Positions 1 to 64,000 of a stretch of 64,000 nucleotides of DNA are shown here, piece after piece. This stretch comes from a virus. A program made the translations under genes and the position numbers. The stretch is taken from the IMG/VR virus record IMGVR_UViG_3300010158_000027, positions 1 through 64,000 of that record. One strand, given 5' to 3'. The first letter of the stretch is position 1; each line of letters opens with the position of its first letter. The notes below the pieces were generated by a model, which saw only the letters and a program-made list of their open reading frames with translations, had not been told where the DNA came from and did not search any database.

Positions 1-51
1 CTCCAAAGGGTGTTGTTCCCCCAGCCCGTCTAAGTGTTCCCCACCGACCAT
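1..51 (-). CDS. Possible 5' end of a minus-strand gene running off the window
   Basis: A minus-strand frame opens with ATG at 51 and stays open to the window edge (17 codons, starting MVGGEHLDGLG). A TATCTTTG box, like those before other minus-strand genes here, lies directly upstream at about 52-59, so the transcript would be nearly leaderless. Too short to identify; it could be chance. Confidence 0.3.
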   Translation of the reverse strand, partial: MVGGEHLDGLGEQHPLE

Positions 52-141
52 ACAAAGATATAAAATATTTATGATTTAACCTAACATTTTATAAGATGAC
101 ACATATTTATATTAAAATAAAAGAATTAAAATGATATTAAA

Positions 142-552
142 ATGAAAAGAGTAATAAGATTAACTGAATCTGATTTAACAAGAATTGTTAAACGAGTAAT
201 AAAAGAACAATCTTCAGGGGTAGTTAAAGTTAGGGGTTGGGACACGTTAGATGGAATGACTAAAGAAACACATGGTGGGTGGATGCTTGACATCACTAAC
301 ATTCATTTAGAGAATATGGTACTTAAATTTAATTATGCGATTCCTGGAACAACCTCAAAAGGTACTGGACTTACTATGTGTCGTAAGAGTTCAACTCCCG
401 AATACGATTCGATAGCTCTCACAATTAATAATCAAACTCATCAATTATTTTTAACACCAGTAGGCTATAAAAACTTAACTCAGCTGTGTCGCACATATGC
501 AGGTAGAACTCCATCACCTACCGAGACACCAACGAATGGTGACTACGCATAA
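142..552 (+). CDS. Tagged hypothetical protein (MKRVIRLTES family tag)
   Basis: 136 residues, function unknown. Residues 1-23 form the basic amphipathic tag found throughout this window: it begins MKRVIRLTES and ends VIKEQ, so an I-x-E site at 21-23 could be cut by a prohead protease. The remaining 113 residues are predicted mostly beta with one Cys pair and a Thr/Pro-rich tail, and match no family I know. The tag DNA is almost identical to that of the gene at 58376, but the bodies differ. A strong hairpin terminator follows. Probably a virion-internal protein, by inference from the tag only. Confidence 0.8.
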   Translation: MKRVIRLTESDLTRIVKRVIKEQSSGVVKVRGWDTLDGMTKETHGGWMLDITNIHLENMVLKFNYAIPGTTSKGTGLTMCRKSSTPEYDSIALTINNQTHQLFLTPVGYKNLTQLCRTYAGRTPSPTETPTNGDYA

Positions 553-573
553 CTAATATAACATTATACTATT

Positions 574-600
574 GTCCCCATCTCTAATACAGGTGGGGAC
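574..600 (+). terminator. Hairpin terminator, CTAATAC-loop family
   Basis: Ten-base stem GTCCCCATCT / AGGTGGGGAC around the loop CTAATAC, followed by TTTCT. The same stem-loop recurs at 6985, and a relative at 2840. Confidence 0.75.
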
Positions 601-613
601 TTTCTATGCCATA

Positions 614-721
614 AAGTTATTAACATGACAACTTGTCAATGGGGAATCATATATAAGTTATTAACATGACAACTTATTAAGGTAGGGGATAGATAAAGTT
701 ATTAACCTGACAACTTGTCAA
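614..721. repeat. Three direct repeats (iteron-like) with internal palindromes
   Basis: Three 26-nt copies begin at 614, 655 and 696, a 41-nt period. Copies 1 and 3 contain the perfect palindrome TGACAACTTGTCA, and all contain GTTATTAAC, itself palindromic. Copy 2 has lost the TTGTC half. They lie in a 400-nt gene-free gap. The layout fits repeated binding sites for a protein (operator or replication iterons). No function can be assigned from sequence alone. Confidence 0.7.
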
Positions 722-738
722 TAGGGGGGTGCCTATCA

Positions 739-895
739 TATAAACCCCCTCCCTACGTATTTGGCATACCCCCCTCCCCCTTTATGTGTCCCGTATCCCC
801 CCTCCCCTCCTGACATTATGACAGGGTCAAAAGGGGGGACGATACCCAAAACGATGTGTATATATTAAAACCCCCTTTTAGGGTCATATCCTTAA
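739..895. other. Pyrimidine-rich gene-free stretch
   Basis: A C/T-rich run with repeated CCCCCTCC blocks, strikingly GC-rich for this AT-rich genome, with no reading frame of note. It sits between the iteron-like repeats and the promoter of the gene at 954. With the repeats it makes a 400-nt non-coding region that could be regulatory or a replication/packaging site. Confidence 0.5.
797..838. repeat. Nested inverted repeat in the pyrimidine-rich gap
   Basis: CCCCCCT (797-803) pairs with AGGGGGG (832-838), and inside it CCTG (809-812) pairs with CAGG (822-825), so the stretch can fold as a two-step hairpin. Confidence 0.5.
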
Positions 896-938
896 AATAA
901 ATTTCCAGAAAAATTTTAAGAAAATCGGAGTATTTATT
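896..938 (+). promoter_or_regulatory. Upstream element plus TATTTATT late-type promoter
   Basis: The block AAATTTCCAGAAAAATTT (from about 899) is followed by TATTTATT at 931-938, 15 nt before the ATG at 954. The same upstream block recurs at 2105 and 2779. Confidence 0.6.
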
Positions 939-953
939 AATAAACAATATACT

Positions 954-1463
954 ATGGGAAAATTTATAATAACTGAATCAGAGAAAAATAACATTCGTTT
1001 ACAATATGGGATAATTAAAGAATCGGATGAGATTGATTTAATTAAAACGGAATTATCTGATAGTGGGGTTTCTATACCTGTTGAAAAAATGATTGATTCA
1101 ACTGAACCATTATGTACATCACCTGAAACGGGTGACCCTATGGAAGATTCTATTTTATCTAAAGTGTGGGAATGGGCTCAGACACAAAGTGTGGAAACAT
1201 TAAAGGATATGAAATCAAAAATTAGAGAGTCTATTAATGTGGCAAAAACTTTAATCAAAAATAAAAGGGTGGATGAACAATCGGCACCCATTCTTATTAT
1301 TGGGGGAATTGGTATTAGTGCTAGTTTATTAATATCCATTGGGGTATTATTGATATTTATAGTAGTTATTGCCATTGTATCAAGATCTTCAAAACGAAAA
1401 AGTCCTTGTCAACGTAGACGTAAGTTAACCAAACGTTACGGTATAGATGGGAACTTTATGTAA
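954..1463 (+). CDS. Tagged protein with C-terminal membrane helix
   Basis: 169 residues. The N-terminal tag MGKFIITESEKNNIRLQYG ends in IIKES (I-K-E site about residues 21-23). A mostly helical acidic middle is followed by a strong hydrophobic segment near residues 116-142 (ILIIGGIGIS... through IFIVVIAIV) and then a very basic tail (SSKRKSPCQRRRK). That makes a single-pass membrane protein, or a peptide able to insert into a membrane. With the tag it could be a packaged protein that acts on the host membrane after ejection; this is inference. Confidence 0.8.
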   Translation: MGKFIITESEKNNIRLQYGIIKESDEIDLIKTELSDSGVSIPVEKMIDSTEPLCTSPETGDPMEDSILSKVWEWAQTQSVETLKDMKSKIRESINVAKTLIKNKRVDEQSAPILIIGGIGISASLLISIGVLLIFIVVIAIVSRSSKRKSPCQRRRKLTKRYGIDGNFM

Positions 1464-1474
1464 ACCATATTAAT

Positions 1475-1500
1475 CCCCTCCCACAAAGAGGGGTTTTTTA
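1475..1500 (+). terminator. Rho-independent terminator
   Basis: CCCCTC / GAGGGG stem (1475-1480 with 1488-1493) followed by a T-run. Confidence 0.75.
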
Positions 1501-1510
1501 TTTTATCGTA

Positions 1511-1518
1511 TATTTATA
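1511..1518 (+). promoter_or_regulatory. TATTTATA late-type promoter motif, near-leaderless
   Basis: The motif ends 4 nt before the ATG at 1523. The same tight arrangement precedes the other MKIIIT-type genes at 5682 and 14150, suggesting leaderless or very short leaders. Confidence 0.55.
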
Positions 1519-1522
1519 TCAT

Positions 1523-2068
1523 ATGAAAATCATTATTACAGAGGACCAATACGGACAATTAACTGAAATGATTAAACTTGACATCAAGGTTGGTGATACC
1601 ATAATGGGTGGCAAGTTTAAAAATAAGAAGGTTGTTGTAAAAACAATTGGAAAAAATGATAAGGGAGATATTACAATTAACGGTAAACCTTTATTAAGAT
1701 TCAGAATTATAAAAGAATCCACATCAATTGATAAAAACAAAAATAAGGACTTTTTGACTAATCTCATGGGAATTGACTTTACTGATAAGATTCAGATGAT
1801 AACCTCATCATCTGATGTTCCAAATAGTTTTGATGATGGTATTGCTCCATCAACTATCAAAACATATTTGAATCATTGGGGTCCGATGTATCTTTTTGAA
1901 CTTGATGGTGTAAAATATCTTTATCAAAATAGAGGTGATTTTGAAATGTTTATTGATGAGGACGGATATTGGCATAAAGATGAAATACCTGAAAAACTTG
2001 GTATTGGTATATTGGGGTTAAAGTTCTCAGATATTATTGATATGTATTTTGATGAGGAAAACATGTGA
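1523..2068 (+). CDS. Tagged hypothetical protein (MKIIITE family)
   Basis: 181 residues, unknown function. It starts MKIIITEDQYGQLTEM, shared with the genes at 5682 and 14150. Candidate protease sites are L-T-E at about 13-15 and, after a small basic beta domain, I-K-E (RIIKES) near residue 65. The C-terminal 115 residues form a compact alpha/beta domain with GPMYLFELDGVKYLYQNRGDFEMF, reminiscent of SMI1/KNR4-like immunity folds, though I cannot confirm that. Probably a packaged virion protein. Confidence 0.8.
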   Translation: MKIIITEDQYGQLTEMIKLDIKVGDTIMGGKFKNKKVVVKTIGKNDKGDITINGKPLLRFRIIKESTSIDKNKNKDFLTNLMGIDFTDKIQMITSSSDVPNSFDDGIAPSTIKTYLNHWGPMYLFELDGVKYLYQNRGDFEMFIDEDGYWHKDEIPEKLGIGILGLKFSDIIDMYFDEENM

Positions 2069-2104
2069 AAACCTTTTCATATATATATTAACCCCCATTT
2101 ACAA

Positions 2105-2148
2105 AAATAAATTTCCAGAAAAATTTTAGAAATATCGAAGTATTTATT
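2105..2148 (+). promoter_or_regulatory. Upstream element plus TATTTATT late-type promoter
   Basis: Second copy of AAATTTCCAGAAAAATTT with TATTTATT at 2141-2148, 16 nt before the ATG at 2165. The whole block to the start codon closely copies 896-953. Confidence 0.6.
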
Positions 2149-2164
2149 AAATAACAAATATACT

Positions 2165-2749
2165 ATGGGACTTATTATAACGGAAGAAGAAAAAAAATCT
2201 ATTAGGGGAATGTATCTTTTAAATGAAAACCGTACCATACCTCATCTTACAGAGTTATTAAAGAGTTTAGTTTTCAAGGATTTTGATTTGGACTTTAAAC
2301 TCACCCATAAAGGGTTGTTTGGTTATAATAGTTATTTCTTAAAAATTTATCTTGATCCAGAAGTTATGTGTATGTCGGGGGATATGTATGATTCTGATGC
2401 AATCGATTTTTTAGATAACGTGGAGGAAAATATTCATGGGGTATTACCTTATGTTGGTTTGTCCGATTCGGAACTTATGTTGGAGTTTGAGTTTTTAAAC
2501 GATAAAGAATTTTCAAATAAACTTGTTGGTATGGTTAATGGGATTTTTCCCACGTTATATGATAGGATTGAAGATTTGCCCAAGTTGGTTAATATGAAAT
2601 CAAATCAAAATGGTGGTAAACCTGAGTTTAAGATTTCGTTTCGATTTGATAATCGTCCAAAGATGGGTCAAATACAAAGGATGTATGAATATATCCACGA
2701 ATTACTTCCAACCTTTGAGGATGTGTATTTGGATTTTGGGGTGATATAG
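2165..2749 (+). CDS. Tagged hypothetical protein
   Basis: 194 residues. The tag MGLIITEEEKKSIRGMYLLNEN resembles that of the gene at 954 and offers an L-N-E site near residues 19-21. The body is an alpha/beta domain without a family I recognise. It stops at TAG, showing that TAG is a normal stop here. Its promoter region duplicates that of the gene at 954, so the promoter and tag seem to have been copied together. Confidence 0.78.
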   Translation: MGLIITEEEKKSIRGMYLLNENRTIPHLTELLKSLVFKDFDLDFKLTHKGLFGYNSYFLKIYLDPEVMCMSGDMYDSDAIDFLDNVEENIHGVLPYVGLSDSELMLEFEFLNDKEFSNKLVGMVNGIFPTLYDRIEDLPKLVNMKSNQNGGKPEFKISFRFDNRPKMGQIQRMYEYIHELLPTFEDVYLDFGVI

Positions 2750-2778
2750 AATGTTCCCAACAACTATCCCTCATATAC

Positions 2779-2801
2779 AAAAATAAATTTCCAGAAAAAT
2801 T
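2779..2801 (+). repeat. Third copy of the AAATTTCCAGAAAAATTT element
   Basis: Matches the copies at about 899 and 2109. No TATTTAT motif or gene follows directly; a terminator hairpin lies 40 nt downstream, so this looks like a relic of a promoter cassette. Confidence 0.5.
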
Positions 2802-2839
2802 TATATGTAAAATGAAATCCTTATAATATGTAAAGTATC

Positions 2840-2870
2840 TCCCCATTTCTAAAACAGGTGGGGATTTTTT
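2840..2870 (+). terminator. Hairpin terminator
   Basis: TCCCCA / TGGGGA stem around TTTCTAAAACAGG, followed by six T. Related to the CTAATAC-loop hairpins at 574 and 6985. Confidence 0.7.
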
Positions 2871-2883
2871 GTATATTGTTATG

Positions 2884-2956
2884 GAATTTCTAAAAAAATT
2901 TTTAACACAAAATCTCCCCCCTACCCCCCTCTTTATTAATGTGCCTTGTATTTATA
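2884..2956 (+). promoter_or_regulatory. Promoter cassette (TTTCTAAAAAAATTTT element to TATTTATA)
   Basis: An A/T element (TTTCTAAAAAAATTTT), a CCCC-CTACCCCCC run, CTTTATT, then TATTTATA at 2949-2956, 16 nt before the ATG. Nearly the same cassette precedes the genes at 4336 and, partly, 6160. Confidence 0.6.
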
Positions 2957-2972
2957 ATTAAACGAATAAACT

Positions 2973-3647
2973 ATGAAAAGAATTATAAGACTTACTGAAT
3001 CACAATTGATTAGTATGGTTAACAATGTTATAAAGGAAATAAATACCGAAAACTCATATATCAATAATCAAGATACCGAACAATATCAAACAAAAAATAC
3101 AAATGTATTTGGTAATTCACCACATTCTAATTTTATTGATTATGGTATTCAATTTATGGGTTCACGTACTAAGGGAATGTATCAGGCTGTTTTTATGAAA
3201 ACCATGCCAGACGAATTCTATTCTTTTGTTAATCAATTTGATGATGAAATCAAAAGTGAAATTTTTGATTCTTTATCTAAAATTTATATTGAATCGAGTG
3301 GCGAATATAATCGCATACATTTTAGAGAAGGGATTCACCCATATTTAAAAGGTATCGGATTGGGGTATATAATATATGAAGCCTTTATCAAATACTTGGG
3401 GTTCGCATCTTCATCTGAAAGCGCAACATCTGATGCTAGAAAAATTTGGGAAAAACTTTTAAATGATCCTGACTTTCATGGTATTGTTTGTGGGGATGAA
3501 AAACAAGGTGGGGTTTTAATATTTGATAAGTCTTATAATGAAAATGTTGAGGGCATTGCAAAAAAATTCTTATCTGAAAGATGTAAACAAAACGCAAAAA
3601 TTGACGATTCATTAATTAAGATGTATCCTAATTTAAATAATATATGA
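2973..3647 (+). CDS. Tagged hypothetical protein (MKRIIRLTES family)
   Basis: 224 residues. The tag MKRIIRLTESQLISMVNNVI ends in IKEIN (I-K-E at about 21-23), followed by an Asn/Gln-rich linker to residue 45 and an alpha/beta body. The segment HFREGIHPYLKGIGLGYIIYEAFI looks like the acetyl-CoA loop of a GNAT acyltransferase (R/Q-x-x-G-x-G/A type), so a GNAT-like fold is possible but unproven. Its stop overlaps the start of the next gene by 4 nt (ATGA), indicating translational coupling. Confidence 0.78.
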   Translation: MKRIIRLTESQLISMVNNVIKEINTENSYINNQDTEQYQTKNTNVFGNSPHSNFIDYGIQFMGSRTKGMYQAVFMKTMPDEFYSFVNQFDDEIKSEIFDSLSKIYIESSGEYNRIHFREGIHPYLKGIGLGYIIYEAFIKYLGFASSSESATSDARKIWEKLLNDPDFHGIVCGDEKQGGVLIFDKSYNENVEGIAKKFLSERCKQNAKIDDSLIKMYPNLNNI

Positions 3648-3982
3648 AACGATTTAATTTTTTATTGGAACTTTTGGAAACTTATAATTTACCTCATGGT
3701 GAATATGCCATATTTGGTTCAGCTCCCCTTGTTGTTACGGGAATGATTAAAGATGTAAATGATCTTGATGTAATTATAAAACCTAAATCTTGGGAGTTTG
3801 GACCCAGTGGTGAATATCGAACTGAGGATATTGAGTTCTTTAATAATTGGCCAGGTTTTGATGTTGATGATTTAATTGATAATCATACATTCGAATATAG
3901 GGGGTTTTTATTTGTGTACCCCGAAAAGGTTATTGAATATAAGAGATCGTTAAATCGGGATAAGGATCAAGATTTGATTTAA
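3644..3982 (+). CDS. Small nucleotidyltransferase-fold protein
   Basis: 112 residues, untagged. FGSAPLVVTG at residues 24-33 and NDLDVII at 39-45 match the G-S...D-x-D signature of the pol-beta-type nucleotidyltransferase fold. The C-terminal YKRSLNRDKDQDL matches the conserved K-x-x-x-x-R-x-K-D-x-x-D end of minimal nucleotidyltransferases. The substrate is unknown. Coupled by a 4-nt overlap to the tagged gene before it, so the two products may act together. Confidence 0.7.
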   Translation: MKRFNFLLELLETYNLPHGEYAIFGSAPLVVTGMIKDVNDLDVIIKPKSWEFGPSGEYRTEDIEFFNNWPGFDVDDLIDNHTFEYRGFLFVYPEKVIEYKRSLNRDKDQDLI

Positions 3983-3993
3983 CCCTTTGATAA

Positions 3994-4215
3994 TTATAGT
4001 GGGGGATTTTTTGTTTTATGATTGTTAATAATGTCGATTATTTTGTCATCTAATTCATTCATCATATCTTGTCTAACATAATTGGCGTAAATTGTTTTTG
4101 TATCGGTTTCGATATGAATCACCCCTCTATCTAACAATCCGTTAACATATCCTTGTTGTTTTATTCCGTGTAACGCCAATACTTCTTTAAGAAGTTCTAT
4201 TAATTCATTTTCCAT
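3994..4215 (-). CDS. Small hypothetical protein with host-type promoter
   Basis: 73 residues, largely helical, unknown. It carries no N-terminal tag and is on the opposite strand to its neighbours. A TATCTTTG box lies only 4 nt before the ATG, so it is probably transcribed early by host polymerase with little or no leader. Confidence 0.65.
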   Translation of the reverse strand: MENELIELLKEVLALHGIKQQGYVNGLLDRGVIHIETDTKTIYANYVRQDMMNELDDKIIDIINNHKTKNPPL

Positions 4216-4252
4216 AATACAAAGATAACGTTTAACTTTATATTGAACGCGG

Positions 4253-4322
4253 AATTTCTAAAAAAAATTTTAACACAAAATCACCCCCTACCCCCTCTTT
4301 ATTGTTTTGTCTTGTATTTATT
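4253..4322 (+). promoter_or_regulatory. Promoter cassette, copy 2
   Basis: Repeats the order seen at 2884-2956: TTTCTAAAAAAAATTTT, ACACAAAATC, C-rich run, CTCTTTATT, then TATTTATT at 4315-4322, 13 nt before the ATG at 4336. Confidence 0.6.
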
Positions 4323-4335
4323 AATAAAAGAAACT

Positions 4336-4992
4336 ATGAAACATTTATTAAATGACTTAAGCGAAGAAGAAAAGAATAATATTCGTGAACAACATGCTGG
4401 TGGCATGAAAGTGAGTAACGCTAGATTTAACACATTATTGGAAACAAAATCGGGTGACGTTAAACCTTTTATTTCGGAACAATCTGGATCAATGAAACTC
4501 TCTTCATCTCCTGACTATATAAAGTTAAAACAATATTTTACTGTTGAATATGGTAAAGATAACGAATCACCTACATATGTCGGAAGTGATTACATTATTT
4601 GGAATGAGACACCTATTGGTAATTTTGATAATACAGTTAGATATAATTTGACAGTGGTTAAGTTAAAAACTGTAACAATGAAAGGTGGTCTGGCGGTTCT
4701 ACCCATAAGGGTTGGTACCGTCGACTTTGATTTTATGTCAAAGACTTTTATAAACGAGAAATATGACACTTTTAATGATTATAGCGGGATTAAATATTCA
4801 GTACAAGAAATTAACGATGCGTATTCATCATTCCCCAATGGACTTGACAAATTAGTTCCATCTTATAAGAAAACACAAGAAGGACAACTTATGGTTCAAA
4901 CCTTAAATAAAAATCCAGAATCTTTAAAGTTATTAAAATCGCAACTCACAGGTCAAGCTTTGGAAGTTTATAATGCCTTAACATCATCATAA
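4336..4992 (+). CDS. Tagged hypothetical protein
   Basis: 218 residues from the ATG placed 13 nt after the late-type promoter; the frame is open further upstream, but that part covers the promoter. The tag reads MKHLLNDLSEEEKNNIREQ with an I-R-E site at 15-17, and a second I-S-E-Q site (FISEQSG) lies near residue 50. The gene at 18253 has a similar start (SDEERQQIKQQH). The body is beta-rich. Function unknown; probably packaged. Confidence 0.78.
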   Translation: MKHLLNDLSEEEKNNIREQHAGGMKVSNARFNTLLETKSGDVKPFISEQSGSMKLSSSPDYIKLKQYFTVEYGKDNESPTYVGSDYIIWNETPIGNFDNTVRYNLTVVKLKTVTMKGGLAVLPIRVGTVDFDFMSKTFINEKYDTFNDYSGIKYSVQEINDAYSSFPNGLDKLVPSYKKTQEGQLMVQTLNKNPESLKLLKSQLTGQALEVYNALTSS

Positions 4993-4995
4993 TAA

Positions 4996-5023
4996 AAAGG
5001 GGGGTGTTATTACCCCCCCCTTT
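4996..5023. terminator. Bidirectional terminator between convergent genes
   Basis: AAAGGGGGGT / ACCCCCCCCTTT stem around GTTATT, with A-run before and T-run after, so it can serve both strands. Confidence 0.75.
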
Positions 5024-5027
5024 ATTT

Positions 5028-5567
5028 TTATTCAGTTGTACACCAAGGACACGTCAAATCCGTATCGTCGTCATTGCCGAAAAATAAATCCCATCTACCC
5101 TCACTATCTTCAACCATAATCAACGTTTGAACCAAGTCTCGATAACTATTGACTTCTAAAATCTCAATAGAATTAATTCCATCTTGATGAATCTCTTTAT
5201 GGTATAATGATAATATTTTGGTAGTTTCCCTGAAGTCCATTCCAAGCCATTCATTTCTATTTGGTTTAAGGCTAAGATAATCGGAACCTGACATTAAAAC
5301 GACCCTATCAGGAACCACTTTGAATGATCCGTCATTCCATAACATAAATCGATTATATGCGTTAACCATAGAATCTGCAATACTATCGCAGAGCCTATTT
5401 ACCCTACCTGTCGATACCATATACCTACAGTGGGCACCTGTGAAATCTATGCCGTATTTATCTAGTAGTTTATTTTGAGATTGGTTAATTTCGTCAAAAT
5501 ATAATTTTTGACCTAATACATTTAATTGAATTAATAATACCGATAAAAATAAAATTACGTTTTTCAT
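5028..5567 (-). CDS. Exported hypothetical protein
   Basis: 179 residues. The start MKNVILFLSVLLIQLNVLGQ is a typical signal peptide (basic residue, hydrophobic core, cut after G-Q or before it). The mature part has Cys at HCR, RLC and a C-terminal CPWC pair. No tag. A TATCTTTA box lies upstream on the minus strand. Like the gene at 58986 it resembles small Bacteroidetes secreted proteins; it may act in the host envelope during infection. Family unknown. Confidence 0.7.
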   Translation of the reverse strand: MKNVILFLSVLLIQLNVLGQKLYFDEINQSQNKLLDKYGIDFTGAHCRYMVSTGRVNRLCDSIADSMVNAYNRFMLWNDGSFKVVPDRVVLMSGSDYLSLKPNRNEWLGMDFRETTKILSLYHKEIHQDGINSIEILEVNSYRDLVQTLIMVEDSEGRWDLFFGNDDDTDLTCPWCTTE

Positions 5568-5669
5568 ATGTTTCCTGTTTTAATTAATAATATAAAGATA
5601 GTCAAATTATTTGATTATCTAATTAAATAATGAAAATAAATTAAACTAAGACGGTTTTTGTTTCCCGTA

Positions 5670-5677
5670 TATTTATA
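5670..5677 (+). promoter_or_regulatory. TATTTATA late-type promoter motif
   Basis: Ends 4 nt before the ATG at 5682, the same tight spacing as at 1511. Confidence 0.55.
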
Positions 5678-5681
5678 GTAT

Positions 5682-6083
5682 ATGAAAATCATTATTACAA
5701 AAAAACAATATAGATCTTTGGTATTTACCCTTTTGGAAACATTGGTGGGTGATATCACCATCGGTGAGTCGACAGGAGATTACTACACTATTTTAGATCA
5801 AGATGGTGAGGATATAATTACCATATGGACTAACATGGATAATGGATGTAAAAATGATTTAACTTTGGGTTTTAGTTTTAGTGAAAGTCTGGAGGTATAC
5901 GTTCCCTACTTTAGAAAAAAGATATTTTCTGAAGTTTTAATTGAATATGTCTATGATCATACCAATATTAAATGTGACTGTATAGATTATCACTATGGAT
6001 TTACTGAGGATGATGGTGGTACAATGGCGAAGGGTCAGTTTTTGTATAACCTTAAAAAGAAAAAAAAGCTTAAATCACCTTAA
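5682..6083 (+). CDS. Tagged hypothetical protein (MKIIIT family)
   Basis: 133 residues. It starts MKIIITKKQYRSLVFTLLET with an L-L-E site at 17-19. The body is acidic and beta-rich with a Cys pair (IKCDCIDYHYGF) and a lysine-rich end (LKKKKKLKSP). Unknown function; the tag suggests a virion-internal protein. Confidence 0.75.
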   Translation: MKIIITKKQYRSLVFTLLETLVGDITIGESTGDYYTILDQDGEDIITIWTNMDNGCKNDLTLGFSFSESLEVYVPYFRKKIFSEVLIEYVYDHTNIKCDCIDYHYGFTEDDGGTMAKGQFLYNLKKKKKLKSP

Positions 6084-6091
6084 AAGTATGT

Positions 6092-6146
6092 ATTTCTAAA
6101 AAATTTAACTCAACCACCCGATTTATTGAATTACCTTATATTTATT
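6092..6146 (+). promoter_or_regulatory. Promoter cassette, copy 3 (shortened)
   Basis: TTTCTAAAAAATTTAAC, a short C-rich part, ATTTATTG, then TATTTATT at 6139-6146. The leader AATAAAAGAAACTATG is identical to that at 4336. Confidence 0.55.
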
Positions 6147-6159
6147 AATAAAAGAAACT

Positions 6160-6399
6160 ATGAAAAAAGTAATAAGATTAACTGAAAGTGAATTATCTCG
6201 TATAATTAAACGAGTAATAAATGAAGCGGAAGAACCTGCAAACGATAATAGTAAAAACGGAACTATAAGTTGCGCAGAAAGACTGAAATCAGAATTTCAG
6301 CCTTTTCGTGCAAATAATGTTGCTTATGGAAATATTAAAGCGGAAAACGGTGGTTTTTCTTTATATAGAGGTTCTGAATTTTTTTGTAAAATTAAGTAA
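6160..6399 (+). CDS. Small tagged protein (MKKVIRLTES family)
   Basis: 79 residues. Tag residues 1-22 (MKKVIRLTES ... VINEA), with an I-N-E site at 20-22. The remaining 56 residues have two Cys (SCAERL and FFCKIK), perhaps a disulfide. One of the shortest cargo bodies in the window. Confidence 0.75.
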   Translation: MKKVIRLTESELSRIIKRVINEAEEPANDNSKNGTISCAERLKSEFQPFRANNVAYGNIKAENGGFSLYRGSEFFCKIK

Positions 6400-6438
6400 A
6401 CTATCATTGTGAAAATTAACCGATTAATTATTACCGTA

Positions 6439-6446
6439 TATTTATA
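6439..6446 (+). promoter_or_regulatory. TATTTATA late-type promoter motif
   Basis: Lies 14 nt before the ATG at 6461. Confidence 0.55.
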
Positions 6447-6460
6447 ATTAAAACAATACT

Positions 6461-6958
6461 ATGGATCAAAATATACTAAATGAGATTAACCAAATGAAAT
6501 TTATGTTTGGTTATAAACCAGGGCTCGTGATATCCGAACAAGTTGAATTACCAAAATCAGATACTAACCCGGTGAATGTGATTCCGGACGCTCGTAAGAT
6601 ATCGGAACTTGAGGCAACTATATCTGTAGCTACCAGATCATTGGATGCTATTAAGACCCAAAAAGATGAGCAGTCTAAGAAGGAACAAATATCTGATCTC
6701 CAAACCCGACTGGACGACACTGTAAATAAGATTATAACCCCCGAGTTTAATAAAATGTCAAAGGAACAACAAAAAGTTTTAATGGGGGTGAAAACTCAGA
6801 TAGATACAGAATTAAATAAACTTAAAGGTATTGAGGTATCGGCACCAACCCAAACTAGAACTCCAGATGCTAAGGTGTCCGCGTGGGTTTCGGTGGCTGC
6901 AAGTCTTTTAGCGTTATGCACCAACGTGATAGACAAAATTAAAAAACCATTACAATAA
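6461..6958 (+). CDS. Tagged coiled-coil protein (FGYKPG family tag)
   Basis: 165 residues. The tag is MDQNILNEINQMKFMFGYKP then GLVISEQ, with an I-S-E-Q site at about 26-29. The gene at 11458 has nearly the same tag. Residues 45-120 are predicted coiled coil (SELEATISVATRSLDAIKTQ and following). The C-terminus has a weakly hydrophobic helix (WVSVAASLLALCTNVI). Function unknown. Confidence 0.78.
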   Translation: MDQNILNEINQMKFMFGYKPGLVISEQVELPKSDTNPVNVIPDARKISELEATISVATRSLDAIKTQKDEQSKKEQISDLQTRLDDTVNKIITPEFNKMSKEQQKVLMGVKTQIDTELNKLKGIEVSAPTQTRTPDAKVSAWVSVAASLLALCTNVIDKIKKPLQ

Positions 6959-6984
6959 CCTCGAAAGGTTATAATAAAATAAAA

Positions 6985-7014
6985 AACCCCATCTCTAATA
7001 CAGGTGGGTTTTTT
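6985..7014 (+). terminator. Hairpin terminator, CTAATAC-loop family
   Basis: AACCCCATCT / AGGTGGGTT around the loop CTAATAC, followed by TTTTT. Same loop as at 574. Confidence 0.75.
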
Positions 7015-7049
7015 ATTTCCTTTTTAGATTTGTGAACTACATTAACAGT

Positions 7050-7229
7050 ATGGACAATCAACAGAAAGCAGAAATGTATAATCAACTAATGTATGAGTAT
7101 ACAAAAACACAAAATCAAATTTCATCAATAAAGGGAGAATCTATCGATTTGAACGAAAGACAATTAAAAAGTGTCAGTGAGTTGGAAAGTAAATTGAAAT
7201 TTCTAATGGATAAGGTGACTCGTTTGTAA
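7050..7229 (+). CDS. Small coiled-coil protein
   Basis: 59 residues from the ATG (MDNQQKAEMYNQLM); a GTG six codons upstream is the alternative start. It is Gln/Lys/Glu-rich and helical throughout, a probable coiled coil. No tag, no family recognised. Confidence 0.55.
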   Translation: MDNQQKAEMYNQLMYEYTKTQNQISSIKGESIDLNERQLKSVSELESKLKFLMDKVTRL

Positions 7230-7280
7230 TCTTTATATTGTTTTTTGAACATTCGTGGTATTTATAATAAAATATATATT

Positions 7281-7574
7281 ATGAACTTAAACAACAAATT
7301 AGTTTCAAGAATTGTAAAATCAATTCTTAAAGAACAGGAAGAAGATAAATCAGTTGAGACTTTATTTAACGATAACTCTGTTGAGGTACCTGCGGCTTGC
7401 AAGGCGGACACAAGTAAAGTCCCTTCAGTAGATATAAAGGCATGTGTAAAAGAAACGTTTACAAAGGCTCAAGGTTATTTAAAGGTGTTGGAATTGTTAT
7501 CAGACATGGAACCAGGTTTGAAGACACAAACTTTTGACTTACCAATAGGTGAATCAAAAAAAAGACGATATTAA
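7281..7574 (+). CDS. Tagged small protein
   Basis: 97 residues from the ATG that follows TATTTATA (7259-7266) by 14 nt. The tag MNLNNKLVSRIVKSILKEQ has an L-K-E-Q site at 16-19. The body is acidic, with Cys at ACKADTS and KACVKE, and ends in a basic KKRRY. It resembles small phage proteins of no known function. Confidence 0.72.
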   Translation: MNLNNKLVSRIVKSILKEQEEDKSVETLFNDNSVEVPAACKADTSKVPSVDIKACVKETFTKAQGYLKVLELLSDMEPGLKTQTFDLPIGESKKRRY

Positions 7575-7599
7575 AAGACTTATTATTTTTTGAACTGTA

Positions 7600-8022
7600 A
7601 TGTTTAACGAAAAAGAAAGGGAACAGGTAAATAGGTTTTTATCTAATCAAACATTTGAATGTTCTGCTCCGATGCTTGGTCTGACTAATCTTGATATTGA
7701 ATTTGAATATCGATTTGAAGTTGTTGGTGAGAGAAAAATGATTTCCGTTGGTGAGTATTACATGTATGCTGAAGTTAGTGTTGAAATTTTAAATATCGAA
7801 GAAAAAATTAAACCTTTACTTAAACTGATGGGTGAACATTTTAATAACTCGGAAATGTCTAAAGTCTTTTTCCTCGAGGATTGGCAGTTCAAGCATAGAC
7901 TAGATAACTGTATTAGTGAAAATTTAAAATACGTGAATAATGGGGATTACCCAAGAATTACATTTAATGAAATTATAATGACGGACGATTTATATGACGA
8001 TATAATGAGTAATCTTAAATAA
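7600..8022 (+). CDS. Hypothetical protein
   Basis: 140 residues, alpha/beta, no tag and no recognised motif. Its acidic, ordered composition and length are similar to the protein at 8913 and they may be distant relatives, but identity is low by eye. Confidence 0.65.
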   Translation: MFNEKEREQVNRFLSNQTFECSAPMLGLTNLDIEFEYRFEVVGERKMISVGEYYMYAEVSVEILNIEEKIKPLLKLMGEHFNNSEMSKVFFLEDWQFKHRLDNCISENLKYVNNGDYPRITFNEIIMTDDLYDDIMSNLK

Positions 8023-8068
8023 GAAATTTAAAATACGGCTTAGGACCGATATTGCTACGGCAATAGGA

Positions 8069-8110
8069 ACCCCCATGTGTATCGCTACCTATGGGGGTTT
8101 ATTTTTTTAT
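8069..8110. terminator. Bidirectional terminator between convergent genes
   Basis: AACCCCCAT / ATGGGGGTT stem around a 14-nt loop, followed on the plus strand by TTTATTTTTTT; the minus-strand gene at 8107 ends beside it. Confidence 0.75.
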
Positions 8111-8532
8111 TCAAAATCAATAACCTCTAAATCGAAGATAAGTTTTTTTCCTGCTAGTGGATGATTACCATCTAACACTACCGTATCCTCTTTTACTTCC
8201 TTTACCAACAACTGAATCGGTCCCATGTCTGTGTGAGCCTCTAAATGCATTCCGATTTCAACTTCACCTGGCATTTGAACTTTAGGAACCTCTTGAACCA
8301 TATAGTCCAGATGTTCTCCGTATGCGTCAACGGGTTCAATTTCAATCGTTTTTTTATCGCCAACCGACATCTCTAAAAGTCCATTTTCAAATCCTTTTAT
8401 AAGATTTCCTTCACCTAATTTGGTTTTAATTGGTTCTCTACCTTCATCCGTTGATGAATCAAAAATTGTCCCATCAGTAAACTTCCCTGTGTAATGTACT
8501 GTTACAGTATCACCATTTTTAACTTTTGTCAT
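8107..8532 (-). CDS. FKBP-type peptidyl-prolyl isomerase (SlyD-like)
   Basis: 141 residues, the usual length of the SlyD/FkpB core without a metal-binding tail. The start VKNGDTVTVHYTGKFTDGTIFDSS, then GEGNLIKGFENGLLEMSVGDKK, is the FKBP half. Residues 70-120 (DAYGEHLDYMVQEVP...) are the insert-in-flap chaperone domain, followed by DGNHPLAGKKLIFDLEV, diagnostic of SlyD-type enzymes. It catalyses cis-trans isomerisation of proline bonds and aids folding in the cytoplasm. No tag. It may help fold virion proteins such as the long fibres; that role is inferred. Confidence 0.93.
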   Translation of the reverse strand: MTKVKNGDTVTVHYTGKFTDGTIFDSSTDEGREPIKTKLGEGNLIKGFENGLLEMSVGDKKTIEIEPVDAYGEHLDYMVQEVPKVQMPGEVEIGMHLEAHTDMGPIQLLVKEVKEDTVVLDGNHPLAGKKLIFDLEVIDFE

Positions 8533-8611
8533 AATTTTAATTTTTTATAATTATAATTTATTTTATTCGTATTGTAAAACTATTTATTAAAATATATATG
8601 TAAAATCCAAT

Positions 8612-8911
8612 ATGAAAAGTAGAAAACAAAAACTAATGGTATCCGTTAACGTATTATCAGAACAAAGATATTTGTATGATAAGTTCTTAAAGAAGGACGA
8701 AGAAAAAAATGACATACCAAAATTACAAGTCTCTTTAATTGAAGGTAGGTTTAGTAAATATAAAGTTAATTTATTTCAAAACGATATTCTAAAAGATAAC
8801 ATGACTGACGAGATATTACAAAAATTAAATCTAAAACGTGAATATGCTAGTCGGGTATCGGCTATGATGGATGTGGATAAAGTCACTTCTGAACAATTAA
8901 AAAACATTTAA
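8612..8911 (+). CDS. Tagged small hypothetical protein
   Basis: 99 residues. The first 18 residues (MKSRKQKLMVSVNVLSEQ) end in L-S-E-Q like many tags here, though the flank differs from the main families. The body is helical and charged. A CTATTTATT motif at about 8579 lies 33 nt upstream. Function unknown. Confidence 0.65.
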   Translation: MKSRKQKLMVSVNVLSEQRYLYDKFLKKDEEKNDIPKLQVSLIEGRFSKYKVNLFQNDILKDNMTDEILQKLNLKREYASRVSAMMDVDKVTSEQLKNI

Positions 8912-8912
8912 A

Positions 8913-9323
8913 ATGGACGTAAACGAAATTAAACAAAACGCATTAGATGGACTTGAAACTCTAAAATACATTTTAGAAATTAAGATCGGGGAAGGGTTAA
9001 ATGATATTTCATACGATAATATCGATTTTTCAATATCAAAGGATGAGGGACTTTTTGATGTAACTGGTGAGATTATTATTGATATGGTGTGTGACGGGGA
9101 TTTAGGTATGATATCAAATATGTTTAAAAAATTGGATGTATCATTTGATGTCGTCTTCAGATCTTACCTTTTTACCGATGAAGGTAAACTTTCAAAAATT
9201 AAATCAGACACCCCACCTAATAATTCGCTAGGTCTTGGTTATATGTTGTTTGAACTTCGTCCAGATTTTATTGATAAAGAAAAAATATCAATAATTATGG
9301 GGTTTAATTCGTATGACTATTAA
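8913..9323 (+). CDS. Hypothetical protein
   Basis: 136 residues, acidic, alpha/beta, starting one base after the previous stop, so probably cotranscribed with it. No tag and no recognisable motif. Confidence 0.65.
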   Translation: MDVNEIKQNALDGLETLKYILEIKIGEGLNDISYDNIDFSISKDEGLFDVTGEIIIDMVCDGDLGMISNMFKKLDVSFDVVFRSYLFTDEGKLSKIKSDTPPNNSLGLGYMLFELRPDFIDKEKISIIMGFNSYDY

Positions 9324-9331
9324 AAATTGAC

Positions 9332-9339
9332 TATCTTTG
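9332..9339 (+). promoter_or_regulatory. TATCTTTG host-type -7 box
   Basis: The only clear host-type box I found before a plus-strand gene; it lies 20 nt before the ATG at 9360. No good TTTG at -33 was seen. Confidence 0.5.
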
Positions 9340-9359
9340 TATTATACTCTTTTTATAAT

Positions 9360-9656
9360 ATGGAAAAATTAGAAACTTTAGAACTTGCCGAAATTAAATT
9401 ACTATGTAAAAAACATGGTGTTAGTATTATTGGTGATAAGAAAACTTTAATTAAGAAACTTAACTATTTTTTGGTTCCAGTTTCTGATACAATCAATACC
9501 CATCCGGGTCGGAAACTATCTGATGATAAAAAAATCATTGCTGTCAAAACCACCGAAAAAGAAAAGTTAAATCTTATTCTTAAAAATAAAGTATCATTTC
9601 TTTATTACTCTTTTGGGTACCATTACTATTTAGTTAATAAACAATTAGAAGTATAA
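9360..9656 (+). CDS. SAP-like putative DNA-binding protein
   Basis: 98 residues from the ATG after the TATCTTTG box. Residues 5-37 (LETLELAEIKLLCKKHGVSI, then G-DKKTLIKKL) fit the helix-extended-helix SAP motif, where a Leu-rich first helix is followed by G-x-K-x-x-L-I. SAP modules bind AT-rich DNA. The rest is basic. No capsid tag and a host-type promoter suggest early expression. Confidence 0.6.
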   Translation: MEKLETLELAEIKLLCKKHGVSIIGDKKTLIKKLNYFLVPVSDTINTHPGRKLSDDKKIIAVKTTEKEKLNLILKNKVSFLYYSFGYHYYLVNKQLEV

Positions 9657-9671
9657 AGTATTTATATAGGT

Positions 9672-10148
9672 ATGAGAGATTTATCAAAACAATTTAGTGA
9701 TAGAATATTAAGGTCAATATTGAAGCAACTTGGAGATGCATTCCATGATGAACATAACGGATATAGTGCTCGTGAAAGATACGAAAATGGATATTGTGAT
9801 ATAATCGATGATGTGGTTAAATATTTTGGGGTTAACGATTTAGACTGGGAGGAATATGGATTCTTTTTTAAATTAATAGAATTAAACCCTGACTATGAGA
9901 ATGACGATATCGTCATCAAATTACCAAAATTAGGTTTGTATGATGTTTTTTATGATGTGGAAGAAAGACAATGGATAACATCAACATATAGACACCGAAT
10001 CTACAGTTACGACCAGGGCATGATAAGTGACCAACTACATGGTGACGAAAATTTTGATGTCTTCGACGGCCGTGAGGTTAATACGGAGGTTAGAGATTCG
10101 CAACCGACGGATCAAACCCTTGTTGAGATAATTAAAGTTGAAATGTAA
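9672..10148 (+). CDS. Hypothetical protein
   Basis: 158 residues. TATTTATA at 9659-9666 precedes the ATG by 5 nt. The start MRDLSKQFSDRILRSILKQL is amphipathic and basic like the tags but lacks a clear [ILV]-x-E-Q end. The body is Tyr/Asp-rich, with YDVFYDVEERQWITST. Its last codon and stop overlap the next start (ATGTAATGA). Unknown. Confidence 0.7.
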   Translation: MRDLSKQFSDRILRSILKQLGDAFHDEHNGYSARERYENGYCDIIDDVVKYFGVNDLDWEEYGFFFKLIELNPDYENDDIVIKLPKLGLYDVFYDVEERQWITSTYRHRIYSYDQGMISDQLHGDENFDVFDGREVNTEVRDSQPTDQTLVEIIKVEM

Positions 10149-11431
10149 TGATAAAAAAAATTAATATATCGGAGAATGATAGACAAACCATTTTGTCTAT
10201 GCATAAACTCATTGTTGAACAGTCGGGCGGGATAACTATACAAGGAACGGTTAAAGAAGATACAGAATCTCATGACCCATACCTTAACCTTAATGTAACA
10301 CTATACGATTCAAAGGGGGTTATAGTTGATAAGGGTCGGGCACGAACAGACGAAAATGGGGAATATAAAATGACTATACCTAATTTAGTTCCAGGTAACT
10401 ATACTCTTAAGTTTGGTGGTGGTGACAAGACGAATAATAGACCCATTAAAATCACCTCAGAGACCACTTCCCCCGTTGTTGTTAACATAGACTACAAATT
10501 CACAAGTCAGGAATTAGAACCGGTAACGGTAGAGGCGAAGTCTTACCGTGTCCCAATTTTTAACATTAAAGTTGTGACACCAAGTGGTGAAAATATAGTG
10601 GGTGCGGAAATAGAAATTTACCATAAGAATATCCTTATGAATTACTCAACATTTGTGGGTGGGGGTAATGAGGGCGTAACATTCGACGCAACTACCGATA
10701 CTGTTAATAAAAAAACGTCAGAGGATGGTTTAAAAAATATATGGATTGATTCGGATAAATACCCATACTTTAGTAGTGACAAAGACGACGAAGTGTGTGG
10801 TGAGGAAGAGCGGATTAAAATTGTTGTAAAATACCAAAATGTCCCTGTAGCGAAGGATGTTGAAACTTGTTTAAATAATGGTATGTATATTATTCCTACC
10901 GACGATTCTAAAACCATTAGAGTAAAAATTAAAAAACTACAAGATTTTGAAATCATAATACAACCATCATCACCAGAATCGTTAGATGACACACAAACAA
11001 CAAAGGTAGATTCTCCAAACATCATTTATTCAAAGATAGGGTTTAGAGAATTAATTAAAAAATCAACAGATGAGGGGAAACCCGCCTTTATTTTATTTTC
11101 TAGCAAGGGAGATAGGTTAAGTGATGATTTAATAACCAGACTTAACACAAATGAAGAAACCATTAGTAAACTTAACAATTACTATATACCCGTTAATTAC
11201 GTTGGTAGTGGGTCGGACCCTGAAGGATTTACTTTGGCTGCCGATTCACTAGGGATTTCACAAATACCAGCAATAGTGATAATAGAAGGAAACCCTGATA
11301 ATCGACCAAACAACACTACCCCTCGACCAATTAAAGGTAGTTATACGGAAATAAAAAAAGTCATCGATTTAACAAGTTTTTTTACGAGTCCCAAAAATTA
11401 CTTAACTATAATAAATGATTTATTGAAGTAA
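10148..11431 (+). CDS. Tagged protein with carboxypeptidase-regulatory-like and thioredoxin-like domains
   Basis: 427 residues. The tag MIKKINISENDRQTILSMHK then LIVEQSGG carries an I-V-E-Q site at about 22-25. Residues 28-115 (ITIQGTVKED ... DENGEYKMTIPNLVPGNYTL) are a carboxypeptidase-regulatory/CNA-B-like beta-sandwich. Residues 135-270 form a second beta domain. Residues 290-427 resemble a thioredoxin fold: GKPAFILFSSKGDRLS where the active-site CxxC would be, and ISQIPAIVII with the cis-Pro. Both catalytic Cys are missing, so redox activity is unlikely. Possibly a packaged binding or anchoring protein. Confidence 0.75.
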   Translation: MIKKINISENDRQTILSMHKLIVEQSGGITIQGTVKEDTESHDPYLNLNVTLYDSKGVIVDKGRARTDENGEYKMTIPNLVPGNYTLKFGGGDKTNNRPIKITSETTSPVVVNIDYKFTSQELEPVTVEAKSYRVPIFNIKVVTPSGENIVGAEIEIYHKNILMNYSTFVGGGNEGVTFDATTDTVNKKTSEDGLKNIWIDSDKYPYFSSDKDDEVCGEEERIKIVVKYQNVPVAKDVETCLNNGMYIIPTDDSKTIRVKIKKLQDFEIIIQPSSPESLDDTQTTKVDSPNIIYSKIGFRELIKKSTDEGKPAFILFSSKGDRLSDDLITRLNTNEETISKLNNYYIPVNYVGSGSDPEGFTLAADSLGISQIPAIVIIEGNPDNRPNNTTPRPIKGSYTEIKKVIDLTSFFTSPKNYLTIINDLLK

Positions 11432-11457
11432 CATTGTATTTATATAAAAAAGAAATT

Positions 11458-11937
11458 ATGAAAAAAGATTTAAAAAACGAATTACAAGAAATGAAATTTT
11501 TATTTGGGTATAAACCAGGTAGAGTAATTTCGGAACAAGATATGTCAAAAATGGATATCGATTTAGAAATGGACGATGAGTACGATGTTGATTTTGCTAA
11601 TCCAGATGTTGCTCCGGCTCCATCAAGAGAAAAGGAAAAAGAAAGAGAAAGAACTGCTCCCGATACTGACCCATTCCCTAACCCATTCGATCCTGAACGT
11701 TCTAAAGAATTTAACCCTCTTCCAGATTTACAACCACAAGGTAAAGATAGATTTAGTGATGATGACGATGACGATTATAAAGATCGAAGTATGTATAGTC
11801 CATACTATGGTGATGATGACAATGAGGATATAAATGAACCATTCACTGACGAAGTAGAAAGCGATGAAATCGATAGTGACGACACTAGTAAATCTTTAGA
11901 GGACTTAGTTAGCAAATATTTGAACAAATTAAAATAA
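11458..11937 (+). CDS. Tagged, very acidic low-complexity protein
   Basis: 159 residues from the ATG 13 nt after TATTTATA (11437-11444). The tag MKKDLKNELQEMKFLFGYKP then GRVISEQD closely matches the gene at 6461 (I-S-E-Q site about 26-29). The rest is disordered: Pro/Glu/Lys stretch (PSREKEKERERT), then Asp-rich runs (SDDDDDDYKD), and a helical C-terminus. Very acidic tails occur in phage internal and scaffold-associated proteins. Function unknown. Confidence 0.75.
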   Translation: MKKDLKNELQEMKFLFGYKPGRVISEQDMSKMDIDLEMDDEYDVDFANPDVAPAPSREKEKERERTAPDTDPFPNPFDPERSKEFNPLPDLQPQGKDRFSDDDDDDYKDRSMYSPYYGDDDNEDINEPFTDEVESDEIDSDDTSKSLEDLVSKYLNKLK

Positions 11938-11938
11938 T

Positions 11939-12934
11939 ATGAAAAAATGGCAACTATTATACGAATCCCCACCTGTGGGTGATTATTTACCTGATGAATT
12001 CAAGCAACAGGCAAAATTAGCGGGAACAACTCAAGACAGGGATGAAAAATCTCAAAGAAGAAATAAGTTAATGAGTGTTATGCAAAACTTACCTAACCTT
12101 GAGAGAGAAAATAAGGAGGAGCTTCAAGATTTAGCTGTTGAGGCTATTTTTAGAATCTACCCATCGTTAAAAAAGATGGTTGATTCGGGTAAAGTAATTA
12201 TCGACGCTAAATTAGTTTCAAATCCAGGTGGTAGACAAACCCCACAAAACTTTCCATCAAAGGAAATCGAAAAAGTTAAGGAAAAAACACCTAACTTCTC
12301 AGCATTGGAAAAGAAAAGACACTTTCAAAACGCACAAACACAAGCAAGAGCTTGGATTGATGGTTTTAATTACGTTTCAAACTTTATGGATGAGGAATTG
12401 GACGCTATTGACCCACAACTATATGATAAGTATAGAGATTTCACTAAAGGTATCTCCGATTTTTATTGGGACAATGCTGATATGTTAGAAAGGATGGCAT
12501 CAAACGGTGCTGGAAGAATTGCATATTGTGATGTCCTACCAATGGAAGATGGAAAAGTTAAAATTGAGGCTAGAGCCCCACATTTCCCATTACTTGTTCA
12601 CGAATTAGTTAAAGGTGCTGAATATTATAAGACAGCGGCTAGTTTACCAAAGGATCCTGAGGTAAGACAAGCAATAATTAAAAGTACAGACACACATAAG
12701 CACGAAATTCAAAATATGAACTACGGTCGAGAGATTGTTAATAGAATGAGAGGGATTTTAGCCAAAAGAGTGGAAGGATATTTACCAAATATGGAAATTC
12801 AAATCTCAACACAGATGGATATGTTACCTGAAGATAAATATAACGAATATATGGATGCGATTGTTAATAATGATAACGATGGTATACTTGGATTCATAAT
12901 TTTTGCAGAAAAAATAGTAAAACAATTACGATGA
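11939..12934 (+). CDS. Large virion-type protein, short tag-like N-terminus
   Basis: 331 residues. It starts one base after the previous stop. MKKWQLLYESPPVGD gives an L-Y-E site at 7-9, a minimal version of the tag end. The body is helical, with APHFPLLVHELVKGAEYY near residues 220-237; this region looks like a conserved phage motif rather than a zinc protease, since the second His is absent. It sits in a tight run with the acidic protein before it and a tagged protein after it (4-nt overlap). Probably structural or capsid-associated. Confidence 0.7.
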   Translation: MKKWQLLYESPPVGDYLPDEFKQQAKLAGTTQDRDEKSQRRNKLMSVMQNLPNLERENKEELQDLAVEAIFRIYPSLKKMVDSGKVIIDAKLVSNPGGRQTPQNFPSKEIEKVKEKTPNFSALEKKRHFQNAQTQARAWIDGFNYVSNFMDEELDAIDPQLYDKYRDFTKGISDFYWDNADMLERMASNGAGRIAYCDVLPMEDGKVKIEARAPHFPLLVHELVKGAEYYKTAASLPKDPEVRQAIIKSTDTHKHEIQNMNYGREIVNRMRGILAKRVEGYLPNMEIQISTQMDMLPEDKYNEYMDAIVNNDNDGILGFIIFAEKIVKQLR

Positions 12935-13209
12935 GAATAACAGAATCAGATATTAGAAGAATTATTAAAAATGTAGTCAACGAAAACAGTGGATACGTTA
13001 CTGGATTAGCACCATCAGAAAGAACTGAACTTGTTGATGACGTAATTAATAGAATTAATGAGCACGGTACGAAATATATCGTTGAACTTAACAAACTTAA
13101 CTCGGAATTTCCTGTTGAAAAATACAAAAGACAAGACAGAATCAAAAGAAAAGATTTTGAGCTACCTAAAGGGGTTAGAGTTCAGAGTTCTTACTTCAGT
13201 GAAGACTAA
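12931..13209 (+). CDS. Small tagged protein
   Basis: 92 residues, overlapping the previous stop by 4 nt (ATGA). The tag is MRITESDIRRIIKNVVNEN, a shortened relative of the RLTES family with a V-N-E site at 16-18. The body is helical and basic. Unknown. Confidence 0.72.
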   Translation: MRITESDIRRIIKNVVNENSGYVTGLAPSERTELVDDVINRINEHGTKYIVELNKLNSEFPVEKYKRQDRIKRKDFELPKGVRVQSSYFSED

Positions 13210-13212
13210 ATT

Positions 13213-13851
13213 ATGGATAAATCTAAGGTTTATCGGTTATTTTTAGACTTTATTGGTGGGAACTCAATAGAAATTAATGGAATTCACTTAAAACCTGAAA
13301 GAATGGGTAGGGATACTCGCACAATTGAGTTCTCAATTCAAAATTTTAACGATGTTCCCTACTATTCGGAGATTATTCTCGAATATTTGAAGGATGTTAT
13401 GGATGATTTTAGTAAATACACCAATATTTATTTCAAACCCCGTTTATTGGATGAATATATGGGGGTATATTTAAATGAAACGGTAAAAAATCAAATACAA
13501 TCCGTATTTGATGGTAAAACTACCCTACAGTTGTCCACTTATAACAAAACGGTTAAGATAATGGGTAGTAGTACTGGTTTTAATATTGAGAGTCACGACG
13601 ATACCATCATGATATGGAACGAATTCGATGCAAAACGTGGAATTTGGTATTATTCTAACACTAATGAAGAAATAAGTCGTGATTTAGGTGAATGTATATC
13701 AGAATATTTTGATATTATTGAAAATGATAGTCGTGGGACAGAGTCTGAACGAGTTTATGTGGAATTGGACGACATTCTAAGTAAATATCCCTTAATTTCG
13801 GCCGAATGGACGGTATTATACTACCACACTGGGTTCAATAACCTATCCTAA
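13213..13851 (+). CDS. Hypothetical protein
   Basis: 212 residues, alpha/beta, no tag and no recognised motif. It follows the preceding tagged gene by 3 nt and is probably cotranscribed. No terminator is obvious after it. Confidence 0.65.
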   Translation: MDKSKVYRLFLDFIGGNSIEINGIHLKPERMGRDTRTIEFSIQNFNDVPYYSEIILEYLKDVMDDFSKYTNIYFKPRLLDEYMGVYLNETVKNQIQSVFDGKTTLQLSTYNKTVKIMGSSTGFNIESHDDTIMIWNEFDAKRGIWYYSNTNEEISRDLGECISEYFDIIENDSRGTESERVYVELDDILSKYPLISAEWTVLYYHTGFNNLS

Positions 13852-14138
13852 CATAGATTCACTACTTTTTACACAAATTAAGGTGTTTTGAGTCCAAAGT
13901 TATGTCACTTTTAAGAAAAATGGAGGTATTTTTGTCAAAGTGGTTAAAAAATCAACATTTGACACAGTTTTTACCGATATTTTAATCTTTTCTGTGTGAT
14001 TTTTACTAAAAAAGTACTATTTTACCTTTTTTTATCTTTAAAAGGTAACAATCAATAGATTTTTGGGTATTTTTAAGTTTTTATTTTATTATTTAAACTA
14101 AAATAGTTATTTTTTAGGTATAAATTGACATTTTAGAC
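13852..14138. other. AT-rich gene-free stretch
   Basis: About 290 nt, very A/T-rich, with repeated short runs such as CTATTTTACC, AAAAAGTACTATTTT and AAACTAAAATAG. I see no convincing ORF, terminator or repeat. It ends at TATTTATT (14139-14146), the promoter motif of the gene at 14150. Confidence 0.5.
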
Positions 14139-14149
14139 TATTTATTTGT

Positions 14150-14722
14150 ATGAAAATCATTATAACAGAGTCACAATACCGTTTTTTAATGGAAAATACC
14201 GCTGAAATCGACCATATTTTAGATAAAGTAAGCGAAATAGGGTACGAAAACCTTGAAAATGACGAAAAAAGTACCCTAAATAGGTACTCAGAGTGGTTAA
14301 ATTCGGGTAAAAAGGGAGACTTTATACCCCAAAATACGTCTAAAAGTAACAATTTAGGGGGTGCAGATGACGATTCTGACGACAAATCAGGTAACGAATA
14401 CACCACATATTTACCCGATGGTAGTGGGTTTTCATTCAGATATGACTATTCTGACGTATTAACGGAAGAAATACTTCATTACGGGGTAGTAAAATACCAT
14501 GGAGAGGACTGGTCGGGGTTAATTGCCACCAATAACAATGGTAAAATCACTGAAATTGACTTTGTTTTGGAGTCAAATGGGTTCCAATCTTATGATTCTA
14601 ACGATGAATTGGGTAGATATGACGAAGAAAAAGAAGTTAGACTACAAGATGTGTTAGGTAATGATTTACATCAAGTTAAATACTTCCTACAAGAAGAGGT
14701 AATTTCCGATTTAATGGATTAA
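14150..14722 (+). CDS. Tagged hypothetical protein (MKIIITE family)
   Basis: 190 residues. The tag MKIIITESQYRFLMENTAE has an L-M-E site at 13-15. TATTTATT ends 3 nt before the ATG. An Asp/Ser-rich linker (DDDSDDKSGNE) near residue 70-80 separates an N-terminal helical part from a beta-rich C-terminal part. It overlaps the end of the convergent PAP2 gene by 12 nt. Function unknown. Confidence 0.75.
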   Translation: MKIIITESQYRFLMENTAEIDHILDKVSEIGYENLENDEKSTLNRYSEWLNSGKKGDFIPQNTSKSNNLGGADDDSDDKSGNEYTTYLPDGSGFSFRYDYSDVLTEEILHYGVVKYHGEDWSGLIATNNNGKITEIDFVLESNGFQSYDSNDELGRYDEEKEVRLQDVLGNDLHQVKYFLQEEVISDLMD

Positions 14723-15337
14723 ATCATTGTCTTTTAAGTAATCAAACATTGTTTTAGCCAACTTTTTACCTGCCTTTATATCTGAAGGGTAGTGTGCTTT
14801 AGCCATTTGTCTGGATTGTGTGATATCCTTCACTATCTTTTTAAAGTCTTTCTCGTATTTAGGGTAAAACTTAGTTAGAATTAACCCTAAAAGGTTAGAT
14901 TGGGTTGAATGTCCTGACGGATATGCGTAACCACTCATCGATTTCATCGACATATCATCTAATTTATCATCTAATTTAAATGGTCTGGGTCTTTTAAAGT
15001 GCTTTTTTAGTATACGTATTACTTTAGTCGCGTCCTGTTTAATCTTTTTTAATAATTCCTTATCGTACTTTATACTTTTACTATCTAAAAAATCAAAAAA
15101 GTTACCCACCACGTCATCCTTCTCTTGAACGAACTTTTTATCTAAATCCAAAGTGCTTAAATGTTCTATTTCTTTTTTAGTTTCTTCACTATCGTCTTCA
15201 GGTGGTGTTTGATTTTTAAATGAATCCACATCAAAATCTTTAAATATGTTATCTTCGGGTACGTCATTATTTATTGATTTACCTTCATTTAACAACATTA
15301 ATAATTTAATTCTATTTATTTCTTGGAGTATGTACAT
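14711..15337 (-). CDS. Tagged PAP2-type acid phosphatase
   Basis: 208 residues. N-terminal tag MYILQEINRIKLLMLLNEGK (L-N-E at 16-18), an acidic linker to about 80, then a PAP2 domain with all three motifs: KKHFKRPRP (111-119), YPSGHS (139-144) and SRQMAKAHYPSD (175-186), with the catalytic His of SGHS and HYPSD. Family members remove phosphate from lipid phosphates, undecaprenyl pyrophosphate or small esters. No membrane spans are visible, so it is the soluble type. It is the one clearly tagged minus-strand gene, and it has the late-type rather than the host-type promoter. Confidence 0.88.
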   Translation of the reverse strand: MYILQEINRIKLLMLLNEGKSINNDVPEDNIFKDFDVDSFKNQTPPEDDSEETKKEIEHLSTLDLDKKFVQEKDDVVGNFFDFLDSKSIKYDKELLKKIKQDATKVIRILKKHFKRPRPFKLDDKLDDMSMKSMSGYAYPSGHSTQSNLLGLILTKFYPKYEKDFKKIVKDITQSRQMAKAHYPSDIKAGKKLAKTMFDYLKDNDLIH

Positions 15338-15348
15338 ATTTATAAATA
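15337..15348. promoter_or_regulatory. Palindromic bidirectional late-type promoter TATTTATAAATA
   Basis: A perfect 12-bp palindrome containing TATTTATA in both directions. On the minus strand it ends 3 nt before the PAP2 ATG; on the plus strand it lies about 16-20 nt before the ferritin-like ATG at 15364. One site could drive both tagged genes. Confidence 0.6.
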
Positions 15349-15363
15349 TAAACTAAAAAGATT

Positions 15364-15954
15364 ATGATAACAAAAAAAGATTTACTAAATAAGAAGTTCT
15401 ATAATTCTCCAATTTTAGAACAAGAAGAGTCTGAGGAAAACGACGAAAAAAATGAAGGAGGTAGAGTTAAACTTTATAAATTAAGTGAAAGTGTAATTAA
15501 CATTTTAACTGATAGAATTAAAGACGAATACACTGCACATTATTACTATAGAGCGGCAACTAATTGGTGTGAAGATATGAATTATAAAAAAGCTGCGGAA
15601 TTCTTTAAAAATGAGGCTAAAGACGAACTGAAACATTCACAGAAAATTCAAGAGTACATGGTTGGGTTTAATATTATTCCAGAAATCCCTCAAGCACCAA
15701 CAAAACATACGTTTAATAGTTTAATTGATATTATTAATGGAGCATATAAAATGGAGTTAGATTTAATGAATGAATATAATAAAAACTCACAAGACTTAAT
15801 ATCTGAAGACATTACAACATTTGATTTTTTAACTGAATTTAGAGAAATTCAAAAAGGTGCTGTTGTTGAATACAATGATTTAATTAATGCAAGTGAATTG
15901 GTTAATATGAAAGATAAATTCCAAGTACTTTATTTCGAGCAAACTTATTTTTAA
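15364..15954 (+). CDS. Tagged ferritin-like diiron protein
   Basis: 196 residues. The first 20 residues (MITKKDLLNKKFYNSPILEQ) end in I-L-E-Q, followed by an acidic linker (EESEENDEKNEGG). Residues 38-190 are a four-helix ferritin-like bundle: DEYTAHYYYRAATNWCED (E55), FKNEAKDELKHSQ with the E88-x-x-H91 ligand pair, MELDLMNEY (E131/E137) and FREIQKGAVVEY (E161/E169). This fits non-haem ferritin or rubrerythrin-like proteins that oxidise Fe(II). If the tag directs packaging, iron-binding protein travels inside the capsid. The gene after it begins 5 nt downstream. Confidence 0.85.
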   Translation: MITKKDLLNKKFYNSPILEQEESEENDEKNEGGRVKLYKLSESVINILTDRIKDEYTAHYYYRAATNWCEDMNYKKAAEFFKNEAKDELKHSQKIQEYMVGFNIIPEIPQAPTKHTFNSLIDIINGAYKMELDLMNEYNKNSQDLISEDITTFDFLTEFREIQKGAVVEYNDLINASELVNMKDKFQVLYFEQTYF

Positions 15955-15959
15955 ATTAC

Positions 15960-16859
15960 ATGATTTCAGACTCACAACTTAATGGTTATGGTGAAAGATA
16001 CTTAACGTTCGCTGAGAATAGTTCGGACATTGAGGTGATTACTCTACGATCTCTTTATAATTTATTCAAACATGATCATATGGTAAAAATGTTTTTTTCA
16101 AAACTTACCAAATATGATATTATAAGAGTTATTTATTATACATACTTTTTAAGTGAGGGATATAATCAAGATGATATATTCCTAACCCTAAATAAGATTT
16201 ATATGTTTACCATTCTTGATTATGAAGGTCCAGGGACAATTGATATTGAGTGTTCTGACTGTTACGGCGATGGTCTTGATGATTGTAGGCGTTGTGGTGG
16301 TAGCGGTAATGAAGACTGTTACAATTGCGGAGGTGATGGGTCAATAGATTGTGACACATGTAATGGTGATGGTAAACAGGAGTGTAATGAATGTGGCGGC
16401 ACAGGTGGCGATTCGGATGATGAATGTAGTCATTGTGATGGTACCGGTGAAGAGTCATGCGATGATTGTGGTGGTGTTGGTCATTACGAGTGCCATGCTT
16501 GTAGTAATTCTGGTAATCAAGACTGTTTGAGTTGTGAGGGGGCTGGTCAACAATCTTGCGAAAATTGTGGTGGGGATGGAATAGTTCAATCAGATGAAAA
16601 CCATTATACCGACACCTACTCCTCCCATTATGTCACTTTAGATGATTTTATATTAAGTGTAGATGAGAATGATCCTATGACAAATGAAGACATAGTGGAT
16701 GACATGGAAAATACTCTTTTATTGGTAGTCATACGTACCAATACTGAACCTGATGTTTATGATATAGATCAAAAATACGGGACTGATGAGTGGGATAGAG
16801 TTGTTGTAATCACTGATGTTGCAGAATTTACGGAGTCAACCACACATACCCCATTCTAA
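15960..16859 (+). CDS. Protein with ten DnaJ-type CxxCxGxG zinc repeats
   Basis: 299 residues. Residues 1-95 are helical. Residues 98-210 hold ten CxxC-xGxG-like motifs in a row (CSDCYGDG, CRRCGGSG, CYNCGGDG, CDTCNGDG, CNECGGTG, CSHCDGTG, CDDCGGVG, CHACSNSG, CLSCEGAG, CENCGGDG). DnaJ has four, so this array could bind about five zinc ions. There is no J domain (no HPD). The acidic C-terminal 90 residues are unlike DnaJ. A chaperone-like or scaffold role is possible. No capsid tag. Confidence 0.8.
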   Translation: MISDSQLNGYGERYLTFAENSSDIEVITLRSLYNLFKHDHMVKMFFSKLTKYDIIRVIYYTYFLSEGYNQDDIFLTLNKIYMFTILDYEGPGTIDIECSDCYGDGLDDCRRCGGSGNEDCYNCGGDGSIDCDTCNGDGKQECNECGGTGGDSDDECSHCDGTGEESCDDCGGVGHYECHACSNSGNQDCLSCEGAGQQSCENCGGDGIVQSDENHYTDTYSSHYVTLDDFILSVDENDPMTNEDIVDDMENTLLLVVIRTNTEPDVYDIDQKYGTDEWDRVVVITDVAEFTESTTHTPF

Positions 16860-17458
16860 TCCCACCAACCGTCGATACGACTTTCCATAATTTTAAATAC
16901 TAATTTACGACATCTATCTTGGTTTTCGTGAGCAATCTCCATAGCAATTAACTGTTTATCTTTTTCTTCGATAGGTTTTCTGTATAAATCAATCTCACCC
17001 GACATTACCCGTTTGTATTGACGAGGATATTTTTTGAAGTACTCATCGAAGTTTTCACTAACAAGTTCAAGATCCAATTCTTTCAAACCAAGTCTACCTT
17101 CAACATCTAACCAATTAACCTTAGATTCGTGATAATCCATAAATTCACTATCGTAGTAATCATCTTGGCAACGTTCAATTAAACGGGAAGTCAATCTCAT
17201 TAATTCGGCATCACGTTTAGCTCTTTGGTGTCTATTATGACTACCAATATATTCTGCTTGGCTATTTAATTTAACTTTAATTATTTCATAAATGAAACTA
17301 TTATCCCAATCTCGGTCTCTCCATATTACTGGAAACCATTTGATTAGATTTTTACATCCCGTTAAGAATTCGATTAACCAATTGGGTAATTTATCGTATA
17401 ACGATTTTTTACTCCAAAACGAGTCTTTATGTATTGAAACTTTATCGTAGTTTTCCAT
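16856..17458 (-). CDS. Hypothetical protein with host-type promoter
   Basis: 200 residues, helical and rich in charged and aromatic residues (WLIEFLTGCKNLIKWFPVIW; HNRHQRAKRDAELMRLTSRL). The sequence resembles proteins seen in many large phages, but no function is known to me. Untagged. It has the best Bacteroidetes promoter in the window, so it is probably an early gene. Its end overlaps the zinc-repeat gene by 4 nt. Confidence 0.7.
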   Translation of the reverse strand: MENYDKVSIHKDSFWSKKSLYDKLPNWLIEFLTGCKNLIKWFPVIWRDRDWDNSFIYEIIKVKLNSQAEYIGSHNRHQRAKRDAELMRLTSRLIERCQDDYYDSEFMDYHESKVNWLDVEGRLGLKELDLELVSENFDEYFKKYPRQYKRVMSGEIDLYRKPIEEKDKQLIAMEIAHENQDRCRKLVFKIMESRIDGWWD

Positions 17459-17485
17459 ATAACAAAATTATTTACTTATTTAATA

Positions 17486-17516
17486 CAAAGATATAAAACT
17501 TATTTAATATAACAAA
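17486..17516 (-). promoter_or_regulatory. Bacteroidetes sigma-factor promoter (TTTG-N19-TATCTTTG)
   Basis: On the minus strand TTTG (17516-17513) is followed after exactly 19 nt by TATCTTTG (17493-17486), matching the -33/-7 consensus TTTG/TAnnTTTG of Bacteroidetes. The ATG is at 17458. Confidence 0.75.
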
Positions 17517-17530
17517 CATATTTATTACAT

Positions 17531-18256
17531 ATGGAAAAAAACCTTAATGAGATGAATCCGGAACTATCCCCTAATGATCGGATAGTTTTGATACATATGG
17601 ATGACTACCGTCCGGTACCGATTTTATCGAAAGGTGTCGTTGAAAGTGACCCTCTAAAATATAAACAACAACAACCTAAGTTTTCAAAAAATGATTGTGG
17701 GTATGCTTATAAAGTGGCATGGTATGATCAAGACACTGGGGAACCTATAAGTACTCTACCATTAATGCCAGATACAGACTCGTGGTTATATGATAAAGAA
17801 TATTATGAATCAAATGTGGATTCACTAAATGAGTCTATGTTTAATAATGTGGATGATATTATTAGATGGGGGGATTTTTTAAATGTGTTTAGTAAAAGTG
17901 AACTCGAGTATGTATGTGAATTTTTTGAACTTGAGAGAAGGACAGGATTTTTTAATATGGTATTAGATGGTGGTAAATTTTTATTAGTTGGTTCTGATTT
18001 TATAAAGGACTACATTAAGTTAAAATCTTATGAAACCGAATTTGATAGTGAAGATAAAGAAATTCATGATGCGATAATTTCGAGAGCAGAAAAAGTTAGG
18101 ATGATATTTATAAGTAATGCTATGGAGCTTTTAGAAAACAACGACATGGATACTGAAATAGATGATGTAAAACATGCGATGATAAAACTGGCAAAATTAG
18201 CAAAAGAATATTGGGTGGAGAACTCAAATAAATTTTTAGATAAAGAAATAGAATGA
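17531..18256 (+). CDS. Hypothetical protein
   Basis: 241 residues, acidic. It starts MEKNLNEMNPELSPNDRIVLIHMDD; TATTTATT (17519-17526) lies 4 nt upstream. Residues 9-60 may be a small beta domain. The rest is helical. An L-N-E at 5-7 is too short to count as a clear tag. It overlaps the next gene by 4 nt. Confidence 0.7.
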   Translation: MEKNLNEMNPELSPNDRIVLIHMDDYRPVPILSKGVVESDPLKYKQQQPKFSKNDCGYAYKVAWYDQDTGEPISTLPLMPDTDSWLYDKEYYESNVDSLNESMFNNVDDIIRWGDFLNVFSKSELEYVCEFFELERRTGFFNMVLDGGKFLLVGSDFIKDYIKLKSYETEFDSEDKEIHDAIISRAEKVRMIFISNAMELLENNDMDTEIDDVKHAMIKLAKLAKEYWVENSNKFLDKEIE

Positions 18257-18762
18257 GAGGATTTTCAAGTATGTCTGATGAAGAAAGACAACAAATCAAA
18301 CAACAACATAGTAAAGTATACGATGGGTATGCTACCAATAACGTAACTTCCAACATGACACCGTTAATGGTTTATGATGCTGCTCAAGACAAGGCGGGGA
18401 TTACAGTAAATGCTAAAGGTGAGGTAAAACCATACCATAACCATAACGTTAATGAGATTGCAGCTAAAAACTTACATTACGATGAGATAGATGCGGCATA
18501 CGACTTTGACTCTCCTGGACCTCAACAAAGTATGGTACAACCAAACCCAGGAACGAAGCCGTACGAGTTTGATACTCACGGACCAATAGATTCTTATGGT
18601 GGTGGACTGTATGATACTACGACGTCTAATTTTGAGGGTGAACCTGAATTTAACGTTGATAACGAAGAGGATGAAGAAGTCGAAGAGGAAAAAATTGAGG
18701 ACATTAAAGAAAGTGTATCTAAATCTTTAGATATGTTTAAAAGGTTTCAAAAATTTAACTAA
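18253..18762 (+). CDS. Hypothetical protein, tag-like start and acidic disordered middle
   Basis: 169 residues. MRGFSSMSDEERQQIKQQHS resembles the tag SEEEKNNIREQHA of the gene at 4336, but the expected Glu of the cleavage site is Gln (I-K-Q), so cleavage may be lost. The middle is Pro/Gly/Asn-rich, then comes an acidic run (DNEEDEEVEEEKIED) and a helical basic end. Unknown function. Confidence 0.65.
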   Translation: MRGFSSMSDEERQQIKQQHSKVYDGYATNNVTSNMTPLMVYDAAQDKAGITVNAKGEVKPYHNHNVNEIAAKNLHYDEIDAAYDFDSPGPQQSMVQPNPGTKPYEFDTHGPIDSYGGGLYDTTTSNFEGEPEFNVDNEEDEEVEEEKIEDIKESVSKSLDMFKRFQKFN

Positions 18763-19076
18763 TGGAAATTGTTGAAATTATATCTCATTATGTTGATAAA
18801 CAACAAAATATAATAAACGTCGAATTTAGAATCTTCGGTGATGATGACGACGTAATTAGAGAGGATATTATCGAATACACTTATTTTGAAGAATTTGGGT
18901 TTGACGATAAAAAGGACTTACATATCTTTGAAGAGATAATGGATGAAGATGAGGATGGGGATGAGTGGGATGACGATGATTTTGATTATATTCAAAATGA
19001 GGATACTCTCACGGCATTTTTAAATGAATACTACGTCGTATATCCAAAAAAACTACCTAAATCGGAATATAGATAA
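18762..19076 (+). CDS. Small acidic protein
   Basis: 104 residues, starting on the last base of the previous stop (TAATG). A short beta domain is followed by a run of Asp/Glu (MDEDEDGDEWDDDDFDY). No family known. Very acidic small proteins in phages often mimic DNA, which is only a possibility here. Confidence 0.62.
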   Translation: MEIVEIISHYVDKQQNIINVEFRIFGDDDDVIREDIIEYTYFEEFGFDDKKDLHIFEEIMDEDEDGDEWDDDDFDYIQNEDTLTAFLNEYYVVYPKKLPKSEYR

Positions 19077-19077
19077 T

Positions 19078-20658
19078 ATGAAATTAATTAATGAAATAAA
19101 AGAGATTAGAAGATTAATTAACTTAATTGAGAATGTTGACGATAATAATAGTAATGTTATAGTCATTGGTGATAGAATTGCCATGATGTTACAGGACGAA
19201 TATTTATATGTAAACGAAAATTTGTTGAACCCATCATTTACGGTGGATACCTTAATTAATAGGGTTTCCAAACAGGAGATAAATGACGATATAGATGAGG
19301 TATTTATTTCAGTCGGGTCAAACGAAATGTTCGACACCAATCAAAATATCTCAGCTTTGGTTGACTCTTTAAATGACATATACCCTAACGCTAGACTACA
19401 CCTTATTAAAGGTTATGTGAATGCCAATAAATTTGGTCTTGAACCTGAAGAGGTTGACGAAATAAAAAATGAATCAATAACGTTCTTTGATTTATTTAGA
19501 AAGGATAACGTAAAAATTGTTGGTGAGGAAATCACCGGTAAGTTTGAAGTTGTTGGTTACGACATTGTAAAACCGACATCAAACTTTGTTGAAAAAATAA
19601 GAAACTATATTAAACGATTCGTAATTAAATCTCCATTCGATATGGAGGATGTGGAGGATGACCAAAATATTGACTTTACCGATATGGATATTGATGATAA
19701 AACTGATTTCGATACCATATATGAATTTTTAGATGTTTTTGAAAAAATATCAAAATCAACTAACGTTTATGATATATCATTAAGTAATCATTATTTAGGT
19801 GAAGTAGAAATTATACAAATAGCGTTAATGTTTTTGGGTCATTCTGAAGTTTTAAATAACGGACACTACGATAAAAAAACCGAAGACGCGATAAAATCAT
19901 TCCAATCGCAAAACCAATTAACTGTTAATGGTAAATCCGATAAAGTTACATTGACTGAACTTTTATGGGAATTAAAAGGTAAGGGTTTTGAGGATGACGA
20001 TTTGGCTAAGTTTATTGGTGGATTAGAAGAAACCAAAAAACAATACGAGGTGGACACTTACAATCTTGAGGATTTATGTGATAAAGTTATTGATAATTTT
20101 GAGGGTGGTTATGCGAATGAGGTACACTTTGCGGCAGCGGCTAAAAATGCTACCAATCCCGATATGAAGGCGGCACTTAAAAACTCATCGGAAACCATGT
20201 TCGGTATAGATAGAATGGCGGGTAATTGGGATAGTGATCCCGTTGGTTCTGAATTTTGGGATCTGATAGATAAAAATAGTGGTTGGTCGGTTGAGTCCAC
20301 AGGTAAACCGAAATGGAGTCACGGATACATGGGTGGATCGATAGAGGGTCAGTTAAGGGATTACATCTATGAAATGATGATACCGAGATATGAAACATTG
20401 AAAAGTCAAAACCTATCTCCAGAAGCTAAAAAACTGGTGGAGGAAGATAAAAGACTAACATTACATTTATTATATGGTGTTTGGAATGGTCCTGGATTCT
20501 TTCAAAAATTTGCTGACGTTATCAACTCTGAAGTCGCTAGTGGTAACATTGATAGAGATTCTTTATATGAGGTATCGATAGACTCTAGAATACATAACGG
20601 TAATGGGGCGATTGCTAGTACGGGAGGTAAAGTAAAAAATGTGATAGAAAGTCTTTAA
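19078..20658 (+). CDS. Tagged peptidoglycan hydrolase with SGNH-like and peptidoglycan-binding domains
   Basis: 526 residues from the ATG two bases after the previous stop. The short tag MKLINEIKEIRRLINLIEN has an L-I-E site at 16-18. Residues 25-170 resemble an SGNH/GDSL hydrolase fold (VIVIGDRIA; VFISVGSNEMFD), but the nucleophilic Ser of GDS is Arg, so it may be inactive. Residues 230-300 (EIIQIALMFLG ... KKTEDAIKSFQSQNQLTVNG) are a PG_binding_1-like domain. Residues 335-526 (VIDNFEGGYAN ... GIDRMAG ... VWNGPGFFQKFA) look like a lysozyme/transglycosylase-like catalytic domain with a probable Glu in EGG. Likely a virion-borne lysin for DNA entry, or an endolysin. Confidence 0.72.
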   Translation: MKLINEIKEIRRLINLIENVDDNNSNVIVIGDRIAMMLQDEYLYVNENLLNPSFTVDTLINRVSKQEINDDIDEVFISVGSNEMFDTNQNISALVDSLNDIYPNARLHLIKGYVNANKFGLEPEEVDEIKNESITFFDLFRKDNVKIVGEEITGKFEVVGYDIVKPTSNFVEKIRNYIKRFVIKSPFDMEDVEDDQNIDFTDMDIDDKTDFDTIYEFLDVFEKISKSTNVYDISLSNHYLGEVEIIQIALMFLGHSEVLNNGHYDKKTEDAIKSFQSQNQLTVNGKSDKVTLTELLWELKGKGFEDDDLAKFIGGLEETKKQYEVDTYNLEDLCDKVIDNFEGGYANEVHFAAAAKNATNPDMKAALKNSSETMFGIDRMAGNWDSDPVGSEFWDLIDKNSGWSVESTGKPKWSHGYMGGSIEGQLRDYIYEMMIPRYETLKSQNLSPEAKKLVEEDKRLTLHLLYGVWNGPGFFQKFADVINSEVASGNIDRDSLYEVSIDSRIHNGNGAIASTGGKVKNVIESL

Positions 20659-20660
20659 AT

Positions 20661-20685
20661 AAAAATAAGTTTAATACTTATTTTT
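20661..20685 (+). terminator. AT-only hairpin after the lysin gene
   Basis: AAAAATAAGT / ACTTATTTTT perfect 10-bp stem around TTAAT, directly before the ATG at 20686; it ends in T-run. Confidence 0.5.
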
Positions 20686-20961
20686 ATGGTGAACAACATA
20701 ACATTTGATCATATCACAGCTAAGATAACTTTAAAAAAAGTTTATTTTTTTGGTATTTTTAAACGTTACGCCATTATCATTATTGTACCATCATTAAAAA
20801 TCGCAAAAATCAAAACAAATATTTCAAATTTTAATTTTAAAGAGTCGCACCCTTTAAATATTAATGAGTTATTGTTATACGTTAAAAAAGAAAAATATAA
20901 AATTTCTTACACAACTAAAAACTCAAAATTAAAAATAATTTTAGATTATTATATTAATTAA
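20686..20961 (+). CDS. Small basic hypothetical protein
   Basis: 91 residues, Lys/Ile-rich and basic, beta-rich by composition. The ATG abuts a hairpin, and no TATTTAT motif precedes it. It could be a real small protein or an open stretch in AT-rich DNA. No family seen. Confidence 0.4.
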   Translation: MVNNITFDHITAKITLKKVYFFGIFKRYAIIIIVPSLKIAKIKTNISNFNFKESHPLNINELLLYVKKEKYKISYTTKNSKLKIILDYYIN

Positions 20962-20993
20962 CGTTTTATATTTTTTAAAGTATTTATATTATT

Positions 20994-21260
20994 ATGAATA
21001 AGCTCAGAAACGATATTAAAAAAATACTTAAACTAATGGAGGTTGAAAAAACCGATGAGGAATTGGATGAAGAATCTGAGGTTAATGAAGAGGGTGAAGA
21101 AACAAGTACCGAAACGGAAACAACTACTCCTGACTCTGGAGCTCCAGGTATTTGGACAGCGGGACTGACAAGGGGACCAGCTAACCAATTAGGAAATACT
21201 AAATGGGCGGACACTGTCGGGGCACAATTAAAAAGAGGAAAGGGTAACATGTTAAAATGA
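20994..21260 (+). CDS. Small tagged acidic protein
   Basis: 88 residues. MNKLRNDIKKILKLMEVEKT gives an L-M-E site at 14-16, followed by a Glu/Thr-rich disordered stretch (EEGEETSTETETTTPDSGAP) and a Gly-rich C-terminus. TATTTATA (20981-20988) lies 5 nt upstream. The next gene's start overlaps its stop by 4 nt. Confidence 0.7.
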   Translation: MNKLRNDIKKILKLMEVEKTDEELDEESEVNEEGEETSTETETTTPDSGAPGIWTAGLTRGPANQLGNTKWADTVGAQLKRGKGNMLK

Positions 21261-23299
21261 AAAAACTAAATGAAGAGTTAATAAGACAACTACTATTAAT
21301 GAATTTTGATAGTAGTAAAGTATTATCAGAACAATACGAAGTACCGAGCGATAGGTTAGGGACTAAAGGGGATTTCCAACCATCGAGAACGGCACCTAAA
21401 TTTAACCCCAATAAAACGGAGGATGAAATCTATGAGGATGATAAACAATCTGCTATTCGTTCATATAACAAAATCGTAAATGAAATTGATGGTGGGTGGG
21501 CACCATGGAAGTGGGGTACTGATGAGCAAGGTATGTCAGACGCAATACTTTCAATAAAAAACAAACAACAATATCAAATACTAAGAAACTTATTATCAAA
21601 AAAATATAAAGATTCGGCATACCCTAACACTCTTTTAGGGTTCATACAAGAACAAGAATTTTCTCTTGGTGAGGACCCGTGGTTAAATGATACGATTAGA
21701 AAAAGTCCCTCGGGACTTGGTCAAGAGTACCAATACCAAACTAATGATAAATTTTTAAGACAGATAGAGTCACATTTAGAAAAGTTTAATACAGAAGAAA
21801 AATTTTCAAGAGCGGGGCTCATGAATAGGAGTCTAACATCGTTAATAATTCCATCAACTGCGAGTCAAGTATTACACACCATAATACCCGTTCTTTCAAT
21901 AGTAACTATGATGATACCACCAGCGTCGATAGCCTTTGAGTTGTTGGATGCAGGTCTTTATTTAGCCGAAGGAGATAAATACTCCGCAGGTTTAGGGTTT
22001 TGTTTTGCGTTTATACCAGCAGGGCAATTTGCGATGTTAAGTAGAACCCTCAGTAAGGGTGAGAAGTTAATATTAATGAAAAAGGTTCAAAAAGAAGCTG
22101 CGGGTGAGGTGTTTGAAAAATACACAGAAAAGGAAGTAAAGATTTTAGCTTCGTTAGGCGATGAAGGCACTAAAAAAATGTTAAAAAAAGAAGTCGCAAA
22201 AAGGGCAATCACCGAAACAATAGATGAAATGACATCGATTAATGTGTTATATAAGAGTATTTGGTGGATGGTTAAAAAAGGGTATTTACCTGCGAAATTT
22301 TTAACACAAATGGGGGTAACCATTGGTGGTGTATTCCGTTCGTGGGACTATATCGCGTCGGTACTTAAGGTTTGTAACCCTATGGGTTTAACCAAGTTAA
22401 GTGATACCGAAAAAGGGTATTTACAAATGATAGGTGGAGTTGCGAAATTCCTACAAAAATATTCAACTGATTGCGAAGATCAAAGGGCGTTGAAAAATTT
22501 TCAAGATCAAGTTAGGGGGTTAGAAAAAGACGTTAAATCTTTGGTATTGAAACGTTTGCAAAATATTATTGACTCGAACATAAACTTGACTATGTCTAAA
22601 TATCAATCAACATATACATTAGAAACATTATCGATACAGTTAGCGTTAAGAAATTTAGGGTACACTAAATTTACAGAAATTAAGACCACCTTCGGGACTT
22701 TTAATGAACCATTGCCTGCCAAATCACCAACAAACGTTCCACCACTACCACAACAACAGACATACGACCCAACGGGAGGTATCGGTGCGTCAAGAAAGGT
22801 ATCGGGACTTCCATCAACAGGAACCCCCACATTAGATACAAAATTATCACTGAAATCGTCACCAATAACAGAAAAAAAAGTGGTTGACGTCGTTTTTAAG
22901 TGGGGTTATTATGATTATAATACTTCGATGGTAGTGAAAGATTTTCAAAAAAAGAATAATTTAAAAATAGATGGCGAGACTGGGGCTAACACAACTAAAA
23001 AAATTATGGAGAAGATTAAAGTCATGTCGGGTGTAAATCCTTACGATTCTAAAATTGATAAATTAACGAAAGATGAAATATTAAAAATAGAGGAGAGTAT
23101 AGTAAAAAAAATACAGTCAGAAAATCAAAACCCATTAAAGGAGTCCGATTTAGAGAAAAAATTAGACCCATCACAAATGGTTAAAATAAAAAAAGATGTT
23201 GGGGAAAATATGACTGACAAAATTCAGGATATGGACCCAAACAGTTGGAACATAAATTTTATATCGGATGAGTATGACTCTGAATACCCAAAAGATTAA
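21257..23299 (+). CDS. Large tagged protein with hydrophobic domain and peptidoglycan-binding-like region
   Basis: 680 residues. The tag MKKLNEELIRQLLLMNFDSS then KVLSEQ has an L-S-E-Q site near 23-26. Residues 190-265 hold several hydrophobic helices (VLHTIIPVLSIVTMMIPPAS... LAEGDKYSAGLGFCFAFIPAGQF). The piece LAEGDxxSAxLxFxFxxIP is reminiscent of pre-toxin/pore-like segments of polymorphic toxins. Residues 540-590 (DVVFKWGYYDYNTSMVVKDFQKKNNLKIDGE) look like a peptidoglycan-binding repeat. This is what one would expect of an ejected protein crossing the envelope; function inferred. Confidence 0.75.
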   Translation: MKKLNEELIRQLLLMNFDSSKVLSEQYEVPSDRLGTKGDFQPSRTAPKFNPNKTEDEIYEDDKQSAIRSYNKIVNEIDGGWAPWKWGTDEQGMSDAILSIKNKQQYQILRNLLSKKYKDSAYPNTLLGFIQEQEFSLGEDPWLNDTIRKSPSGLGQEYQYQTNDKFLRQIESHLEKFNTEEKFSRAGLMNRSLTSLIIPSTASQVLHTIIPVLSIVTMMIPPASIAFELLDAGLYLAEGDKYSAGLGFCFAFIPAGQFAMLSRTLSKGEKLILMKKVQKEAAGEVFEKYTEKEVKILASLGDEGTKKMLKKEVAKRAITETIDEMTSINVLYKSIWWMVKKGYLPAKFLTQMGVTIGGVFRSWDYIASVLKVCNPMGLTKLSDTEKGYLQMIGGVAKFLQKYSTDCEDQRALKNFQDQVRGLEKDVKSLVLKRLQNIIDSNINLTMSKYQSTYTLETLSIQLALRNLGYTKFTEIKTTFGTFNEPLPAKSPTNVPPLPQQQTYDPTGGIGASRKVSGLPSTGTPTLDTKLSLKSSPITEKKVVDVVFKWGYYDYNTSMVVKDFQKKNNLKIDGETGANTTKKIMEKIKVMSGVNPYDSKIDKLTKDEILKIEESIVKKIQSENQNPLKESDLEKKLDPSQMVKIKKDVGENMTDKIQDMDPNSWNINFISDEYDSEYPKD

Positions 23300-23337
23300 T
23301 TATTTTGAATAAAATTATATTTATATATTAAAAGACT

Positions 23338-26052
23338 ATGGAAGATAAACTATTAAATGAAATTAATAGATTTCGAGAAATTACTAAATTACCTTTATTG
23401 ACTGAACAAATGGGTTGGTTAGATGATTTAATACGTGCAGGTACAAAAAGATTTACTAGTTTAGATGATGTCATTAAAAGATTAGGATACCAAAATGAAA
23501 AATTAACCGATAATGAGATTGATGATTTAGTGGACGAATTAAAGGCGTCAGGATTAGAACCTATTAGGGCAGAAAACGTCAGAAATGTTTTAAAAAATGA
23601 CGCAAACGTTAGAAAGGCATTAACCACACCTAGTGATGATTTTGTAACTGCGTTAAAAAATGCATCTAAGACAAAAAACGTAAAGGGATTTGGAGTTGTG
23701 GAAAGTCTTACCTCAGCCCAAACACAACTGATAGCAAAAAATTTAGTCACTAAATTTTTAAATGATCCAACAAGTGTTCTTTCTAAATCACTTGGTAATT
23801 TAGACTACAGTATCAGTGGGGCTTTACAAAAGATTTACGATAAAGGAGAAGTCCTTAATAATGTTGATGAGATGTATGACGTTTTTGATGGGTTTATAAA
23901 TAAGATATTATCTGAAAATAAAGTAGATGATGAATTGGCTGAACAGATACTACAATCGTTTAAAACCAAATATAGATCAAATTCAAAAACTAAAGATTTA
24001 TTAGAAAAATTTAAATCTGAAGGTAGGGTTTTAAATAAACCAAAAACCACAAAAACCATAAGTAAATTTAATAAGTCAGACATATTACCTAATGAATGGT
24101 TAAATCCAAAAAAATGGAAAGGTATCGATGATGCTGGAATACCGATTAAACATGTACCACCAGTTGTGGATGATGTTGTGGATAATGTTGCAGATGAGGT
24201 AAGAATACAGGATGAGTTATTTCCACCATCAAACGGGGGTAATGGTGACGAACTCATTGAGGAAACCGCAACTGAAATTATTTCACCTAGAAATAACCCC
24301 TTCAATTTAGAAAGTAAAGGTGGATTTGCAACTGTGGAGTTGAATTTTAAATTTTTTGATGCGTTTAATCAATTAAAATATATATCCACAAAGGCGAGTC
24401 CTGAAATTCGAAAAACATTAGAAAAAATAACTAAATCCATTCGTGAGGGTCAAAAACTAACTTGGACGGTTGACGAGATGGCTACTCTACGCACATCCGG
24501 ATTGGGTCCAGACGATGTGGATTTAATTATTGAACGATTAAAATACCCTGTAAAAACTAAAATGGGGATATTGGGTGAAATCTTTTGGAAGTGGATAGAA
24601 CCGTTTGTTAGAAAGTATAGAGAATCCATGTTAAATTTTGATTACTTTAGAAATTTAGCAAATAAATATGGTGCTAAATTACCGGATAAAACCGCATCTG
24701 GATATTTTGATAATTTTTTAAAAACTTTAGAATTAAGGTTAACAAAAATGAATGTAACGACAGGGATTTCAGGAGGTGAAATTAAACAGTTAAAAGATAA
24801 ATTTTTAAGATTACGTTCAGAACTTGGAGAATCCGATCAGTATTATTCCCAACTTTGGGAAGATCTAAATACCTATATGGTAAAGAATTTAGACACTAAA
24901 AGTTTAAAATCGTGGGGAGATATTACTAAAAAATTAATGTCTGAAAATCCGAGTGGTTGGAGATTTTCTAGTTGGAAGGAGATTATTAATGATAGTACTT
25001 TCACAAAAATGGCGGATGATGCTGTTATAAAAAAAGCACCCAAAGAAAGTCAAGATATATTCCAAGATATTATGGAAACATCACTTTTAAAAAGTTCTGA
25101 AGATTTAACAAAAGGTATTTTTAATTGGATTAAAAGAAATGGGGCAAAGATTTGGACGTTTTTTATGACGGGTACTTTTAAAACACCAAAAGAGATGATG
25201 GAATACATGGTATCGAAGGGTTACGCAACAAAATCTAAGGGATTTTTAGGTATAACTATGACGGCTGGAGGGGCAAATTATATCCAAACTCAACTATATA
25301 AGTACATATATATGCCGTTGGTGTACGCTGCAGGAACAACTTTGGTGGAATCTATAGGTGAGGCCTTTTCGGGATTAGATTTGGACGGAAAACCTTTTTT
25401 TGATGGTTTATTTAGTAATTTATATAAATCACTTATCTCTAAAGATATTATCGGTTATTTTATGAATAGCGATTCTTTTAAGTCCCAATACCCTGATTGG
25501 TATAAATTTATAGAACCCTTATATGACGTTGCTTTTAGTTCCATGAGTAACAAAATCGTAAAAAGAGTTGTTGAGTCTCAATTTATTGTTGATCAGTTAA
25601 CACCACAAGAGGTGGCTCATAGGGATTTGGACGAACTAGTTACCACAACTAACACAAAATTAGCAGCCAATCAAACAATTAAAGATGAGTTTGAATCTTG
25701 GAAGCAATTCATTAATGGATACATGGTGGAACGTGGTTTAATACAATACGAAACCGCAACAAATGTGACAAAAAATATGTATATAAAATTGGGTGTGGAT
25801 CCAGAAATAACTAAAAGAGGACATGAGGCGATTGACAACGTTTATAAACAAGTCGGAATACTTGATAAGTTAAAATCAACTAAGGATAGTGCGATTGAAA
25901 TTAAATCCGAATTGGAGAAAGCTCCGATTGTAAGTTACATGGTTAAATCAAATGGTGGTGATTTTAAAGTGGTAAATAGTGGAGGTGAAGGTGGATTTGT
26001 ATATGAGGATAAGGATGGTAACCAACACCCATTAAATGAATTAAAATTTTAA
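23338..26052 (+). CDS. Very large tagged helical protein
   Basis: 904 residues. The tag MEDKLLNEINRFREITKLPL then LTEQMG has an L-T-E-Q site at 21-24, preceded by TATTTATA (23318-23325). The rest is mostly alpha-helical and charged, with a hydrophobic stretch near 635-675 (GITMTAGGANYIQTQLYKYI, then MPLVYAAGTTLV). No enzymatic motif found. Size, helicity, tag and position next to the 680-residue protein suggest an ejected internal protein; a tape-measure role is less likely because those are not tagged. Confidence 0.75.
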   Translation: MEDKLLNEINRFREITKLPLLTEQMGWLDDLIRAGTKRFTSLDDVIKRLGYQNEKLTDNEIDDLVDELKASGLEPIRAENVRNVLKNDANVRKALTTPSDDFVTALKNASKTKNVKGFGVVESLTSAQTQLIAKNLVTKFLNDPTSVLSKSLGNLDYSISGALQKIYDKGEVLNNVDEMYDVFDGFINKILSENKVDDELAEQILQSFKTKYRSNSKTKDLLEKFKSEGRVLNKPKTTKTISKFNKSDILPNEWLNPKKWKGIDDAGIPIKHVPPVVDDVVDNVADEVRIQDELFPPSNGGNGDELIEETATEIISPRNNPFNLESKGGFATVELNFKFFDAFNQLKYISTKASPEIRKTLEKITKSIREGQKLTWTVDEMATLRTSGLGPDDVDLIIERLKYPVKTKMGILGEIFWKWIEPFVRKYRESMLNFDYFRNLANKYGAKLPDKTASGYFDNFLKTLELRLTKMNVTTGISGGEIKQLKDKFLRLRSELGESDQYYSQLWEDLNTYMVKNLDTKSLKSWGDITKKLMSENPSGWRFSSWKEIINDSTFTKMADDAVIKKAPKESQDIFQDIMETSLLKSSEDLTKGIFNWIKRNGAKIWTFFMTGTFKTPKEMMEYMVSKGYATKSKGFLGITMTAGGANYIQTQLYKYIYMPLVYAAGTTLVESIGEAFSGLDLDGKPFFDGLFSNLYKSLISKDIIGYFMNSDSFKSQYPDWYKFIEPLYDVAFSSMSNKIVKRVVESQFIVDQLTPQEVAHRDLDELVTTTNTKLAANQTIKDEFESWKQFINGYMVERGLIQYETATNVTKNMYIKLGVDPEITKRGHEAIDNVYKQVGILDKLKSTKDSAIEIKSELEKAPIVSYMVKSNGGDFKVVNSGGEGGFVYEDKDGNQHPLNELKF

Positions 26053-26063
26053 TATAATAAATT

Positions 26064-26924
26064 ATGAGTAAAAGATTTGACGAAGATAACTTTAAACATT
26101 GGAAAGACACGTTTAAGTTCCAATCTTACAATGAAGAAACTGGGGAATACAAAGACGTTAAAATAAAAATGGAAGACATTATGGATCGTATTGATCATTA
26201 CAGAAAAAAATACGATGAGGATGACTCCTTTGTTCGTGCGGTTGTGGATACTCATGATGATGTTGTTAAAATTATGTTCACCAAAGATTTGGCACACTTA
26301 ACTGAGTCAACTAAATTGGTTGGTTTAGTGAATGTATTGAAAATGGTTAGAGAGTCTCGTGGTGAAATGGAAATATGGTCTGTTGCTCGACCGGCTGACG
26401 GTAACTGGTTTTTAGTAAAGGGTTCTTTTAATAAAGGAGAAATGTCTAATCTGGATCTTCACAAAAAAGAAAGAAAAGGTAAAGAAGTAGAAAGAAACGA
26501 AAAACCTGAAGAGGGATTAAAAAAAAAAGAGGAAACAGCAATACAAAGACTAAAAACTGATGAGGTTTCAGGGTTAGAATACTTACCCGTTAGAATTAAA
26601 CAAAAGATTAGAGAAAAGATGTCACAAGGATGGACAACGGAACTTCCCTTTTCCTTTTTTAATGAATTCTACACTGAAAGTGATATTAATTCCGTATTTA
26701 ATGATAAAATTAAAATATATAAACTTAAATCAACACAGGAGTTTTTTGAATCTTTAAAAGAAAATTCACCAAAGGTTAATTTAAAAAGAGGGTTTTGCCG
26801 ATCAATATATTTGGCAAAATCAGATTCGGATATTGATGAGGATTCAAGAAAAGTTGTCGATCATATTTTAGATAAATGTGATAATAGGTATAACGGTAAA
26901 CTAGGAATTTACTCAAAATTCTAA
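26064..26924 (+). CDS. Hypothetical protein
   Basis: 286 residues, 11 nt after the large tagged gene. Untagged (MSKRFDEDNFKHWKDTFKFQ). An N-terminal alpha/beta domain of about 130 residues is followed by a Lys/Glu-rich linker (KKERKGKEVERNEKPEEGLK) and a helical C-terminal domain. Function unknown. Confidence 0.7.
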   Translation: MSKRFDEDNFKHWKDTFKFQSYNEETGEYKDVKIKMEDIMDRIDHYRKKYDEDDSFVRAVVDTHDDVVKIMFTKDLAHLTESTKLVGLVNVLKMVRESRGEMEIWSVARPADGNWFLVKGSFNKGEMSNLDLHKKERKGKEVERNEKPEEGLKKKEETAIQRLKTDEVSGLEYLPVRIKQKIREKMSQGWTTELPFSFFNEFYTESDINSVFNDKIKIYKLKSTQEFFESLKENSPKVNLKRGFCRSIYLAKSDSDIDEDSRKVVDHILDKCDNRYNGKLGIYSKF

Positions 26925-26942
26925 TTTAATAAAACAACGAGA

Positions 26943-26950
26943 TATTTATA
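26943..26950 (+). promoter_or_regulatory. TATTTATA late-type promoter motif before a 16-codon ORF
   Basis: 11 nt before the ATG at 26962, the normal arrangement for tagged genes. Confidence 0.5.
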
Positions 26951-26961
26951 ATAAAAATAAC

Positions 26962-27012
26962 ATGAGACTGAATGATAGAATTTATAATAGACTTATAAAA
27001 AATAAATTCTAA
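26962..27012 (+). CDS. 16-codon tag-only ORF
   Basis: MRLNDRIYNRLIKNKF then stop. It has the basic amphipathic character of the packaging tags and the usual late-type promoter and leader, but no body follows. It may be a decayed tagged gene or a leader peptide. Confidence 0.4.
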   Translation: MRLNDRIYNRLIKNKF

Positions 27013-27116
27013 AGAGTTTGCATAGTCGTTGGCAAATTAAATAATAACGGCAGAAACATAGTGTAGTAACTTAGTTTCATAAACCTTTAAAGAAAGGGGG
27101 GTGTTCTAAAATCTAA

Positions 27117-27147
27117 GAAAGGTGTCCCATTAGGGATACCTTTTCTT
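27117..27147 (+). terminator. Terminator before the fibre block
   Basis: AAAGGTGTCCC / GGGATACCTTT stem around ATTA, then TTTTC TTTTA. It closes the tagged-gene region just upstream of the fibre operon promoter (TATTTATT at 27157-27164). Confidence 0.7.
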
Positions 27148-27167
27148 TTATACAAGTATTTATTAAT

Positions 27168-27893
27168 ATGGAATTTTTCATTAGAAAAAAAAGTACTTTA
27201 CCAATTTTAGAAGTTGATTTAGTTAAAGACGGAGGATTGGATTTTAATTACGTTAATACTAACCTAAACGGGTATACAATATATTTTTCAATGAAAAATA
27301 TTGATACTCAGGTTTATAAGGTTTTAAATGGTGTTTGTGTATTAGATCAAGCAACTAATTCAATATACTATCAGTTCACAAAAAAAAACACAGTCAACGA
27401 TGGTAGATTTATTTGTGAGTTTAGTTTCAGTGGTGATCAAGGATTAGTGAAACTACCTTTAAGGGATAATTTATATGTTAATGTTTTGGAATCCTTTAGT
27501 AATAGTGATTTTTGTTGTGTGGGTGGACAAACGCCAGCACCAACACCAATACCGCAACCTGAAAACCCAAAATTGTATTTTGGTAAATATGCTTCACCAA
27601 CTATTACGTTATCAGGAATTACCTCATTAAGTAGTATTTATAGAAATGTTGCGGTTAATAGTTATGTGGATATAGTTGTGGGTAATGGATACTCATATAT
27701 TCTAATTCCTGTTGGGTTTGCACAGCCTACTGAATTTAGAGAAAGTACCAACGGTTGTTATGGGTCGATAATTCCTATGAATAACATTGGTCAAATAGTA
27801 ATAAACGACATAAACGGATATCCAACAACCTATAATATTTATAGATCATTTTTTAGTTTCTATGGTCATATAAATTCTTGGATGTGTGTTTAA
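27168..27893 (+). CDS. Baseplate/fibre connector-like protein
   Basis: 241 residues. The N-terminal half (residues 1-115) is beta-rich with IYFSMKNIDTQVYKVLNGVC, the pattern of N-terminal domains of phage baseplate upper proteins that attach receptor-binding proteins. A Pro-rich linker (QTPAPTPIPQPENP) follows, then a beta-rich C-terminal domain. It opens the fibre gene cluster, so attachment of fibres to the baseplate is a reasonable role. The family match is weak. Confidence 0.6.
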   Translation: MEFFIRKKSTLPILEVDLVKDGGLDFNYVNTNLNGYTIYFSMKNIDTQVYKVLNGVCVLDQATNSIYYQFTKKNTVNDGRFICEFSFSGDQGLVKLPLRDNLYVNVLESFSNSDFCCVGGQTPAPTPIPQPENPKLYFGKYASPTITLSGITSLSSIYRNVAVNSYVDIVVGNGYSYILIPVGFAQPTEFRESTNGCYGSIIPMNNIGQIVINDINGYPTTYNIYRSFFSFYGHINSWMCV

Positions 27894-27906
27894 TAATAAA
27901 TAAAGT

Positions 27907-30447
27907 ATGGGAGATTTTAAATATTCGGGTGGTGTTGAGATTGTAGGGTTTATATCCCCTACCGATTCTACCGATTTATATCCAGTTATTGACCCTTTAT
28001 ATGGTATTGATGGATTTAGAAACGTTGATACTATATCCGATTTAAATAATATACCAAATCTTAGAAGACGATCAGGAATGGTTGTCGGGGTAAGTGGTGG
28101 TACAACTTATTATAAATTAAATTCAAGTCCGTGGGTTGGGGACATAACCGATTGGAGTGACTTTTTTGGTTCTTTCACTGGTAGTTCGGGAACTAGCGGT
28201 GTGAATGGGACTTCTGGCACTAGCGGAATCGATGGAACTTCTGGAGTTAATGGTACTTCTGGTACTAGCGGAATATCAGGGACTAGTGGTGTTAGCGGTA
28301 CTAGCGGTATCGATGGGACATCTGGAATGGACGGCACTTCTGGGGTTAACGGAACTTCGGGAATAGACGGAACGTCAGGTATTTCTGGAACTAGCGGAAT
28401 TGATGGTACATCAGGTACTAGCGGAATTGATGGTACATCAGGCATTAATGGAACAAGTGGAATTAATGGTACTAGTGGGTTATCAGGAACATCCGGAACA
28501 TCAGGTATCGATGGATTAAACGGTACGTCTGGAATAAATGGTACTTCAGGTACTAGTGGAACGTCAGGTATTAACGGTACATCAGGTACTAGTGGTATTA
28601 ATGGGTTAAATGGTACATCAGGAACTAGCGGAGTTAATGGATTAAATGGGACATCTGGAACCAGCGGTATTAATGGTACTAGCGGAACATCAGGGGTTAA
28701 TGGATTAAATGGGACATCTGGAACTTCGGGAATAAACGGAACATCTGGTATCAACGGAACATCTGGGACTTCAGGTTTAAATGGTACATCCGGAACTAGT
28801 GGAACATCTGGAATATCAGGTACAAGTGGAATAAATGGTACATCAGGTATTGACGGAACGTCTGGCGTTAATGGTACTTCTGGAACTAGTGGAATATCAG
28901 GAACTAGTGGAATATCAGGAACTAGTGGTGTTAGTGGAACTAGCGGAACGTCTGGGGTTAACGGTACAAGTGGAACATCAGGATTATCTGGCAGTTCAGG
29001 TACTAGTGGTGTAGATGGTACTTCTGGTGTTAGTGGGACAAGCGGAACGAGTGGAATAGATGGTACATCGGGAATAAATGGTAGTTCGGGAACTAGCGGT
29101 ATAAACGGCACATCAGGCATAGATGGATCCAGTGGGACAAGCGGTATTGGCGGAACGTCAGGTACTAGCGGATTAGATGGTTCATCGGGCACATCAGGAA
29201 TTAACGGTACTAGTGGAATCAATGGTACGTCTGGTATTGATGGTACATCAGGTATAGACGGGACTAATGGGACAAGTGGCGTTAGTGGTAGTTCAGGTAC
29301 TAGCGGTGTTGACGGATCATCGGGTACAAGTGGTGTAGATGGTACATCAGGTATTAACGGTTCTAATGGGACTAGCGGTACTTCAGGCACTAGCGGTATA
29401 AATGGAACTTCTGGAACAAGCGGAATTAATGGTACGTCCGGCATATCAGGAACAAGTGGCGTGGATGGGACATCAGGAATTAACGGCACTAGCGGAATTG
29501 ATGGTACATCTGGGATTGATGGGTCATCAGGTACCAGTGGGGTTAATGGTACAAGCGGCGTTAGTGGTAGTTCAGGTACTAGCGGTATTGATGGGACATC
29601 AGGTACTAGTGGGGTAAATGGGTCTTCCGGTACGTCAGGAATAAGCGGAACATCGGGAATTGATGGGACGTCTGGAGTAAATGGAACCAACGGAACTTCA
29701 GGTATCAACGGTACAAGTGGAATTAATGGAACATCAGGTGTGGATGGATCTTCAGGTACTAGCGGAACATCAGGTACTAGTGGTATAGATGGTACATCTG
29801 GAATTAACGGCACTAGTGGTATAGATGGTACATCAGGATTAAACGGAACTTCTGGAACTAGCGGAATAGATGGAACTTCTGGAACTAGCGGAATAGATGG
29901 AACTTCTGGAACTAGCGGAATAGATGGAACTTCTGGAACTAGCGGCACAAGTGGACTTGATGGGGTATTTACGGGAGGAACAATAAGTGCATCGACAATA
30001 TTCTTAAGTGGACTAACAGCAAATACGATTTCCGCGACTACATATTACAACCTACCAATAAAGATTAATATTGATTTTGGATTCGATGCGACGTACTCAA
30101 CAACAAGTAATACTTTCGCTCAAATACCATTAAACGTTGTTATACAAAGTGCTAGCACTTATAACGACACATACACAGGTATAAACGCAACTTTAATTTG
30201 TGATGTTAGCCAATCCGACGCTGGAATCGCTGGGGAGTTTGAATTATATGATTTAACAAATTCAACATCAATTGCGACATCAACAACATCATTTATCGAT
30301 ACGGACGATTTAAAAATGTCATCACTCTTTTCAATATTAGATTCAAATTTTGATGATTCCTTTAGAATAAGGGTAAGAAGAACGGGGGGTACCGGTTCTG
30401 ATAATGTTAGAATTAGATCAGCACAATTACTTTTAACTTTAATATAA
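27907..30447 (+). CDS. Collagen-like tail fibre protein 1
   Basis: 846 residues. Residues 1-91 form an attachment domain (NIPNLRRRSGMVVGVSGGTTYYKL). Residues 92-685 are about 197 Gly-X-Y triplets, mainly GTS, GID, GIN, GVN and GLN, with no proline. This is a collagen-like triple-helix design in which Thr/Ser/Asn replace Pro. Residues 686-846 begin TGGTISASTIFLSGLTANTI, a trimerisation-like repeat shared with the other fibres, followed by a beta-sandwich tip. Probably a trimeric, adhesive tail fibre. Ser/Thr make up much of the shaft and could carry glycans. Confidence 0.85.
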   Translation: MGDFKYSGGVEIVGFISPTDSTDLYPVIDPLYGIDGFRNVDTISDLNNIPNLRRRSGMVVGVSGGTTYYKLNSSPWVGDITDWSDFFGSFTGSSGTSGVNGTSGTSGIDGTSGVNGTSGTSGISGTSGVSGTSGIDGTSGMDGTSGVNGTSGIDGTSGISGTSGIDGTSGTSGIDGTSGINGTSGINGTSGLSGTSGTSGIDGLNGTSGINGTSGTSGTSGINGTSGTSGINGLNGTSGTSGVNGLNGTSGTSGINGTSGTSGVNGLNGTSGTSGINGTSGINGTSGTSGLNGTSGTSGTSGISGTSGINGTSGIDGTSGVNGTSGTSGISGTSGISGTSGVSGTSGTSGVNGTSGTSGLSGSSGTSGVDGTSGVSGTSGTSGIDGTSGINGSSGTSGINGTSGIDGSSGTSGIGGTSGTSGLDGSSGTSGINGTSGINGTSGIDGTSGIDGTNGTSGVSGSSGTSGVDGSSGTSGVDGTSGINGSNGTSGTSGTSGINGTSGTSGINGTSGISGTSGVDGTSGINGTSGIDGTSGIDGSSGTSGVNGTSGVSGSSGTSGIDGTSGTSGVNGSSGTSGISGTSGIDGTSGVNGTNGTSGINGTSGINGTSGVDGSSGTSGTSGTSGIDGTSGINGTSGIDGTSGLNGTSGTSGIDGTSGTSGIDGTSGTSGIDGTSGTSGTSGLDGVFTGGTISASTIFLSGLTANTISATTYYNLPIKINIDFGFDATYSTTSNTFAQIPLNVVIQSASTYNDTYTGINATLICDVSQSDAGIAGEFELYDLTNSTSIATSTTSFIDTDDLKMSSLFSILDSNFDDSFRIRVRRTGGTGSDNVRIRSAQLLLTLI
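28180..29960 (+). repeat. Coding tandem repeats (Gly-Thr-Ser-Gly)
   Basis: About 1.8 kb of 9- and 18-nt units, mostly GGTACTAGCGG/GGAACATCAGG variants. Synonymous codon changes break up exact DNA identity, which should limit repeat slippage. The opposite strand has a long shadow frame. Confidence 0.85.
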
Positions 30448-30448
30448 T

Positions 30449-33400
30449 ATGGAAATAAAAATTTACGGTGAAGATTCACCATTAAGTGGGGGAACAAGAT
30501 ATGTAACAGCCATAAGTGCCGAAACGGGGTTTTTTGATTCTTTTACCATCACCGACATTCAATCGGGATCGTCAGTTGCTAGTTTATTTATAACGGAATC
30601 GGGATCCGTTATATCGGGAGAAACTAATAATTTTACGGGAGACACGTATTGGACATCAGGAACTACAGGAACTACATCAATTAAAGCAATTAATAGTACG
30701 GGGTTAGACTCTACGGGTAATCGGTCAGTGGCTTGGGGTAATCAAACTTTAGCTCTGGGGGATGATTCTACAGCTTGGGGTTATCTTACAACTGCCGGAT
30801 GGAAAGGATTTACAGTATCATCGGTAGTTGCCGGTTTAATTACCATATCAGATAACGTAGATTATTCTACTGAATTTACAAGTGGAACCGTACTGTTAGA
30901 CAGTACTCAATACACATATAACACAGTTACATTTAGTTCTCCAAATTTTACGATTCAATTAAACGATACTACCGTTAATACTGGAACATATGTATCCGAT
31001 TTATCAAATTTAAATAGTCCGTTAGCCACAGTTACTGTAGGTAATGGTGCTCACTCCGCTGGGGACAGTACTAAATCGTTAGGTAATTACTCCCACGCAG
31101 AAGGTCAAAATACTTTAGCCTCAGGAGATTATTCACACGCAGAAGGATATTATGCAATATCATCTGGCGATTATTCTCACGCAGAAGGTTCTGGTACAAT
31201 AGCATCTGGTAGTTATTCACACGCCGAAGGTGACAATACCGTAGCTATTGGAAATAATTCTCACGCAGAAGGTACTAGTACAACAGCATCTGGAAAATCA
31301 TCACATGCTGAAGGTAATACCACAACAGCAGTTGCGGATTATTCACACGCAGAAGGTGGTAATACAACAGCATCTGGTGTCTATTCTCATGCAGAAGGTA
31401 ATAATACTACCGCATCTGGAATTAGTTCACACGCAGAAGGTGACAGTACAACGGCATCCGGTGATTATTCTCACGCAGAAGGTAATAATACTACCGCATC
31501 TGGAATTGGTTCACACGCAGAAGGTGCTAGTACAATATCTTCCGGTGATTTTTCCCACACAGAAGGATTTCAAACCAAAACCGGTGGTAACAACGGATAT
31601 TTAGCAATATCAGTATCGGCTGGGTTAGTTACTTTAGATGCGTCATATGGAGACGTATCCGCAGATTACCCTACAGGAAATTATTTATATCTTAATGATT
31701 ACGCATATAATAATAGTTACACGACAGTTGCATTAATAATCGACTCAACATCGTTTAATGGAACCGAAACTGAAATTCTATTAATAGACACTAGCATAAC
31801 AACTACAACCGCGGTTGTTGGAAACATAAACCTAAACCCTGCTAACTGGACCGGTGACCAGGTATATGGTGCACCAAATTCACACGCAGAAGGTGATAAT
31901 ACATTAGCATCTGGATATGCGTCACACGCAGAAGGTGTATCTGCAATTGCCGCTGGTGGTAATTCACATGCTGAAGGAAACTTCGCAATCGCGATTGGTG
32001 GTTATTCACACGCAGAAGGTACCAATACTAAATCAACCGGAGATGGTTCTCATGCAGAGGGTATTACCACTCAATCATCGGGTCTGTATTCACACGCAGA
32101 AGGCCAAGATACACTCACAATTGGACAATATTCTCACGCTGAAGGTAATTTAACGACGGCCGGGTGGCGAGCATTTACTGTAACATCAGTAGTGGCAGGT
32201 TTAATTACTATATCAGATAACGTAGATTATACAGCAGCATTTACTAGCGGTGAAGTACTATTAGATACTCGAGTGTATACATATAATACCATTGCATTTA
32301 CTTCCCCAGATTTCACAATTCAATTAGATGATACTACAGTTAATTCTGGAACATATGTAGCTGATTTCTCAAATTTAAATAGTCCATTAGCTAGTTATAT
32401 TGCTGGAACTGGTGCTCATTCAACAGGTAATGGTACTAAAGCATTAGGTGATTTTTCCGAAACGGGTGGTGATATTACGTTAGCGTCTGGTTATGGGTCA
32501 CATGCAGAAGGGTCTTCGACTCAAGCCACAGGAGATGCTTCCCATTCAGAAGGTGTTAATACACGAGCAGAAGGTCCACATGCACACTCCGAAGGTTATC
32601 TTACAAGAGCATCTGGTGATGCGGCACACGCAGAAGGTAAAACATCTATAGCTCATGGTTACTATTCTCACGCCGAAGGCCAACAAACAACAGCATATGG
32701 TCAATCTTCTCATGCAGAAGGCAACAGTACAACGGCATCTGGATCATATTCGCATGCTGAAGGTGCCGGTACTGAAACTAGAGGTAATGCCGCACACGCT
32801 GAAGGGTCTTCGACTATTGCAATTGGTGATTATTCACACACAGAAGGTAATACTACTCAATCAGGTTGGAGAGGGTTCGGCGTATCATCAGTAGTCGCTG
32901 GATTAATCACTATTAATGATGATATAGATTATTCAGCCGAATTCCCTGGTAGTGATGTATTATTAGATAATATAATTTATTCTTATAACTCAATTTCGTT
33001 TAGTTCTCCTAGTTTTACTATACAATTAGATGACATTACAATTAATACAGGAACGTATGTAGCTGATTTAACTAATTTAACTAGTACCGCATATCTAGCA
33101 ACCACACTTGGTGCTTATTCCCATGCAGAAGGTGAAAATACATTGGCATCTGGTCCGGCATCACACGCAGAAGGTGAAAGTACATCAGCTACTAGTGATT
33201 ATTCCCACGCAGAAGGTTTTAATACTTTAGCATCTGGTAGTTACTCTCACGCTGAAGGTGGTGGCACAACGGCATCCGGAGAGTATTCTCACGCTGAAGG
33301 TGGTGGCACAACGGCATCTGGTGGTGCATCACACGCAGAAGGTCAAGCAACTCAAGCATCTGGTCAATCATCTCACGCAGAAGGTGAAAGTACAACGGCA

Positions 33401-36400
33401 TCTGGCGATTATTCGCACGCAGAAGGTGCTGGTACCGTAGCATCTGGATATGCGGCACACGCAGAAGGTGATGGAACAATATCATCTGGTAACTATTCCC
33501 ACTCAGAAGGTGATGGAACAATATCATCTGGTAACTATTCCCACGCAGAAGGTACGTCAACGATTGCTGGATGGCGAGCATTTACTGTAACATCAGTAGT
33601 GTCTGGTTTAATAACTATATCAGATAACGTAGATTACTCTTCTGTATTTAATAGTAATATTGTTATATTAGATAACAATGAATACGGATATAACACAATT
33701 GCGTTCAGTTCACCAAATTTTACAATTCAATTAAATGATACTAACGTCAATACTGGAACATATGTTGCCGATTTCTTAAATTTAAATAGTCCATTAGCGA
33801 CCACCACCTTAGGGAATGGTACCCACTCCGCCGGGGATGGTACTAAAGCATTTGGTAATTATTCACACGCAGAAGGAACGGGAACGGTATCATATGGGGT
33901 ATCATCACACTCCGAAGGTTACGGATCATACACTTATGGGGATTATAGTCACTCAGAAGGTTATGCATCATCAACATATGGAAATCAGAGCCACGCTGAA
34001 GGTGGATCGACAGCAACATTTGGAAATTACAGCCACGCTGAAGGTTATGGTACGCAATCAGGTTGGAGAGCGTTTCCAGTATCCTCAGTAGTTGCTGGGT
34101 TAATAACCATATCGAATAATGTTGATTACACTTCTCAATTTACTTTGGGTGGGGGTAAAGTCATATTAGACAATAATTTATACACTTATAATACAATTTC
34201 ATACTCAGCGCCAAACTTTACAATACAATTAGATAACATCACGGTTAGTACTGGTAGTTATGTTGCGGATTATACTAATTTAAGTAGCTCGTGGGCGACA
34301 ATAGTCTTAGGTACTGCTTCTCACTCTGAAGGAACTGGAAATATATCGACGGGTGATTATAGTCACGCCGAAGGACAAGGAACGACTTCTATCGGTCAAA
34401 GTTCGCATTCTGAAGGGTTTTTAACAAAATCAATTGGAATTGCATCTCACTCTGAAGGTTATAGTACGACATCTATTGGTTCGTATTCCCATTCTGCTGG
34501 TTATAACGCAATCGCCAGCGGTAATACATCATTTATCCATTCAACTAATTCAGTTGTTGGTGGAGATAGAAGTGTGGTGTTAGGTGGACAAAACATTACA
34601 GGATTAACAAACGATACGGTTTATGTTCCTTATTTTAATTTAAATTATACCCCAATATTCAGTAATTCAAATACGGAAATTTTAAGTAGAAATTCATCAA
34701 ATGGTGATGTCGAATATACGCCACTAAGCGCATTTACAAGTCTTGATACGTATGTCACTGGATATACATATTCACCAACCACAAATACATTCACTATTAA
34801 ACAAAATCAAGGACAACCTAACATATCGGCATCGTTTGATAGTGTATCTGGTTTGACAGTTAACGGTTTATTGGAAGCAAATTCAATGTCGGCTAACACT
34901 TTTAGTGCCACAAGTATAGATAAAGTAGATTATATCATATTCAATACTGGAACAACAAGTGCAGCAACTGTTGCTGGTATGGTTTATTTTGATAATACAG
35001 AAAAATCGTTATCATATAATACATCAATTAATCAAGGAGTTACCGTTAACTTAGGACAACAAAACTATATTAGAGTGTTTAATAATAGTGGTGTTGATAT
35101 TCAAAGAGGTAAAGCTTTGGAGGTTTTATCTGCTTATAGTGGGTTACCATCAGTAACTCTCGCAGTTAATAAACATACGGGTTTTAATATTATTGGTGTT
35201 TCATCTGAAATCATACCTAACAACACCGAAGGTATTGCTATCACAAACGGAATTATTTCAGATATTCAATTAACCGGTATAACGGTTGGTTCTTTAGTTT
35301 ACGCATCAGATACCGTACCAGGTAAATTAGATGATGTTACAAATTATCTAAACTTCCCTCTTACGGCAAGAACAAATAGTGTTGGTTATGTGGTTCAAAC
35401 TGGAATCACAACTGGTAAATTATTCGTTAATATTAACAATGAGAATTCAGTATTATCTTTAACCGATTTAGAACGAAATGTATTGGAAGGAAATACATTA
35501 TCAACCGGTTTATTTGGGTTTACTGGGATGACAACTGGATCAACAACAACTTTTAATGTTGCTCCGTTGAAAGGTTGGTTGATTAAAAATACATATGAAT
35601 ATGCTACATTACCAGATGTTCAGAGTGTTAATTATACTGGTGGTACAAACATATCAGTCACTAATATTGCTTCAGCAGATTCAACATTTATTTTAATCAA
35701 TAGTGCTATAACTATTACACAACAAACAACATTTCCAACACCACAACAGAGAAGAGAAAATATCTATCTGGGTAAGATTAATCACCCAAATAGAACGAGT
35801 ATATTAAATATAAACAATACAGCTGATTATGATGTATCACCAATGTCATCTTTGCGTGATTTATGGTCACCTATAAGATTGATAAATCAAGGAATCGTAC
35901 CTTCACCAAATGGTGCTAATCTAAGTTTTAACACATCGGCCGGTATACTGTGGGGTAATGGTATTAATTGGCATAATAATCAATTAAGTCCTAATAATGT
36001 TAGTATTGCAGCAAAAGTTCCAGTATCGTTTAATTATAGAACACAAACTGGTGGAACTTCCACTAGTGTCACAGTTATTGACCCTCGTAATTATGATGTT
36101 GGTGGTGTAATAACTAGTATTGGTAATGCTGGTCTTGATGATGCAACTAATCAACGAATATATATGTACCCTACTGGTGTTATTAATGTTCTTTATGGTC
36201 AAACAGTATATACCAATTTAACTGCCGCTGTTGCTGCTGTACAGTCAGAGTCATTTATACCTTACCCTAATGCTGATAGCAGTGGTATACTTATTGGTGT
36301 ACTTTCGGTTAGAAATGATATTGGTACTGATGGACAATCATTAACCAATACGAGTTATGCTAAATTCACTTTTGTTTCTAAGTTTGGTGAAAGTTTTGGT

Positions 36401-38692
36401 GGAACTGGTGGTTTGTCAACAACAACACTTCAACAAGCGTATGATAATTCAACAACCCCAGAAATAACTACCAACGCAACGTTAGGTGGTTTATCGATAA
36501 AAAATGGTACTGGAAATGCCGATAACGTAACAAATTTAATAGAAGGTTTAAATGCCGCTGGTAACACAACATCATTTATTAGAGCTGATGGTGATATTTC
36601 TGGTACAACAATACAAACAAATGGTTTTACAGCAAATACTGGTGGAATGACAGCCACAACAGTTTCTGCCACAACAATTAATACTAATGGTGTTACCGCA
36701 ACAACAATTAATACAGGGGGGTTTAGTGCTAACGGAAATGGTTTAACCGCAACAACAATATCAGCAACAACATTACAAACGGGTGGGTTTTCCGCTAACA
36801 CTACAGGACTATCAGCATCAACTGTTAATATAAGAACAATCGGTAGTGGGTCCTCAGTTACCAACTTAGGTGTCGATTCTTCGGGTAATGTTGTCAGTGG
36901 TAGTACCCCTTCAATACCACAAGCTAATAAAATTTATGTTGATTCAATTAATGGGACTAATTCAACAGGTCAAGGAAATATTAACGCACCATACTTAACA
37001 GTAGAATACGCATTATCAGACATAACTAATACGGGAACGGTTACCGCAACCACTGCGAATGGTAGTGCGACATTAACATCCGTAAGTTCTACGGCTAATA
37101 TTGTTATAGGACAATTTATTACTGGTACTGGCATCCCATATAATTCAGTGGTTGTTAGTAAGACACCCAACACAATTGTATTAAGTCAATTATGTACAGC
37201 ATCAGCCACTATTACTGCAACTTGGTGGACTATTTATGAACTTATTCTGAACGGTAATTTTGTATGGGTTTCTAATTGGTTTAAACAAGGTTTTTTTATA
37301 AATGCTCAAACTTCAACTATATCATTCTCAGGAGTATTGTTATCACCAACTAGTCCTGTAGTACCAATAGTATTTAAAGGTGGTTTTTTATACGGAACAT
37401 CCGCATCAAGTAAATTTTTATCTATAAATGGGAGTTCAGTTGTAAAAGTATTTTTAAATCCAACAACTTATTCGAGTAGTGGTACTGGATATCAAATAGA
37501 TTGTAATCAAAATGGTAGTTCAAAATTTGATTCATTATATTTATTATGTGATAGTTTCTTAGCGAATTTTGGGTCAATTGCGGATATTGAAAGTGGTGGA
37601 GTATCTACCATAAAGGGTAATTATTATGGACTTTTGAGTGGTATTAGACTAAGATTCGCTACTATATTTTTTGATGGTGATTTAATTTGTCCAACTTCGG
37701 TTGCAGCATTTACGTCCGTAACTAGCGGTTATTTATTCACTAACGGTAGAATAACGGGAAATCTTTCAATACAAAGTAGTGGTGGTGTAGTTAATAGTAC
37801 CGTTACGGGTACTGCTCACTCATTGGGTTCAATTAGTACGGATTTGTTACAAACATTTAATGGTAAAATATTAGGAACTGTATCTGTACAAGGAATTTGC
37901 ACATTTAATGGAGTTGTTTATGGTAATATAACGGTGGTTGGTGGAACATCAATTTTTTTGGGTGTTTCAACTACAGTTGCAACTGTTACAACTAGCATAT
38001 CTGTTTCTAACGCAAAAGTGATAGCAACGGGTATGGCATCGATAGTTTCAGGAATTAATGGTATTGGGAATATAACTCTAACAAATTCAGCAACTTTAGA
38101 TATATTAGATAATGTAATAGGGGTTTCATACACCACTTATTCATCTGTACCCTTTATTTCTGTGGACGCAACATCAACATTAAATTTATATAAAACTAAT
38201 TTTGGAAACATATCTAGTTGTGCGGGAACGATTAACGTGTATGGTATATTTTCACATATTAATAAATCCGCAGACATAACGGGGTCATTAAACAATAAAG
38301 GTGGGACAATACAATTATTAAGATCTACCACAGAATCTGCAACTAGCACACCAACATTATTAATCTCTGGAGGTACATACCAACAAAACGGTGGTAAATT
38401 GTTATGTGCGGTATCAGATTCTAAATCGGGATTATTAAGAAAAACGGCAACGGGAGGTAAAATACAATTAATTAATCAGGCATATTTAAAGGTCGCAAAT
38501 GGGTTAGCTCCAATACAAATAATATCAAATACGGGGACAGCTCAAGATGTTGAAGTTTATTCGGTAATCGATAATTGTGCGGTTGGATTTAGAATTTCAA
38601 ACACATTTACCGATACAACATATGGAACAGCATATTCTCCAAATATTTTAGTGGGGGGTACGATGTTAGAAGATACAACTTATTTATTATAA
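30449..38692 (+). CDS. Giant tail fibre with YadA-head-like SHAEG repeats and beta-helix
   Basis: 2747 residues, begins on the stop region of the previous gene. Residues ~200-1350 contain dozens of 14-residue SHAEGxxTxASGxYSHAEG-type repeats, the left-handed roll of trimeric autotransporter heads. Five copies of a ~75-residue beta module (GWRAFTVTSVVAGLITISDN ... FTIQLDDTTVNTGTYVAD) interrupt them, starting near bases 30787, 32160, 32866, 33569 and 34061. Residues 1370-2150 form a stalk with SATTI/NTGG repeats. From about 2160 (VDSINGTNSTGQGNINAPYL) the C-terminus is a right-handed beta-helix of pectate-lyase type. There is no signal peptide or membrane anchor, so it is a phage fibre, not a bacterial adhesin. 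Confidence 0.85.
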   Translation: MEIKIYGEDSPLSGGTRYVTAISAETGFFDSFTITDIQSGSSVASLFITESGSVISGETNNFTGDTYWTSGTTGTTSIKAINSTGLDSTGNRSVAWGNQTLALGDDSTAWGYLTTAGWKGFTVSSVVAGLITISDNVDYSTEFTSGTVLLDSTQYTYNTVTFSSPNFTIQLNDTTVNTGTYVSDLSNLNSPLATVTVGNGAHSAGDSTKSLGNYSHAEGQNTLASGDYSHAEGYYAISSGDYSHAEGSGTIASGSYSHAEGDNTVAIGNNSHAEGTSTTASGKSSHAEGNTTTAVADYSHAEGGNTTASGVYSHAEGNNTTASGISSHAEGDSTTASGDYSHAEGNNTTASGIGSHAEGASTISSGDFSHTEGFQTKTGGNNGYLAISVSAGLVTLDASYGDVSADYPTGNYLYLNDYAYNNSYTTVALIIDSTSFNGTETEILLIDTSITTTTAVVGNINLNPANWTGDQVYGAPNSHAEGDNTLASGYASHAEGVSAIAAGGNSHAEGNFAIAIGGYSHAEGTNTKSTGDGSHAEGITTQSSGLYSHAEGQDTLTIGQYSHAEGNLTTAGWRAFTVTSVVAGLITISDNVDYTAAFTSGEVLLDTRVYTYNTIAFTSPDFTIQLDDTTVNSGTYVADFSNLNSPLASYIAGTGAHSTGNGTKALGDFSETGGDITLASGYGSHAEGSSTQATGDASHSEGVNTRAEGPHAHSEGYLTRASGDAAHAEGKTSIAHGYYSHAEGQQTTAYGQSSHAEGNSTTASGSYSHAEGAGTETRGNAAHAEGSSTIAIGDYSHTEGNTTQSGWRGFGVSSVVAGLITINDDIDYSAEFPGSDVLLDNIIYSYNSISFSSPSFTIQLDDITINTGTYVADLTNLTSTAYLATTLGAYSHAEGENTLASGPASHAEGESTSATSDYSHAEGFNTLASGSYSHAEGGGTTASGEYSHAEGGGTTASGGASHAEGQATQASGQSSHAEGESTTASGDYSHAEGAGTVASGYAAHAEGDGTISSGNYSHSEGDGTISSGNYSHAEGTSTIAGWRAFTVTSVVSGLITISDNVDYSSVFNSNIVILDNNEYGYNTIAFSSPNFTIQLNDTNVNTGTYVADFLNLNSPLATTTLGNGTHSAGDGTKAFGNYSHAEGTGTVSYGVSSHSEGYGSYTYGDYSHSEGYASSTYGNQSHAEGGSTATFGNYSHAEGYGTQSGWRAFPVSSVVAGLITISNNVDYTSQFTLGGGKVILDNNLYTYNTISYSAPNFTIQLDNITVSTGSYVADYTNLSSSWATIVLGTASHSEGTGNISTGDYSHAEGQGTTSIGQSSHSEGFLTKSIGIASHSEGYSTTSIGSYSHSAGYNAIASGNTSFIHSTNSVVGGDRSVVLGGQNITGLTNDTVYVPYFNLNYTPIFSNSNTEILSRNSSNGDVEYTPLSAFTSLDTYVTGYTYSPTTNTFTIKQNQGQPNISASFDSVSGLTVNGLLEANSMSANTFSATSIDKVDYIIFNTGTTSAATVAGMVYFDNTEKSLSYNTSINQGVTVNLGQQNYIRVFNNSGVDIQRGKALEVLSAYSGLPSVTLAVNKHTGFNIIGVSSEIIPNNTEGIAITNGIISDIQLTGITVGSLVYASDTVPGKLDDVTNYLNFPLTARTNSVGYVVQTGITTGKLFVNINNENSVLSLTDLERNVLEGNTLSTGLFGFTGMTTGSTTTFNVAPLKGWLIKNTYEYATLPDVQSVNYTGGTNISVTNIASADSTFILINSAITITQQTTFPTPQQRRENIYLGKINHPNRTSILNINNTADYDVSPMSSLRDLWSPIRLINQGIVPSPNGANLSFNTSAGILWGNGINWHNNQLSPNNVSIAAKVPVSFNYRTQTGGTSTSVTVIDPRNYDVGGVITSIGNAGLDDATNQRIYMYPTGVINVLYGQTVYTNLTAAVAAVQSESFIPYPNADSSGILIGVLSVRNDIGTDGQSLTNTSYAKFTFVSKFGESFGGTGGLSTTTLQQAYDNSTTPEITTNATLGGLSIKNGTGNADNVTNLIEGLNAAGNTTSFIRADGDISGTTIQTNGFTANTGGMTATTVSATTINTNGVTATTINTGGFSANGNGLTATTISATTLQTGGFSANTTGLSASTVNIRTIGSGSSVTNLGVDSSGNVVSGSTPSIPQANKIYVDSINGTNSTGQGNINAPYLTVEYALSDITNTGTVTATTANGSATLTSVSSTANIVIGQFITGTGIPYNSVVVSKTPNTIVLSQLCTASATITATWWTIYELILNGNFVWVSNWFKQGFFINAQTSTISFSGVLLSPTSPVVPIVFKGGFLYGTSASSKFLSINGSSVVKVFLNPTTYSSSGTGYQIDCNQNGSSKFDSLYLLCDSFLANFGSIADIESGGVSTIKGNYYGLLSGIRLRFATIFFDGDLICPTSVAAFTSVTSGYLFTNGRITGNLSIQSSGGVVNSTVTGTAHSLGSISTDLLQTFNGKILGTVSVQGICTFNGVVYGNITVVGGTSIFLGVSTTVATVTTSISVSNAKVIATGMASIVSGINGIGNITLTNSATLDILDNVIGVSYTTYSSVPFISVDATSTLNLYKTNFGNISSCAGTINVYGIFSHINKSADITGSLNNKGGTIQLLRSTTESATSTPTLLISGGTYQQNGGKLLCAVSDSKSGLLRKTATGGKIQLINQAYLKVANGLAPIQIISNTGTAQDVEVYSVIDNCAVGFRISNTFTDTTYGTAYSPNILVGGTMLEDTTYLL
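31080..34520 (+). repeat. SHAEG coding repeats with five inserted modules
   Basis: Units of about 42 nt (TCACACGCAGAAGGT core) run in blocks separated by five ~225-nt module copies. Neighbouring units are often nearly identical in DNA, e.g. around 33240-33310 and 33470-33550, indicating recent duplication. Confidence 0.8.
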
Positions 38693-38696
38693 AATT

Positions 38697-39020
38697 ATGG
38701 AAAATGTTAAACAAATAATATATAGACATTCAGATCAAGCTCTGATGATTATACCAGAAAACAATGAAATTGAGGTTACACCAAGATTTATATTTGAATT
38801 AACTAAAGAACAACAAATTTCATTCTTGGAACTTGAGATATTTTGTTTAACCCAAAAAAACCCATTGGTATATGTAGTATATACCTCTGATGTAAATAGA
38901 TTAGATATACAAGGCGATAATGATGAGGTAACATGTTTACTTGTTTCTGAAATGAGTTCTGAAGATAGACTAATAGTTGATCAAGTAAAAATAATATGTA
39001 CAGAATTAATAAATAATTAG
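38697..39020 (+). CDS. Small protein between fibre genes
   Basis: 107 residues, acidic and beta/alpha, starting 4 nt after the giant fibre. Untagged. Position and size parallel the gene at 43124, which sits in the same relation to another fibre. It may be a fibre assembly chaperone or a small tip protein; neither is shown by motif. Confidence 0.65.
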   Translation: MENVKQIIYRHSDQALMIIPENNEIEVTPRFIFELTKEQQISFLELEIFCLTQKNPLVYVVYTSDVNRLDIQGDNDEVTCLLVSEMSSEDRLIVDQVKIICTELINN

Positions 39021-39023
39021 AAG

Positions 39024-40535
39024 ATGGCGATAATATATACAAAAACCGATCAAGGATTAATAGTTACAACAGGAACAGGAGCACCAACTCACACAGCTGT
39101 TGCTGGAGATAGATACACTAACACTTCAAATGGTAATACGTATCAATACACTACTGGATGGAATTTAATGGCATTAAGTGGCGACTTTACCGGTGGAACC
39201 GTAAGTGGTGCTACTAATTTTACAAATGGATTAACAGCAACAACAATATCAGCAACAACAATATCGGGTACAACATTTTATGGTAGTGGAATAAACTTAA
39301 CAGGTGTGGTTAAAGGTTCAGGAACAACAAATTATTTACCAAAATGGACGGGAACAACAGGTTTGGGTAATAGTCAAATTTATGATGATGGAACTAATGT
39401 TGGTATCGGTATAGGACCTCAATCAGGTTATAAATTATATGTTCAAGGTAGAATATATGGTGTTGGTAGTATTGGTACTTATGGTGTTTATGGTCAGAAT
39501 ATCGGAGATAATACGGGAACTTATGTTGGTGTTTATGGTGAAGGCACTTCAGTTGAGCCATACGTTGATTCAATATATGTTGGAGGTAAATTTCTCGCTA
39601 ATGGTAGTTCGTATAATTTAAACTACGCGGCTTGGTTACAAGACGGAACTGAAGGTATAAATAAAGTTTTAATATCAGCAACGGCTGACGGTAAATCCAA
39701 TTGGAGTTCAAATTTAACAGGATTAACATCAGTGTCGGCAACAACAATAAATGCAACTAATTTATATGTTACTGGGGGAACACAATCAATTTTTTCAGGT
39801 AATAGTTCCGTAGAATTAGTTAGAATAACGCAGACAGGATCGGGAGACGCATTTGTTGTTGAAGACAGCACCAATGTTGATGCATCACATTTCGTGATAA
39901 ATGCTAGTGGTAACACAGCTATCGGTTTAACTCAACCAATAGGTAATGATAAATTAACGGTATCTGGAAACACAACAGTATATGGGACAGTAAGTGCGAC
40001 CACATATGATGGTGGTAGAATAAATAATGGTAAACTTATAGCCATAACCGAATTAACGGCTTCAACACTTGCGACACATACTGTAGCCAGTTCAACAGTG
40101 TTTACCGCAATTAATTGTAATTCAGACGCCACTAATAGATATGCTAAAATAACATTTACAGCACCACCAAGTGGTATTGTTGAAATCACATTTGAAGCGG
40201 ATATTGTATTTACAAATAGTGCCGCTGTTCAAATGGTAGGTTTAAACACAACAACAGGATCAACAACTACCCCAGATAACGGTTGGTTTAGAATAAATGG
40301 CGATGCTGATGGTAGTTCAGCTACATATAGAGCTTCATTTATAATAAGTAGTTTAACTCCATCTACAATATATTCATATTATGTTATGACAGTATGTGAT
40401 TTTAGTGGTAATATAGTTAGATGTGGTAGTAGACAAACTGGGGTCTATGTTGCTAGTGCTGATAGGCCATCTCCATTAAGAATTTATGCGAGAGATTTAG
40501 GTACAACAGTTATAACAACAAATCCATCATCTTAA
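39024..40535 (+). CDS. Tail fibre protein 3
   Basis: 503 residues, 3 nt after the small gene. Starts AIIYTKTDQGLIVTTGTGAP, then TGGTVSGATNFTNGLTATTI (trimerisation-like repeats). A segment [20 protein letters not shown] and following (near residues 250-300) is nearly repeated in the fibre at 43449. The C-terminal 160 residues form a beta-sandwich tip (TLATHTVASSTVFTAINCNS). No collagen-like shaft. A receptor-binding role is likely. Confidence 0.75.
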   Translation: MAIIYTKTDQGLIVTTGTGAPTHTAVAGDRYTNTSNGNTYQYTTGWNLMALSGDFTGGTVSGATNFTNGLTATTISATTISGTTFYGSGINLTGVVKGSGTTNYLPKWTGTTGLGNSQIYDDGTNVGIGIGPQSGYKLYVQGRIYGVGSIGTYGVYGQNIGDNTGTYVGVYGEGTSVEPYVDSIYVGGKFLANGSSYNLNYAAWLQDGTEGINKVLISATADGKSNWSSNLTGLTSVSATTINATNLYVTGGTQSIFSGNSSVELVRITQTGSGDAFVVEDSTNVDASHFVINASGNTAIGLTQPIGNDKLTVSGNTTVYGTVSATTYDGGRINNGKLIAITELTASTLATHTVASSTVFTAINCNSDATNRYAKITFTAPPSGIVEITFEADIVFTNSAAVQMVGLNTTTGSTTTPDNGWFRINGDADGSSATYRASFIISSLTPSTIYSYYVMTVCDFSGNIVRCGSRQTGVYVASADRPSPLRIYARDLGTTVITTNPSS

Positions 40536-40722
40536 AATTAATTCAGATTGGTAATGAGATGTAGTGTTTTTTATTGATACAATCGGAAATGTGGTTAATA
40601 CCCCTACTTAATGTTATTTGACATTCATTTAAATTTGAATCGTACACTAGATTAACTAATCCTGTTTTTCTATAATTAAATCTATTTAATTCGATTATTA
40701 GGATATTTATTAAATAAAGCTA

Positions 40723-43122
40723 ATGTCGAATAAAAGAATTTCACAGTTACCATATATAGGTGCAGATAAAATTTCGGGCAATACCTTAGTCCCTTTAGTC
40801 ACTTACTATTCAGCGACTACAGGAACTACCGTACACTCAAATCTCGGTGATGTACAATCGTTTATACTAAGCGGACAGACATTAACGGGAGGAACGTATA
40901 ACTCAACATCGGGTAATCTTACGTTAGTTAATAATAGTGGTGGAACCATAATAATTTCAGGAATAACTTCATCAGCGGGTACTAGTGGGACATCTGGTAC
41001 GTCAGGTATTAATGGTATAAATGGTACTAGCGGTATTGACGGCACTAGTGGAATATCAGGAACTAGCGGTATTGACGGAACTTCAGGGTTAAGCGGAACT
41101 AGCGGTATTGACGGAACTTCAGGGTTAAGCGGAACTAGTGGTATCGATGGAACGTCAGGTGTAAACGGTACTAGCGGCACATCAGGAACGAGCGGTATTG
41201 ATGGGACTTCAGGTGTAAGTGGAACTAGCGGAAGTAGTGGTACGTCGGGAATTAACGGAACTAGCGGGGTAAGTGGTACATCAGGTATTAACGGAACGTC
41301 AGGAACGAGTGGAATAAATGGTACTAGTGGTATTAACGGCACTAGTGGAGAGTCGGGATCATCAGGGACTAGCGGAATAAACGGTAGTTCAGGTACGTCA
41401 GGTACAAGTGGAATAATTTATATTACAAATCAAACCACAGGTTCGGTGACGTATTACACAACATTGGAACTTGCGAGAGATGGATCTGTTTCTGGAGATA
41501 CTATATATGTAAATACTGGAACATATATAGTAACTACAACCGCAGCTAACGGATTAAGTAAAAGTGGAGTGAATTGGTATTTTCAACCAGGTACGGTAGT
41601 GTCTAAAGTAACATCAGGTCACATATTTAGTGATAATGGTTTTGCTCTTAATGCGAATGTGTATGGAAATGGAACTTTTACTAAATCAACAACCACAGGT
41701 AATATATTTTATAATACATTATCAAACGCAATATTTGAAGCAAAATCAGTTACATCAAGTATAGATGATTGTTTTTTAACAACAACAGCTTCAAATTTAT
41801 ATTTCAATGTTAAATTTGCCGTATCAAGTGGTGGTAGAGTTTTACATATAGCCGGTTATTCAACAAGTCTTATAAAAATTGATATGATATCTTGGAGATC
41901 CACAGCGTCTAATTGTATCGGAGGAACTACCTGGTGGTATAATACTGATGTTCAAGTAACTGGGGAATTATTAGAATCTACAACGGCACAAGCTGTGGGT
42001 AATTATAATAGTGGAGCCGTATTAAATTTAAATATTACAAAAATACTTGGAGTAACTTATGCTTTATCTTCAGGTGATGGAAGTAATGGATATCCAAATA
42101 TTATAAATTGTGCTTATTGTACAGGTATATCAGATATTGGTAAAAATTATATCCTTAATGGTCAATTTGGGGTATTAAATTATGTTGGTAGTAATGGTGC
42201 CTTTGTTAATGGTGGAAGATTTGCAACAATTACTTTAACAGGTGGTGGACATGTAATTACAACTCTTGGGGCTAATTTTACACTACCTTCTACTGGTACA
42301 ATAACACAAAGTTCTGGGGTATTAGACGTAACTATTGATACTTTTCATTATGGTATTGGATTTACCATAACAGGAGGTGTTTGTAATATTAGGAATCAAT
42401 CAGTATCAAACCAATTATCAGGAGCTTTAGATAGAATAGTAAATGGTGGAACATTAAACTTATATACTAATTTTATTCATGGTGGAAATCCTGATTCTGG
42501 AGTATGGTATGCGATGAAATTACAATCAGGAACATTAAGACTATTAGCTTCAGTACAAAATAACTTTAATGTTGCATCAAGTAATTTAGCGGCACACGGA
42601 ATAGTATGGGTTGGTGGTAAATTAATTATTGATAGATCAACTATTTTTATAACAGATACCGTTGCATTACCGATACAAGCAACAACCGCTGGTTTATCTT
42701 TAAGAGTTCTTACAGGTGGATTAAGCACAAATATTACGGCGGATGGGGGAGTATTACCAGGTAAAAAAATGAAATATAAATTTACCATAAGCGCAGTTGC
42801 AGCAACAGGAATAAATATTTTAATACCAACCTCTTATAACATTTCAGAATCAAACACTGGGGTGTATAATACTAAAGCTCTTTTAGCTCAACGAATGGCT
42901 TCATTAATTAATGGTAGTCCATTTTTAAATGTTGCGGTAATTGCTACACAAGACATACCAGGAACTGATGAATACTTTTATATAGAAACATTAACCGCGG
43001 GCCCCACATTTTCATATAATACTCCTGTTAATTTTTCAGCTATTAATATTCAAAGATGGAATAGTTATACTATAACGAACATAACTGGAGGATCAATTTT
43101 AGAAAACTCAAACGTAGAATAA
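40723..43122 (+). CDS. Collagen-like tail fibre protein 4 with beta-helix tip
   Basis: 799 residues, after a 187-nt gap with TATTTATT at 40704-40711. Residues 1-85 begin [20 protein letters not shown] and form the attachment domain. Residues 86-228 are Gly-X-Y repeats (GTS/GID/GLS/GIN). Residues 230-650 ([20 protein letters not shown], then [11 protein letters not shown]) form a right-handed beta-helix as in phage depolymerase-type spikes. A final beta domain follows. No catalytic residues could be assigned. Could bind or degrade surface polysaccharide. Confidence 0.78.
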
Positions 43123-43123
43123 G

Positions 43124-43459
43124 ATGGAATTACAAAACATAGTAGTAGACTTTAAAGAAATCACAACAACCACAATGTATAAAGACGTACATTATGATGT
43201 GGATGTTATGTCGGAGATTGAACCCGTTAAAATTGAGTTTGAGATTGCTTATGGTATCACATTCGATAGAGCAATAATACAATTAACTGAGGATCAACAT
43301 TTATGTGAACCAAGAATACTTTGTCAAAAAGAAGATGAACAAACGATTATAACTATTGTAGATATAAGAGATAATCATCCATCACTTATGTTGGAATTAG
43401 ATAAAATAAAATTATTAATTGAAGAACAATTACTTAATAATACGAATAATGGCGATTAG
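43124..43459 (+). CDS. Small protein between fibre genes
   Basis: 111 residues, 1 nt after the preceding fibre and overlapping the next by 11 nt. Acidic, alpha/beta. It parallels the gene at 38697 in size and position (both end in a Leu/Ile helix and Asn-rich tail: [15 protein letters not shown]). The two may be distant paralogues. A fibre-specific helper role is inferred from position. Confidence 0.65.
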
Positions 43460-45338
43460 AGATAAGATAATAAGTGGGGGTAATGGTATAAATTTTACTA
43501 AGGAGACGGATTCTAGTACTGACTGGACTGGAATTACCAATAACACATATTTTAGAGATGTTGCGGACGGATTAATACATTATAAAAATTCGTCTGGATC
43601 AATATTAGAAATATATAATCTAAGTACTTCGGGGACTAGTGGAACATCAGGTACTTCCGGAATAAATGGTATTAACGGAACGTCAGGAACGAGTGGTGTA
43701 AATGGTTTAAACGGAACTAGCGGAACATCGGGTATAAATGGGACGTCTGGAACAAGCGGTATAAATGGGACGTCAGGAATCAACGGTACAATCGGTTTAA
43801 GTGGAACATCAGGAACAAGTGGTACCAATGGGTTAAACGGCACATCTGGAACGAGCGGATCATCAGGGACTAGTGGAATTAATGGAACATCAGGTACTAG
43901 CGGTAGAAATGGGACATCTGGTATAGATGGAACGTCTGGTACGTCAGGTAGAAATGGTACTTCAGGGACTAGCGGGATATCACCAACAGTATCAGGGTCT
44001 AATGACCAAATACTGACTTCAAATGGTGCTGGTGGAATTATTGCCGAATCTCTTTTAACATTTGACGGTACAAAATTAAGCGTATTGTATCAAGCCGGTG
44101 ATGAAGGTGGTGAAATATTATTAAATAAACCTGAAACCAACACTACCATTTCAGGTACAGGGGTTACTTTTGATGTATGGCAAAATAGAATTAGGTTTTT
44201 TGAACAAGGTGGAACGGCAAGAGGTGCGTATATTGATATAACTGAATGTGCTGCCGGTGTCGGTACAAACCTTTTAACTGGTGGGTCAACTTCATCAGGA
44301 ACCAGTGGCACATCGGGTAGAAATGGTACATCTGGTATTAACGGAACTAGCGGGACATCCGGAACAAGTGGTGTTAATGGTAGTAGTGGAACTAGTGGAG
44401 TTAATGGTACTTCAGGAATAAACGGCACTAGTGGTACGTCAGGTAGAAATGGAACATCAGGAATTGATGGTACGTCGGGTACAAGTGGTATTAACGGTAC
44501 ATCAGGAACTAGTGGTGTTAACGGCACATCTGGTACTTCAGGAATCAATGGACAAAATGGAACATCTGGAACATCTGGAACATCTGGAACTTCAGGAACG
44601 AGCGGTATAGCACTTATATTAAATAATACCAACAATTACGTTTTAACCGCGACAGGTACTTCAGGGGTTATAAATGGTGAATCTAACTTAACTTTTGATG
44701 GTACAACTGCAATTATAACAGGAAATCTAAATGTATCCGGAGGTACACAATCTATCTTCTCTGGAAATAGTACTTTAGAGTTAGTTAAGATAATTCAAAC
44801 GGGAACAGGGGATGCACTTGTTGTTGAGGATTCATCAAATGGTGACACTTCACATTTCGTTATCGACGCTAGTGGTAATACGTCAATAGGAACATCTACA
44901 ACGGGAAGAAAGTTAACAGTGTCTGGAGATTCAACATTCATTCATAATCCATTAACTCTTTTAACCGCATCAGTTACCGCATATGGGGATATAGTAACTT
45001 TTGGTAGTGGGTCATTAACTGCGGGTAGTTTATATTACCTAGGTAGTGGAGGATCATGGACAGCTGCAGATGCCAGTTCAAGTACATCATCAACTGGGTT
45101 ATTAGGTATCGCTTTAGGTACAACCGCTTCATCAGGGTTATTAATAAAGGGGTACGCCAGATCCACCACATACTCAGCAACAACAGGTCAGATATTATAC
45201 GTATCAACAACCGCCGGTTCAATCACTCCAACCGCGCCATCAGCCGCTACCGAAATAATTAGAATAATTGGGTATCAGTTATCCACAAATGATGATGTCA
45301 TATACTTTACCCCTTCAAATGATTGGATAGAATTATAA
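43449..45338 (+). CDS. Collagen-like tail fibre protein 5
   Basis: 629 residues from the ATG overlapping the previous gene ([20 protein letters not shown]). Two collagen-like blocks, about residues 60-180 and 280-385, are separated by a globular beta domain ([20 protein letters not shown]). The C-terminal 250 residues include the [20 protein letters not shown] module shared with the fibre at 39024 and a tip ([20 protein letters not shown]) of the type found in many phage fibres. Probably trimeric. Confidence 0.8.
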
Positions 45339-45344
45339 TATATT

Positions 45345-45854
45345 ATGGGATATTTAAGAAAAAAAAATGGTGTAAGTGTTTATGGACCTAGTCAGATTTT
45401 AATTAATAGTGGCGGAACCCTAAACGTTTCTGTTAGTAACGTAGAAAAGGTGCTAACATCATTAACCGTTCCGGCAAATACTTTCGTAACTGGTGATTCC
45501 ATAAACATTATTAGTAGGATAGTTAAAACGACGACTAACGGAATAACGGAGATAAGAATGAGAATAGGTACTACAGGTACGATTTCAGATACATTGGTTG
45601 GTTCGTATAGCGCAACATCGGCGACTCATACGATAATACCAATTTTTAGAACGATAAGTTACTATAGTGGAACGACTAATTATTTAATGGATCCAACAGA
45701 TAACTTGGCATCCATTGACGTGACGAGCGACAGTACTATTAGCTCAATAACTATAGATTGGACTACGAATCAAATTATCACAATAAGTGGTATAAACGCA
45801 ATATCTGGTACCGATAGTATGAATGGTATGTTTATAAAAACAAAGGTGATATGA
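45345..45854 (+). CDS. Beta-rich fibre tip-like protein A
   Basis: 169 residues. First of three adjacent beta-rich proteins of almost equal length (169, 172, 169), each overlapping the next by 4 nt. It contains VEKVLTSLTVPANTFVTGDS then TEIRMRIGTTGTISDTLVG, comparable to VLCSVSISGGSFKSGDVV and TKIYVNTGSTI in the third. Probably small jelly-roll proteins that cap or decorate fibres. Confidence 0.65.
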   Translation: MGYLRKKNGVSVYGPSQILINSGGTLNVSVSNVEKVLTSLTVPANTFVTGDSINIISRIVKTTTNGITEIRMRIGTTGTISDTLVGSYSATSATHTIIPIFRTISYYSGTTNYLMDPTDNLASIDVTSDSTISSITIDWTTNQIITISGINAISGTDSMNGMFIKTKVI

Positions 45855-46369
45855 TAAACAAATTAAACGGAATTAAATTTGGTGTTGAAAGTAAAACACT
45901 ATCAAGTGTATCGGTATCCGGAACTACTACCACACTAATAGATAGTACTTATATACCTGCAAATACTTTAATTCCTAGATATGCCGACGTCGCAATTGTT
46001 AAGTTCATGTCTTCAATAACTATTACTTTAGGTACCCCTGATTTTACGTACTACCTGTATTGGAATACGTCATCAAGTTTAACAGGGGCAATCCAATTAG
46101 GTACATTTACAACCGCAGCGAGTAGTAACGGAGTTTCATTTTTAAGGCATTTTTATCTTAAATATGACCCACCAAGTTTAAATGGGTTTTATGTGTTTGA
46201 TCCCACAGTATCGTTAATTTATGATTACGGAGACATAACCTCCGGACTTTTAACTGCAGTCACTGGAATTGACTTTACAATCGATGGGTATTTAATATAT
46301 GCAGCAAATAAAAATCTTAGTAAGTCTACAGCATACACCACAGGATCCCAATTTAATGTTAACATATGA
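45851..46369 (+). CDS. Beta-rich fibre tip-like protein B
   Basis: 172 residues, second of the trio. TTTTLIDSTYIPANTLIPRY then YLYWNTSSSLTGAIQLGTF follows the same pattern as its neighbours (entry strand, PAN/SGD turn, NTG/NTS strand). More diverged than A and C. Role inferred from position after the fibres. Confidence 0.62.
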   Translation: MINKLNGIKFGVESKTLSSVSVSGTTTTLIDSTYIPANTLIPRYADVAIVKFMSSITITLGTPDFTYYLYWNTSSSLTGAIQLGTFTTAASSNGVSFLRHFYLKYDPPSLNGFYVFDPTVSLIYDYGDITSGLLTAVTGIDFTIDGYLIYAANKNLSKSTAYTTGSQFNVNI

Positions 46370-46875
46370 TAAGATACGGAAACAACATACCAATTAATTT
46401 CACAACTAACGGTGTTAATCGTGCGTCAGGAACGACAACGGAAACCGTTTTATGTAGTGTTTCGATTTCTGGTGGTTCCTTTAAGTCAGGTGATGTTGTT
46501 TTTATTGAAGGTATGTTTGATAGTAAAACGACATTGGGTGTAACCACAAAAATATACGTAAATACGGGATCAACGATTACTGCGGCAACCCAAATTATGT
46601 CTAGGGCAATAAGTGCTGGTGATACATGGCAAATACAAGAAAGGGTTTTACATATTGTTAGAGGTGATGGGTCAATGACAGGAACTACCCCCGATAGAGG
46701 GACAATATTTGCCGCGTCAGGTACCGCCAATTTTACCGATTTTAGATCAACAACTAATAGTATAGCATCGATTGATTGGACTACCGATAAAGTAATATTT
46801 TTTACAGGAAAGCTGAATTCGGCAGCTGCAGGTAATTATATTGATCAATATTTTATGAAAGTATGGACATATTAG
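46366..46875 (+). CDS. Beta-rich fibre tip-like protein C
   Basis: 169 residues, third of the trio. TETVLCSVSISGGSFKSGDV, then IYVNTGSTITAATQI, and near the end IDWTTDKVIFFTGKL, matching IDWTTNQIITISGIN at the same place in protein A. That shared ending supports common origin of A and C. Confidence 0.65.
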   Translation: MIRYGNNIPINFTTNGVNRASGTTTETVLCSVSISGGSFKSGDVVFIEGMFDSKTTLGVTTKIYVNTGSTITAATQIMSRAISAGDTWQIQERVLHIVRGDGSMTGTTPDRGTIFAASGTANFTDFRSTTNSIASIDWTTDKVIFFTGKLNSAAAGNYIDQYFMKVWTY

Positions 46876-47090
46876 CTATATCTAAAATTAAAAATGGGTT
46901 ATCATGGAATAATCAGGATAAATTTTTTACAACTAATTTTTATTCAGACGGTTACACCATTCCAGATATTATCCACATAGTATTGGAATTAAATCAAACA
47001 ATATATTGGTTTAATTGCCAAGAAATAACAATCGATGGATTAAGATTTAATGACCCAATAGAAGTTAGAAACTATTTATTTGTACCGTGA
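46863..47090 (+). CDS. Small hypothetical protein
   Basis: 75 residues, overlapping protein C by 13 nt and the following methyltransferase-like gene by 4 nt. Contains two Trp and a NFYSDGYTIPDIIHIVLELN helix. No family seen. Translational coupling suggests it belongs to the fibre/modification operon. Confidence 0.6.
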   Translation: MDILAISKIKNGLSWNNQDKFFTTNFYSDGYTIPDIIHIVLELNQTIYWFNCQEITIDGLRFNDPIEVRNYLFVP

Positions 47091-47695
47091 GATACTTTAA
47101 AAATATAAAAGACATATACCCAAAATACGATAAGTTTGGTGACTATTTTATTTTAACAAAAAAAATAGAAAGGGGTATTGGTAATGAAAATTTTGATTCG
47201 GAGTTTGAATTAAGTTATTCCGGATTAGTTGAAGACACAACTTACGAAACCAATAAAGAGTTCATCGCACTATTAAATAAAAACGGAGACTTGGTAATGT
47301 CGAATTCGAATTCAATGTTGAGACATTACAAACCATATTTAGATTCATCAAATGGTGAAGTTTTAATATCAGGATTAGGTTTAGGGTTATCACTATTACC
47401 CCTATTAGAGGATAGTGCCGTAACTAAAATCGACATTATAGAAATGGATATGGATATAATAGAATATGTTTACATTAATAGATTAAAAAAGTTAGACATT
47501 AATAATAAAATTAATATTATCAACCACGACATTTTTACATTCGAAACGACAAACACCTACGATTATATTTTATTAGATACGTGGTCGTCCCCAGATGAAA
47601 CATCAATATCGGAAGCGAACACATTAAAACTTAAGTTCACATCAAATTTAAAAAGTGGTGGATCAATTGATGTTCCTATTTTAGATTTTAATTAA
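47087..47695 (+). CDS. SAM-dependent methyltransferase-like protein
   Basis: 202 residues with a GTG start overlapping the previous stop. LISGLGLGLSLLPLL (about 88-102) is a G-x-G-x-G SAM/nucleotide-binding loop. KIDIIEMDMDIIEYV holds the acidic ribose-binding residue, NIINHDIFTF the adenine-region Asp, and YDYILLDTWSSPDE the motif IV D. This is closest to the spermidine-synthase-like Rossmann methyltransferases. The substrate is unknown. It lies between the fibres and the glycosyltransferase, so it may modify fibres or glycans. Confidence 0.7.
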   Translation: MRYFKNIKDIYPKYDKFGDYFILTKKIERGIGNENFDSEFELSYSGLVEDTTYETNKEFIALLNKNGDLVMSNSNSMLRHYKPYLDSSNGEVLISGLGLGLSLLPLLEDSAVTKIDIIEMDMDIIEYVYINRLKKLDINNKINIINHDIFTFETTNTYDYILLDTWSSPDETSISEANTLKLKFTSNLKSGGSIDVPILDFN

Positions 47696-47728
47696 TTACT
47701 TTTCATAAAAAACTAAATACATTTATTC

Positions 47729-50700
47729 ATGTTAAAAGATGAAAAGTGTTATGTTTATTACGCAACTGAAAAGTATTTTGAAATCGCAAAAAAATCCATT
47801 GAATCAATTCGTAAATATTCTGATTTACCCATATACCTTTATTTATTAAACTCCGATTTAAAGTTGGAGATTGATAATACGTTCACAATAAAATGGGAAT
47901 GTGATGTTGATTTTGATTCGGATATGTTCGAGTCGTTTGAAAACAAAAATTTCTACATTAATAGGAGAAATAAAAATATCTATAAAATTTTAATACAACG
48001 TCCATTAATTGTTAAACATTGTTTAGAGAATTATTCGAAGGTGGTTTGTTATGTTGACTCGGATTCCATATCCACCCCCTATGTTGATAATATATTTGAC
48101 TTTTATAACAAGGATTCAAACCACCCCTATTTTACTCAAGGAGTTTATGATTATTTAAATTTTTATGGTAGAGGTGGAATCCCAATCGATGAAAACAGTA
48201 CAAACACATTAGAGTACCCACTATGTGAGTTATTAAACACCAATCAAAAAAATAGAATCACATATAGACAAACGGGATATTTCGTTTCAAATGAAAAGTG
48301 CATTGATTTTTTAAATGAATGGTCGGAAGTCTGTAATCACCCGAAGGTTTTGGAGAACCCAGAACACTACGCTCCCTATCATGAAGAAACTGTTATGAAT
48401 GTACTTTTATGGAAATATAACTATCAGGATGGTTTACCCTATATGTATGTTAATGGTTCATTAGAAAGAGTGGATGAAATATATAATACCATTAAATTTA
48501 ATGGTGAGGATAATTTGGTATCCGAGTTATATAAAATACCAAAAAATAAAGAAACCTTATTATTTTTTCACGGAGAAAAAAGAGTGGAGGTTATGGAACA
48601 GATGATTCGGAGTATTGAAAAAAATTATAAAATGAAACTCCTATTTTTGGCTCCACATTTATCCACAGGTGGTATGCCGTCATTTCTTTTAAAAAGAATT
48701 CAGGAACTTATTAAATATAATAAAGACATTGAAATTTTTGTTATTGAATATTCATATTATGGTCCATCGTACGTTGTCCAAAGAAACCAAATTATAGATA
48801 TTATAGGGGATGATCATTTTTTTGAATTGGGTTCAAATAAAGATAGGGTAATTGATATAATAAAAGAAAACAATATTGATATTGTTCACATTGATGAAAA
48901 CGTTGAGATGTTAAATGAACCTATGTCAACAAATGTTTTAAACTTATTATATTCAGATGATCGAACATGGAGAATGGTGGAGACGTGTCATAATATTTGG
49001 TTTAATGCAAATCAAAATAAAATATATAACCCCGACTCTTATATATTTTGCACATCATGGCATGAGTCAAATACGTTTTCAGATTTACCCTCACCAAAAA
49101 CAACCATACAATTTCCTTTGGAGAATAAAAAACCAACATTGGATGACAGGTTGGAATCCAAAAGACAATTAAATTTTGAATCAGATAAAATCCATATAAT
49201 TAATGTTGGGCTTTGGACAAGTGGCAAAAACCAAAAAGAGGGTGTTGGGGTTGCAAAACTTTTATATGAGACAAATCCTGAAATAGTATTTCATTTCATT
49301 GGAAACCAAGCCCCCAATTTTAAAGACTATTGGGAACCCATAATGTGCGATATCCCACCAAACGTTAAGGTGTGGGGTGAAATGGATAATGTTGATTTAT
49401 TTATGCAATCTTCGGATATTTTAATGTTTAATTCAACATTAGAGTGTAATCCGCTAGTAGTTAGAGAGGCGATTTCACATGAATTAAAAATTATCACAAG
49501 AACATTACCCCAATACATGGGAATTTATGATAGGTACGTATACCCAATTGAATCCTCGAATGTTAATGAACTAAAAGATTTAATTTTAAAGGTAATTAAA
49601 TCTGAAAACAAATATAAAAATGTTATCGATGAGAATTATGAGTTTTCAAAAACTCACATCGACACATATAAACAAACATTACTTAATTCACCAATAAAAC
49701 AAAATAAAATGGAAAACAAAATTCAAATAGTGACTCATTTTGTCGAAGCCCCCTTTATTGAAATAAAAGGTCAGAGTTCGGCAGACTATAAAATTAAGGT
49801 ATATAATGAAAACGATAGTTGTATTTACGAGAATACCATAAAGGTTAACCATTGGGTAAAATTAAATAGGGGATACTACACAAAATGGCGAACTGAAATA
49901 TATGAAGATAATGAATTAATCTATAATGAAACTATAAACTTAAAAGATAAAAGGGTTTATGTATCTTTTGAAAGTAAATCATTGGGGGACACACTCTCTT
50001 GGATTCCGTATGTGGAGGAATTTAGAAAAAAACACGAATGTAAAGTTATTGTCTCCACGTTTTTAAATAATATACTCGAAAACCAATACCCAGAAATTGA
50101 GTTTGTTAACCCCAACTCGGAGGTTCACAATTTACATGCACTCTATAGAATAGGTTGGTTTTATAAACCCGACGGTAATTTTGATTCAAATAGACACCCA
50201 TATGATCCGAAATCACAACCACTTCAAAAAACCGCATCAGACATTTTAGGTTTAGAATTTAAAGAAATAAAACCAAACATAAAATACCCAAGACTTTCAA
50301 AAAAGAAAAAGGTGGGAATTGGTTTACACGGAACTGCGCAATCAAAATATTGGAACAATCCTGATGGATGGCAAGAGGTGGTGAATTACCTTACCGGAAA
50401 GGGATATGAGGTGGTTTTATACTCTAAAGAGGAAAACGGTTACATGGGGAATAAACATCCGTATGGTGTCACTAAATTTAAGGAAGGATCATTAAATAAT
50501 TTAATTTATGATATGTCAACTTGTGAGTTTTTCATAGGTATTGGGTCGGGACTTAGTTGGCTCGCTTGGTCGATAGATTTGCCCATCGTTTTAATATCGG
50601 GGTTTAGTGAAAAATGGACGGAGACTCAATCTAATACGTATCGAGTTTTAAATGATAACGTTTGTCATGGGTGTTTTAATATGTGTAGATTAAACCCTTC

Positions 50701-50815
50701 AGATTGGAATTGGTGTCCAATGTTAAAAGATACGGATAGAATGTTTGAATGCACAAAATCAATCACATCTAAAATGGTAATTAATCAAATCGATCAACTA
50801 ATAATATCGCAATAA
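47729..50815 (+). CDS. Three-domain glycosyltransferase (GT-A, GT4-like, TibC/heptosyltransferase-like)
   Basis: 1028 residues. Domain 1 (1-290) is a GT-A enzyme with a DxD in CYVDSDSI (about 106-113). Domain 2 (300-650) is GT-B/GT4-like: LLFLAPHLSTGGMPSFLLKR and the E-x7-E pattern in LECNPLVVREA. Domain 3 (about 670-1028) resembles autotransporter heptosyltransferases (TibC/Aah type, GT9-like): SFESKSLGDTLSWIPYVEEF, GLHGTAQSKYWNNPDGWQ, IGIGSGLSWLAWS, LISGFSEKW and a C-terminal Cys cluster C-x2-C...C...C (VCHGCFNMC, WNWCP, FECTKS) like the iron finger of TibC. The third domain type O-glycosylates self-associating adhesins. Here it directly follows the fibre cluster, so fibre glycosylation is a natural guess. 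Confidence 0.85.
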   Translation: MLKDEKCYVYYATEKYFEIAKKSIESIRKYSDLPIYLYLLNSDLKLEIDNTFTIKWECDVDFDSDMFESFENKNFYINRRNKNIYKILIQRPLIVKHCLENYSKVVCYVDSDSISTPYVDNIFDFYNKDSNHPYFTQGVYDYLNFYGRGGIPIDENSTNTLEYPLCELLNTNQKNRITYRQTGYFVSNEKCIDFLNEWSEVCNHPKVLENPEHYAPYHEETVMNVLLWKYNYQDGLPYMYVNGSLERVDEIYNTIKFNGEDNLVSELYKIPKNKETLLFFHGEKRVEVMEQMIRSIEKNYKMKLLFLAPHLSTGGMPSFLLKRIQELIKYNKDIEIFVIEYSYYGPSYVVQRNQIIDIIGDDHFFELGSNKDRVIDIIKENNIDIVHIDENVEMLNEPMSTNVLNLLYSDDRTWRMVETCHNIWFNANQNKIYNPDSYIFCTSWHESNTFSDLPSPKTTIQFPLENKKPTLDDRLESKRQLNFESDKIHIINVGLWTSGKNQKEGVGVAKLLYETNPEIVFHFIGNQAPNFKDYWEPIMCDIPPNVKVWGEMDNVDLFMQSSDILMFNSTLECNPLVVREAISHELKIITRTLPQYMGIYDRYVYPIESSNVNELKDLILKVIKSENKYKNVIDENYEFSKTHIDTYKQTLLNSPIKQNKMENKIQIVTHFVEAPFIEIKGQSSADYKIKVYNENDSCIYENTIKVNHWVKLNRGYYTKWRTEIYEDNELIYNETINLKDKRVYVSFESKSLGDTLSWIPYVEEFRKKHECKVIVSTFLNNILENQYPEIEFVNPNSEVHNLHALYRIGWFYKPDGNFDSNRHPYDPKSQPLQKTASDILGLEFKEIKPNIKYPRLSKKKKVGIGLHGTAQSKYWNNPDGWQEVVNYLTGKGYEVVLYSKEENGYMGNKHPYGVTKFKEGSLNNLIYDMSTCEFFIGIGSGLSWLAWSIDLPIVLISGFSEKWTETQSNTYRVLNDNVCHGCFNMCRLNPSDWNWCPMLKDTDRMFECTKSITSKMVINQIDQLIISQ

Positions 50816-50816
50816 A

Positions 50817-50842
50817 AAACCCCCACTATTTCTAATGGGGGG
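50817..50842. terminator. Terminator between glycosyltransferase and HNH gene
   Basis: ACCCCCA / TGGGGGGT stem around CTATTTCTAA, with an A-run upstream. A weaker relative (TTACCA...TGGTAA, same CTATTTCTAA loop) lies at 51448-51469, on the other side of the HNH gene. Confidence 0.65.
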
Positions 50843-50848
50843 TCAATA

Positions 50849-51379
50849 TTAATTGTTAGACATTATTTTACAAAATTCTAACATCTGGTTATGGGTTAAA
50901 TTATTTTTAGCGTGATTACAAGTGATACTAATAAATTGAATATTACCTTTAACATAACCTTTATCACTATCAATCCGATCTAAAGATGCGGTGTTTAAAT
51001 TAGTCCTATCACCATTATGGTTGGGGTGTAATAATTGTATATGACTATAAACACAGATACCATTTTGCTTATTCCATTGATCTAAAATATCGTCCAAAGT
51101 TACACCTATCTCGTGTTTTCTTTTTTTTAGTCTACGGTAATGTTCTCTTAATCCTGTGTAGTTGTCCTTTCTATTATTAGACATACCCAATAAGAATTTT
51201 ACATTCCCTTCAACATATTTAAGTAAATGTTTATTATTTATTTTACCACTACACGTTAATGAACAATAGTTTTTTCTACCAATCTTTTCATTTCGATTAA
51301 TCTCTGATTTGTCCTTAAGAAATGTTATATTACATTCAGGGTTGGAGCAAATTGTTAGTTCTTTTTTTCTTTTTTCCAT
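50849..51379 (-). CDS. HNH homing endonuclease
   Basis: 176 residues from the ATG 11 nt after a late-type TATTTATA box; the frame is open 25 codons further up, over the promoter. An N-terminal zinc-knuckle-like part has CSNPEC and YCSLTC (about 11-16 and 39-44). Residues 131-159 (ASLDRIDSDKGYVKGNIQFI, then CNHAKNN) are the HNH core typical of phage group I intron-associated endonucleases. It lies just downstream of the group I intron core on the same strand, so it is probably its mobility enzyme. Confidence 0.85.
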   Translation of the reverse strand: MEKRKKELTICSNPECNITFLKDKSEINRNEKIGRKNYCSLTCSGKINNKHLLKYVEGNVKFLLGMSNNRKDNYTGLREHYRRLKKRKHEIGVTLDDILDQWNKQNGICVYSHIQLLHPNHNGDRTNLNTASLDRIDSDKGYVKGNIQFISITCNHAKNNLTHNQMLEFCKIMSNN

Positions 51380-51390
51380 AATCCTTTTAT

Positions 51391-51398
51391 TATAAATA
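51391..51398 (-). promoter_or_regulatory. TATTTATA late-type promoter of the HNH gene
   Basis: Minus-strand TATTTATA, 11 nt before the ATG at 51379. Confidence 0.5.
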
Positions 51399-51471
51399 TA
51401 TACATCTCCACAAAAAACCCATCTCCACAAAAAAATACATAAAAAAATTACCACTATTTCTAATGGTAAAT

Positions 51472-51531
51472 CTTTTGTCTTCTAGCGATGTTTATAGTTT
51501 TACTTATAAACACCGCTAGAAGGTACAAAAG
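51472..51531. repeat. Long imperfect inverted repeat
   Basis: Arms 51472-51497 and 51505-51531, about 26 nt each (CTTTTGTCTTCTAGCG.. / ..CGCTAGAAGGTACAAAAG), with one mismatch and a short bulge. Too long and too balanced for an ordinary terminator. It lies between the intron core and the HNH gene and may mark the intron 3' boundary or an insertion site. Confidence 0.6.
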
Positions 51532-51539
51532 ATCCAGGG

Positions 51540-51830
51540 TGGAGGTGCGGGGACTCGCAAAATCAATAATTTTCATTACTGCGTGGACTATATCATCATC
51601 TCATTGAGATGTCGGACGCTCTAGCTGGTTATTAAGTATATCGCTATACTCCAGTAGTCTCTGCACCTTCTTACTCTGTAAGCTTGGCTCAGGATTGCCA
51701 CCACCATTACGTGCTGAGGTTTCCCTGAGTTCATCCGATTTTTAATCTATTGTCACCAATAGATGGGTCCGACATTAAACCCCGGTCCATAACATCCTGT
51801 AAAACAAGGACTACACGTTTAGGTTAACGT
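51540..51830 (-). ncRNA. Group I intron (group IA-like core)
   Basis: On the minus strand the conserved core is in order. P4 CTCAGG (about 51723-51728) pairs with P4' CCTGAG within GGCAATCCTGAGCCAAG (Q, about 51683-51699). The P6 hairpin is CTTAC..GTAAG. R is GGTGCAGAGACTA with P7 GACTA pairing with TAGTC of ATATAGTCC (S, about 51585-51600). The P8 hairpin is CATCTC/GAGATG. P3 is TCGGA/TCCGA. P7.1/P7.2 is CTGG-AGTATA-GCGA-TATACT..CCAG. P7.1-P7.2 points to subgroup IA. The P2 hairpin ATCTATTG/CAATAGAT lies near 51745-51765. Exact splice sites are not resolved; the borders given are approximate. Confidence 0.85.
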
Positions 51831-52000
51831 TTTCTAACGTTCCAAAATATTTGATTTTTCACACCGACCAACAAACGGTGATAGTCCTTTCGGGGGACCA
51901 TACCCGTTTTGTTTTCTTTTAGAGTGTAAACTAACTCATCAACGACTTCTGTTGCTAGGTTGAATGTCTGACCGACCCCCGTTTCCGAACTTAAATTAAG
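51824..52000 (-). pseudogene. Open frame next to the intron, without its own start (probable exon, shifted frame)
   Basis: 58 codons with no start codon at its head: LNLSSETGVGQTFNLATEVV ... VKNQIFWNVRKR. It begins where the 45-residue frame at 52133 ends, in the +1 frame relative to it, and reads naturally as its continuation. The intron core lies immediately downstream. Either one base has been gained or lost, or a +1 frameshift is used. A GGTATGGTCC / GGACTATCACC hairpin near 51885-51915 lies within it. Family not recognised. Confidence 0.45.
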
Positions 52001-52133
52001 CTACAGTAACTTCAGATTCTCTTACTAAACCAAGAGTTTCCATTTTCGATAATACGTCGCCGATTGTTTTTTGTGAATCAGTTTTTAAAGAGATTAACTC
52101 AGTCTCTACGTGCCCTTTATTCTCAGCCGACAT
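51996..52133 (-). CDS. 45-residue protein, first exon of the intron-bearing gene
   Basis: MSAENKGHVETELISLKTDS, then helical residues to ESEVTVA and stop. Untagged and acidic-helical. It has a host-type promoter. The frame shifts +1 at its end into the longer open frame that runs up to the group I intron, so the intact product would be about 100 residues plus the 3' exon. Confidence 0.5.
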   Translation of the reverse strand: MSAENKGHVETELISLKTDSQKTIGDVLSKMETLGLVRESEVTVA

Positions 52134-52175
52134 CTGTCAAATCCAAAAACACCCCCATAAATCAAAGAACTTTAA

Positions 52176-52206
52176 CAAAGATAATACAACAATTCCGATT
52201 ATCCAA
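52176..52206 (-). promoter_or_regulatory. Bacteroidetes-type promoter (TTGG-N19-TATCTTTG)
   Basis: TATCTTTG (52183-52176) with TTGG exactly 19 nt upstream (52206-52203), about 42 nt before the ATG at 52133. Confidence 0.6.
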
Positions 52207-52221
52207 TATATTTATATAAAT

Positions 52222-53406
52222 ATGTTTAAAAAAAGGTTTATATACGAACAAGAGGAAGAGGAAGTCGAATTAAATGACTTTCAAAAAATCCTAGCACTTC
52301 ATAAAAAAAGAATGCATCCAAATCAGGTTGAGTTTTTTAATTCGGAAGGTAAGGATTTTTCAGATATTATATCAATCAATTACGATGGGATTACCTTCAA
52401 TTTTAATGATTTACAGGAATATTTAGAGTTCTTTTTTCCAGAAATATATGGTGTGGATGGTTCCGATGGGGCCTACGAGGCTGAGTACTTCCAACAGATG
52501 TATAATGGAAATTGGAGCTGGCATAACGAATATTGGGATAGATCTACTGATGATTGGAATGAGGGGTATATTGTTGGAGCAATGAAAAGTCAAAGTTTAG
52601 AGACATTAAAAGAAATTATAGATGCGGTTTCGCCTGGTGATAGTAAATGTATTGTCTTTAAAGATGGGGAGTATGTATTGGATAACTCTAGCGATAAGTC
52701 TAACGCCGAAACAACCATTACGTCAATTTTAGAAGGTTTGGGGGTTGAGGATAAGATAAAGGAAGCATATGTTGATGCTCAAGTGGACGCTGTGAGTGAT
52801 GAAGTCTCTAAATATATTGAAGACACCTATGGTGATTGTTTTTCTGAACTTGGAATTGAAAACGATTCGGCAAGACACTTTTTTTGGAAATATTCAATGG
52901 ATTGGGGTTCTATGGTTTTATTGTTTGCTCGTTTTGGTACTGAAAACGATAGTTTTTTAGACTTACTTTTTGAAGCGATTAACGCCACAGCGATTAAACA
53001 TCTTCCAGAATATTATGAAATGCAATATAACGTTTGGAATGAAGAAAAGTTCACTAAAACATATGTCAATGAACTAAGTACCATTTTTGATAAACTATTA
53101 ATTGAGGTATCTGAAAACCACAATAAAGGGTATTATGAAGCTATTTCAAAGATTACAAAAATCGGTGGGTTTAATACCTGGATAACCTCTAAAAATGAAA
53201 AAGTTAAACTTATGATTAGAAATCTTGATCCCGAAACCCTAAAAGTTGATTTTTCTGTTATCAATGGTAATTATGGTTCTTGGCATTCAAAAAAAGGTAG
53301 ATCTACCGTTGATGAAATAATCAACCTACTCTATAATGAAAGTATGTTTGATGTTGAGGATTTCAGGGAACATTATTTAAGATTTATTCAAAAGACGATT
53401 CTTTAA
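52222..53406 (+). CDS. Tagged hypothetical protein
   Basis: 394 residues. The short tag MFKKRFIYEQEEEE has an I-Y-E-Q site at 7-10, and TATTTATA (52209-52216) lies 5 nt before the ATG. The body is acidic and helical with Trp/Tyr-rich stretches (YNGNWSWHNEYWDRSTDDW). No motif known. Its end overlaps the convergent peptidase gene by 30 nt. Confidence 0.72.
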   Translation: MFKKRFIYEQEEEEVELNDFQKILALHKKRMHPNQVEFFNSEGKDFSDIISINYDGITFNFNDLQEYLEFFFPEIYGVDGSDGAYEAEYFQQMYNGNWSWHNEYWDRSTDDWNEGYIVGAMKSQSLETLKEIIDAVSPGDSKCIVFKDGEYVLDNSSDKSNAETTITSILEGLGVEDKIKEAYVDAQVDAVSDEVSKYIEDTYGDCFSELGIENDSARHFFWKYSMDWGSMVLLFARFGTENDSFLDLLFEAINATAIKHLPEYYEMQYNVWNEEKFTKTYVNELSTIFDKLLIEVSENHNKGYYEAISKITKIGGFNTWITSKNEKVKLMIRNLDPETLKVDFSVINGNYGSWHSKKGRSTVDEIINLLYNESMFDVEDFREHYLRFIQKTIL

Positions 53407-54429
53407 TATATCATAAAGGTAGGGTAAGTCGTCGTCAGAAATAAAAACGGTGCCACCCCCAAAAATATCTGAAATCGTAACTCCACTTTTTTCTTCCATA
53501 ACATCGATTGTTTCTAATTGGTGGAATTCCTCCGATTCAATATAGAAATCATCATCGTCAAATCCAATTAAAGAATTCATAACCGTTTGTTGTGTATATA
53601 CTATGGGTTTATAAACATATTCGTATTTTTTATAACCAAGAACCTTTACCATGTTTTTTCCAGCATCGATTGAGTTTTTAACATCATCAATTGAGATGAA
53701 CTCTTGGTTTGAGTGCATATTATAGTAACCACAAGACATGTTGATACAAGAAACGTCCGATTTCTTTTTTAGTTGCGATATGTCAGTATATGGGTGAGAT
53801 TGAACTAACATTTCATTTCCAAAAGATTCCTCAATCACCTTTAATGTTTTTGTGAAAAATTCACTATCACGATCAAACAATCGAACTCCCGAACATATCT
53901 CGGATATTAAATGGTTCCCTGGCGCATCGTATTGGGCGATGTAACCAACATCCTTTAAAAAATTCTCATCACATTTTGACGATCCGTGACAACCCGTCTC
54001 TTCTGAAACAAAAAGTCCAATTTTTACCTTATCTAATTGTTTTAAAAGTTCCAAACAAATAAAAATACCACATTTATCATCACCACCAATACCCGTTGGG
54101 TTTCCGTCTTCATCGTAAGCTTTCAAACAATCAACCTCACTTTTATCGAAAGTTTTTCCGAACGTATTTGGTCGAGGTAGTTTTTCTTCTTTAACTATAA
54201 TTTTATCAATCATGTTATGAACCGTATCGGTGTGGGCAATAAACATCGGGTAAGACTCATTCTCAGTAAGTGTACCTTTAGTTGCGTATACATTCATCAT
54301 AATATCCCTGTAATATGAGACACCCTCAATCTTGTCCAATTCAGAGCAAATATATTCCACCATATCCTCCTCTTGGTATGTTTTTGATGGTACTGATAAT
54401 AAATCTTTGAATTTCTCTAAATCGAACAT
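53377..54429 (-). CDS. M20-type metallopeptidase (PepT-like)
   Basis: 350 residues, a little shorter than usual M20 enzymes (about 400). AHTDTV (65-70) gives the first zinc His and Asp. GIGGDDKCG (113-121) supplies the bridging Asp, and SEETGCHGSS (142-151) the catalytic and zinc Glu pair. A later Asp (QYDAPGNH) and a His near the C-terminus (YYNMHSNQEF) complete the site. The dimerisation lid domain is short. It probably hydrolyses small peptides in the cytoplasm. Untagged. A TATCTTTG box lies about 20 nt upstream, fitting early expression to recycle host peptides. Confidence 0.85.
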   Translation of the reverse strand: MFDLEKFKDLLSVPSKTYQEEDMVEYICSELDKIEGVSYYRDIMMNVYATKGTLTENESYPMFIAHTDTVHNMIDKIIVKEEKLPRPNTFGKTFDKSEVDCLKAYDEDGNPTGIGGDDKCGIFICLELLKQLDKVKIGLFVSEETGCHGSSKCDENFLKDVGYIAQYDAPGNHLISEICSGVRLFDRDSEFFTKTLKVIEESFGNEMLVQSHPYTDISQLKKKSDVSCINMSCGYYNMHSNQEFISIDDVKNSIDAGKNMVKVLGYKKYEYVYKPIVYTQQTVMNSLIGFDDDDFYIESEEFHQLETIDVMEEKSGVTISDIFGGGTVFISDDDLPYLYDILKNRLLNKS

Positions 54430-54496
54430 AGTATACGTTTTTCAACAAAGATAATAAACTTTTTGGGTTATTGGTATATTTTTTATAAAATAAAAA

Positions 54497-54518
54497 TCCC
54501 CACCTTTTGAGTGGGGAT
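54497..54518. terminator. Hairpin terminator
   Basis: TCCCCAC / GTGGGGA stem around CTTTTGA, flanked by an A-run and TTGT; it follows the ClpC-like gene on the minus strand. Confidence 0.7.
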
Positions 54519-54522
54519 TGTA

Positions 54523-56745
54523 TCATGGTTTAAGTCTTCTTTTTGTTGGTTTTTTTATCTTTACCTCCGTTTTCTTATCCGTCTCATTATATGAGAGAAT
54601 AAATTTGGATCCCTTTTCTGGGTTATTTGTTAATATGGATTCGGTTATCGCATCATCAACCCACTTTTGTACTGTACGTTTTAATATACGAGCCCCAAAT
54701 CTAGTGTCTGTCCCTACGGTAATTAAATGTTTTTTTAATGTGTCGTCCACCTCAACATCGAACTCAATATTTTTAACTCTCTCAAAAACCTTATTAAGTT
54801 CTAATTCTACGATTTTTAATAAATCATCCTCATTCAAATCTTTAAAATAGATAATCTCATCAAATCTATTAATGAATTCTGGTGCGAACCTTTTAAACAA
54901 TTCCTTTTCAAGTAGAGATTTTACCTCATCGTCTTTCTTTTCGATTTTAGTTGTCGTTGTGAATCCAACTCCCCCACCAAAATCTTGAATAACTTTGGTT
55001 CCAACATTGGATGTCATTAAAATTATACAATTTTTAAAATTGATTTTTCTCCCATGCCCATCCGTTAGATATCCTTCATCTAACATTTGTAAAAATACGT
55101 TAAAAATTTCAGGGTGAGCCTTTTCTATCTCGTCTAAAAGTATTACCGAATATGGGTTATTTTTAATTTTGTTTAAAAATGGTGATCCATCTTCATACCC
55201 AACATACCCTGGTGATGTTCCCGTAAGTTTTGATGTTGACACTTTATCTGAGAATTCACTCATGTCTAATCTAATTAACGAATCTTCGCTATTAAACATA
55301 TGTTTAGCTAATTGTTTGGCTAACTCCGTTTTACCGACACCAGAATTACCAATAAGTAACCCACTAAATATTGGTCGTTTAGGGTCGTTTAGTCCTATCT
55401 TGTTTCTTTGAATTGATCTTGCAATTTTAGCAACCGCATCATCCTGACCAATAACTTTACTACATAAAGTTTCTTTTAATACTCTTAACTGTTCAGTCTC
55501 ATCCGTATTGATTTTACTAATTGGAATTTTTGTCATCAACGAAACAACATCATAAACTACATCTTCAGTGACTTCACGTTTGTTTAAGTTTCTATTTTTT
55601 TCAAACTCCTCTTTTTCTCTCTGTAAATCTAATAGGATTTTTCTTTCCTTATCTCTAAGGTTGGCTGCCTCCTCATATTTTTGGCTATTAATTACTTTTA
55701 TTTTTTCCTCTTTAATATCCTGAGCTAACTTTTTAAGATCCTCAATTATTTCAGGTAATTTAATTTCTACTTGTGATCTCGCCCCAACCTCATCGATTAT
55801 ATCAAATGCCTTATCTGGAAATTCTCTATCAGTGATATATCTATCAGCCAACTCAACACAAAGTTTTAATATTTCGTCGGTGTATCTTACTTTGTGGTGT
55901 TCCTCATACCTATCTTTGGAATTTTGAAGGATTTGTAATGTTTCTTCTTTAGTTGATGGATCCACCATGACTTTTTGGAATCTTCTTTCAAGAGCTCCGT
56001 CCTTTTCAATATTTTTTCTATATTCCTCTAAGGTAGTTGCCCCAATACATTGTAGTTCCCCACGAGATAATGCGGGTTTAAATATATTAGACGCGTCCAT
56101 CGAACCAGATGAATTACCCGCACCTATCATCGTATGTATTTCATCAATAAAAATAATAATATCGGGATTGGCATATAATTCCTCAATTATCACTTTCATC
56201 CTTTCCTCGAATTGTCCTCTATATTTTGTTCCCGCAACTATTGATGTCATGTCTAAAGACACTATCCTTTTGCCGGTTAAGTTTTGGGGACAATCACCCT
56301 CAAATATTTTTTTAGCCAACCCCTCGACTATAGCTGTTTTACCACAATTATGGGATACTACCCCATTGGATATATATTTCCTTTCGTTATCTAAAACCTC
56401 CAAATCGTAGGTGTTGTGAACCCCAATTTCAGATTTTTCAATAACCTCATAAATATTATTGTCCTCACAATATACAAAATCCCCCACGTTAATGGTTTTT
56501 AATTTAACCCAAAACGAATCATTAATATACTCAACAGTTTCGTTGGTTGTATTGACATCAACTTCAACTAAATGATCTTCAGACCCAGACAACCCTAACC
56601 CGTTTGAAAGTTTTATTTCAAAACAGTTTTTATTTTGTTTTTTATATAAATTACCGATTAATTTATATCCAGATGGCGTTTTAACTTTATACGTCCCACC
56701 CTCACTCTCGATTAAATTAAAAAACTCCTCAATTTTGATCTTCAT
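54523..56745 (-). CDS. Intein C-part fused to ClpC-like AAA+ unfoldase (C-extein)
   Basis: 740 residues. Residues 1-133 are the C-terminal intein part (NTYDLEVLD block F; ISNGVVSHN block G). From Cys134 (CGKTAIVEGLAKKIF) the ClpC-like unfoldase continues: D1 Walker A completion, IIIFIDEIHTMIG Walker B, GALERRFQ arginine finger, a UVR-type KYEEAANLRDKE coiled middle, then D2 with GNSGVGKTELAKQLAKHMF, ILLDEIEKAHPEI and MTSNVGTKV. D1 is complete only after trans-splicing with the product at 57960. The unfoldase remodels proteins, with or without a ClpP partner. No Clp_N domain. Confidence 0.92.
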   Translation of the reverse strand: MKIKIEEFFNLIESEGGTYKVKTPSGYKLIGNLYKKQNKNCFEIKLSNGLGLSGSEDHLVEVDVNTTNETVEYINDSFWVKLKTINVGDFVYCEDNNIYEVIEKSEIGVHNTYDLEVLDNERKYISNGVVSHNCGKTAIVEGLAKKIFEGDCPQNLTGKRIVSLDMTSIVAGTKYRGQFEERMKVIIEELYANPDIIIFIDEIHTMIGAGNSSGSMDASNIFKPALSRGELQCIGATTLEEYRKNIEKDGALERRFQKVMVDPSTKEETLQILQNSKDRYEEHHKVRYTDEILKLCVELADRYITDREFPDKAFDIIDEVGARSQVEIKLPEIIEDLKKLAQDIKEEKIKVINSQKYEEAANLRDKERKILLDLQREKEEFEKNRNLNKREVTEDVVYDVVSLMTKIPISKINTDETEQLRVLKETLCSKVIGQDDAVAKIARSIQRNKIGLNDPKRPIFSGLLIGNSGVGKTELAKQLAKHMFNSEDSLIRLDMSEFSDKVSTSKLTGTSPGYVGYEDGSPFLNKIKNNPYSVILLDEIEKAHPEIFNVFLQMLDEGYLTDGHGRKINFKNCIILMTSNVGTKVIQDFGGGVGFTTTTKIEKKDDEVKSLLEKELFKRFAPEFINRFDEIIYFKDLNEDDLLKIVELELNKVFERVKNIEFDVEVDDTLKKHLITVGTDTRFGARILKRTVQKWVDDAITESILTNNPEKGSKFILSYNETDKKTEVKIKKPTKRRLKP
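56347..56745 (-). mobile_element. Split intein, C-terminal fragment (133 residues)
   Basis: Starts with its own ATG (MKIKIEEFFNLIESEGGTYK), contains the block B-like SGSEDHLVEV, block F NTYDLEVLDNE, and ends SHN before the +1 Cys. The long C part with a 24-residue N part is the atypical split seen in AceL-TerL type inteins. Confidence 0.88.
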
Positions 56746-57472
56746 AATAACTTTTTATTTTTACAATTAGTTTATTTTCATTTAAATCATATATTAAATT
56801 AATATTATTATCTACACAAAATTTAATTTTATAATCCATTTTTTCTTTATATCCTCCCAAAACCCGATCCAATTTATCCATATTTTTACCATTTAATAAC
56901 CCAAAAAACTCAATGTAAATATCTTCTTTAGGTAAGTAAAAATCACATTTCATATTACTATTGGGGTAGTTAGTCTCATAAACAAAATTTAAGTTATTTT
57001 TTTCTAAAAATAAAGCCACCCGATACTCACCCACACTTTTATATCTTATACCGTTATGGTAAGTTGGTATTCCATAATATTGTCTATTTTGGTTTAAGTT
57101 AATTTTACTATAAATAGTATTTTTTAATTCTTTACTTGTTGATTGATAAAAATTCTGTATTATTTTACTACTAATATACGGGGATAAATCCGAATATCTT
57201 TTAATGTCATCTTTAGATAATACACAATCAATAAAATCATTAATATTTTTATTTGTGGTACAATGTGTAACAATATTATTAATTTTTTCTTTAAACCCAG
57301 AATGCTTTAAAATGTCTGATTGACTTTTTTCATTATATTTAAACCCACTTTTACTTCTTTGTATTTCGGAATAATTCGATTTGTTTTTTAAACTCTCAAT
57401 CCACTTATTTTGCCTTTCGTCAAACACTACCCTCCCTTTATCCTTACCGTACTTTTCTATACATTTTTCCAA
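56729..57472 (-). CDS. Homing endonuclease, Vsr/EDxHD-like, main part
   Basis: 247 residues from a TTG; the frame stays open upstream to about 57667 without an ATG, so the true start lies in the frame at 57914 across a one-base shift. The N-terminal part has KCIEKYGKDKGRVVFDERQN then KWIESLKNKS, a DNA-binding-like repeat of phage endonucleases. Residues 140-225 (RYKSVGEYRVALFLEKNNLN, YETNYPNSNMKCDFYLPKED, IYIEFFGLLNG) show the E...D-F...E pattern of Vsr-type nucleases. It sits between the two halves of the split intein, and its last 17 bases overlap the start of the C-intein gene. Confidence 0.8.
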   Translation of the reverse strand: MEKCIEKYGKDKGRVVFDERQNKWIESLKNKSNYSEIQRSKSGFKYNEKSQSDILKHSGFKEKINNIVTHCTTNKNINDFIDCVLSKDDIKRYSDLSPYISSKIIQNFYQSTSKELKNTIYSKINLNQNRQYYGIPTYHNGIRYKSVGEYRVALFLEKNNLNFVYETNYPNSNMKCDFYLPKEDIYIEFFGLLNGKNMDKLDRVLGGYKEKMDYKIKFCVDNNINLIYDLNENKLIVKIKSYYEDQN

Positions 57473-57656
57473 ACTAAATGTGCTCTGCCTTTGTTTAATT
57501 TGGTTTTTAGACTCCTCAATAGAATACCCCTTTTTAATCCAATACTCAACGTTGGTTGTTGTCTTATCTTTATAATGTTCTGGATTATCTTTTTTTAAAT
57601 CGGATAATTTTTTACTGTTTTGTTTTTGTTTTTTAACAATAAAATTTTTAATGTCT

Positions 57657-57914
57657 TCATCCCCCCCAACCCATACACTTTAAAAATTTTTTATCATATA
57701 TAGTATCGGGGTATTTTAAAATGGATTTAATTGTGGGTTTAACTTGTTTGTAATTTACAAAATCCGTTTTTTCGATAAAATCTTGAATTTCTTTTTTATG
57801 CGAAACATCAAACTTTATAAAGTACTTATAAAATCCACCATTAACTATAAAGTTTTCAAAATCTTCTATAGTTAAAACCTCAAATATCGGTTTACTTCTT
57901 TTTTTAATTAACAT
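57657..57914 (-). CDS. Homing endonuclease, N-terminal part (frameshifted)
   Basis: 85 residues (MLIKKRSKPIFEVLTIEDFE ... KFLKCMGWGG), ending at TGA directly after a run of seven G (57667-57661 on the minus strand). With six or nine G the frame would continue as DEDIKNFIVKKQKQNSKKLS into the nuclease frame, giving one protein of about 395 residues. The break is a real mutation or a homopolymer sequencing error. Confidence 0.6.
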   Translation of the reverse strand: MLIKKRSKPIFEVLTIEDFENFIVNGGFYKYFIKFDVSHKKEIQDFIEKTDFVNYKQVKPTIKSILKYPDTIYDKKFLKCMGWGG

Positions 57915-57923
57915 AACACTATA

Positions 57924-57959
57924 CAGGATGTGGGAAATACCACACCCTGACTATAAATA
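57924..57959 (-). promoter_or_regulatory. Late-type promoter and hairpin before the homing endonuclease
   Basis: TATTTATA (57959-57952) starts just after the stop codon of the N-intein gene. It is followed by the hairpin CAGGGTGTGG / CCCACATCCTG (57949-57924), then 9 nt to the ATG at 57914. The hairpin could shield the start on read-through transcripts, as in T4 homing endonuclease genes. Confidence 0.6.
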
Positions 57960-58253
57960 TCACATAGTTTCAATATTGTGAGTATTCACATCTGAAATTT
58001 TTTCTACCTCAATCCAAGTATCCCCTAAAACACATCCAGGTTCCCCTAAGATGATTGGGTTATTTTTTTTTCTTCTCGAAAGTATTTGGGCGATTCTATT
58101 AATCTCATCTTCTCTACCGACAACTGGGTCTAATTTACCTTCTTCTGCTAATTTTATTAAATCTCTTGAAAAATTATCTAACACAGGTGTTTTCGTTGAT
58201 CCTTCTTGGTTTTTATTTTTTGATTTGTCACTTCCGTCTGCAGATTCGATCAT
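57960..58253 (-). CDS. ClpC-like unfoldase N-extein fused to intein N-part
   Basis: 97 residues. Residues 1-73 are the N-extein: a short linker, then [49 protein letters not shown], the start of the ClpB/ClpC D1 domain, ending inside Walker A. Residues 74-97 are the intein N-part [20 protein letters not shown] then IETM. Joined to CGKTAIVEG it restores GEPGCGKT, giving a 680-residue enzyme. A minus-strand TATTTATA lies at 58303-58296. Confidence 0.92.
57963..58034 (-). mobile_element. Split intein, N-terminal fragment (24 residues)
   Basis: Starts with the nucleophile Cys (block [12 protein letters not shown]) and stops after 24 residues. Resembles the 25-residue N part of AceL-TerL (C-V-x-G-D-T start). 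Confidence 0.88.
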
Positions 58254-58295
58254 ACCGATATTGATTTTTTATTTTTTATTTTTTCAAAGTTTAAT

Positions 58296-58303
58296 TATAA
58301 ATA
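58296..58303 (-). promoter_or_regulatory. TATTTATA late-type promoter of the split unfoldase gene
   Basis: Minus-strand TATTTATA, about 42 nt before the ATG at 58253 and pointing away from the plus-strand promoter at 58355-58362. Confidence 0.45.
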
Positions 58304-58375
58304 GACAAAAAATCAATTATTTAGTAGATAATACGTCTTTTTTAATCTTTGTTGTATTTATATATAAAATTGTAT

Positions 58376-58939
58376 ATGACTAGAATAATAAGATTAACAG
58401 AATCCGATTTAACAAGAATTGTTAAACGAGTAATAAAAGAACAAACCACTATGCCCCCAGTAACGGTTACCGCTCAGAGAACACAAAAACTGGAAGACAC
58501 TAAATTCACACCAAAACTATTTAACAAAATAACCGCGGCGAAGGGATTGGAGGTTACGGCATCAATAAAAAGTACTGACCCTACTACACGTAAACTTGAT
58601 ATTAAGCCTATTATGTGGAAAATAACACCATCGATAGTTAAAATTAAAGACAATAACGCTAAAGTGGTTAGAGTTCCTGGTATGTTAAACTTAAATATCG
58701 AACTAGAGGGTATTAAAGATACTTTTGTTATAGTTAAACTTAATTGTAGAACTGGTCAGATTGATTATGTAAATAAATTAATCCAAAACACGTATGATAA
58801 ATCACTGTCATTAGTTGCTGCAAATATGCCACCTTTTACAACCACAGTTAACGGATTCGCACAAACATTTAATAACAGTGGTTGGAAATACGTTGGTGCG
58901 ATTAAAGAGGTTGGTGATATGTATTGTAAATCTGTTTAA
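58376..58939 (+). CDS. Tagged hypothetical protein (MTRIIRLTES family)
   Basis: 187 residues from the ATG 13 nt after TATTTATA (58355-58362). The tag MTRIIRLTES ... VIKEQ matches the gene at 142 in 21 of 23 residues and is nearly identical in DNA (39 of the last 39 bases). The body begins TTMPPVTVTAQRTQKL and is beta-rich, ending with a Cys (MYCKSV). Different from the body at 142. Probably packaged. Confidence 0.8.
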   Translation: MTRIIRLTESDLTRIVKRVIKEQTTMPPVTVTAQRTQKLEDTKFTPKLFNKITAAKGLEVTASIKSTDPTTRKLDIKPIMWKITPSIVKIKDNNAKVVRVPGMLNLNIELEGIKDTFVIVKLNCRTGQIDYVNKLIQNTYDKSLSLVAANMPPFTTTVNGFAQTFNNSGWKYVGAIKEVGDMYCKSV

Positions 58940-58958
58940 TAAAAAAATATTATATAAT

Positions 58959-58988
58959 AAAAAAAGGGACATTATGTCCCTTTTTTTA
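58959..58988. terminator. Bidirectional terminator between convergent genes
   Basis: GGGACATTATGTCCC hairpin (58966-58980) with A-run before and T-run after. Confidence 0.8.
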
Positions 58989-59432
58989 TTTCGTAGCGAT
59001 AGTGCCATTTGTTGTGTTAGTGTCAGGACTTAAGAATAAATGTACATATTTTGGGTACCGTTTATTATTTTTATTTGTGTTGATGACGATGGTAGATACG
59101 ACTTTAGTTCCTGTAAGGAATAGTTCATCGTTGAATGTTACGTAAACCAAGTCTCCGACTTTTTTAGATGTGATAATAGTTGCTGACTCCATAAGATGTC
59201 CACCAGAGTAATACTTAATCGTCTTATTCGTTAAGTCAATAACATACTTATGAATAACACTATCAGACTTGTCCACACGACCGCAGTAATTCGCAGAATC
59301 AATAACCTCCTCATACTTACCATGACTACATGAGTTAAATTTAGTATACTCACTAAACCCAACTTCATATAGTTGTGAGAAAGACACGAATGAAGATACC
59401 AATAATACCAAAGACAAAATTAAGTTTTTCAT
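58986..59432 (-). CDS. Exported hypothetical protein
   Basis: 148 residues. MKNLILSLVLLVSSFVSFSQ is a signal peptide closely like that of the gene at 5028. The mature part is beta-rich with two Cys (NSCSHG, ANYCGR). The upstream leader is AT-rich with no clear promoter. Likely secreted to the host periplasm or anchored outside. No family known. Confidence 0.7.
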   Translation of the reverse strand: MKNLILSLVLLVSSFVSFSQLYEVGFSEYTKFNSCSHGKYEEVIDSANYCGRVDKSDSVIHKYVIDLTNKTIKYYSGGHLMESATIITSKKVGDLVYVTFNDELFLTGTKVVSTIVINTNKNNKRYPKYVHLFLSPDTNTTNGTIATK

Positions 59433-59647
59433 AGTTTTTATTTTTTAAGGGTTTATGTTTATATTACGAATTTAATGTTTTTATTTTAATCTGACAAACT
59501 TTTTTAAAATATTTTTTTTGTTTATCTTATTTTGAATTACGTATTCAATTCATACAACAAATATAATACATTTATTTAATATGTAATACTTATAAGTGTA
59601 AAACCATGGAAAAAAATAATGTCACAACACCTTTAAATAATTAAATT

Positions 59648-59896
59648 ATGGCAATAAAAAGCACAACAATAGACGGAACAAAAATAGTTTGTGAAATAGT
59701 ATCAAGTAATTTGATAAAAACCACTTACGATAGTGAGAAAAATTCACTTGTGGTTGAATTTAAAAACGGTATGAATTACGAATATGATGATGTACCCCAC
59801 AACATATATGCTCAATTCAGATTATCAGAATCTCAAGGGAAGTTTTTCAATTCTAAGATATCTAAAACATATAAATACAAAAAATTGGATAATTAA
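59648..59896 (+). CDS. KTSC-domain protein
   Basis: 82 residues, the usual size. SSNLIKTTYDSEKNSLVVEF then GMNYEYDDVPHNIYAQFRLS, ESQGKFFNSKISKTYKY matches the KTSC domain (YD..L.V.F..G..Y.Y..VP...Y..F..S.S.G.FFN..I...Y). Domains of this family occur in lysyl-tRNA synthetase relatives and phages and are thought to bind RNA. Untagged. Confidence 0.8.
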   Translation: MAIKSTTIDGTKIVCEIVSSNLIKTTYDSEKNSLVVEFKNGMNYEYDDVPHNIYAQFRLSESQGKFFNSKISKTYKYKKLDN

Positions 59897-59920
59897 AAAG
59901 TACGGCATATTTATATTTAC

Positions 59921-60673
59921 ATGTCTAACACTCAAAAAATAATAAATAGTTTTTATCTCCAAGATGAATTAAATCCGGAAATATGGGATTCACCTGAACA
60001 CCCAAAATCTGCCAAGTTAAAACCTGAAATTAGAAATAGACTATTAAAAGTCGCTCAAATTTTTATAGATTATTTGGACGATGATTTTTTTGTACACGAT
60101 ATAATTTTTATTGGGTCGTTAGTTGGGTATAACTGGAGTGAGTTTTCAGATTTTGATATTCATATTTTATATGATTCAAGTGAATTCAGTGGTGACGTTG
60201 AACTACATAAGGAACTATTCAGACTTAAAAAGACGGTGTTCAATGCTGCTCACGATATAAGAATCAAAGGGTATGAAACTGAGTTATTCGCTCAAGACAC
60301 TAACGAACCAGAAAAAAGTGCCGGATCATACTCAATTTTAAACAATGAATGGATTAGAGTTCCGGAAAAAGAAAACTTCACAATCGACGAAAAAAAATTA
60401 AAAGATAAATCCCAACAATGGATGGATATTATTGATGGAGTTTTAGAGAATGCTGAAGATGAAGATTTAGAGGACGCAATTAAACTTGTTAAGAAGTATA
60501 AGGAAAAAATAAGAAAGTATAGAACCTGCGGTTTAAAAAAAGAAGGTGAGTTTTCTTATGAGAATTTAGTGTTTAAATTCCTAAGAAGAAACGGATATAT
60601 AAGTAAATTAGAGAACTTCAAAAACAAAATTGCAGATAAAAAATTGTCATTAGAGCAAGAAAATTTTGAATAA
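59921..60673 (+). CDS. Nucleotidyltransferase-fold protein
   Basis: 250 residues. GSLVGYNWSEFSDFDIH (65-81) is the G-S...S-D-x-D signature of pol-beta-type nucleotidyltransferases, with D78 and D80 as metal ligands. A helical C-terminal half follows. TATTTATA (59908-59915) is 5 nt before the ATG. It resembles proteins seen near structural genes in large marine phages. The substrate is unknown. Confidence 0.75.
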   Translation: MSNTQKIINSFYLQDELNPEIWDSPEHPKSAKLKPEIRNRLLKVAQIFIDYLDDDFFVHDIIFIGSLVGYNWSEFSDFDIHILYDSSEFSGDVELHKELFRLKKTVFNAAHDIRIKGYETELFAQDTNEPEKSAGSYSILNNEWIRVPEKENFTIDEKKLKDKSQQWMDIIDGVLENAEDEDLEDAIKLVKKYKEKIRKYRTCGLKKEGEFSYENLVFKFLRRNGYISKLENFKNKIADKKLSLEQENFE

Positions 60674-60716
60674 TTAGTAAATTACTAAATTACAATATAT
60701 TTATATATAAAAAAAT

Positions 60717-60908
60717 ATGCCAACAACAGCTTGTACTGACAATTATTATAATACCGTTTTGGTGGGTTACGTACCCGGCACCGGTAATACTACGGGTAAT
60801 ATAGTAACATTTAAAACCCCTAAACCCGAATGGACAGACGAAACAGGACAACAATCAAAACAATGTAATGGTATTGCTCTTGGTGGCTTTGATGGACTAA
60901 ACAATTAA
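60717..60908 (+). CDS. Small hypothetical protein
   Basis: 63 residues (MPTTACTDNYYNTVLVGYVP), Gly/Thr/Asn-rich, with two Cys. TATTTATA (60698-60705) is upstream. It lies before the acidic structural-type gene. Possibly a small virion protein. Confidence 0.6.
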   Translation: MPTTACTDNYYNTVLVGYVPGTGNTTGNIVTFKTPKPEWTDETGQQSKQCNGIALGGFDGLNN

Positions 60909-60921
60909 AAAATAAAATAAA

Positions 60922-62181
60922 ATGGCAGATTTAAGACCCTTAGGTAGTGAAAAATTACAAGGTATGGATAAAATAAAACGTATAATGGAAATTGCACGTT
61001 ATAACGAATCACCTAAACAGGAAATTAACGAACTTTCAACTACGAACTATACAATTAAATTATCTGATGGTAATACATATGCTATAGTAAAAGAAAAATT
61101 AGGGTATATCATTAAAAATGGTTTAAATGAATCAACTTTTGAATATTCAGAACCTATTAGACATAGAAAATACTATCGTTCATATTCTGAAGCGATGAAA
61201 AAACTAAACCTAATGGTTGTTGAAATTAATAGAACTACAGGTTTTGAGGAAAACGTACCACTTATCGGAGAACAACAATCTGATACAAAAAAAAAATTCA
61301 TTTTAAAAACACCTAAACCAAAAAACGACGCGTCAATACCCTCACCGGTAGCCGCTTCTGAACCACCAATGGCTCCACCAATGGCTCCAACACCACCTGC
61401 TGATGATATGGGAACAACTCCACCACCAGCTGATGATATGGGAATGTCACCAGCAGATGATATGGGTGTTCCTCCTTCTGATGATATGGGAACGCCACCA
61501 GCAGATGATATGGGAATGGATCCTTCTGATGATATGGGAATGGATCCTTCTGACGATATGGGTGAAGACGATGAGGAAGCTCAAGGACCAATGGGGTTAA
61601 AGTCAATTCAAAAATTGACAGGAAAGTTAAGTCAAAAAATTAGAGCCTTCGATAAAGAAAAAGGTTTAGATTCTCAAGACATTAAATACGTTTTAAACTC
61701 AATCATTTCGGCTTTAGATTTAGAGAATTTAGATGAAGACGATAAAGATGACGTTCTTTCAAAATTTGATGAGTCAGATGAATATGGTGAAGAAGGGCCT
61801 GGAGACTTAGATTTTAAAGACACAGATACGGAAATGGGTGTGGAAGGTGATGAACCTACAGACGAAGAGTACCCACAACCACCAGTTAGTGAATCTTCAG
61901 TAGATAAAGTTTTAACTAGTTACTTCAATATTAAATCAACTGAAAAACCACTAATAGAAGAAAAAAGAAAAAAAGATTATTTAAAAAACAAATTAAATAA
62001 ACTATCAGTTAAGTCTGAAATCGGAAGGCTTAGTGAAAGTAATTCACAATCGGACGCAGCGTTATCCATTATGGAAAACTATGAAGGGGCTAAGTTCATT
62101 GGAAAAACGAATAAAGATAATTTAATATTTGTGATTGAAGATAAACAATACAAAGTAACACCAGCAGGAAGAATTTTATGA
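60922..62181 (+). CDS. Acidic scaffold- or core-like protein with DDMG repeats
   Basis: 419 residues. Residues 1-115 are alpha/beta; then LIGEQQSD (about 114-121) gives an I-G-E-Q site like the tag ends and like T4 gp21 targets. Residues 140-215 are Pro/Asp-rich with seven P-x-D-D-M-G repeats. An acidic helical C-terminal half ends in TPAGRIL. Acidic, helical, low complexity and close to the terminase gene, it could be a scaffold or prohead core component; this is inferred. Confidence 0.68.
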   Translation: MADLRPLGSEKLQGMDKIKRIMEIARYNESPKQEINELSTTNYTIKLSDGNTYAIVKEKLGYIIKNGLNESTFEYSEPIRHRKYYRSYSEAMKKLNLMVVEINRTTGFEENVPLIGEQQSDTKKKFILKTPKPKNDASIPSPVAASEPPMAPPMAPTPPADDMGTTPPPADDMGMSPADDMGVPPSDDMGTPPADDMGMDPSDDMGMDPSDDMGEDDEEAQGPMGLKSIQKLTGKLSQKIRAFDKEKGLDSQDIKYVLNSIISALDLENLDEDDKDDVLSKFDESDEYGEEGPGDLDFKDTDTEMGVEGDEPTDEEYPQPPVSESSVDKVLTSYFNIKSTEKPLIEEKRKKDYLKNKLNKLSVKSEIGRLSESNSQSDAALSIMENYEGAKFIGKTNKDNLIFVIEDKQYKVTPAGRIL

Positions 62182-62597
62182 TTTTAGTTTATGTAAACGA
62201 GTTAGGACCAAACTATAAAGGCGATAATATATATGAATTTATATTTTCAGATTTAGATGATGTTTGGGGTGAGGATTGGGATTCGGAACCAGCAGCTGGA
62301 AAACCGTTACCTCCTGAAATGAATTACATAAAAAAAGTTGGGGTTTTAAAGAACTCAGAAATTGAGTTAAACCTTATACAAAATTCAGATTTTTTTGGGG
62401 TTTATGATGCAATTGATGGAGTTATATCGTTGGCGTGGGAAAGATCCGATAGTGATGATATATTAATACATAAAAGAAAACGATTAGTATTTCAATATGG
62501 AGATAGTGTTGAAATAGTTGAGAATAAATTATACGAAAGAGATATCGTATTAAAATGGGAAAAAAACTTAGTACAAGATGAAACATATGAATCCTAA
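62178..62597 (+). CDS. Conserved phage protein of unknown function
   Basis: 139 residues, overlapping the previous stop by 4 nt. The start ILVYVNELGPNYKGDNIYEF followed by SDLDDVWGEDWDSEPAAGKP looks like a small conserved protein of T4-type phages of marine hosts, but I cannot name it. It sits in the run that leads to terminase, suggesting a role in head assembly or packaging. Confidence 0.68.
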   Translation: MILVYVNELGPNYKGDNIYEFIFSDLDDVWGEDWDSEPAAGKPLPPEMNYIKKVGVLKNSEIELNLIQNSDFFGVYDAIDGVISLAWERSDSDDILIHKRKRLVFQYGDSVEIVENKLYERDIVLKWEKNLVQDETYES

Positions 62598-63135
62598 ATT
62601 ATCAAAACTTCTTCATGAAGGTTTTTCAATTAATACACTTGAGTCGTTAAATGACTCTCAATTGAATGTTTTATACGAAAGAGTTAAAGGTTCAAAAAAA
62701 GAAACAAAGGAGGAGGTAACTAAAACTACCACAACGACTTCATATAACCCACAAGAAGTCAAAGGTAAGACATTCTCTAAAACTGATGATGTTAATGTTA
62801 CCATAAAACAAGATGGTTCTGTCGACGTAACTAAAGAAGGTGAGGTAACTGAAAAGGCAATATCCAAAAAACAACAAGAATTTTTTGGACTCGTTAGAGG
62901 AATGCAAAAAGGAACTACACCAAAAAAAGGTAAAGCTGGTGAAGCGGCAAAAGAAATGAAAAAGAAAGATGTGAAAGATTTCGCATCAACAAAACACAAA
63001 GGGTTACCAACTAAAGTTAAAGAAAAGGATAACGTAAAAAAATTAGAGGAAAGTATTTTACGTTTAATCGAATCACACTTACCTCCCCACACAACTAAAG
63101 GGGAACTTTTAAGTGTGATAAATAAAAAAAAGTGA
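62578..63135 (+). CDS. Tagged basic protein upstream of terminase
   Basis: 185 residues; a second ATG three codons in (62587) is an equally good start. MNPKLSKLLHEGFSINTLES offers an L-H-E site. Then a Lys/Thr-rich disordered stretch (SKKETKEEVTKTTTTTSYNP), a short beta part, and a basic helical C-terminus. It overlaps the previous gene by 20 nt and lies 3 nt before terminase. It could be the small terminase partner by position, but no helix-turn-helix is evident. Confidence 0.65.
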   Translation: MKHMNPKLSKLLHEGFSINTLESLNDSQLNVLYERVKGSKKETKEEVTKTTTTTSYNPQEVKGKTFSKTDDVNVTIKQDGSVDVTKEGEVTEKAISKKQQEFFGLVRGMQKGTTPKKGKAGEAAKEMKKKDVKDFASTKHKGLPTKVKEKDNVKKLEESILRLIESHLPPHTTKGELLSVINKKK

Positions 63136-63138
63136 TGA

Positions 63139-64000
63139 ATGAGTCTTACAAGGGAGCAAGCATTATTAGAATACGCTAAATGTGTAAAAGATACCCCTTA
63201 CGCACTTAAAACTTATTTACAAACTTACGATAATACCCAATCACAATACGTACCCTTAGAGTTATTTAATGATCAAGTAACGTTAGTTAATGACTATGAT
63301 ACTTGTGAAGAGAATATCGCATTAAAATACAGACAAGCTGGAGTATCAACCGTAACGTCAGCATGGGCATCCAAAAGATTGGTATTCGCCAGTAAAAAGA
63401 AACCTGAAAAAATTCTAATCATTGCAAACAAAATGGATACCGCCCAAGAGATGGGAAATAAGGTTCGAGCGTTTGTTGATCAATGGCCAAAATGGTTGGG
63501 TGTTGGTTTTTCTGTAGAAAAAAACTCCCAGAGACATTTTAAACTAACTAACGGTTGTGAAGTAAAGGCGGTTGCAACATCTAAAGATGCTTTACGTGGA
63601 TATACCCCAACGATATTAATATTCGATGAGGCGGCATATATCAATGCCGATGAGGACTTTTGGTCAGCATGTATGGCTTCCCTATCTACAGGGGGTAAAG
63701 TTATCGTAATATCAACACCAAATGGATTTGATCCAATTTACTATTCAATTTATAGTCAAGCGGTAAAAGGAATGAACGACTTTAAGATTACAGAAATGTA
63801 TTGGTTTAGAGATCCGAGATATTCTAAAGATTTAAAACTAATTAAATGTAATGATATTATTCATTACATGCTAAATAGAGGTGATTACGTCGATTCTGAC
63901 ATTACATTAGATTATAGTAACATTAAAGTTAGTGATCGTGATTTTAAAGAAATAAAAAATAGAGTAGAAAACGAAGGATACAAAGCCTATAGTTCGTGGT
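63139..64000 (+). CDS. Terminase large subunit (T4 gp17-like), partial
   Basis: 287 codons to the window edge, so 3'-truncated. Packaging ATPase motifs are YRQAGVST (64-71, the deviant Walker A of T4-type terminases, with Arg in place of the usual Lys), ILIFDEAAYI (Walker B and catalytic Glu, 159-168) and STPNG (motif III, 192-196). The nuclease domain lies beyond the window. It drives ATP-dependent DNA packaging into the prohead through the portal. Start chosen 3 nt after the previous stop; another ATG four bases upstream closes after 14 codons. Confidence 0.95.
   Translation, partial: MSLTREQALLEYAKCVKDTPYALKTYLQTYDNTQSQYVPLELFNDQVTLVNDYDTCEENIALKYRQAGVSTVTSAWASKRLVFASKKKPEKILIIANKMDTAQEMGNKVRAFVDQWPKWLGVGFSVEKNSQRHFKLTNGCEVKAVATSKDALRGYTPTILIFDEAAYINADEDFWSACMASLSTGGKVIVISTPNGFDPIYYSIYSQAVKGMNDFKITEMYWFRDPRYSKDLKLIKCNDIIHYMLNRGDYVDSDITLDYSNIKVSDRDFKEIKNRVENEGYKAYSSW

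Follow-up and report, generated by a model that had tools for sequence, protein, structure and literature searches.

The window, that is, the whole stretch of DNA analysed here, is the first 64 kb of a T4-like virus record of 281 kb and encodes many proteins with shared short N-terminal tags. These tags are very probably capsid-targeting propeptides that are cleaved off, like those of the T4 internal proteins, but expanded to roughly 50 genes and several interchangeable families. Since the tags end where the capsid protease should cut, a large set of proteins is probably loaded into the head. The capsid-targeting principle itself is already known from T4; the best reading of this genome is a greatly expanded, modular version of it. 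In the open-access literature, we found no earlier account of T4-like Bacteroidota phages with a tag system expanded in this way. What the sequence itself shows is that the tags are shared and modular, that a site lies at the junction, and that the genome encodes both the protease and a capsid protein with a matching site.

A site of the [ILV]-x-E type ends a short N-terminal tag in 23 window proteins (Table 1). Together with ORF 18253, a candidate decayed tag or exception, they correspond to the "about 25" proteins of a first-pass annotation, and the twelve [ILV]-x-E-Q N-termini listed there are all found at their respective starts. The tags, 7-26 residues long, basic and helix-prone, fall into five families (A, RLTES; B, MKIIITES; C, MKxLIxxILKEE; D, LNEIxRxK; E, ITEEEKxxI) besides minimal 7-residue forms such as MKKLIKE, and many of them contain two candidate sites, for example RLTE/S and VIKE/Q (the slash marks the presumed cut). 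The start codons of the tagged proteins were inferred from the ORFs. Tag HMMs, a check that had been proposed for the proteins of this genome and its relatives, match 48 N-termini genome-wide, and no internal segment of the same proteins, taken as decoys, reaches 8 bits. The tags of the first-pass annotation are real, but the set is larger than it had supposed and extends outside the window, with 24 further HMM tags at 205-281 kb; in total, the candidate set would comprise roughly 50 otherwise unrelated proteins (about 48-55 candidate genes). HMM tags are present on 17 of the 38 ORFs in 1-26 kb, on one of 85 in the tail block (84-190 kb) and on none of 19 in the fibre/glycosyltransferase block (26.1-57.5 kb), in agreement with the previous statement that fibres and glycosyltransferase are untagged.

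Table 1. N-terminal tags in the window, with the residue that follows the presumed cut; the site is written out where this residue is Q
Family	Tag	Next residue	Tag position	Strand	ORF	Site	Basis and remarks
A	MKRVIRLTESDLTRIVKRVIKE	Q	142..207	+	142-552	VIKE/Q	HMM A; site residue 22
E	MGKFIITESEKNNIRLQYGIIKE	S	954..1022	+	954-1463		HMM E; site residue 23
B	MKIIITEDQYGQLTE	M	1523..1567	+	1523-2068		HMM B; also IITE/D at residue 7
E	MGLIITEEEKKSIRGMYLLNE	N	2165..2227	+	2165-2749		HMM E
A	MKRIIRLTESQLISMVNNVIKE	I	2973..3038	+	2973-3647		HMM A
E	MKHLLNDLSEEEKNNIRE	Q	4336..4389	+	4336-4992	NIRE/Q	HMM E; second FISE/Q at residue 48
B	MKIIITKKQYRSLVFTLLE	T	5682..5738	+	5682-6083		HMM B
A	MKKVIRLTESELSRIIKRVINE	A	6160..6225	+	6160-6399		HMM A
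D	MDQNILNEINQMKFMFGYKPGLVISE	Q	6461..6538	+	6461-6958	VISE/Q	HMM D
C	MNLNNKLVSRIVKSILKE	Q	7281..7334	+	7281-7574	ILKE/Q	HMM C
	MKSRKQKLMVSVNVLSE	Q	8612..8662	+	8612-8911	VLSE/Q	no HMM family; site only
E	MIKKINISENDRQTILSMHKLIVE	Q	10148..10219	+	10148-11431	IVE/Q	HMM E
D	MKKDLKNELQEMKFLFGYKPGRVISE	Q	11458..11535	+	11458-11937	VISE/Q	HMM D
A	MRITESDIRRIIKNVVNE	N	12931..12984	+	12931-13209		HMM A; shortened
B	MKIIITESQYRFLME	N	14150..14194	+	14150-14722
D	MYILQEINRIKLLMLLNE	G	15284..15337	-	14711-15337		HMM D; PAP2 phosphatase
	MITKKDLLNKKFYNSPILE	Q	15364..15420	+	15364-15954	ILE/Q	ferritin-like
E				+	18253..18762		E-type tag, HMM E 11.8 bits; no [ILV]xE site
	MKLINEIKEIRRLINLIE	N	19078..19131	+	19078-20658		sequence; PG_binding_1, endolysin-like
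	MNKLRNDIKKILKLME	V	20994..21041	+	20994-21260		site only, L-M-E
	MKKLNEELIRQLLLMNFDSSKVLSE	Q	21257..21331	+	21257-23299	VLSE/Q	PG_binding_1 (Pfam)
D	MEDKLLNEINRFREITKLPLLTE	Q	23338..23406	+	23338-26052	LLTE/Q	HMM D; 904 aa
	MFKKRFIYE	Q	52222..52248	+	52222-53406	IYE/Q	short tag; site only
A	MTRIIRLTESDLTRIVKRVIKE	Q	58376..58441	+	58376-58939	VIKE/Q	HMM A

The boundary between tag and body has the behaviour of a protease site: P3 and P1 are fixed, P2 varies freely and conservation stops at P1. Among 132 non-redundant metagenomic A-tagged proteins, chosen on residues 1-9 only, I/V/L occupies residue 20 in 129 and E residue 22 in 109, residue 21 is variable, and the information content is 2.84 bits at residue 22 but only 0.35 two residues later, at residue 24. 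A fixed-offset test, in which HMMs deprived of P3-P1 were run on other contigs, places [ILVM]xE exactly at +3 in 196/342 A and 16/18 C matches (downstream background for A: about 6/342 per position). The 80 orthologues of one DHH protein all have I/L at P3 and E at P1, and eight different residues at P2. About 40% of the B-tagged proteins lack a second site near the tag end, so that IITE/S at residue 7 is their only one; a paralogue array of the relative G001 shows the same arrangement. In AlphaFold models, a helix spanning residues 7-16 ends at the P1 E of the DHH protein and a helix spanning residues 7-30 runs through the site of ORF 14150; as the tag region has low confidence in both models, no conclusion can be drawn about site exposure.

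A gp21-like S77 protease, whose absence the first-pass annotation had named as evidence against its reading, is encoded at G000:69745-70164, 5.6 kb beyond the window (PF03420, E = 6.9e-24; phrog_207, head maturation protease, in PHROGs, E = 1.7e-43). The protease is present in 24 of the 36 tag-bearing contigs, including 11/11 of those of at least 220 kb; the other twelve also lack gp23 (12/12), and with it the head module. The major capsid protein is of the gp23 type (PF07068, E = 1.1e-61), and its site LINE/A, of which LINE is kept in 81/81 relatives, aligns in register with LTE/A of T4 gp23. The capsid-targeting interpretation put forward earlier is thus supported by the protease, the protease-like junction and the matching capsid-protein site. 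An E-rich 495-aa ORF without PHROG match, between the protease and capsid genes, is a candidate scaffold in the gp22 position; its modest [IL]xE density (2.0 versus 1.24 per 100 residues) is uninformative because the protein is glutamate-rich, and was dropped as support. A TATTTAT upstream element is enriched on the tagged genes of three genomes (p = 2e-6, 2e-7 and 4e-4) and also precedes the protease, candidate scaffold and sheath genes.

The bodies had been described as unrelated, and their Pfam-assigned folds do differ: they include PAP2 phosphatase (ORF 14711-15337, PF01569, E = 2.1e-7), ferritin-like (ORF 15364-15954, PF00210, E = 3.8e-18), endolysin-like (ORF 19078-20658, PF01471, E = 2.1e-12), phage lysozyme, peptidoglycan-binding and DHH phosphoesterase proteins, as well as many unknowns. 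ORF 10148-11431 contains a carboxypeptidase-regulatory-like domain (Pfam), its C-terminal part being thioredoxin-like according to the first-pass annotation, and the closest folds to the DHH cargo are RecJ/PAP-phosphatase-like, with low TM-scores. At residues 1-40, 30/280 genome ORFs score at least 50 against an ORF whose body is not homologous to theirs; at residues 41-80, only 2/280 do. Tags are common to unrelated bodies in four phages and, conversely, one body occurs under different tags in different phages, joined at the E of the site. For example, the body of ORF 14150 has a B tag here and A-type tags in its orthologues, with the junction at the identical E. The orthologues of the ferritin-like protein bear different tags that end in a similar way, and alignments of PDB ferritins to it mostly begin around residue 40. 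Between ORF 21257-23299 and the corresponding G001 protein, the best similarity covers residues 1-25 and stops at the E. The scanned bodies include no match to the T4 IP families, and the Pfam and PHROGs scans of the tagged proteins returned no Dar-family matches.

Several other scenarios may be envisaged for these N-termini. One possibility is that the motif, being short and degenerate, arose by chance in AT-rich N-termini with much lysine and glutamate. The first-pass annotation had cautioned that [ILV]-x-E alone is common, and shuffled N-termini indeed have [IL]xE within residues 5-35 in about 108 of 320 ORFs. Yet the observed 146/320 exceeds the shuffle maximum of 135, and in the window [ILV]xEQ is found within residues 1-50 of 12/68 ORFs (composition shuffles: mean 1.9, maximum 7, n = 1000) and within residues 51-100 of 0/56 of the same proteins. 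Genome-wide, [IL]xE is 2-3 times denser at residues 7-18 than beyond residue 30, while the controls [ILV]xD, Ex[ILV] and total E are flat. The shuffles, the fixed-offset test and the 80/80 orthologue conservation rule chance out, and we assign it a negligible probability. Alternatively, the tagged genes could be one old paralogous family in which the bodies diverged and the N-terminus simply reflects descent; some are clear paralogues (the C-tag array near 219-279 kb). Nevertheless, the unrelated folds, the tag swaps and the synonymous differences at 150 of 399 matched identical codon positions of the A tags rule out whole-gene paralogy, which we consider highly improbable. A DNA-level element over the start codon is also unlikely, because the A tags share amino acids despite these codon differences. 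A feature of host proteins was rejected as well: the A pattern has only 16 matches in the genome_contigs collection, most of which are internal, very short or do not resemble the tag, and the approximately five that look real (L497, L501, L503, L505 and L508) are all on MAG contigs.

It could also be proposed that the tags stay uncut and act in localisation, for instance as amphipathic helices that bind membranes or assembly sites. Their basic, helix-prone character would fit (helix 7-16 of the DHH model, at low confidence), but this scenario leaves unexplained the invariant P3 and P1 around a free P2, the arrest of conservation at the E, the identical junction under different tags, and the matching site in the capsid protein; it seems improbable. 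A closer competitor accepts propeptides cut in the prohead core and holds that most tagged proteins serve head assembly alone, as structural parts or parts of the core, and are not delivered effectors. T4 IPIII affects head morphogenesis (PMC9026906), TATTTAT is common to tagged and virion genes, and the tagged gene at 83713 adjoins tail genes. Yet the cargo includes enzyme-like bodies (PAP2, ferritin, phage lysozyme, DHH) and varies widely among relatives (390 body clusters in 941 tagged proteins), whereas conserved head parts do not. We therefore regard an assembly-only role as rather unlikely, though the most serious of the rivals to capsid-targeting propeptides for delivered cargo.

T4 offers the closest comparison. 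Its gp21 cleaves after L/I-x-E, and IPIII needs no more than 10 residues for targeting; an aspartate at position 10 of IPIII prevents its processing but leaves targeting intact (PMC9026906). Alt is cut at ITE-6 (PMC5694885), a site that the 7-residue tags MKIIITE/ and MKKLIKE/ resemble. IPI, IPII, IPIII and Alt likewise have a short N-terminal propeptide ending in L/I-x-E on different bodies, and T4 likewise has an S77 protease and a capsid protein of the gp23 type that is processed at a similar site. IPII and IPIII have MKTYQEFIAE/A in common and then diverge; MKTYKKRINE/A in G001 resembles this tag. Contrary to the about four genes of T4, about 48-55 candidates are found here, with at least five tag families and minimal forms swapped between bodies, and the cut is often followed by Q or S instead of the A of IPII and IPIII. 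In phiKZ and SPN3US, many internal proteins also have N-terminal propeptides that are removed by the prohead protease and are thought to be ejected, but the motif is A/S-x-E, the protease belongs to MEROPS S80 and the propeptides mostly have 111-254 residues; the tags here end in [ILV]xE and fall well short of the >100 residues typical of that system. Only nine cleaved substrates are identified in SPN3US, and no exchangeable short tag family is reported for these phages in the literature searched. The N-terminal 30 residues of phage P1 DarB suffice to send a foreign protein to the capsid, but the Dar N-termini have no consensus and form no shared tag family. A cultured T4-like relative, Flavobacterium phage immuto, is annotated with a prohead protease and a gp23. 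Its roughly ten tagged genes, against about 50 here, fall into small sets with tag sequences of their own (MENFDLKKFLVENxLTxNSxLLKE, MKKQILSEQFxRMQxLAGIITE and MKKSQLRxIIKE), whose last three residues are again [ILV]xE or a similar triplet.

The following sequence of events would be congruent with these data. The tagged proteins would be made late, from the promoter-like element that they have in common with virion genes, and their basic or amphipathic tags would bind the prohead core, drawing them inside before shell closure. At maturation, the S77 protease would cut after [IL]-x-E in the step in which the major capsid protein is trimmed as well. Once released, the bodies would remain in the head and presumably enter the host with the DNA, an ejection on which the motif enrichment has no bearing. 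The literature searched contains no virion proteomics of this phage or of a close relative. A broader proposal, about as likely as not, is that the T4-like jumbo phages, mostly of Bacteroidota, possess a portable export code: exchangeable tags would turn almost any protein into head cargo, each virion would deliver tens of proteins and tag swapping would reshuffle the set. The distinct tag families may correspond to different head positions or amounts.

If this is true, the rule of a tag ending in [IL]xE together with an S77 protease would predict the head cargo of very abundant environmental and gut huge phages and provide the first functional hypotheses for hundreds of unannotated proteins. 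It would point to deliveries that precede gene expression, possibly including counter-defence enzymes, and would extend the principle of protein delivery known from T4 to a set of tags that is modular by nature and could be used to engineer phages.

Every EQ-ending N-terminus named in the first-pass annotation, which had proposed an enlarged T4-like capsid-targeting system from about 25 proteins with shared tags ending in [ILV]-x-E, is present in the window. There, [ILV]xEQ occurs within the first 50 residues of 12 of the 68 ORFs (mean 1.9 and maximum 7 in shuffles) and at residues 51-100 of none of the proteins. Genome-wide, the density of [IL]xE at residues 7-18 is two to three times that beyond residue 30; no such gradient is seen for the motifs [ILV]xD and Ex[ILV] or for total glutamate. 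The N-terminal excess is also found in two relatives' genomes, G002 and, somewhat weaker, G001, and is weaker still in immuto, a cultured T4-like Flavobacterium phage. The N-terminal 40-mers of 30 of the 280 ORFs match another ORF with a score of at least 50 without body homology, against 2 of 280 for residues 41-80. Five HMMs, representing tag families A (RLTES), B (MKIIITES), C (MKxLIxxILKEE), D (LNEIxRxK) and E (ITEEEKxxI), provided the search of this and related phages that the annotation had suggested: they matched 48, 46 and 24 N-termini in this genome, G001 and G002, respectively, with all decoy segments scoring below 8 bits. Run at 9 bits on every ORF of the contigs retrieved (5,273), the same HMMs tagged 941, versus 23 decoy matches in total. 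The fibre block has no HMM tags, in agreement with the annotation, and the tail block almost none.

The predicted site was tested in an unbiased way by searching IMG/VR with a DNA pattern fixing only residues 1-9 of tag A, which gave 132 non-redundant proteins whose bodies are unrelated. Of these, 129 have I, V or L at residue 20 and 109 have E at residue 22, with variation at residue 21; within two positions past residue 22, conservation has dropped nearly to background. Several of the remaining proteins have an extra helical turn and an E at residue 26, a form that recurs in 412-kb phages; one such contig (G018, L509-L528) carries some 7-8 A-type tags of the 26-residue form, as well as S77 and gp23. 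When HMMs trained on the three genomes without P3-P1 (P1 being the E) were run on other contigs, [ILVM]xE lay exactly three residues past the truncated model in 196/342 (A), 16/18 (C) and 74/251 (B) cases, with a further 25 of the 251 at +4 in B, against a background for A and B of about 6 per position farther downstream. The tendency extends to families D and E, where the spacing varies. In family B, about 40% of the tagged proteins have no second site close to the end of the tag and retain IITE/S (the slash marks the predicted cut) at residue 7, which is comparable to the cut of T4 Alt at ITE-6 (PMC5694885).

The same body is found under different tags. In the 14150 family, B tags (FLME/N, FLVE/N) or A tags (VINE/N, NIINE/S, NVINE/G) join at the same E, the invariant E15, and the SRYMFFSNLEQM protein bears a tag of the C type in this genome, its equivalent in contig piece L016 an A tag. 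The 80 orthologues of a DHH protein have differing N-termini (e.g. MKKLIKE/SGLR, MKKIVKLTESELTQVIKRMITE/SGIR, MKDFVIKILTEESKLFLKE/SGIR), yet all 80 have I or L at P3, E at P1 and S at P1', with eight different residues at P2. The orthologues of the ferritin-like protein 15364 have many unrelated leaders, many ending in [ILM]xE, often followed by Q. The meaningful match between 21257 and its G001 counterpart is limited to residues 1-25 and ends at E. We infer that the tags are cleaved at these joins.

Coordinates of the features discussed (genome, the 281,269-base virus record, of which the window is bases 1-64000)
Feature	Location	Remarks
TATTTAT(A) examples	window 6461, 1523, 23338; genome 69583, 70666, 130754	
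Possible phage-encoded sigma factor	genome 201764-202582	DEIQIYLKDIRKLKVMTPEREKVLA
Portal with HNH insertion	genome 64957-67734 (L002:2957-5731)	
S21-like gene	G001:66230-66415 (L098:9230-9415), minus strand	recognised by eye
DHH protein	genome 224433	
Repeated C-tagged paralogues	genome 219063, 234691, 276823, 278038	body LKHNLKQQIKDYGWxDTAEMVNGSKELAKL; several near contig end
MKYLITESQ paralogues	G001 ends	comparable array
immuto tag families	NC_055915 102294-118931	its own; most clustered just upstream of terminase
Fibre-like protein	window 27907-30447	very long GTSGTSG repeats

Just downstream of the window, the terminase large subunit, portal protein, head maturation protease and gp23-type capsid protein are encoded, and the virus is therefore a T4-like jumbo phage. 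The S77 protease that the annotation had proposed to look for elsewhere in the genome is present. It is found in 24 of 36 tag-bearing contigs and in 11/11 of those of at least 220 kb; in the other 12 contigs gp23 is missing too, which means that the head module is simply absent from them. The portal contains an embedded HNH-endonuclease domain with intein-like borders, probably an intein; that of G001 is shorter (598 aa) and appears uninterrupted. Between portal and protease, G001 has a reverse-strand gene that probably encodes ribosomal protein S21, the arrangement described for Bacteroidetes-infecting bS21 phages (PMC9723584).

Of 45 tagged genes, 25 have TATTTAT no more than 40 nt from their start, versus 54 of 274 others (p 2.4e-6), and the element is likewise enriched on tagged genes in G001 (p 2.4e-7) and G002 (p 3.9e-4). 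TATTTAT(A) precedes the start codon of many genes, tagged and virion ones, in most cases by 11-24 nt; untagged bearers include the protease, sheath and candidate scaffold, the copy of the last being about 44 nt upstream. We read it as a putative late promoter, whose leader would be very short, and the possible phage-encoded sigma factor is a candidate for its reader.

The capsid protein, whose close relatives are very common in IMG/VR (at least 599 confirmed), has a site, ENQAS[HYF]LINE, that is invariant in 81/81 sequences and followed by A, once by S. It is in register with LTE/A of T4 gp23 and VSE/A of immuto. Cleavage by the T4 protease follows L/I-x-E, and a ten-residue stretch of IPIII suffices for targeting and processing (PMC9026906); T4 IPII and IPIII have exactly MKTYQEFIAE/A in common. 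The sequence shows the tags, their modular joining to bodies at a protease-like site, the protease itself and a like site in the capsid protein. In the open-access literature searched, we found no previous description of a tag system expanded in this way. The recognisable tagged bodies are a PAP2 phosphatase, a ferritin-like protein, a phage lysozyme, a carboxypeptidase-regulatory-like protein, two peptidoglycan-binding proteins and the DHH/DHHA1-type phosphoesterase, with a RecJ/PAP-phosphatase-like fold; most of the others belong to no family. Since the defining features of the T4 system that can be tested by sequence were found, the scaffold being only a candidate, we treat that system as the nearest known and the present tags as its expanded, modular variant, in which the tag would bind the prohead core and the tagged proteins would be packaged and ejected.
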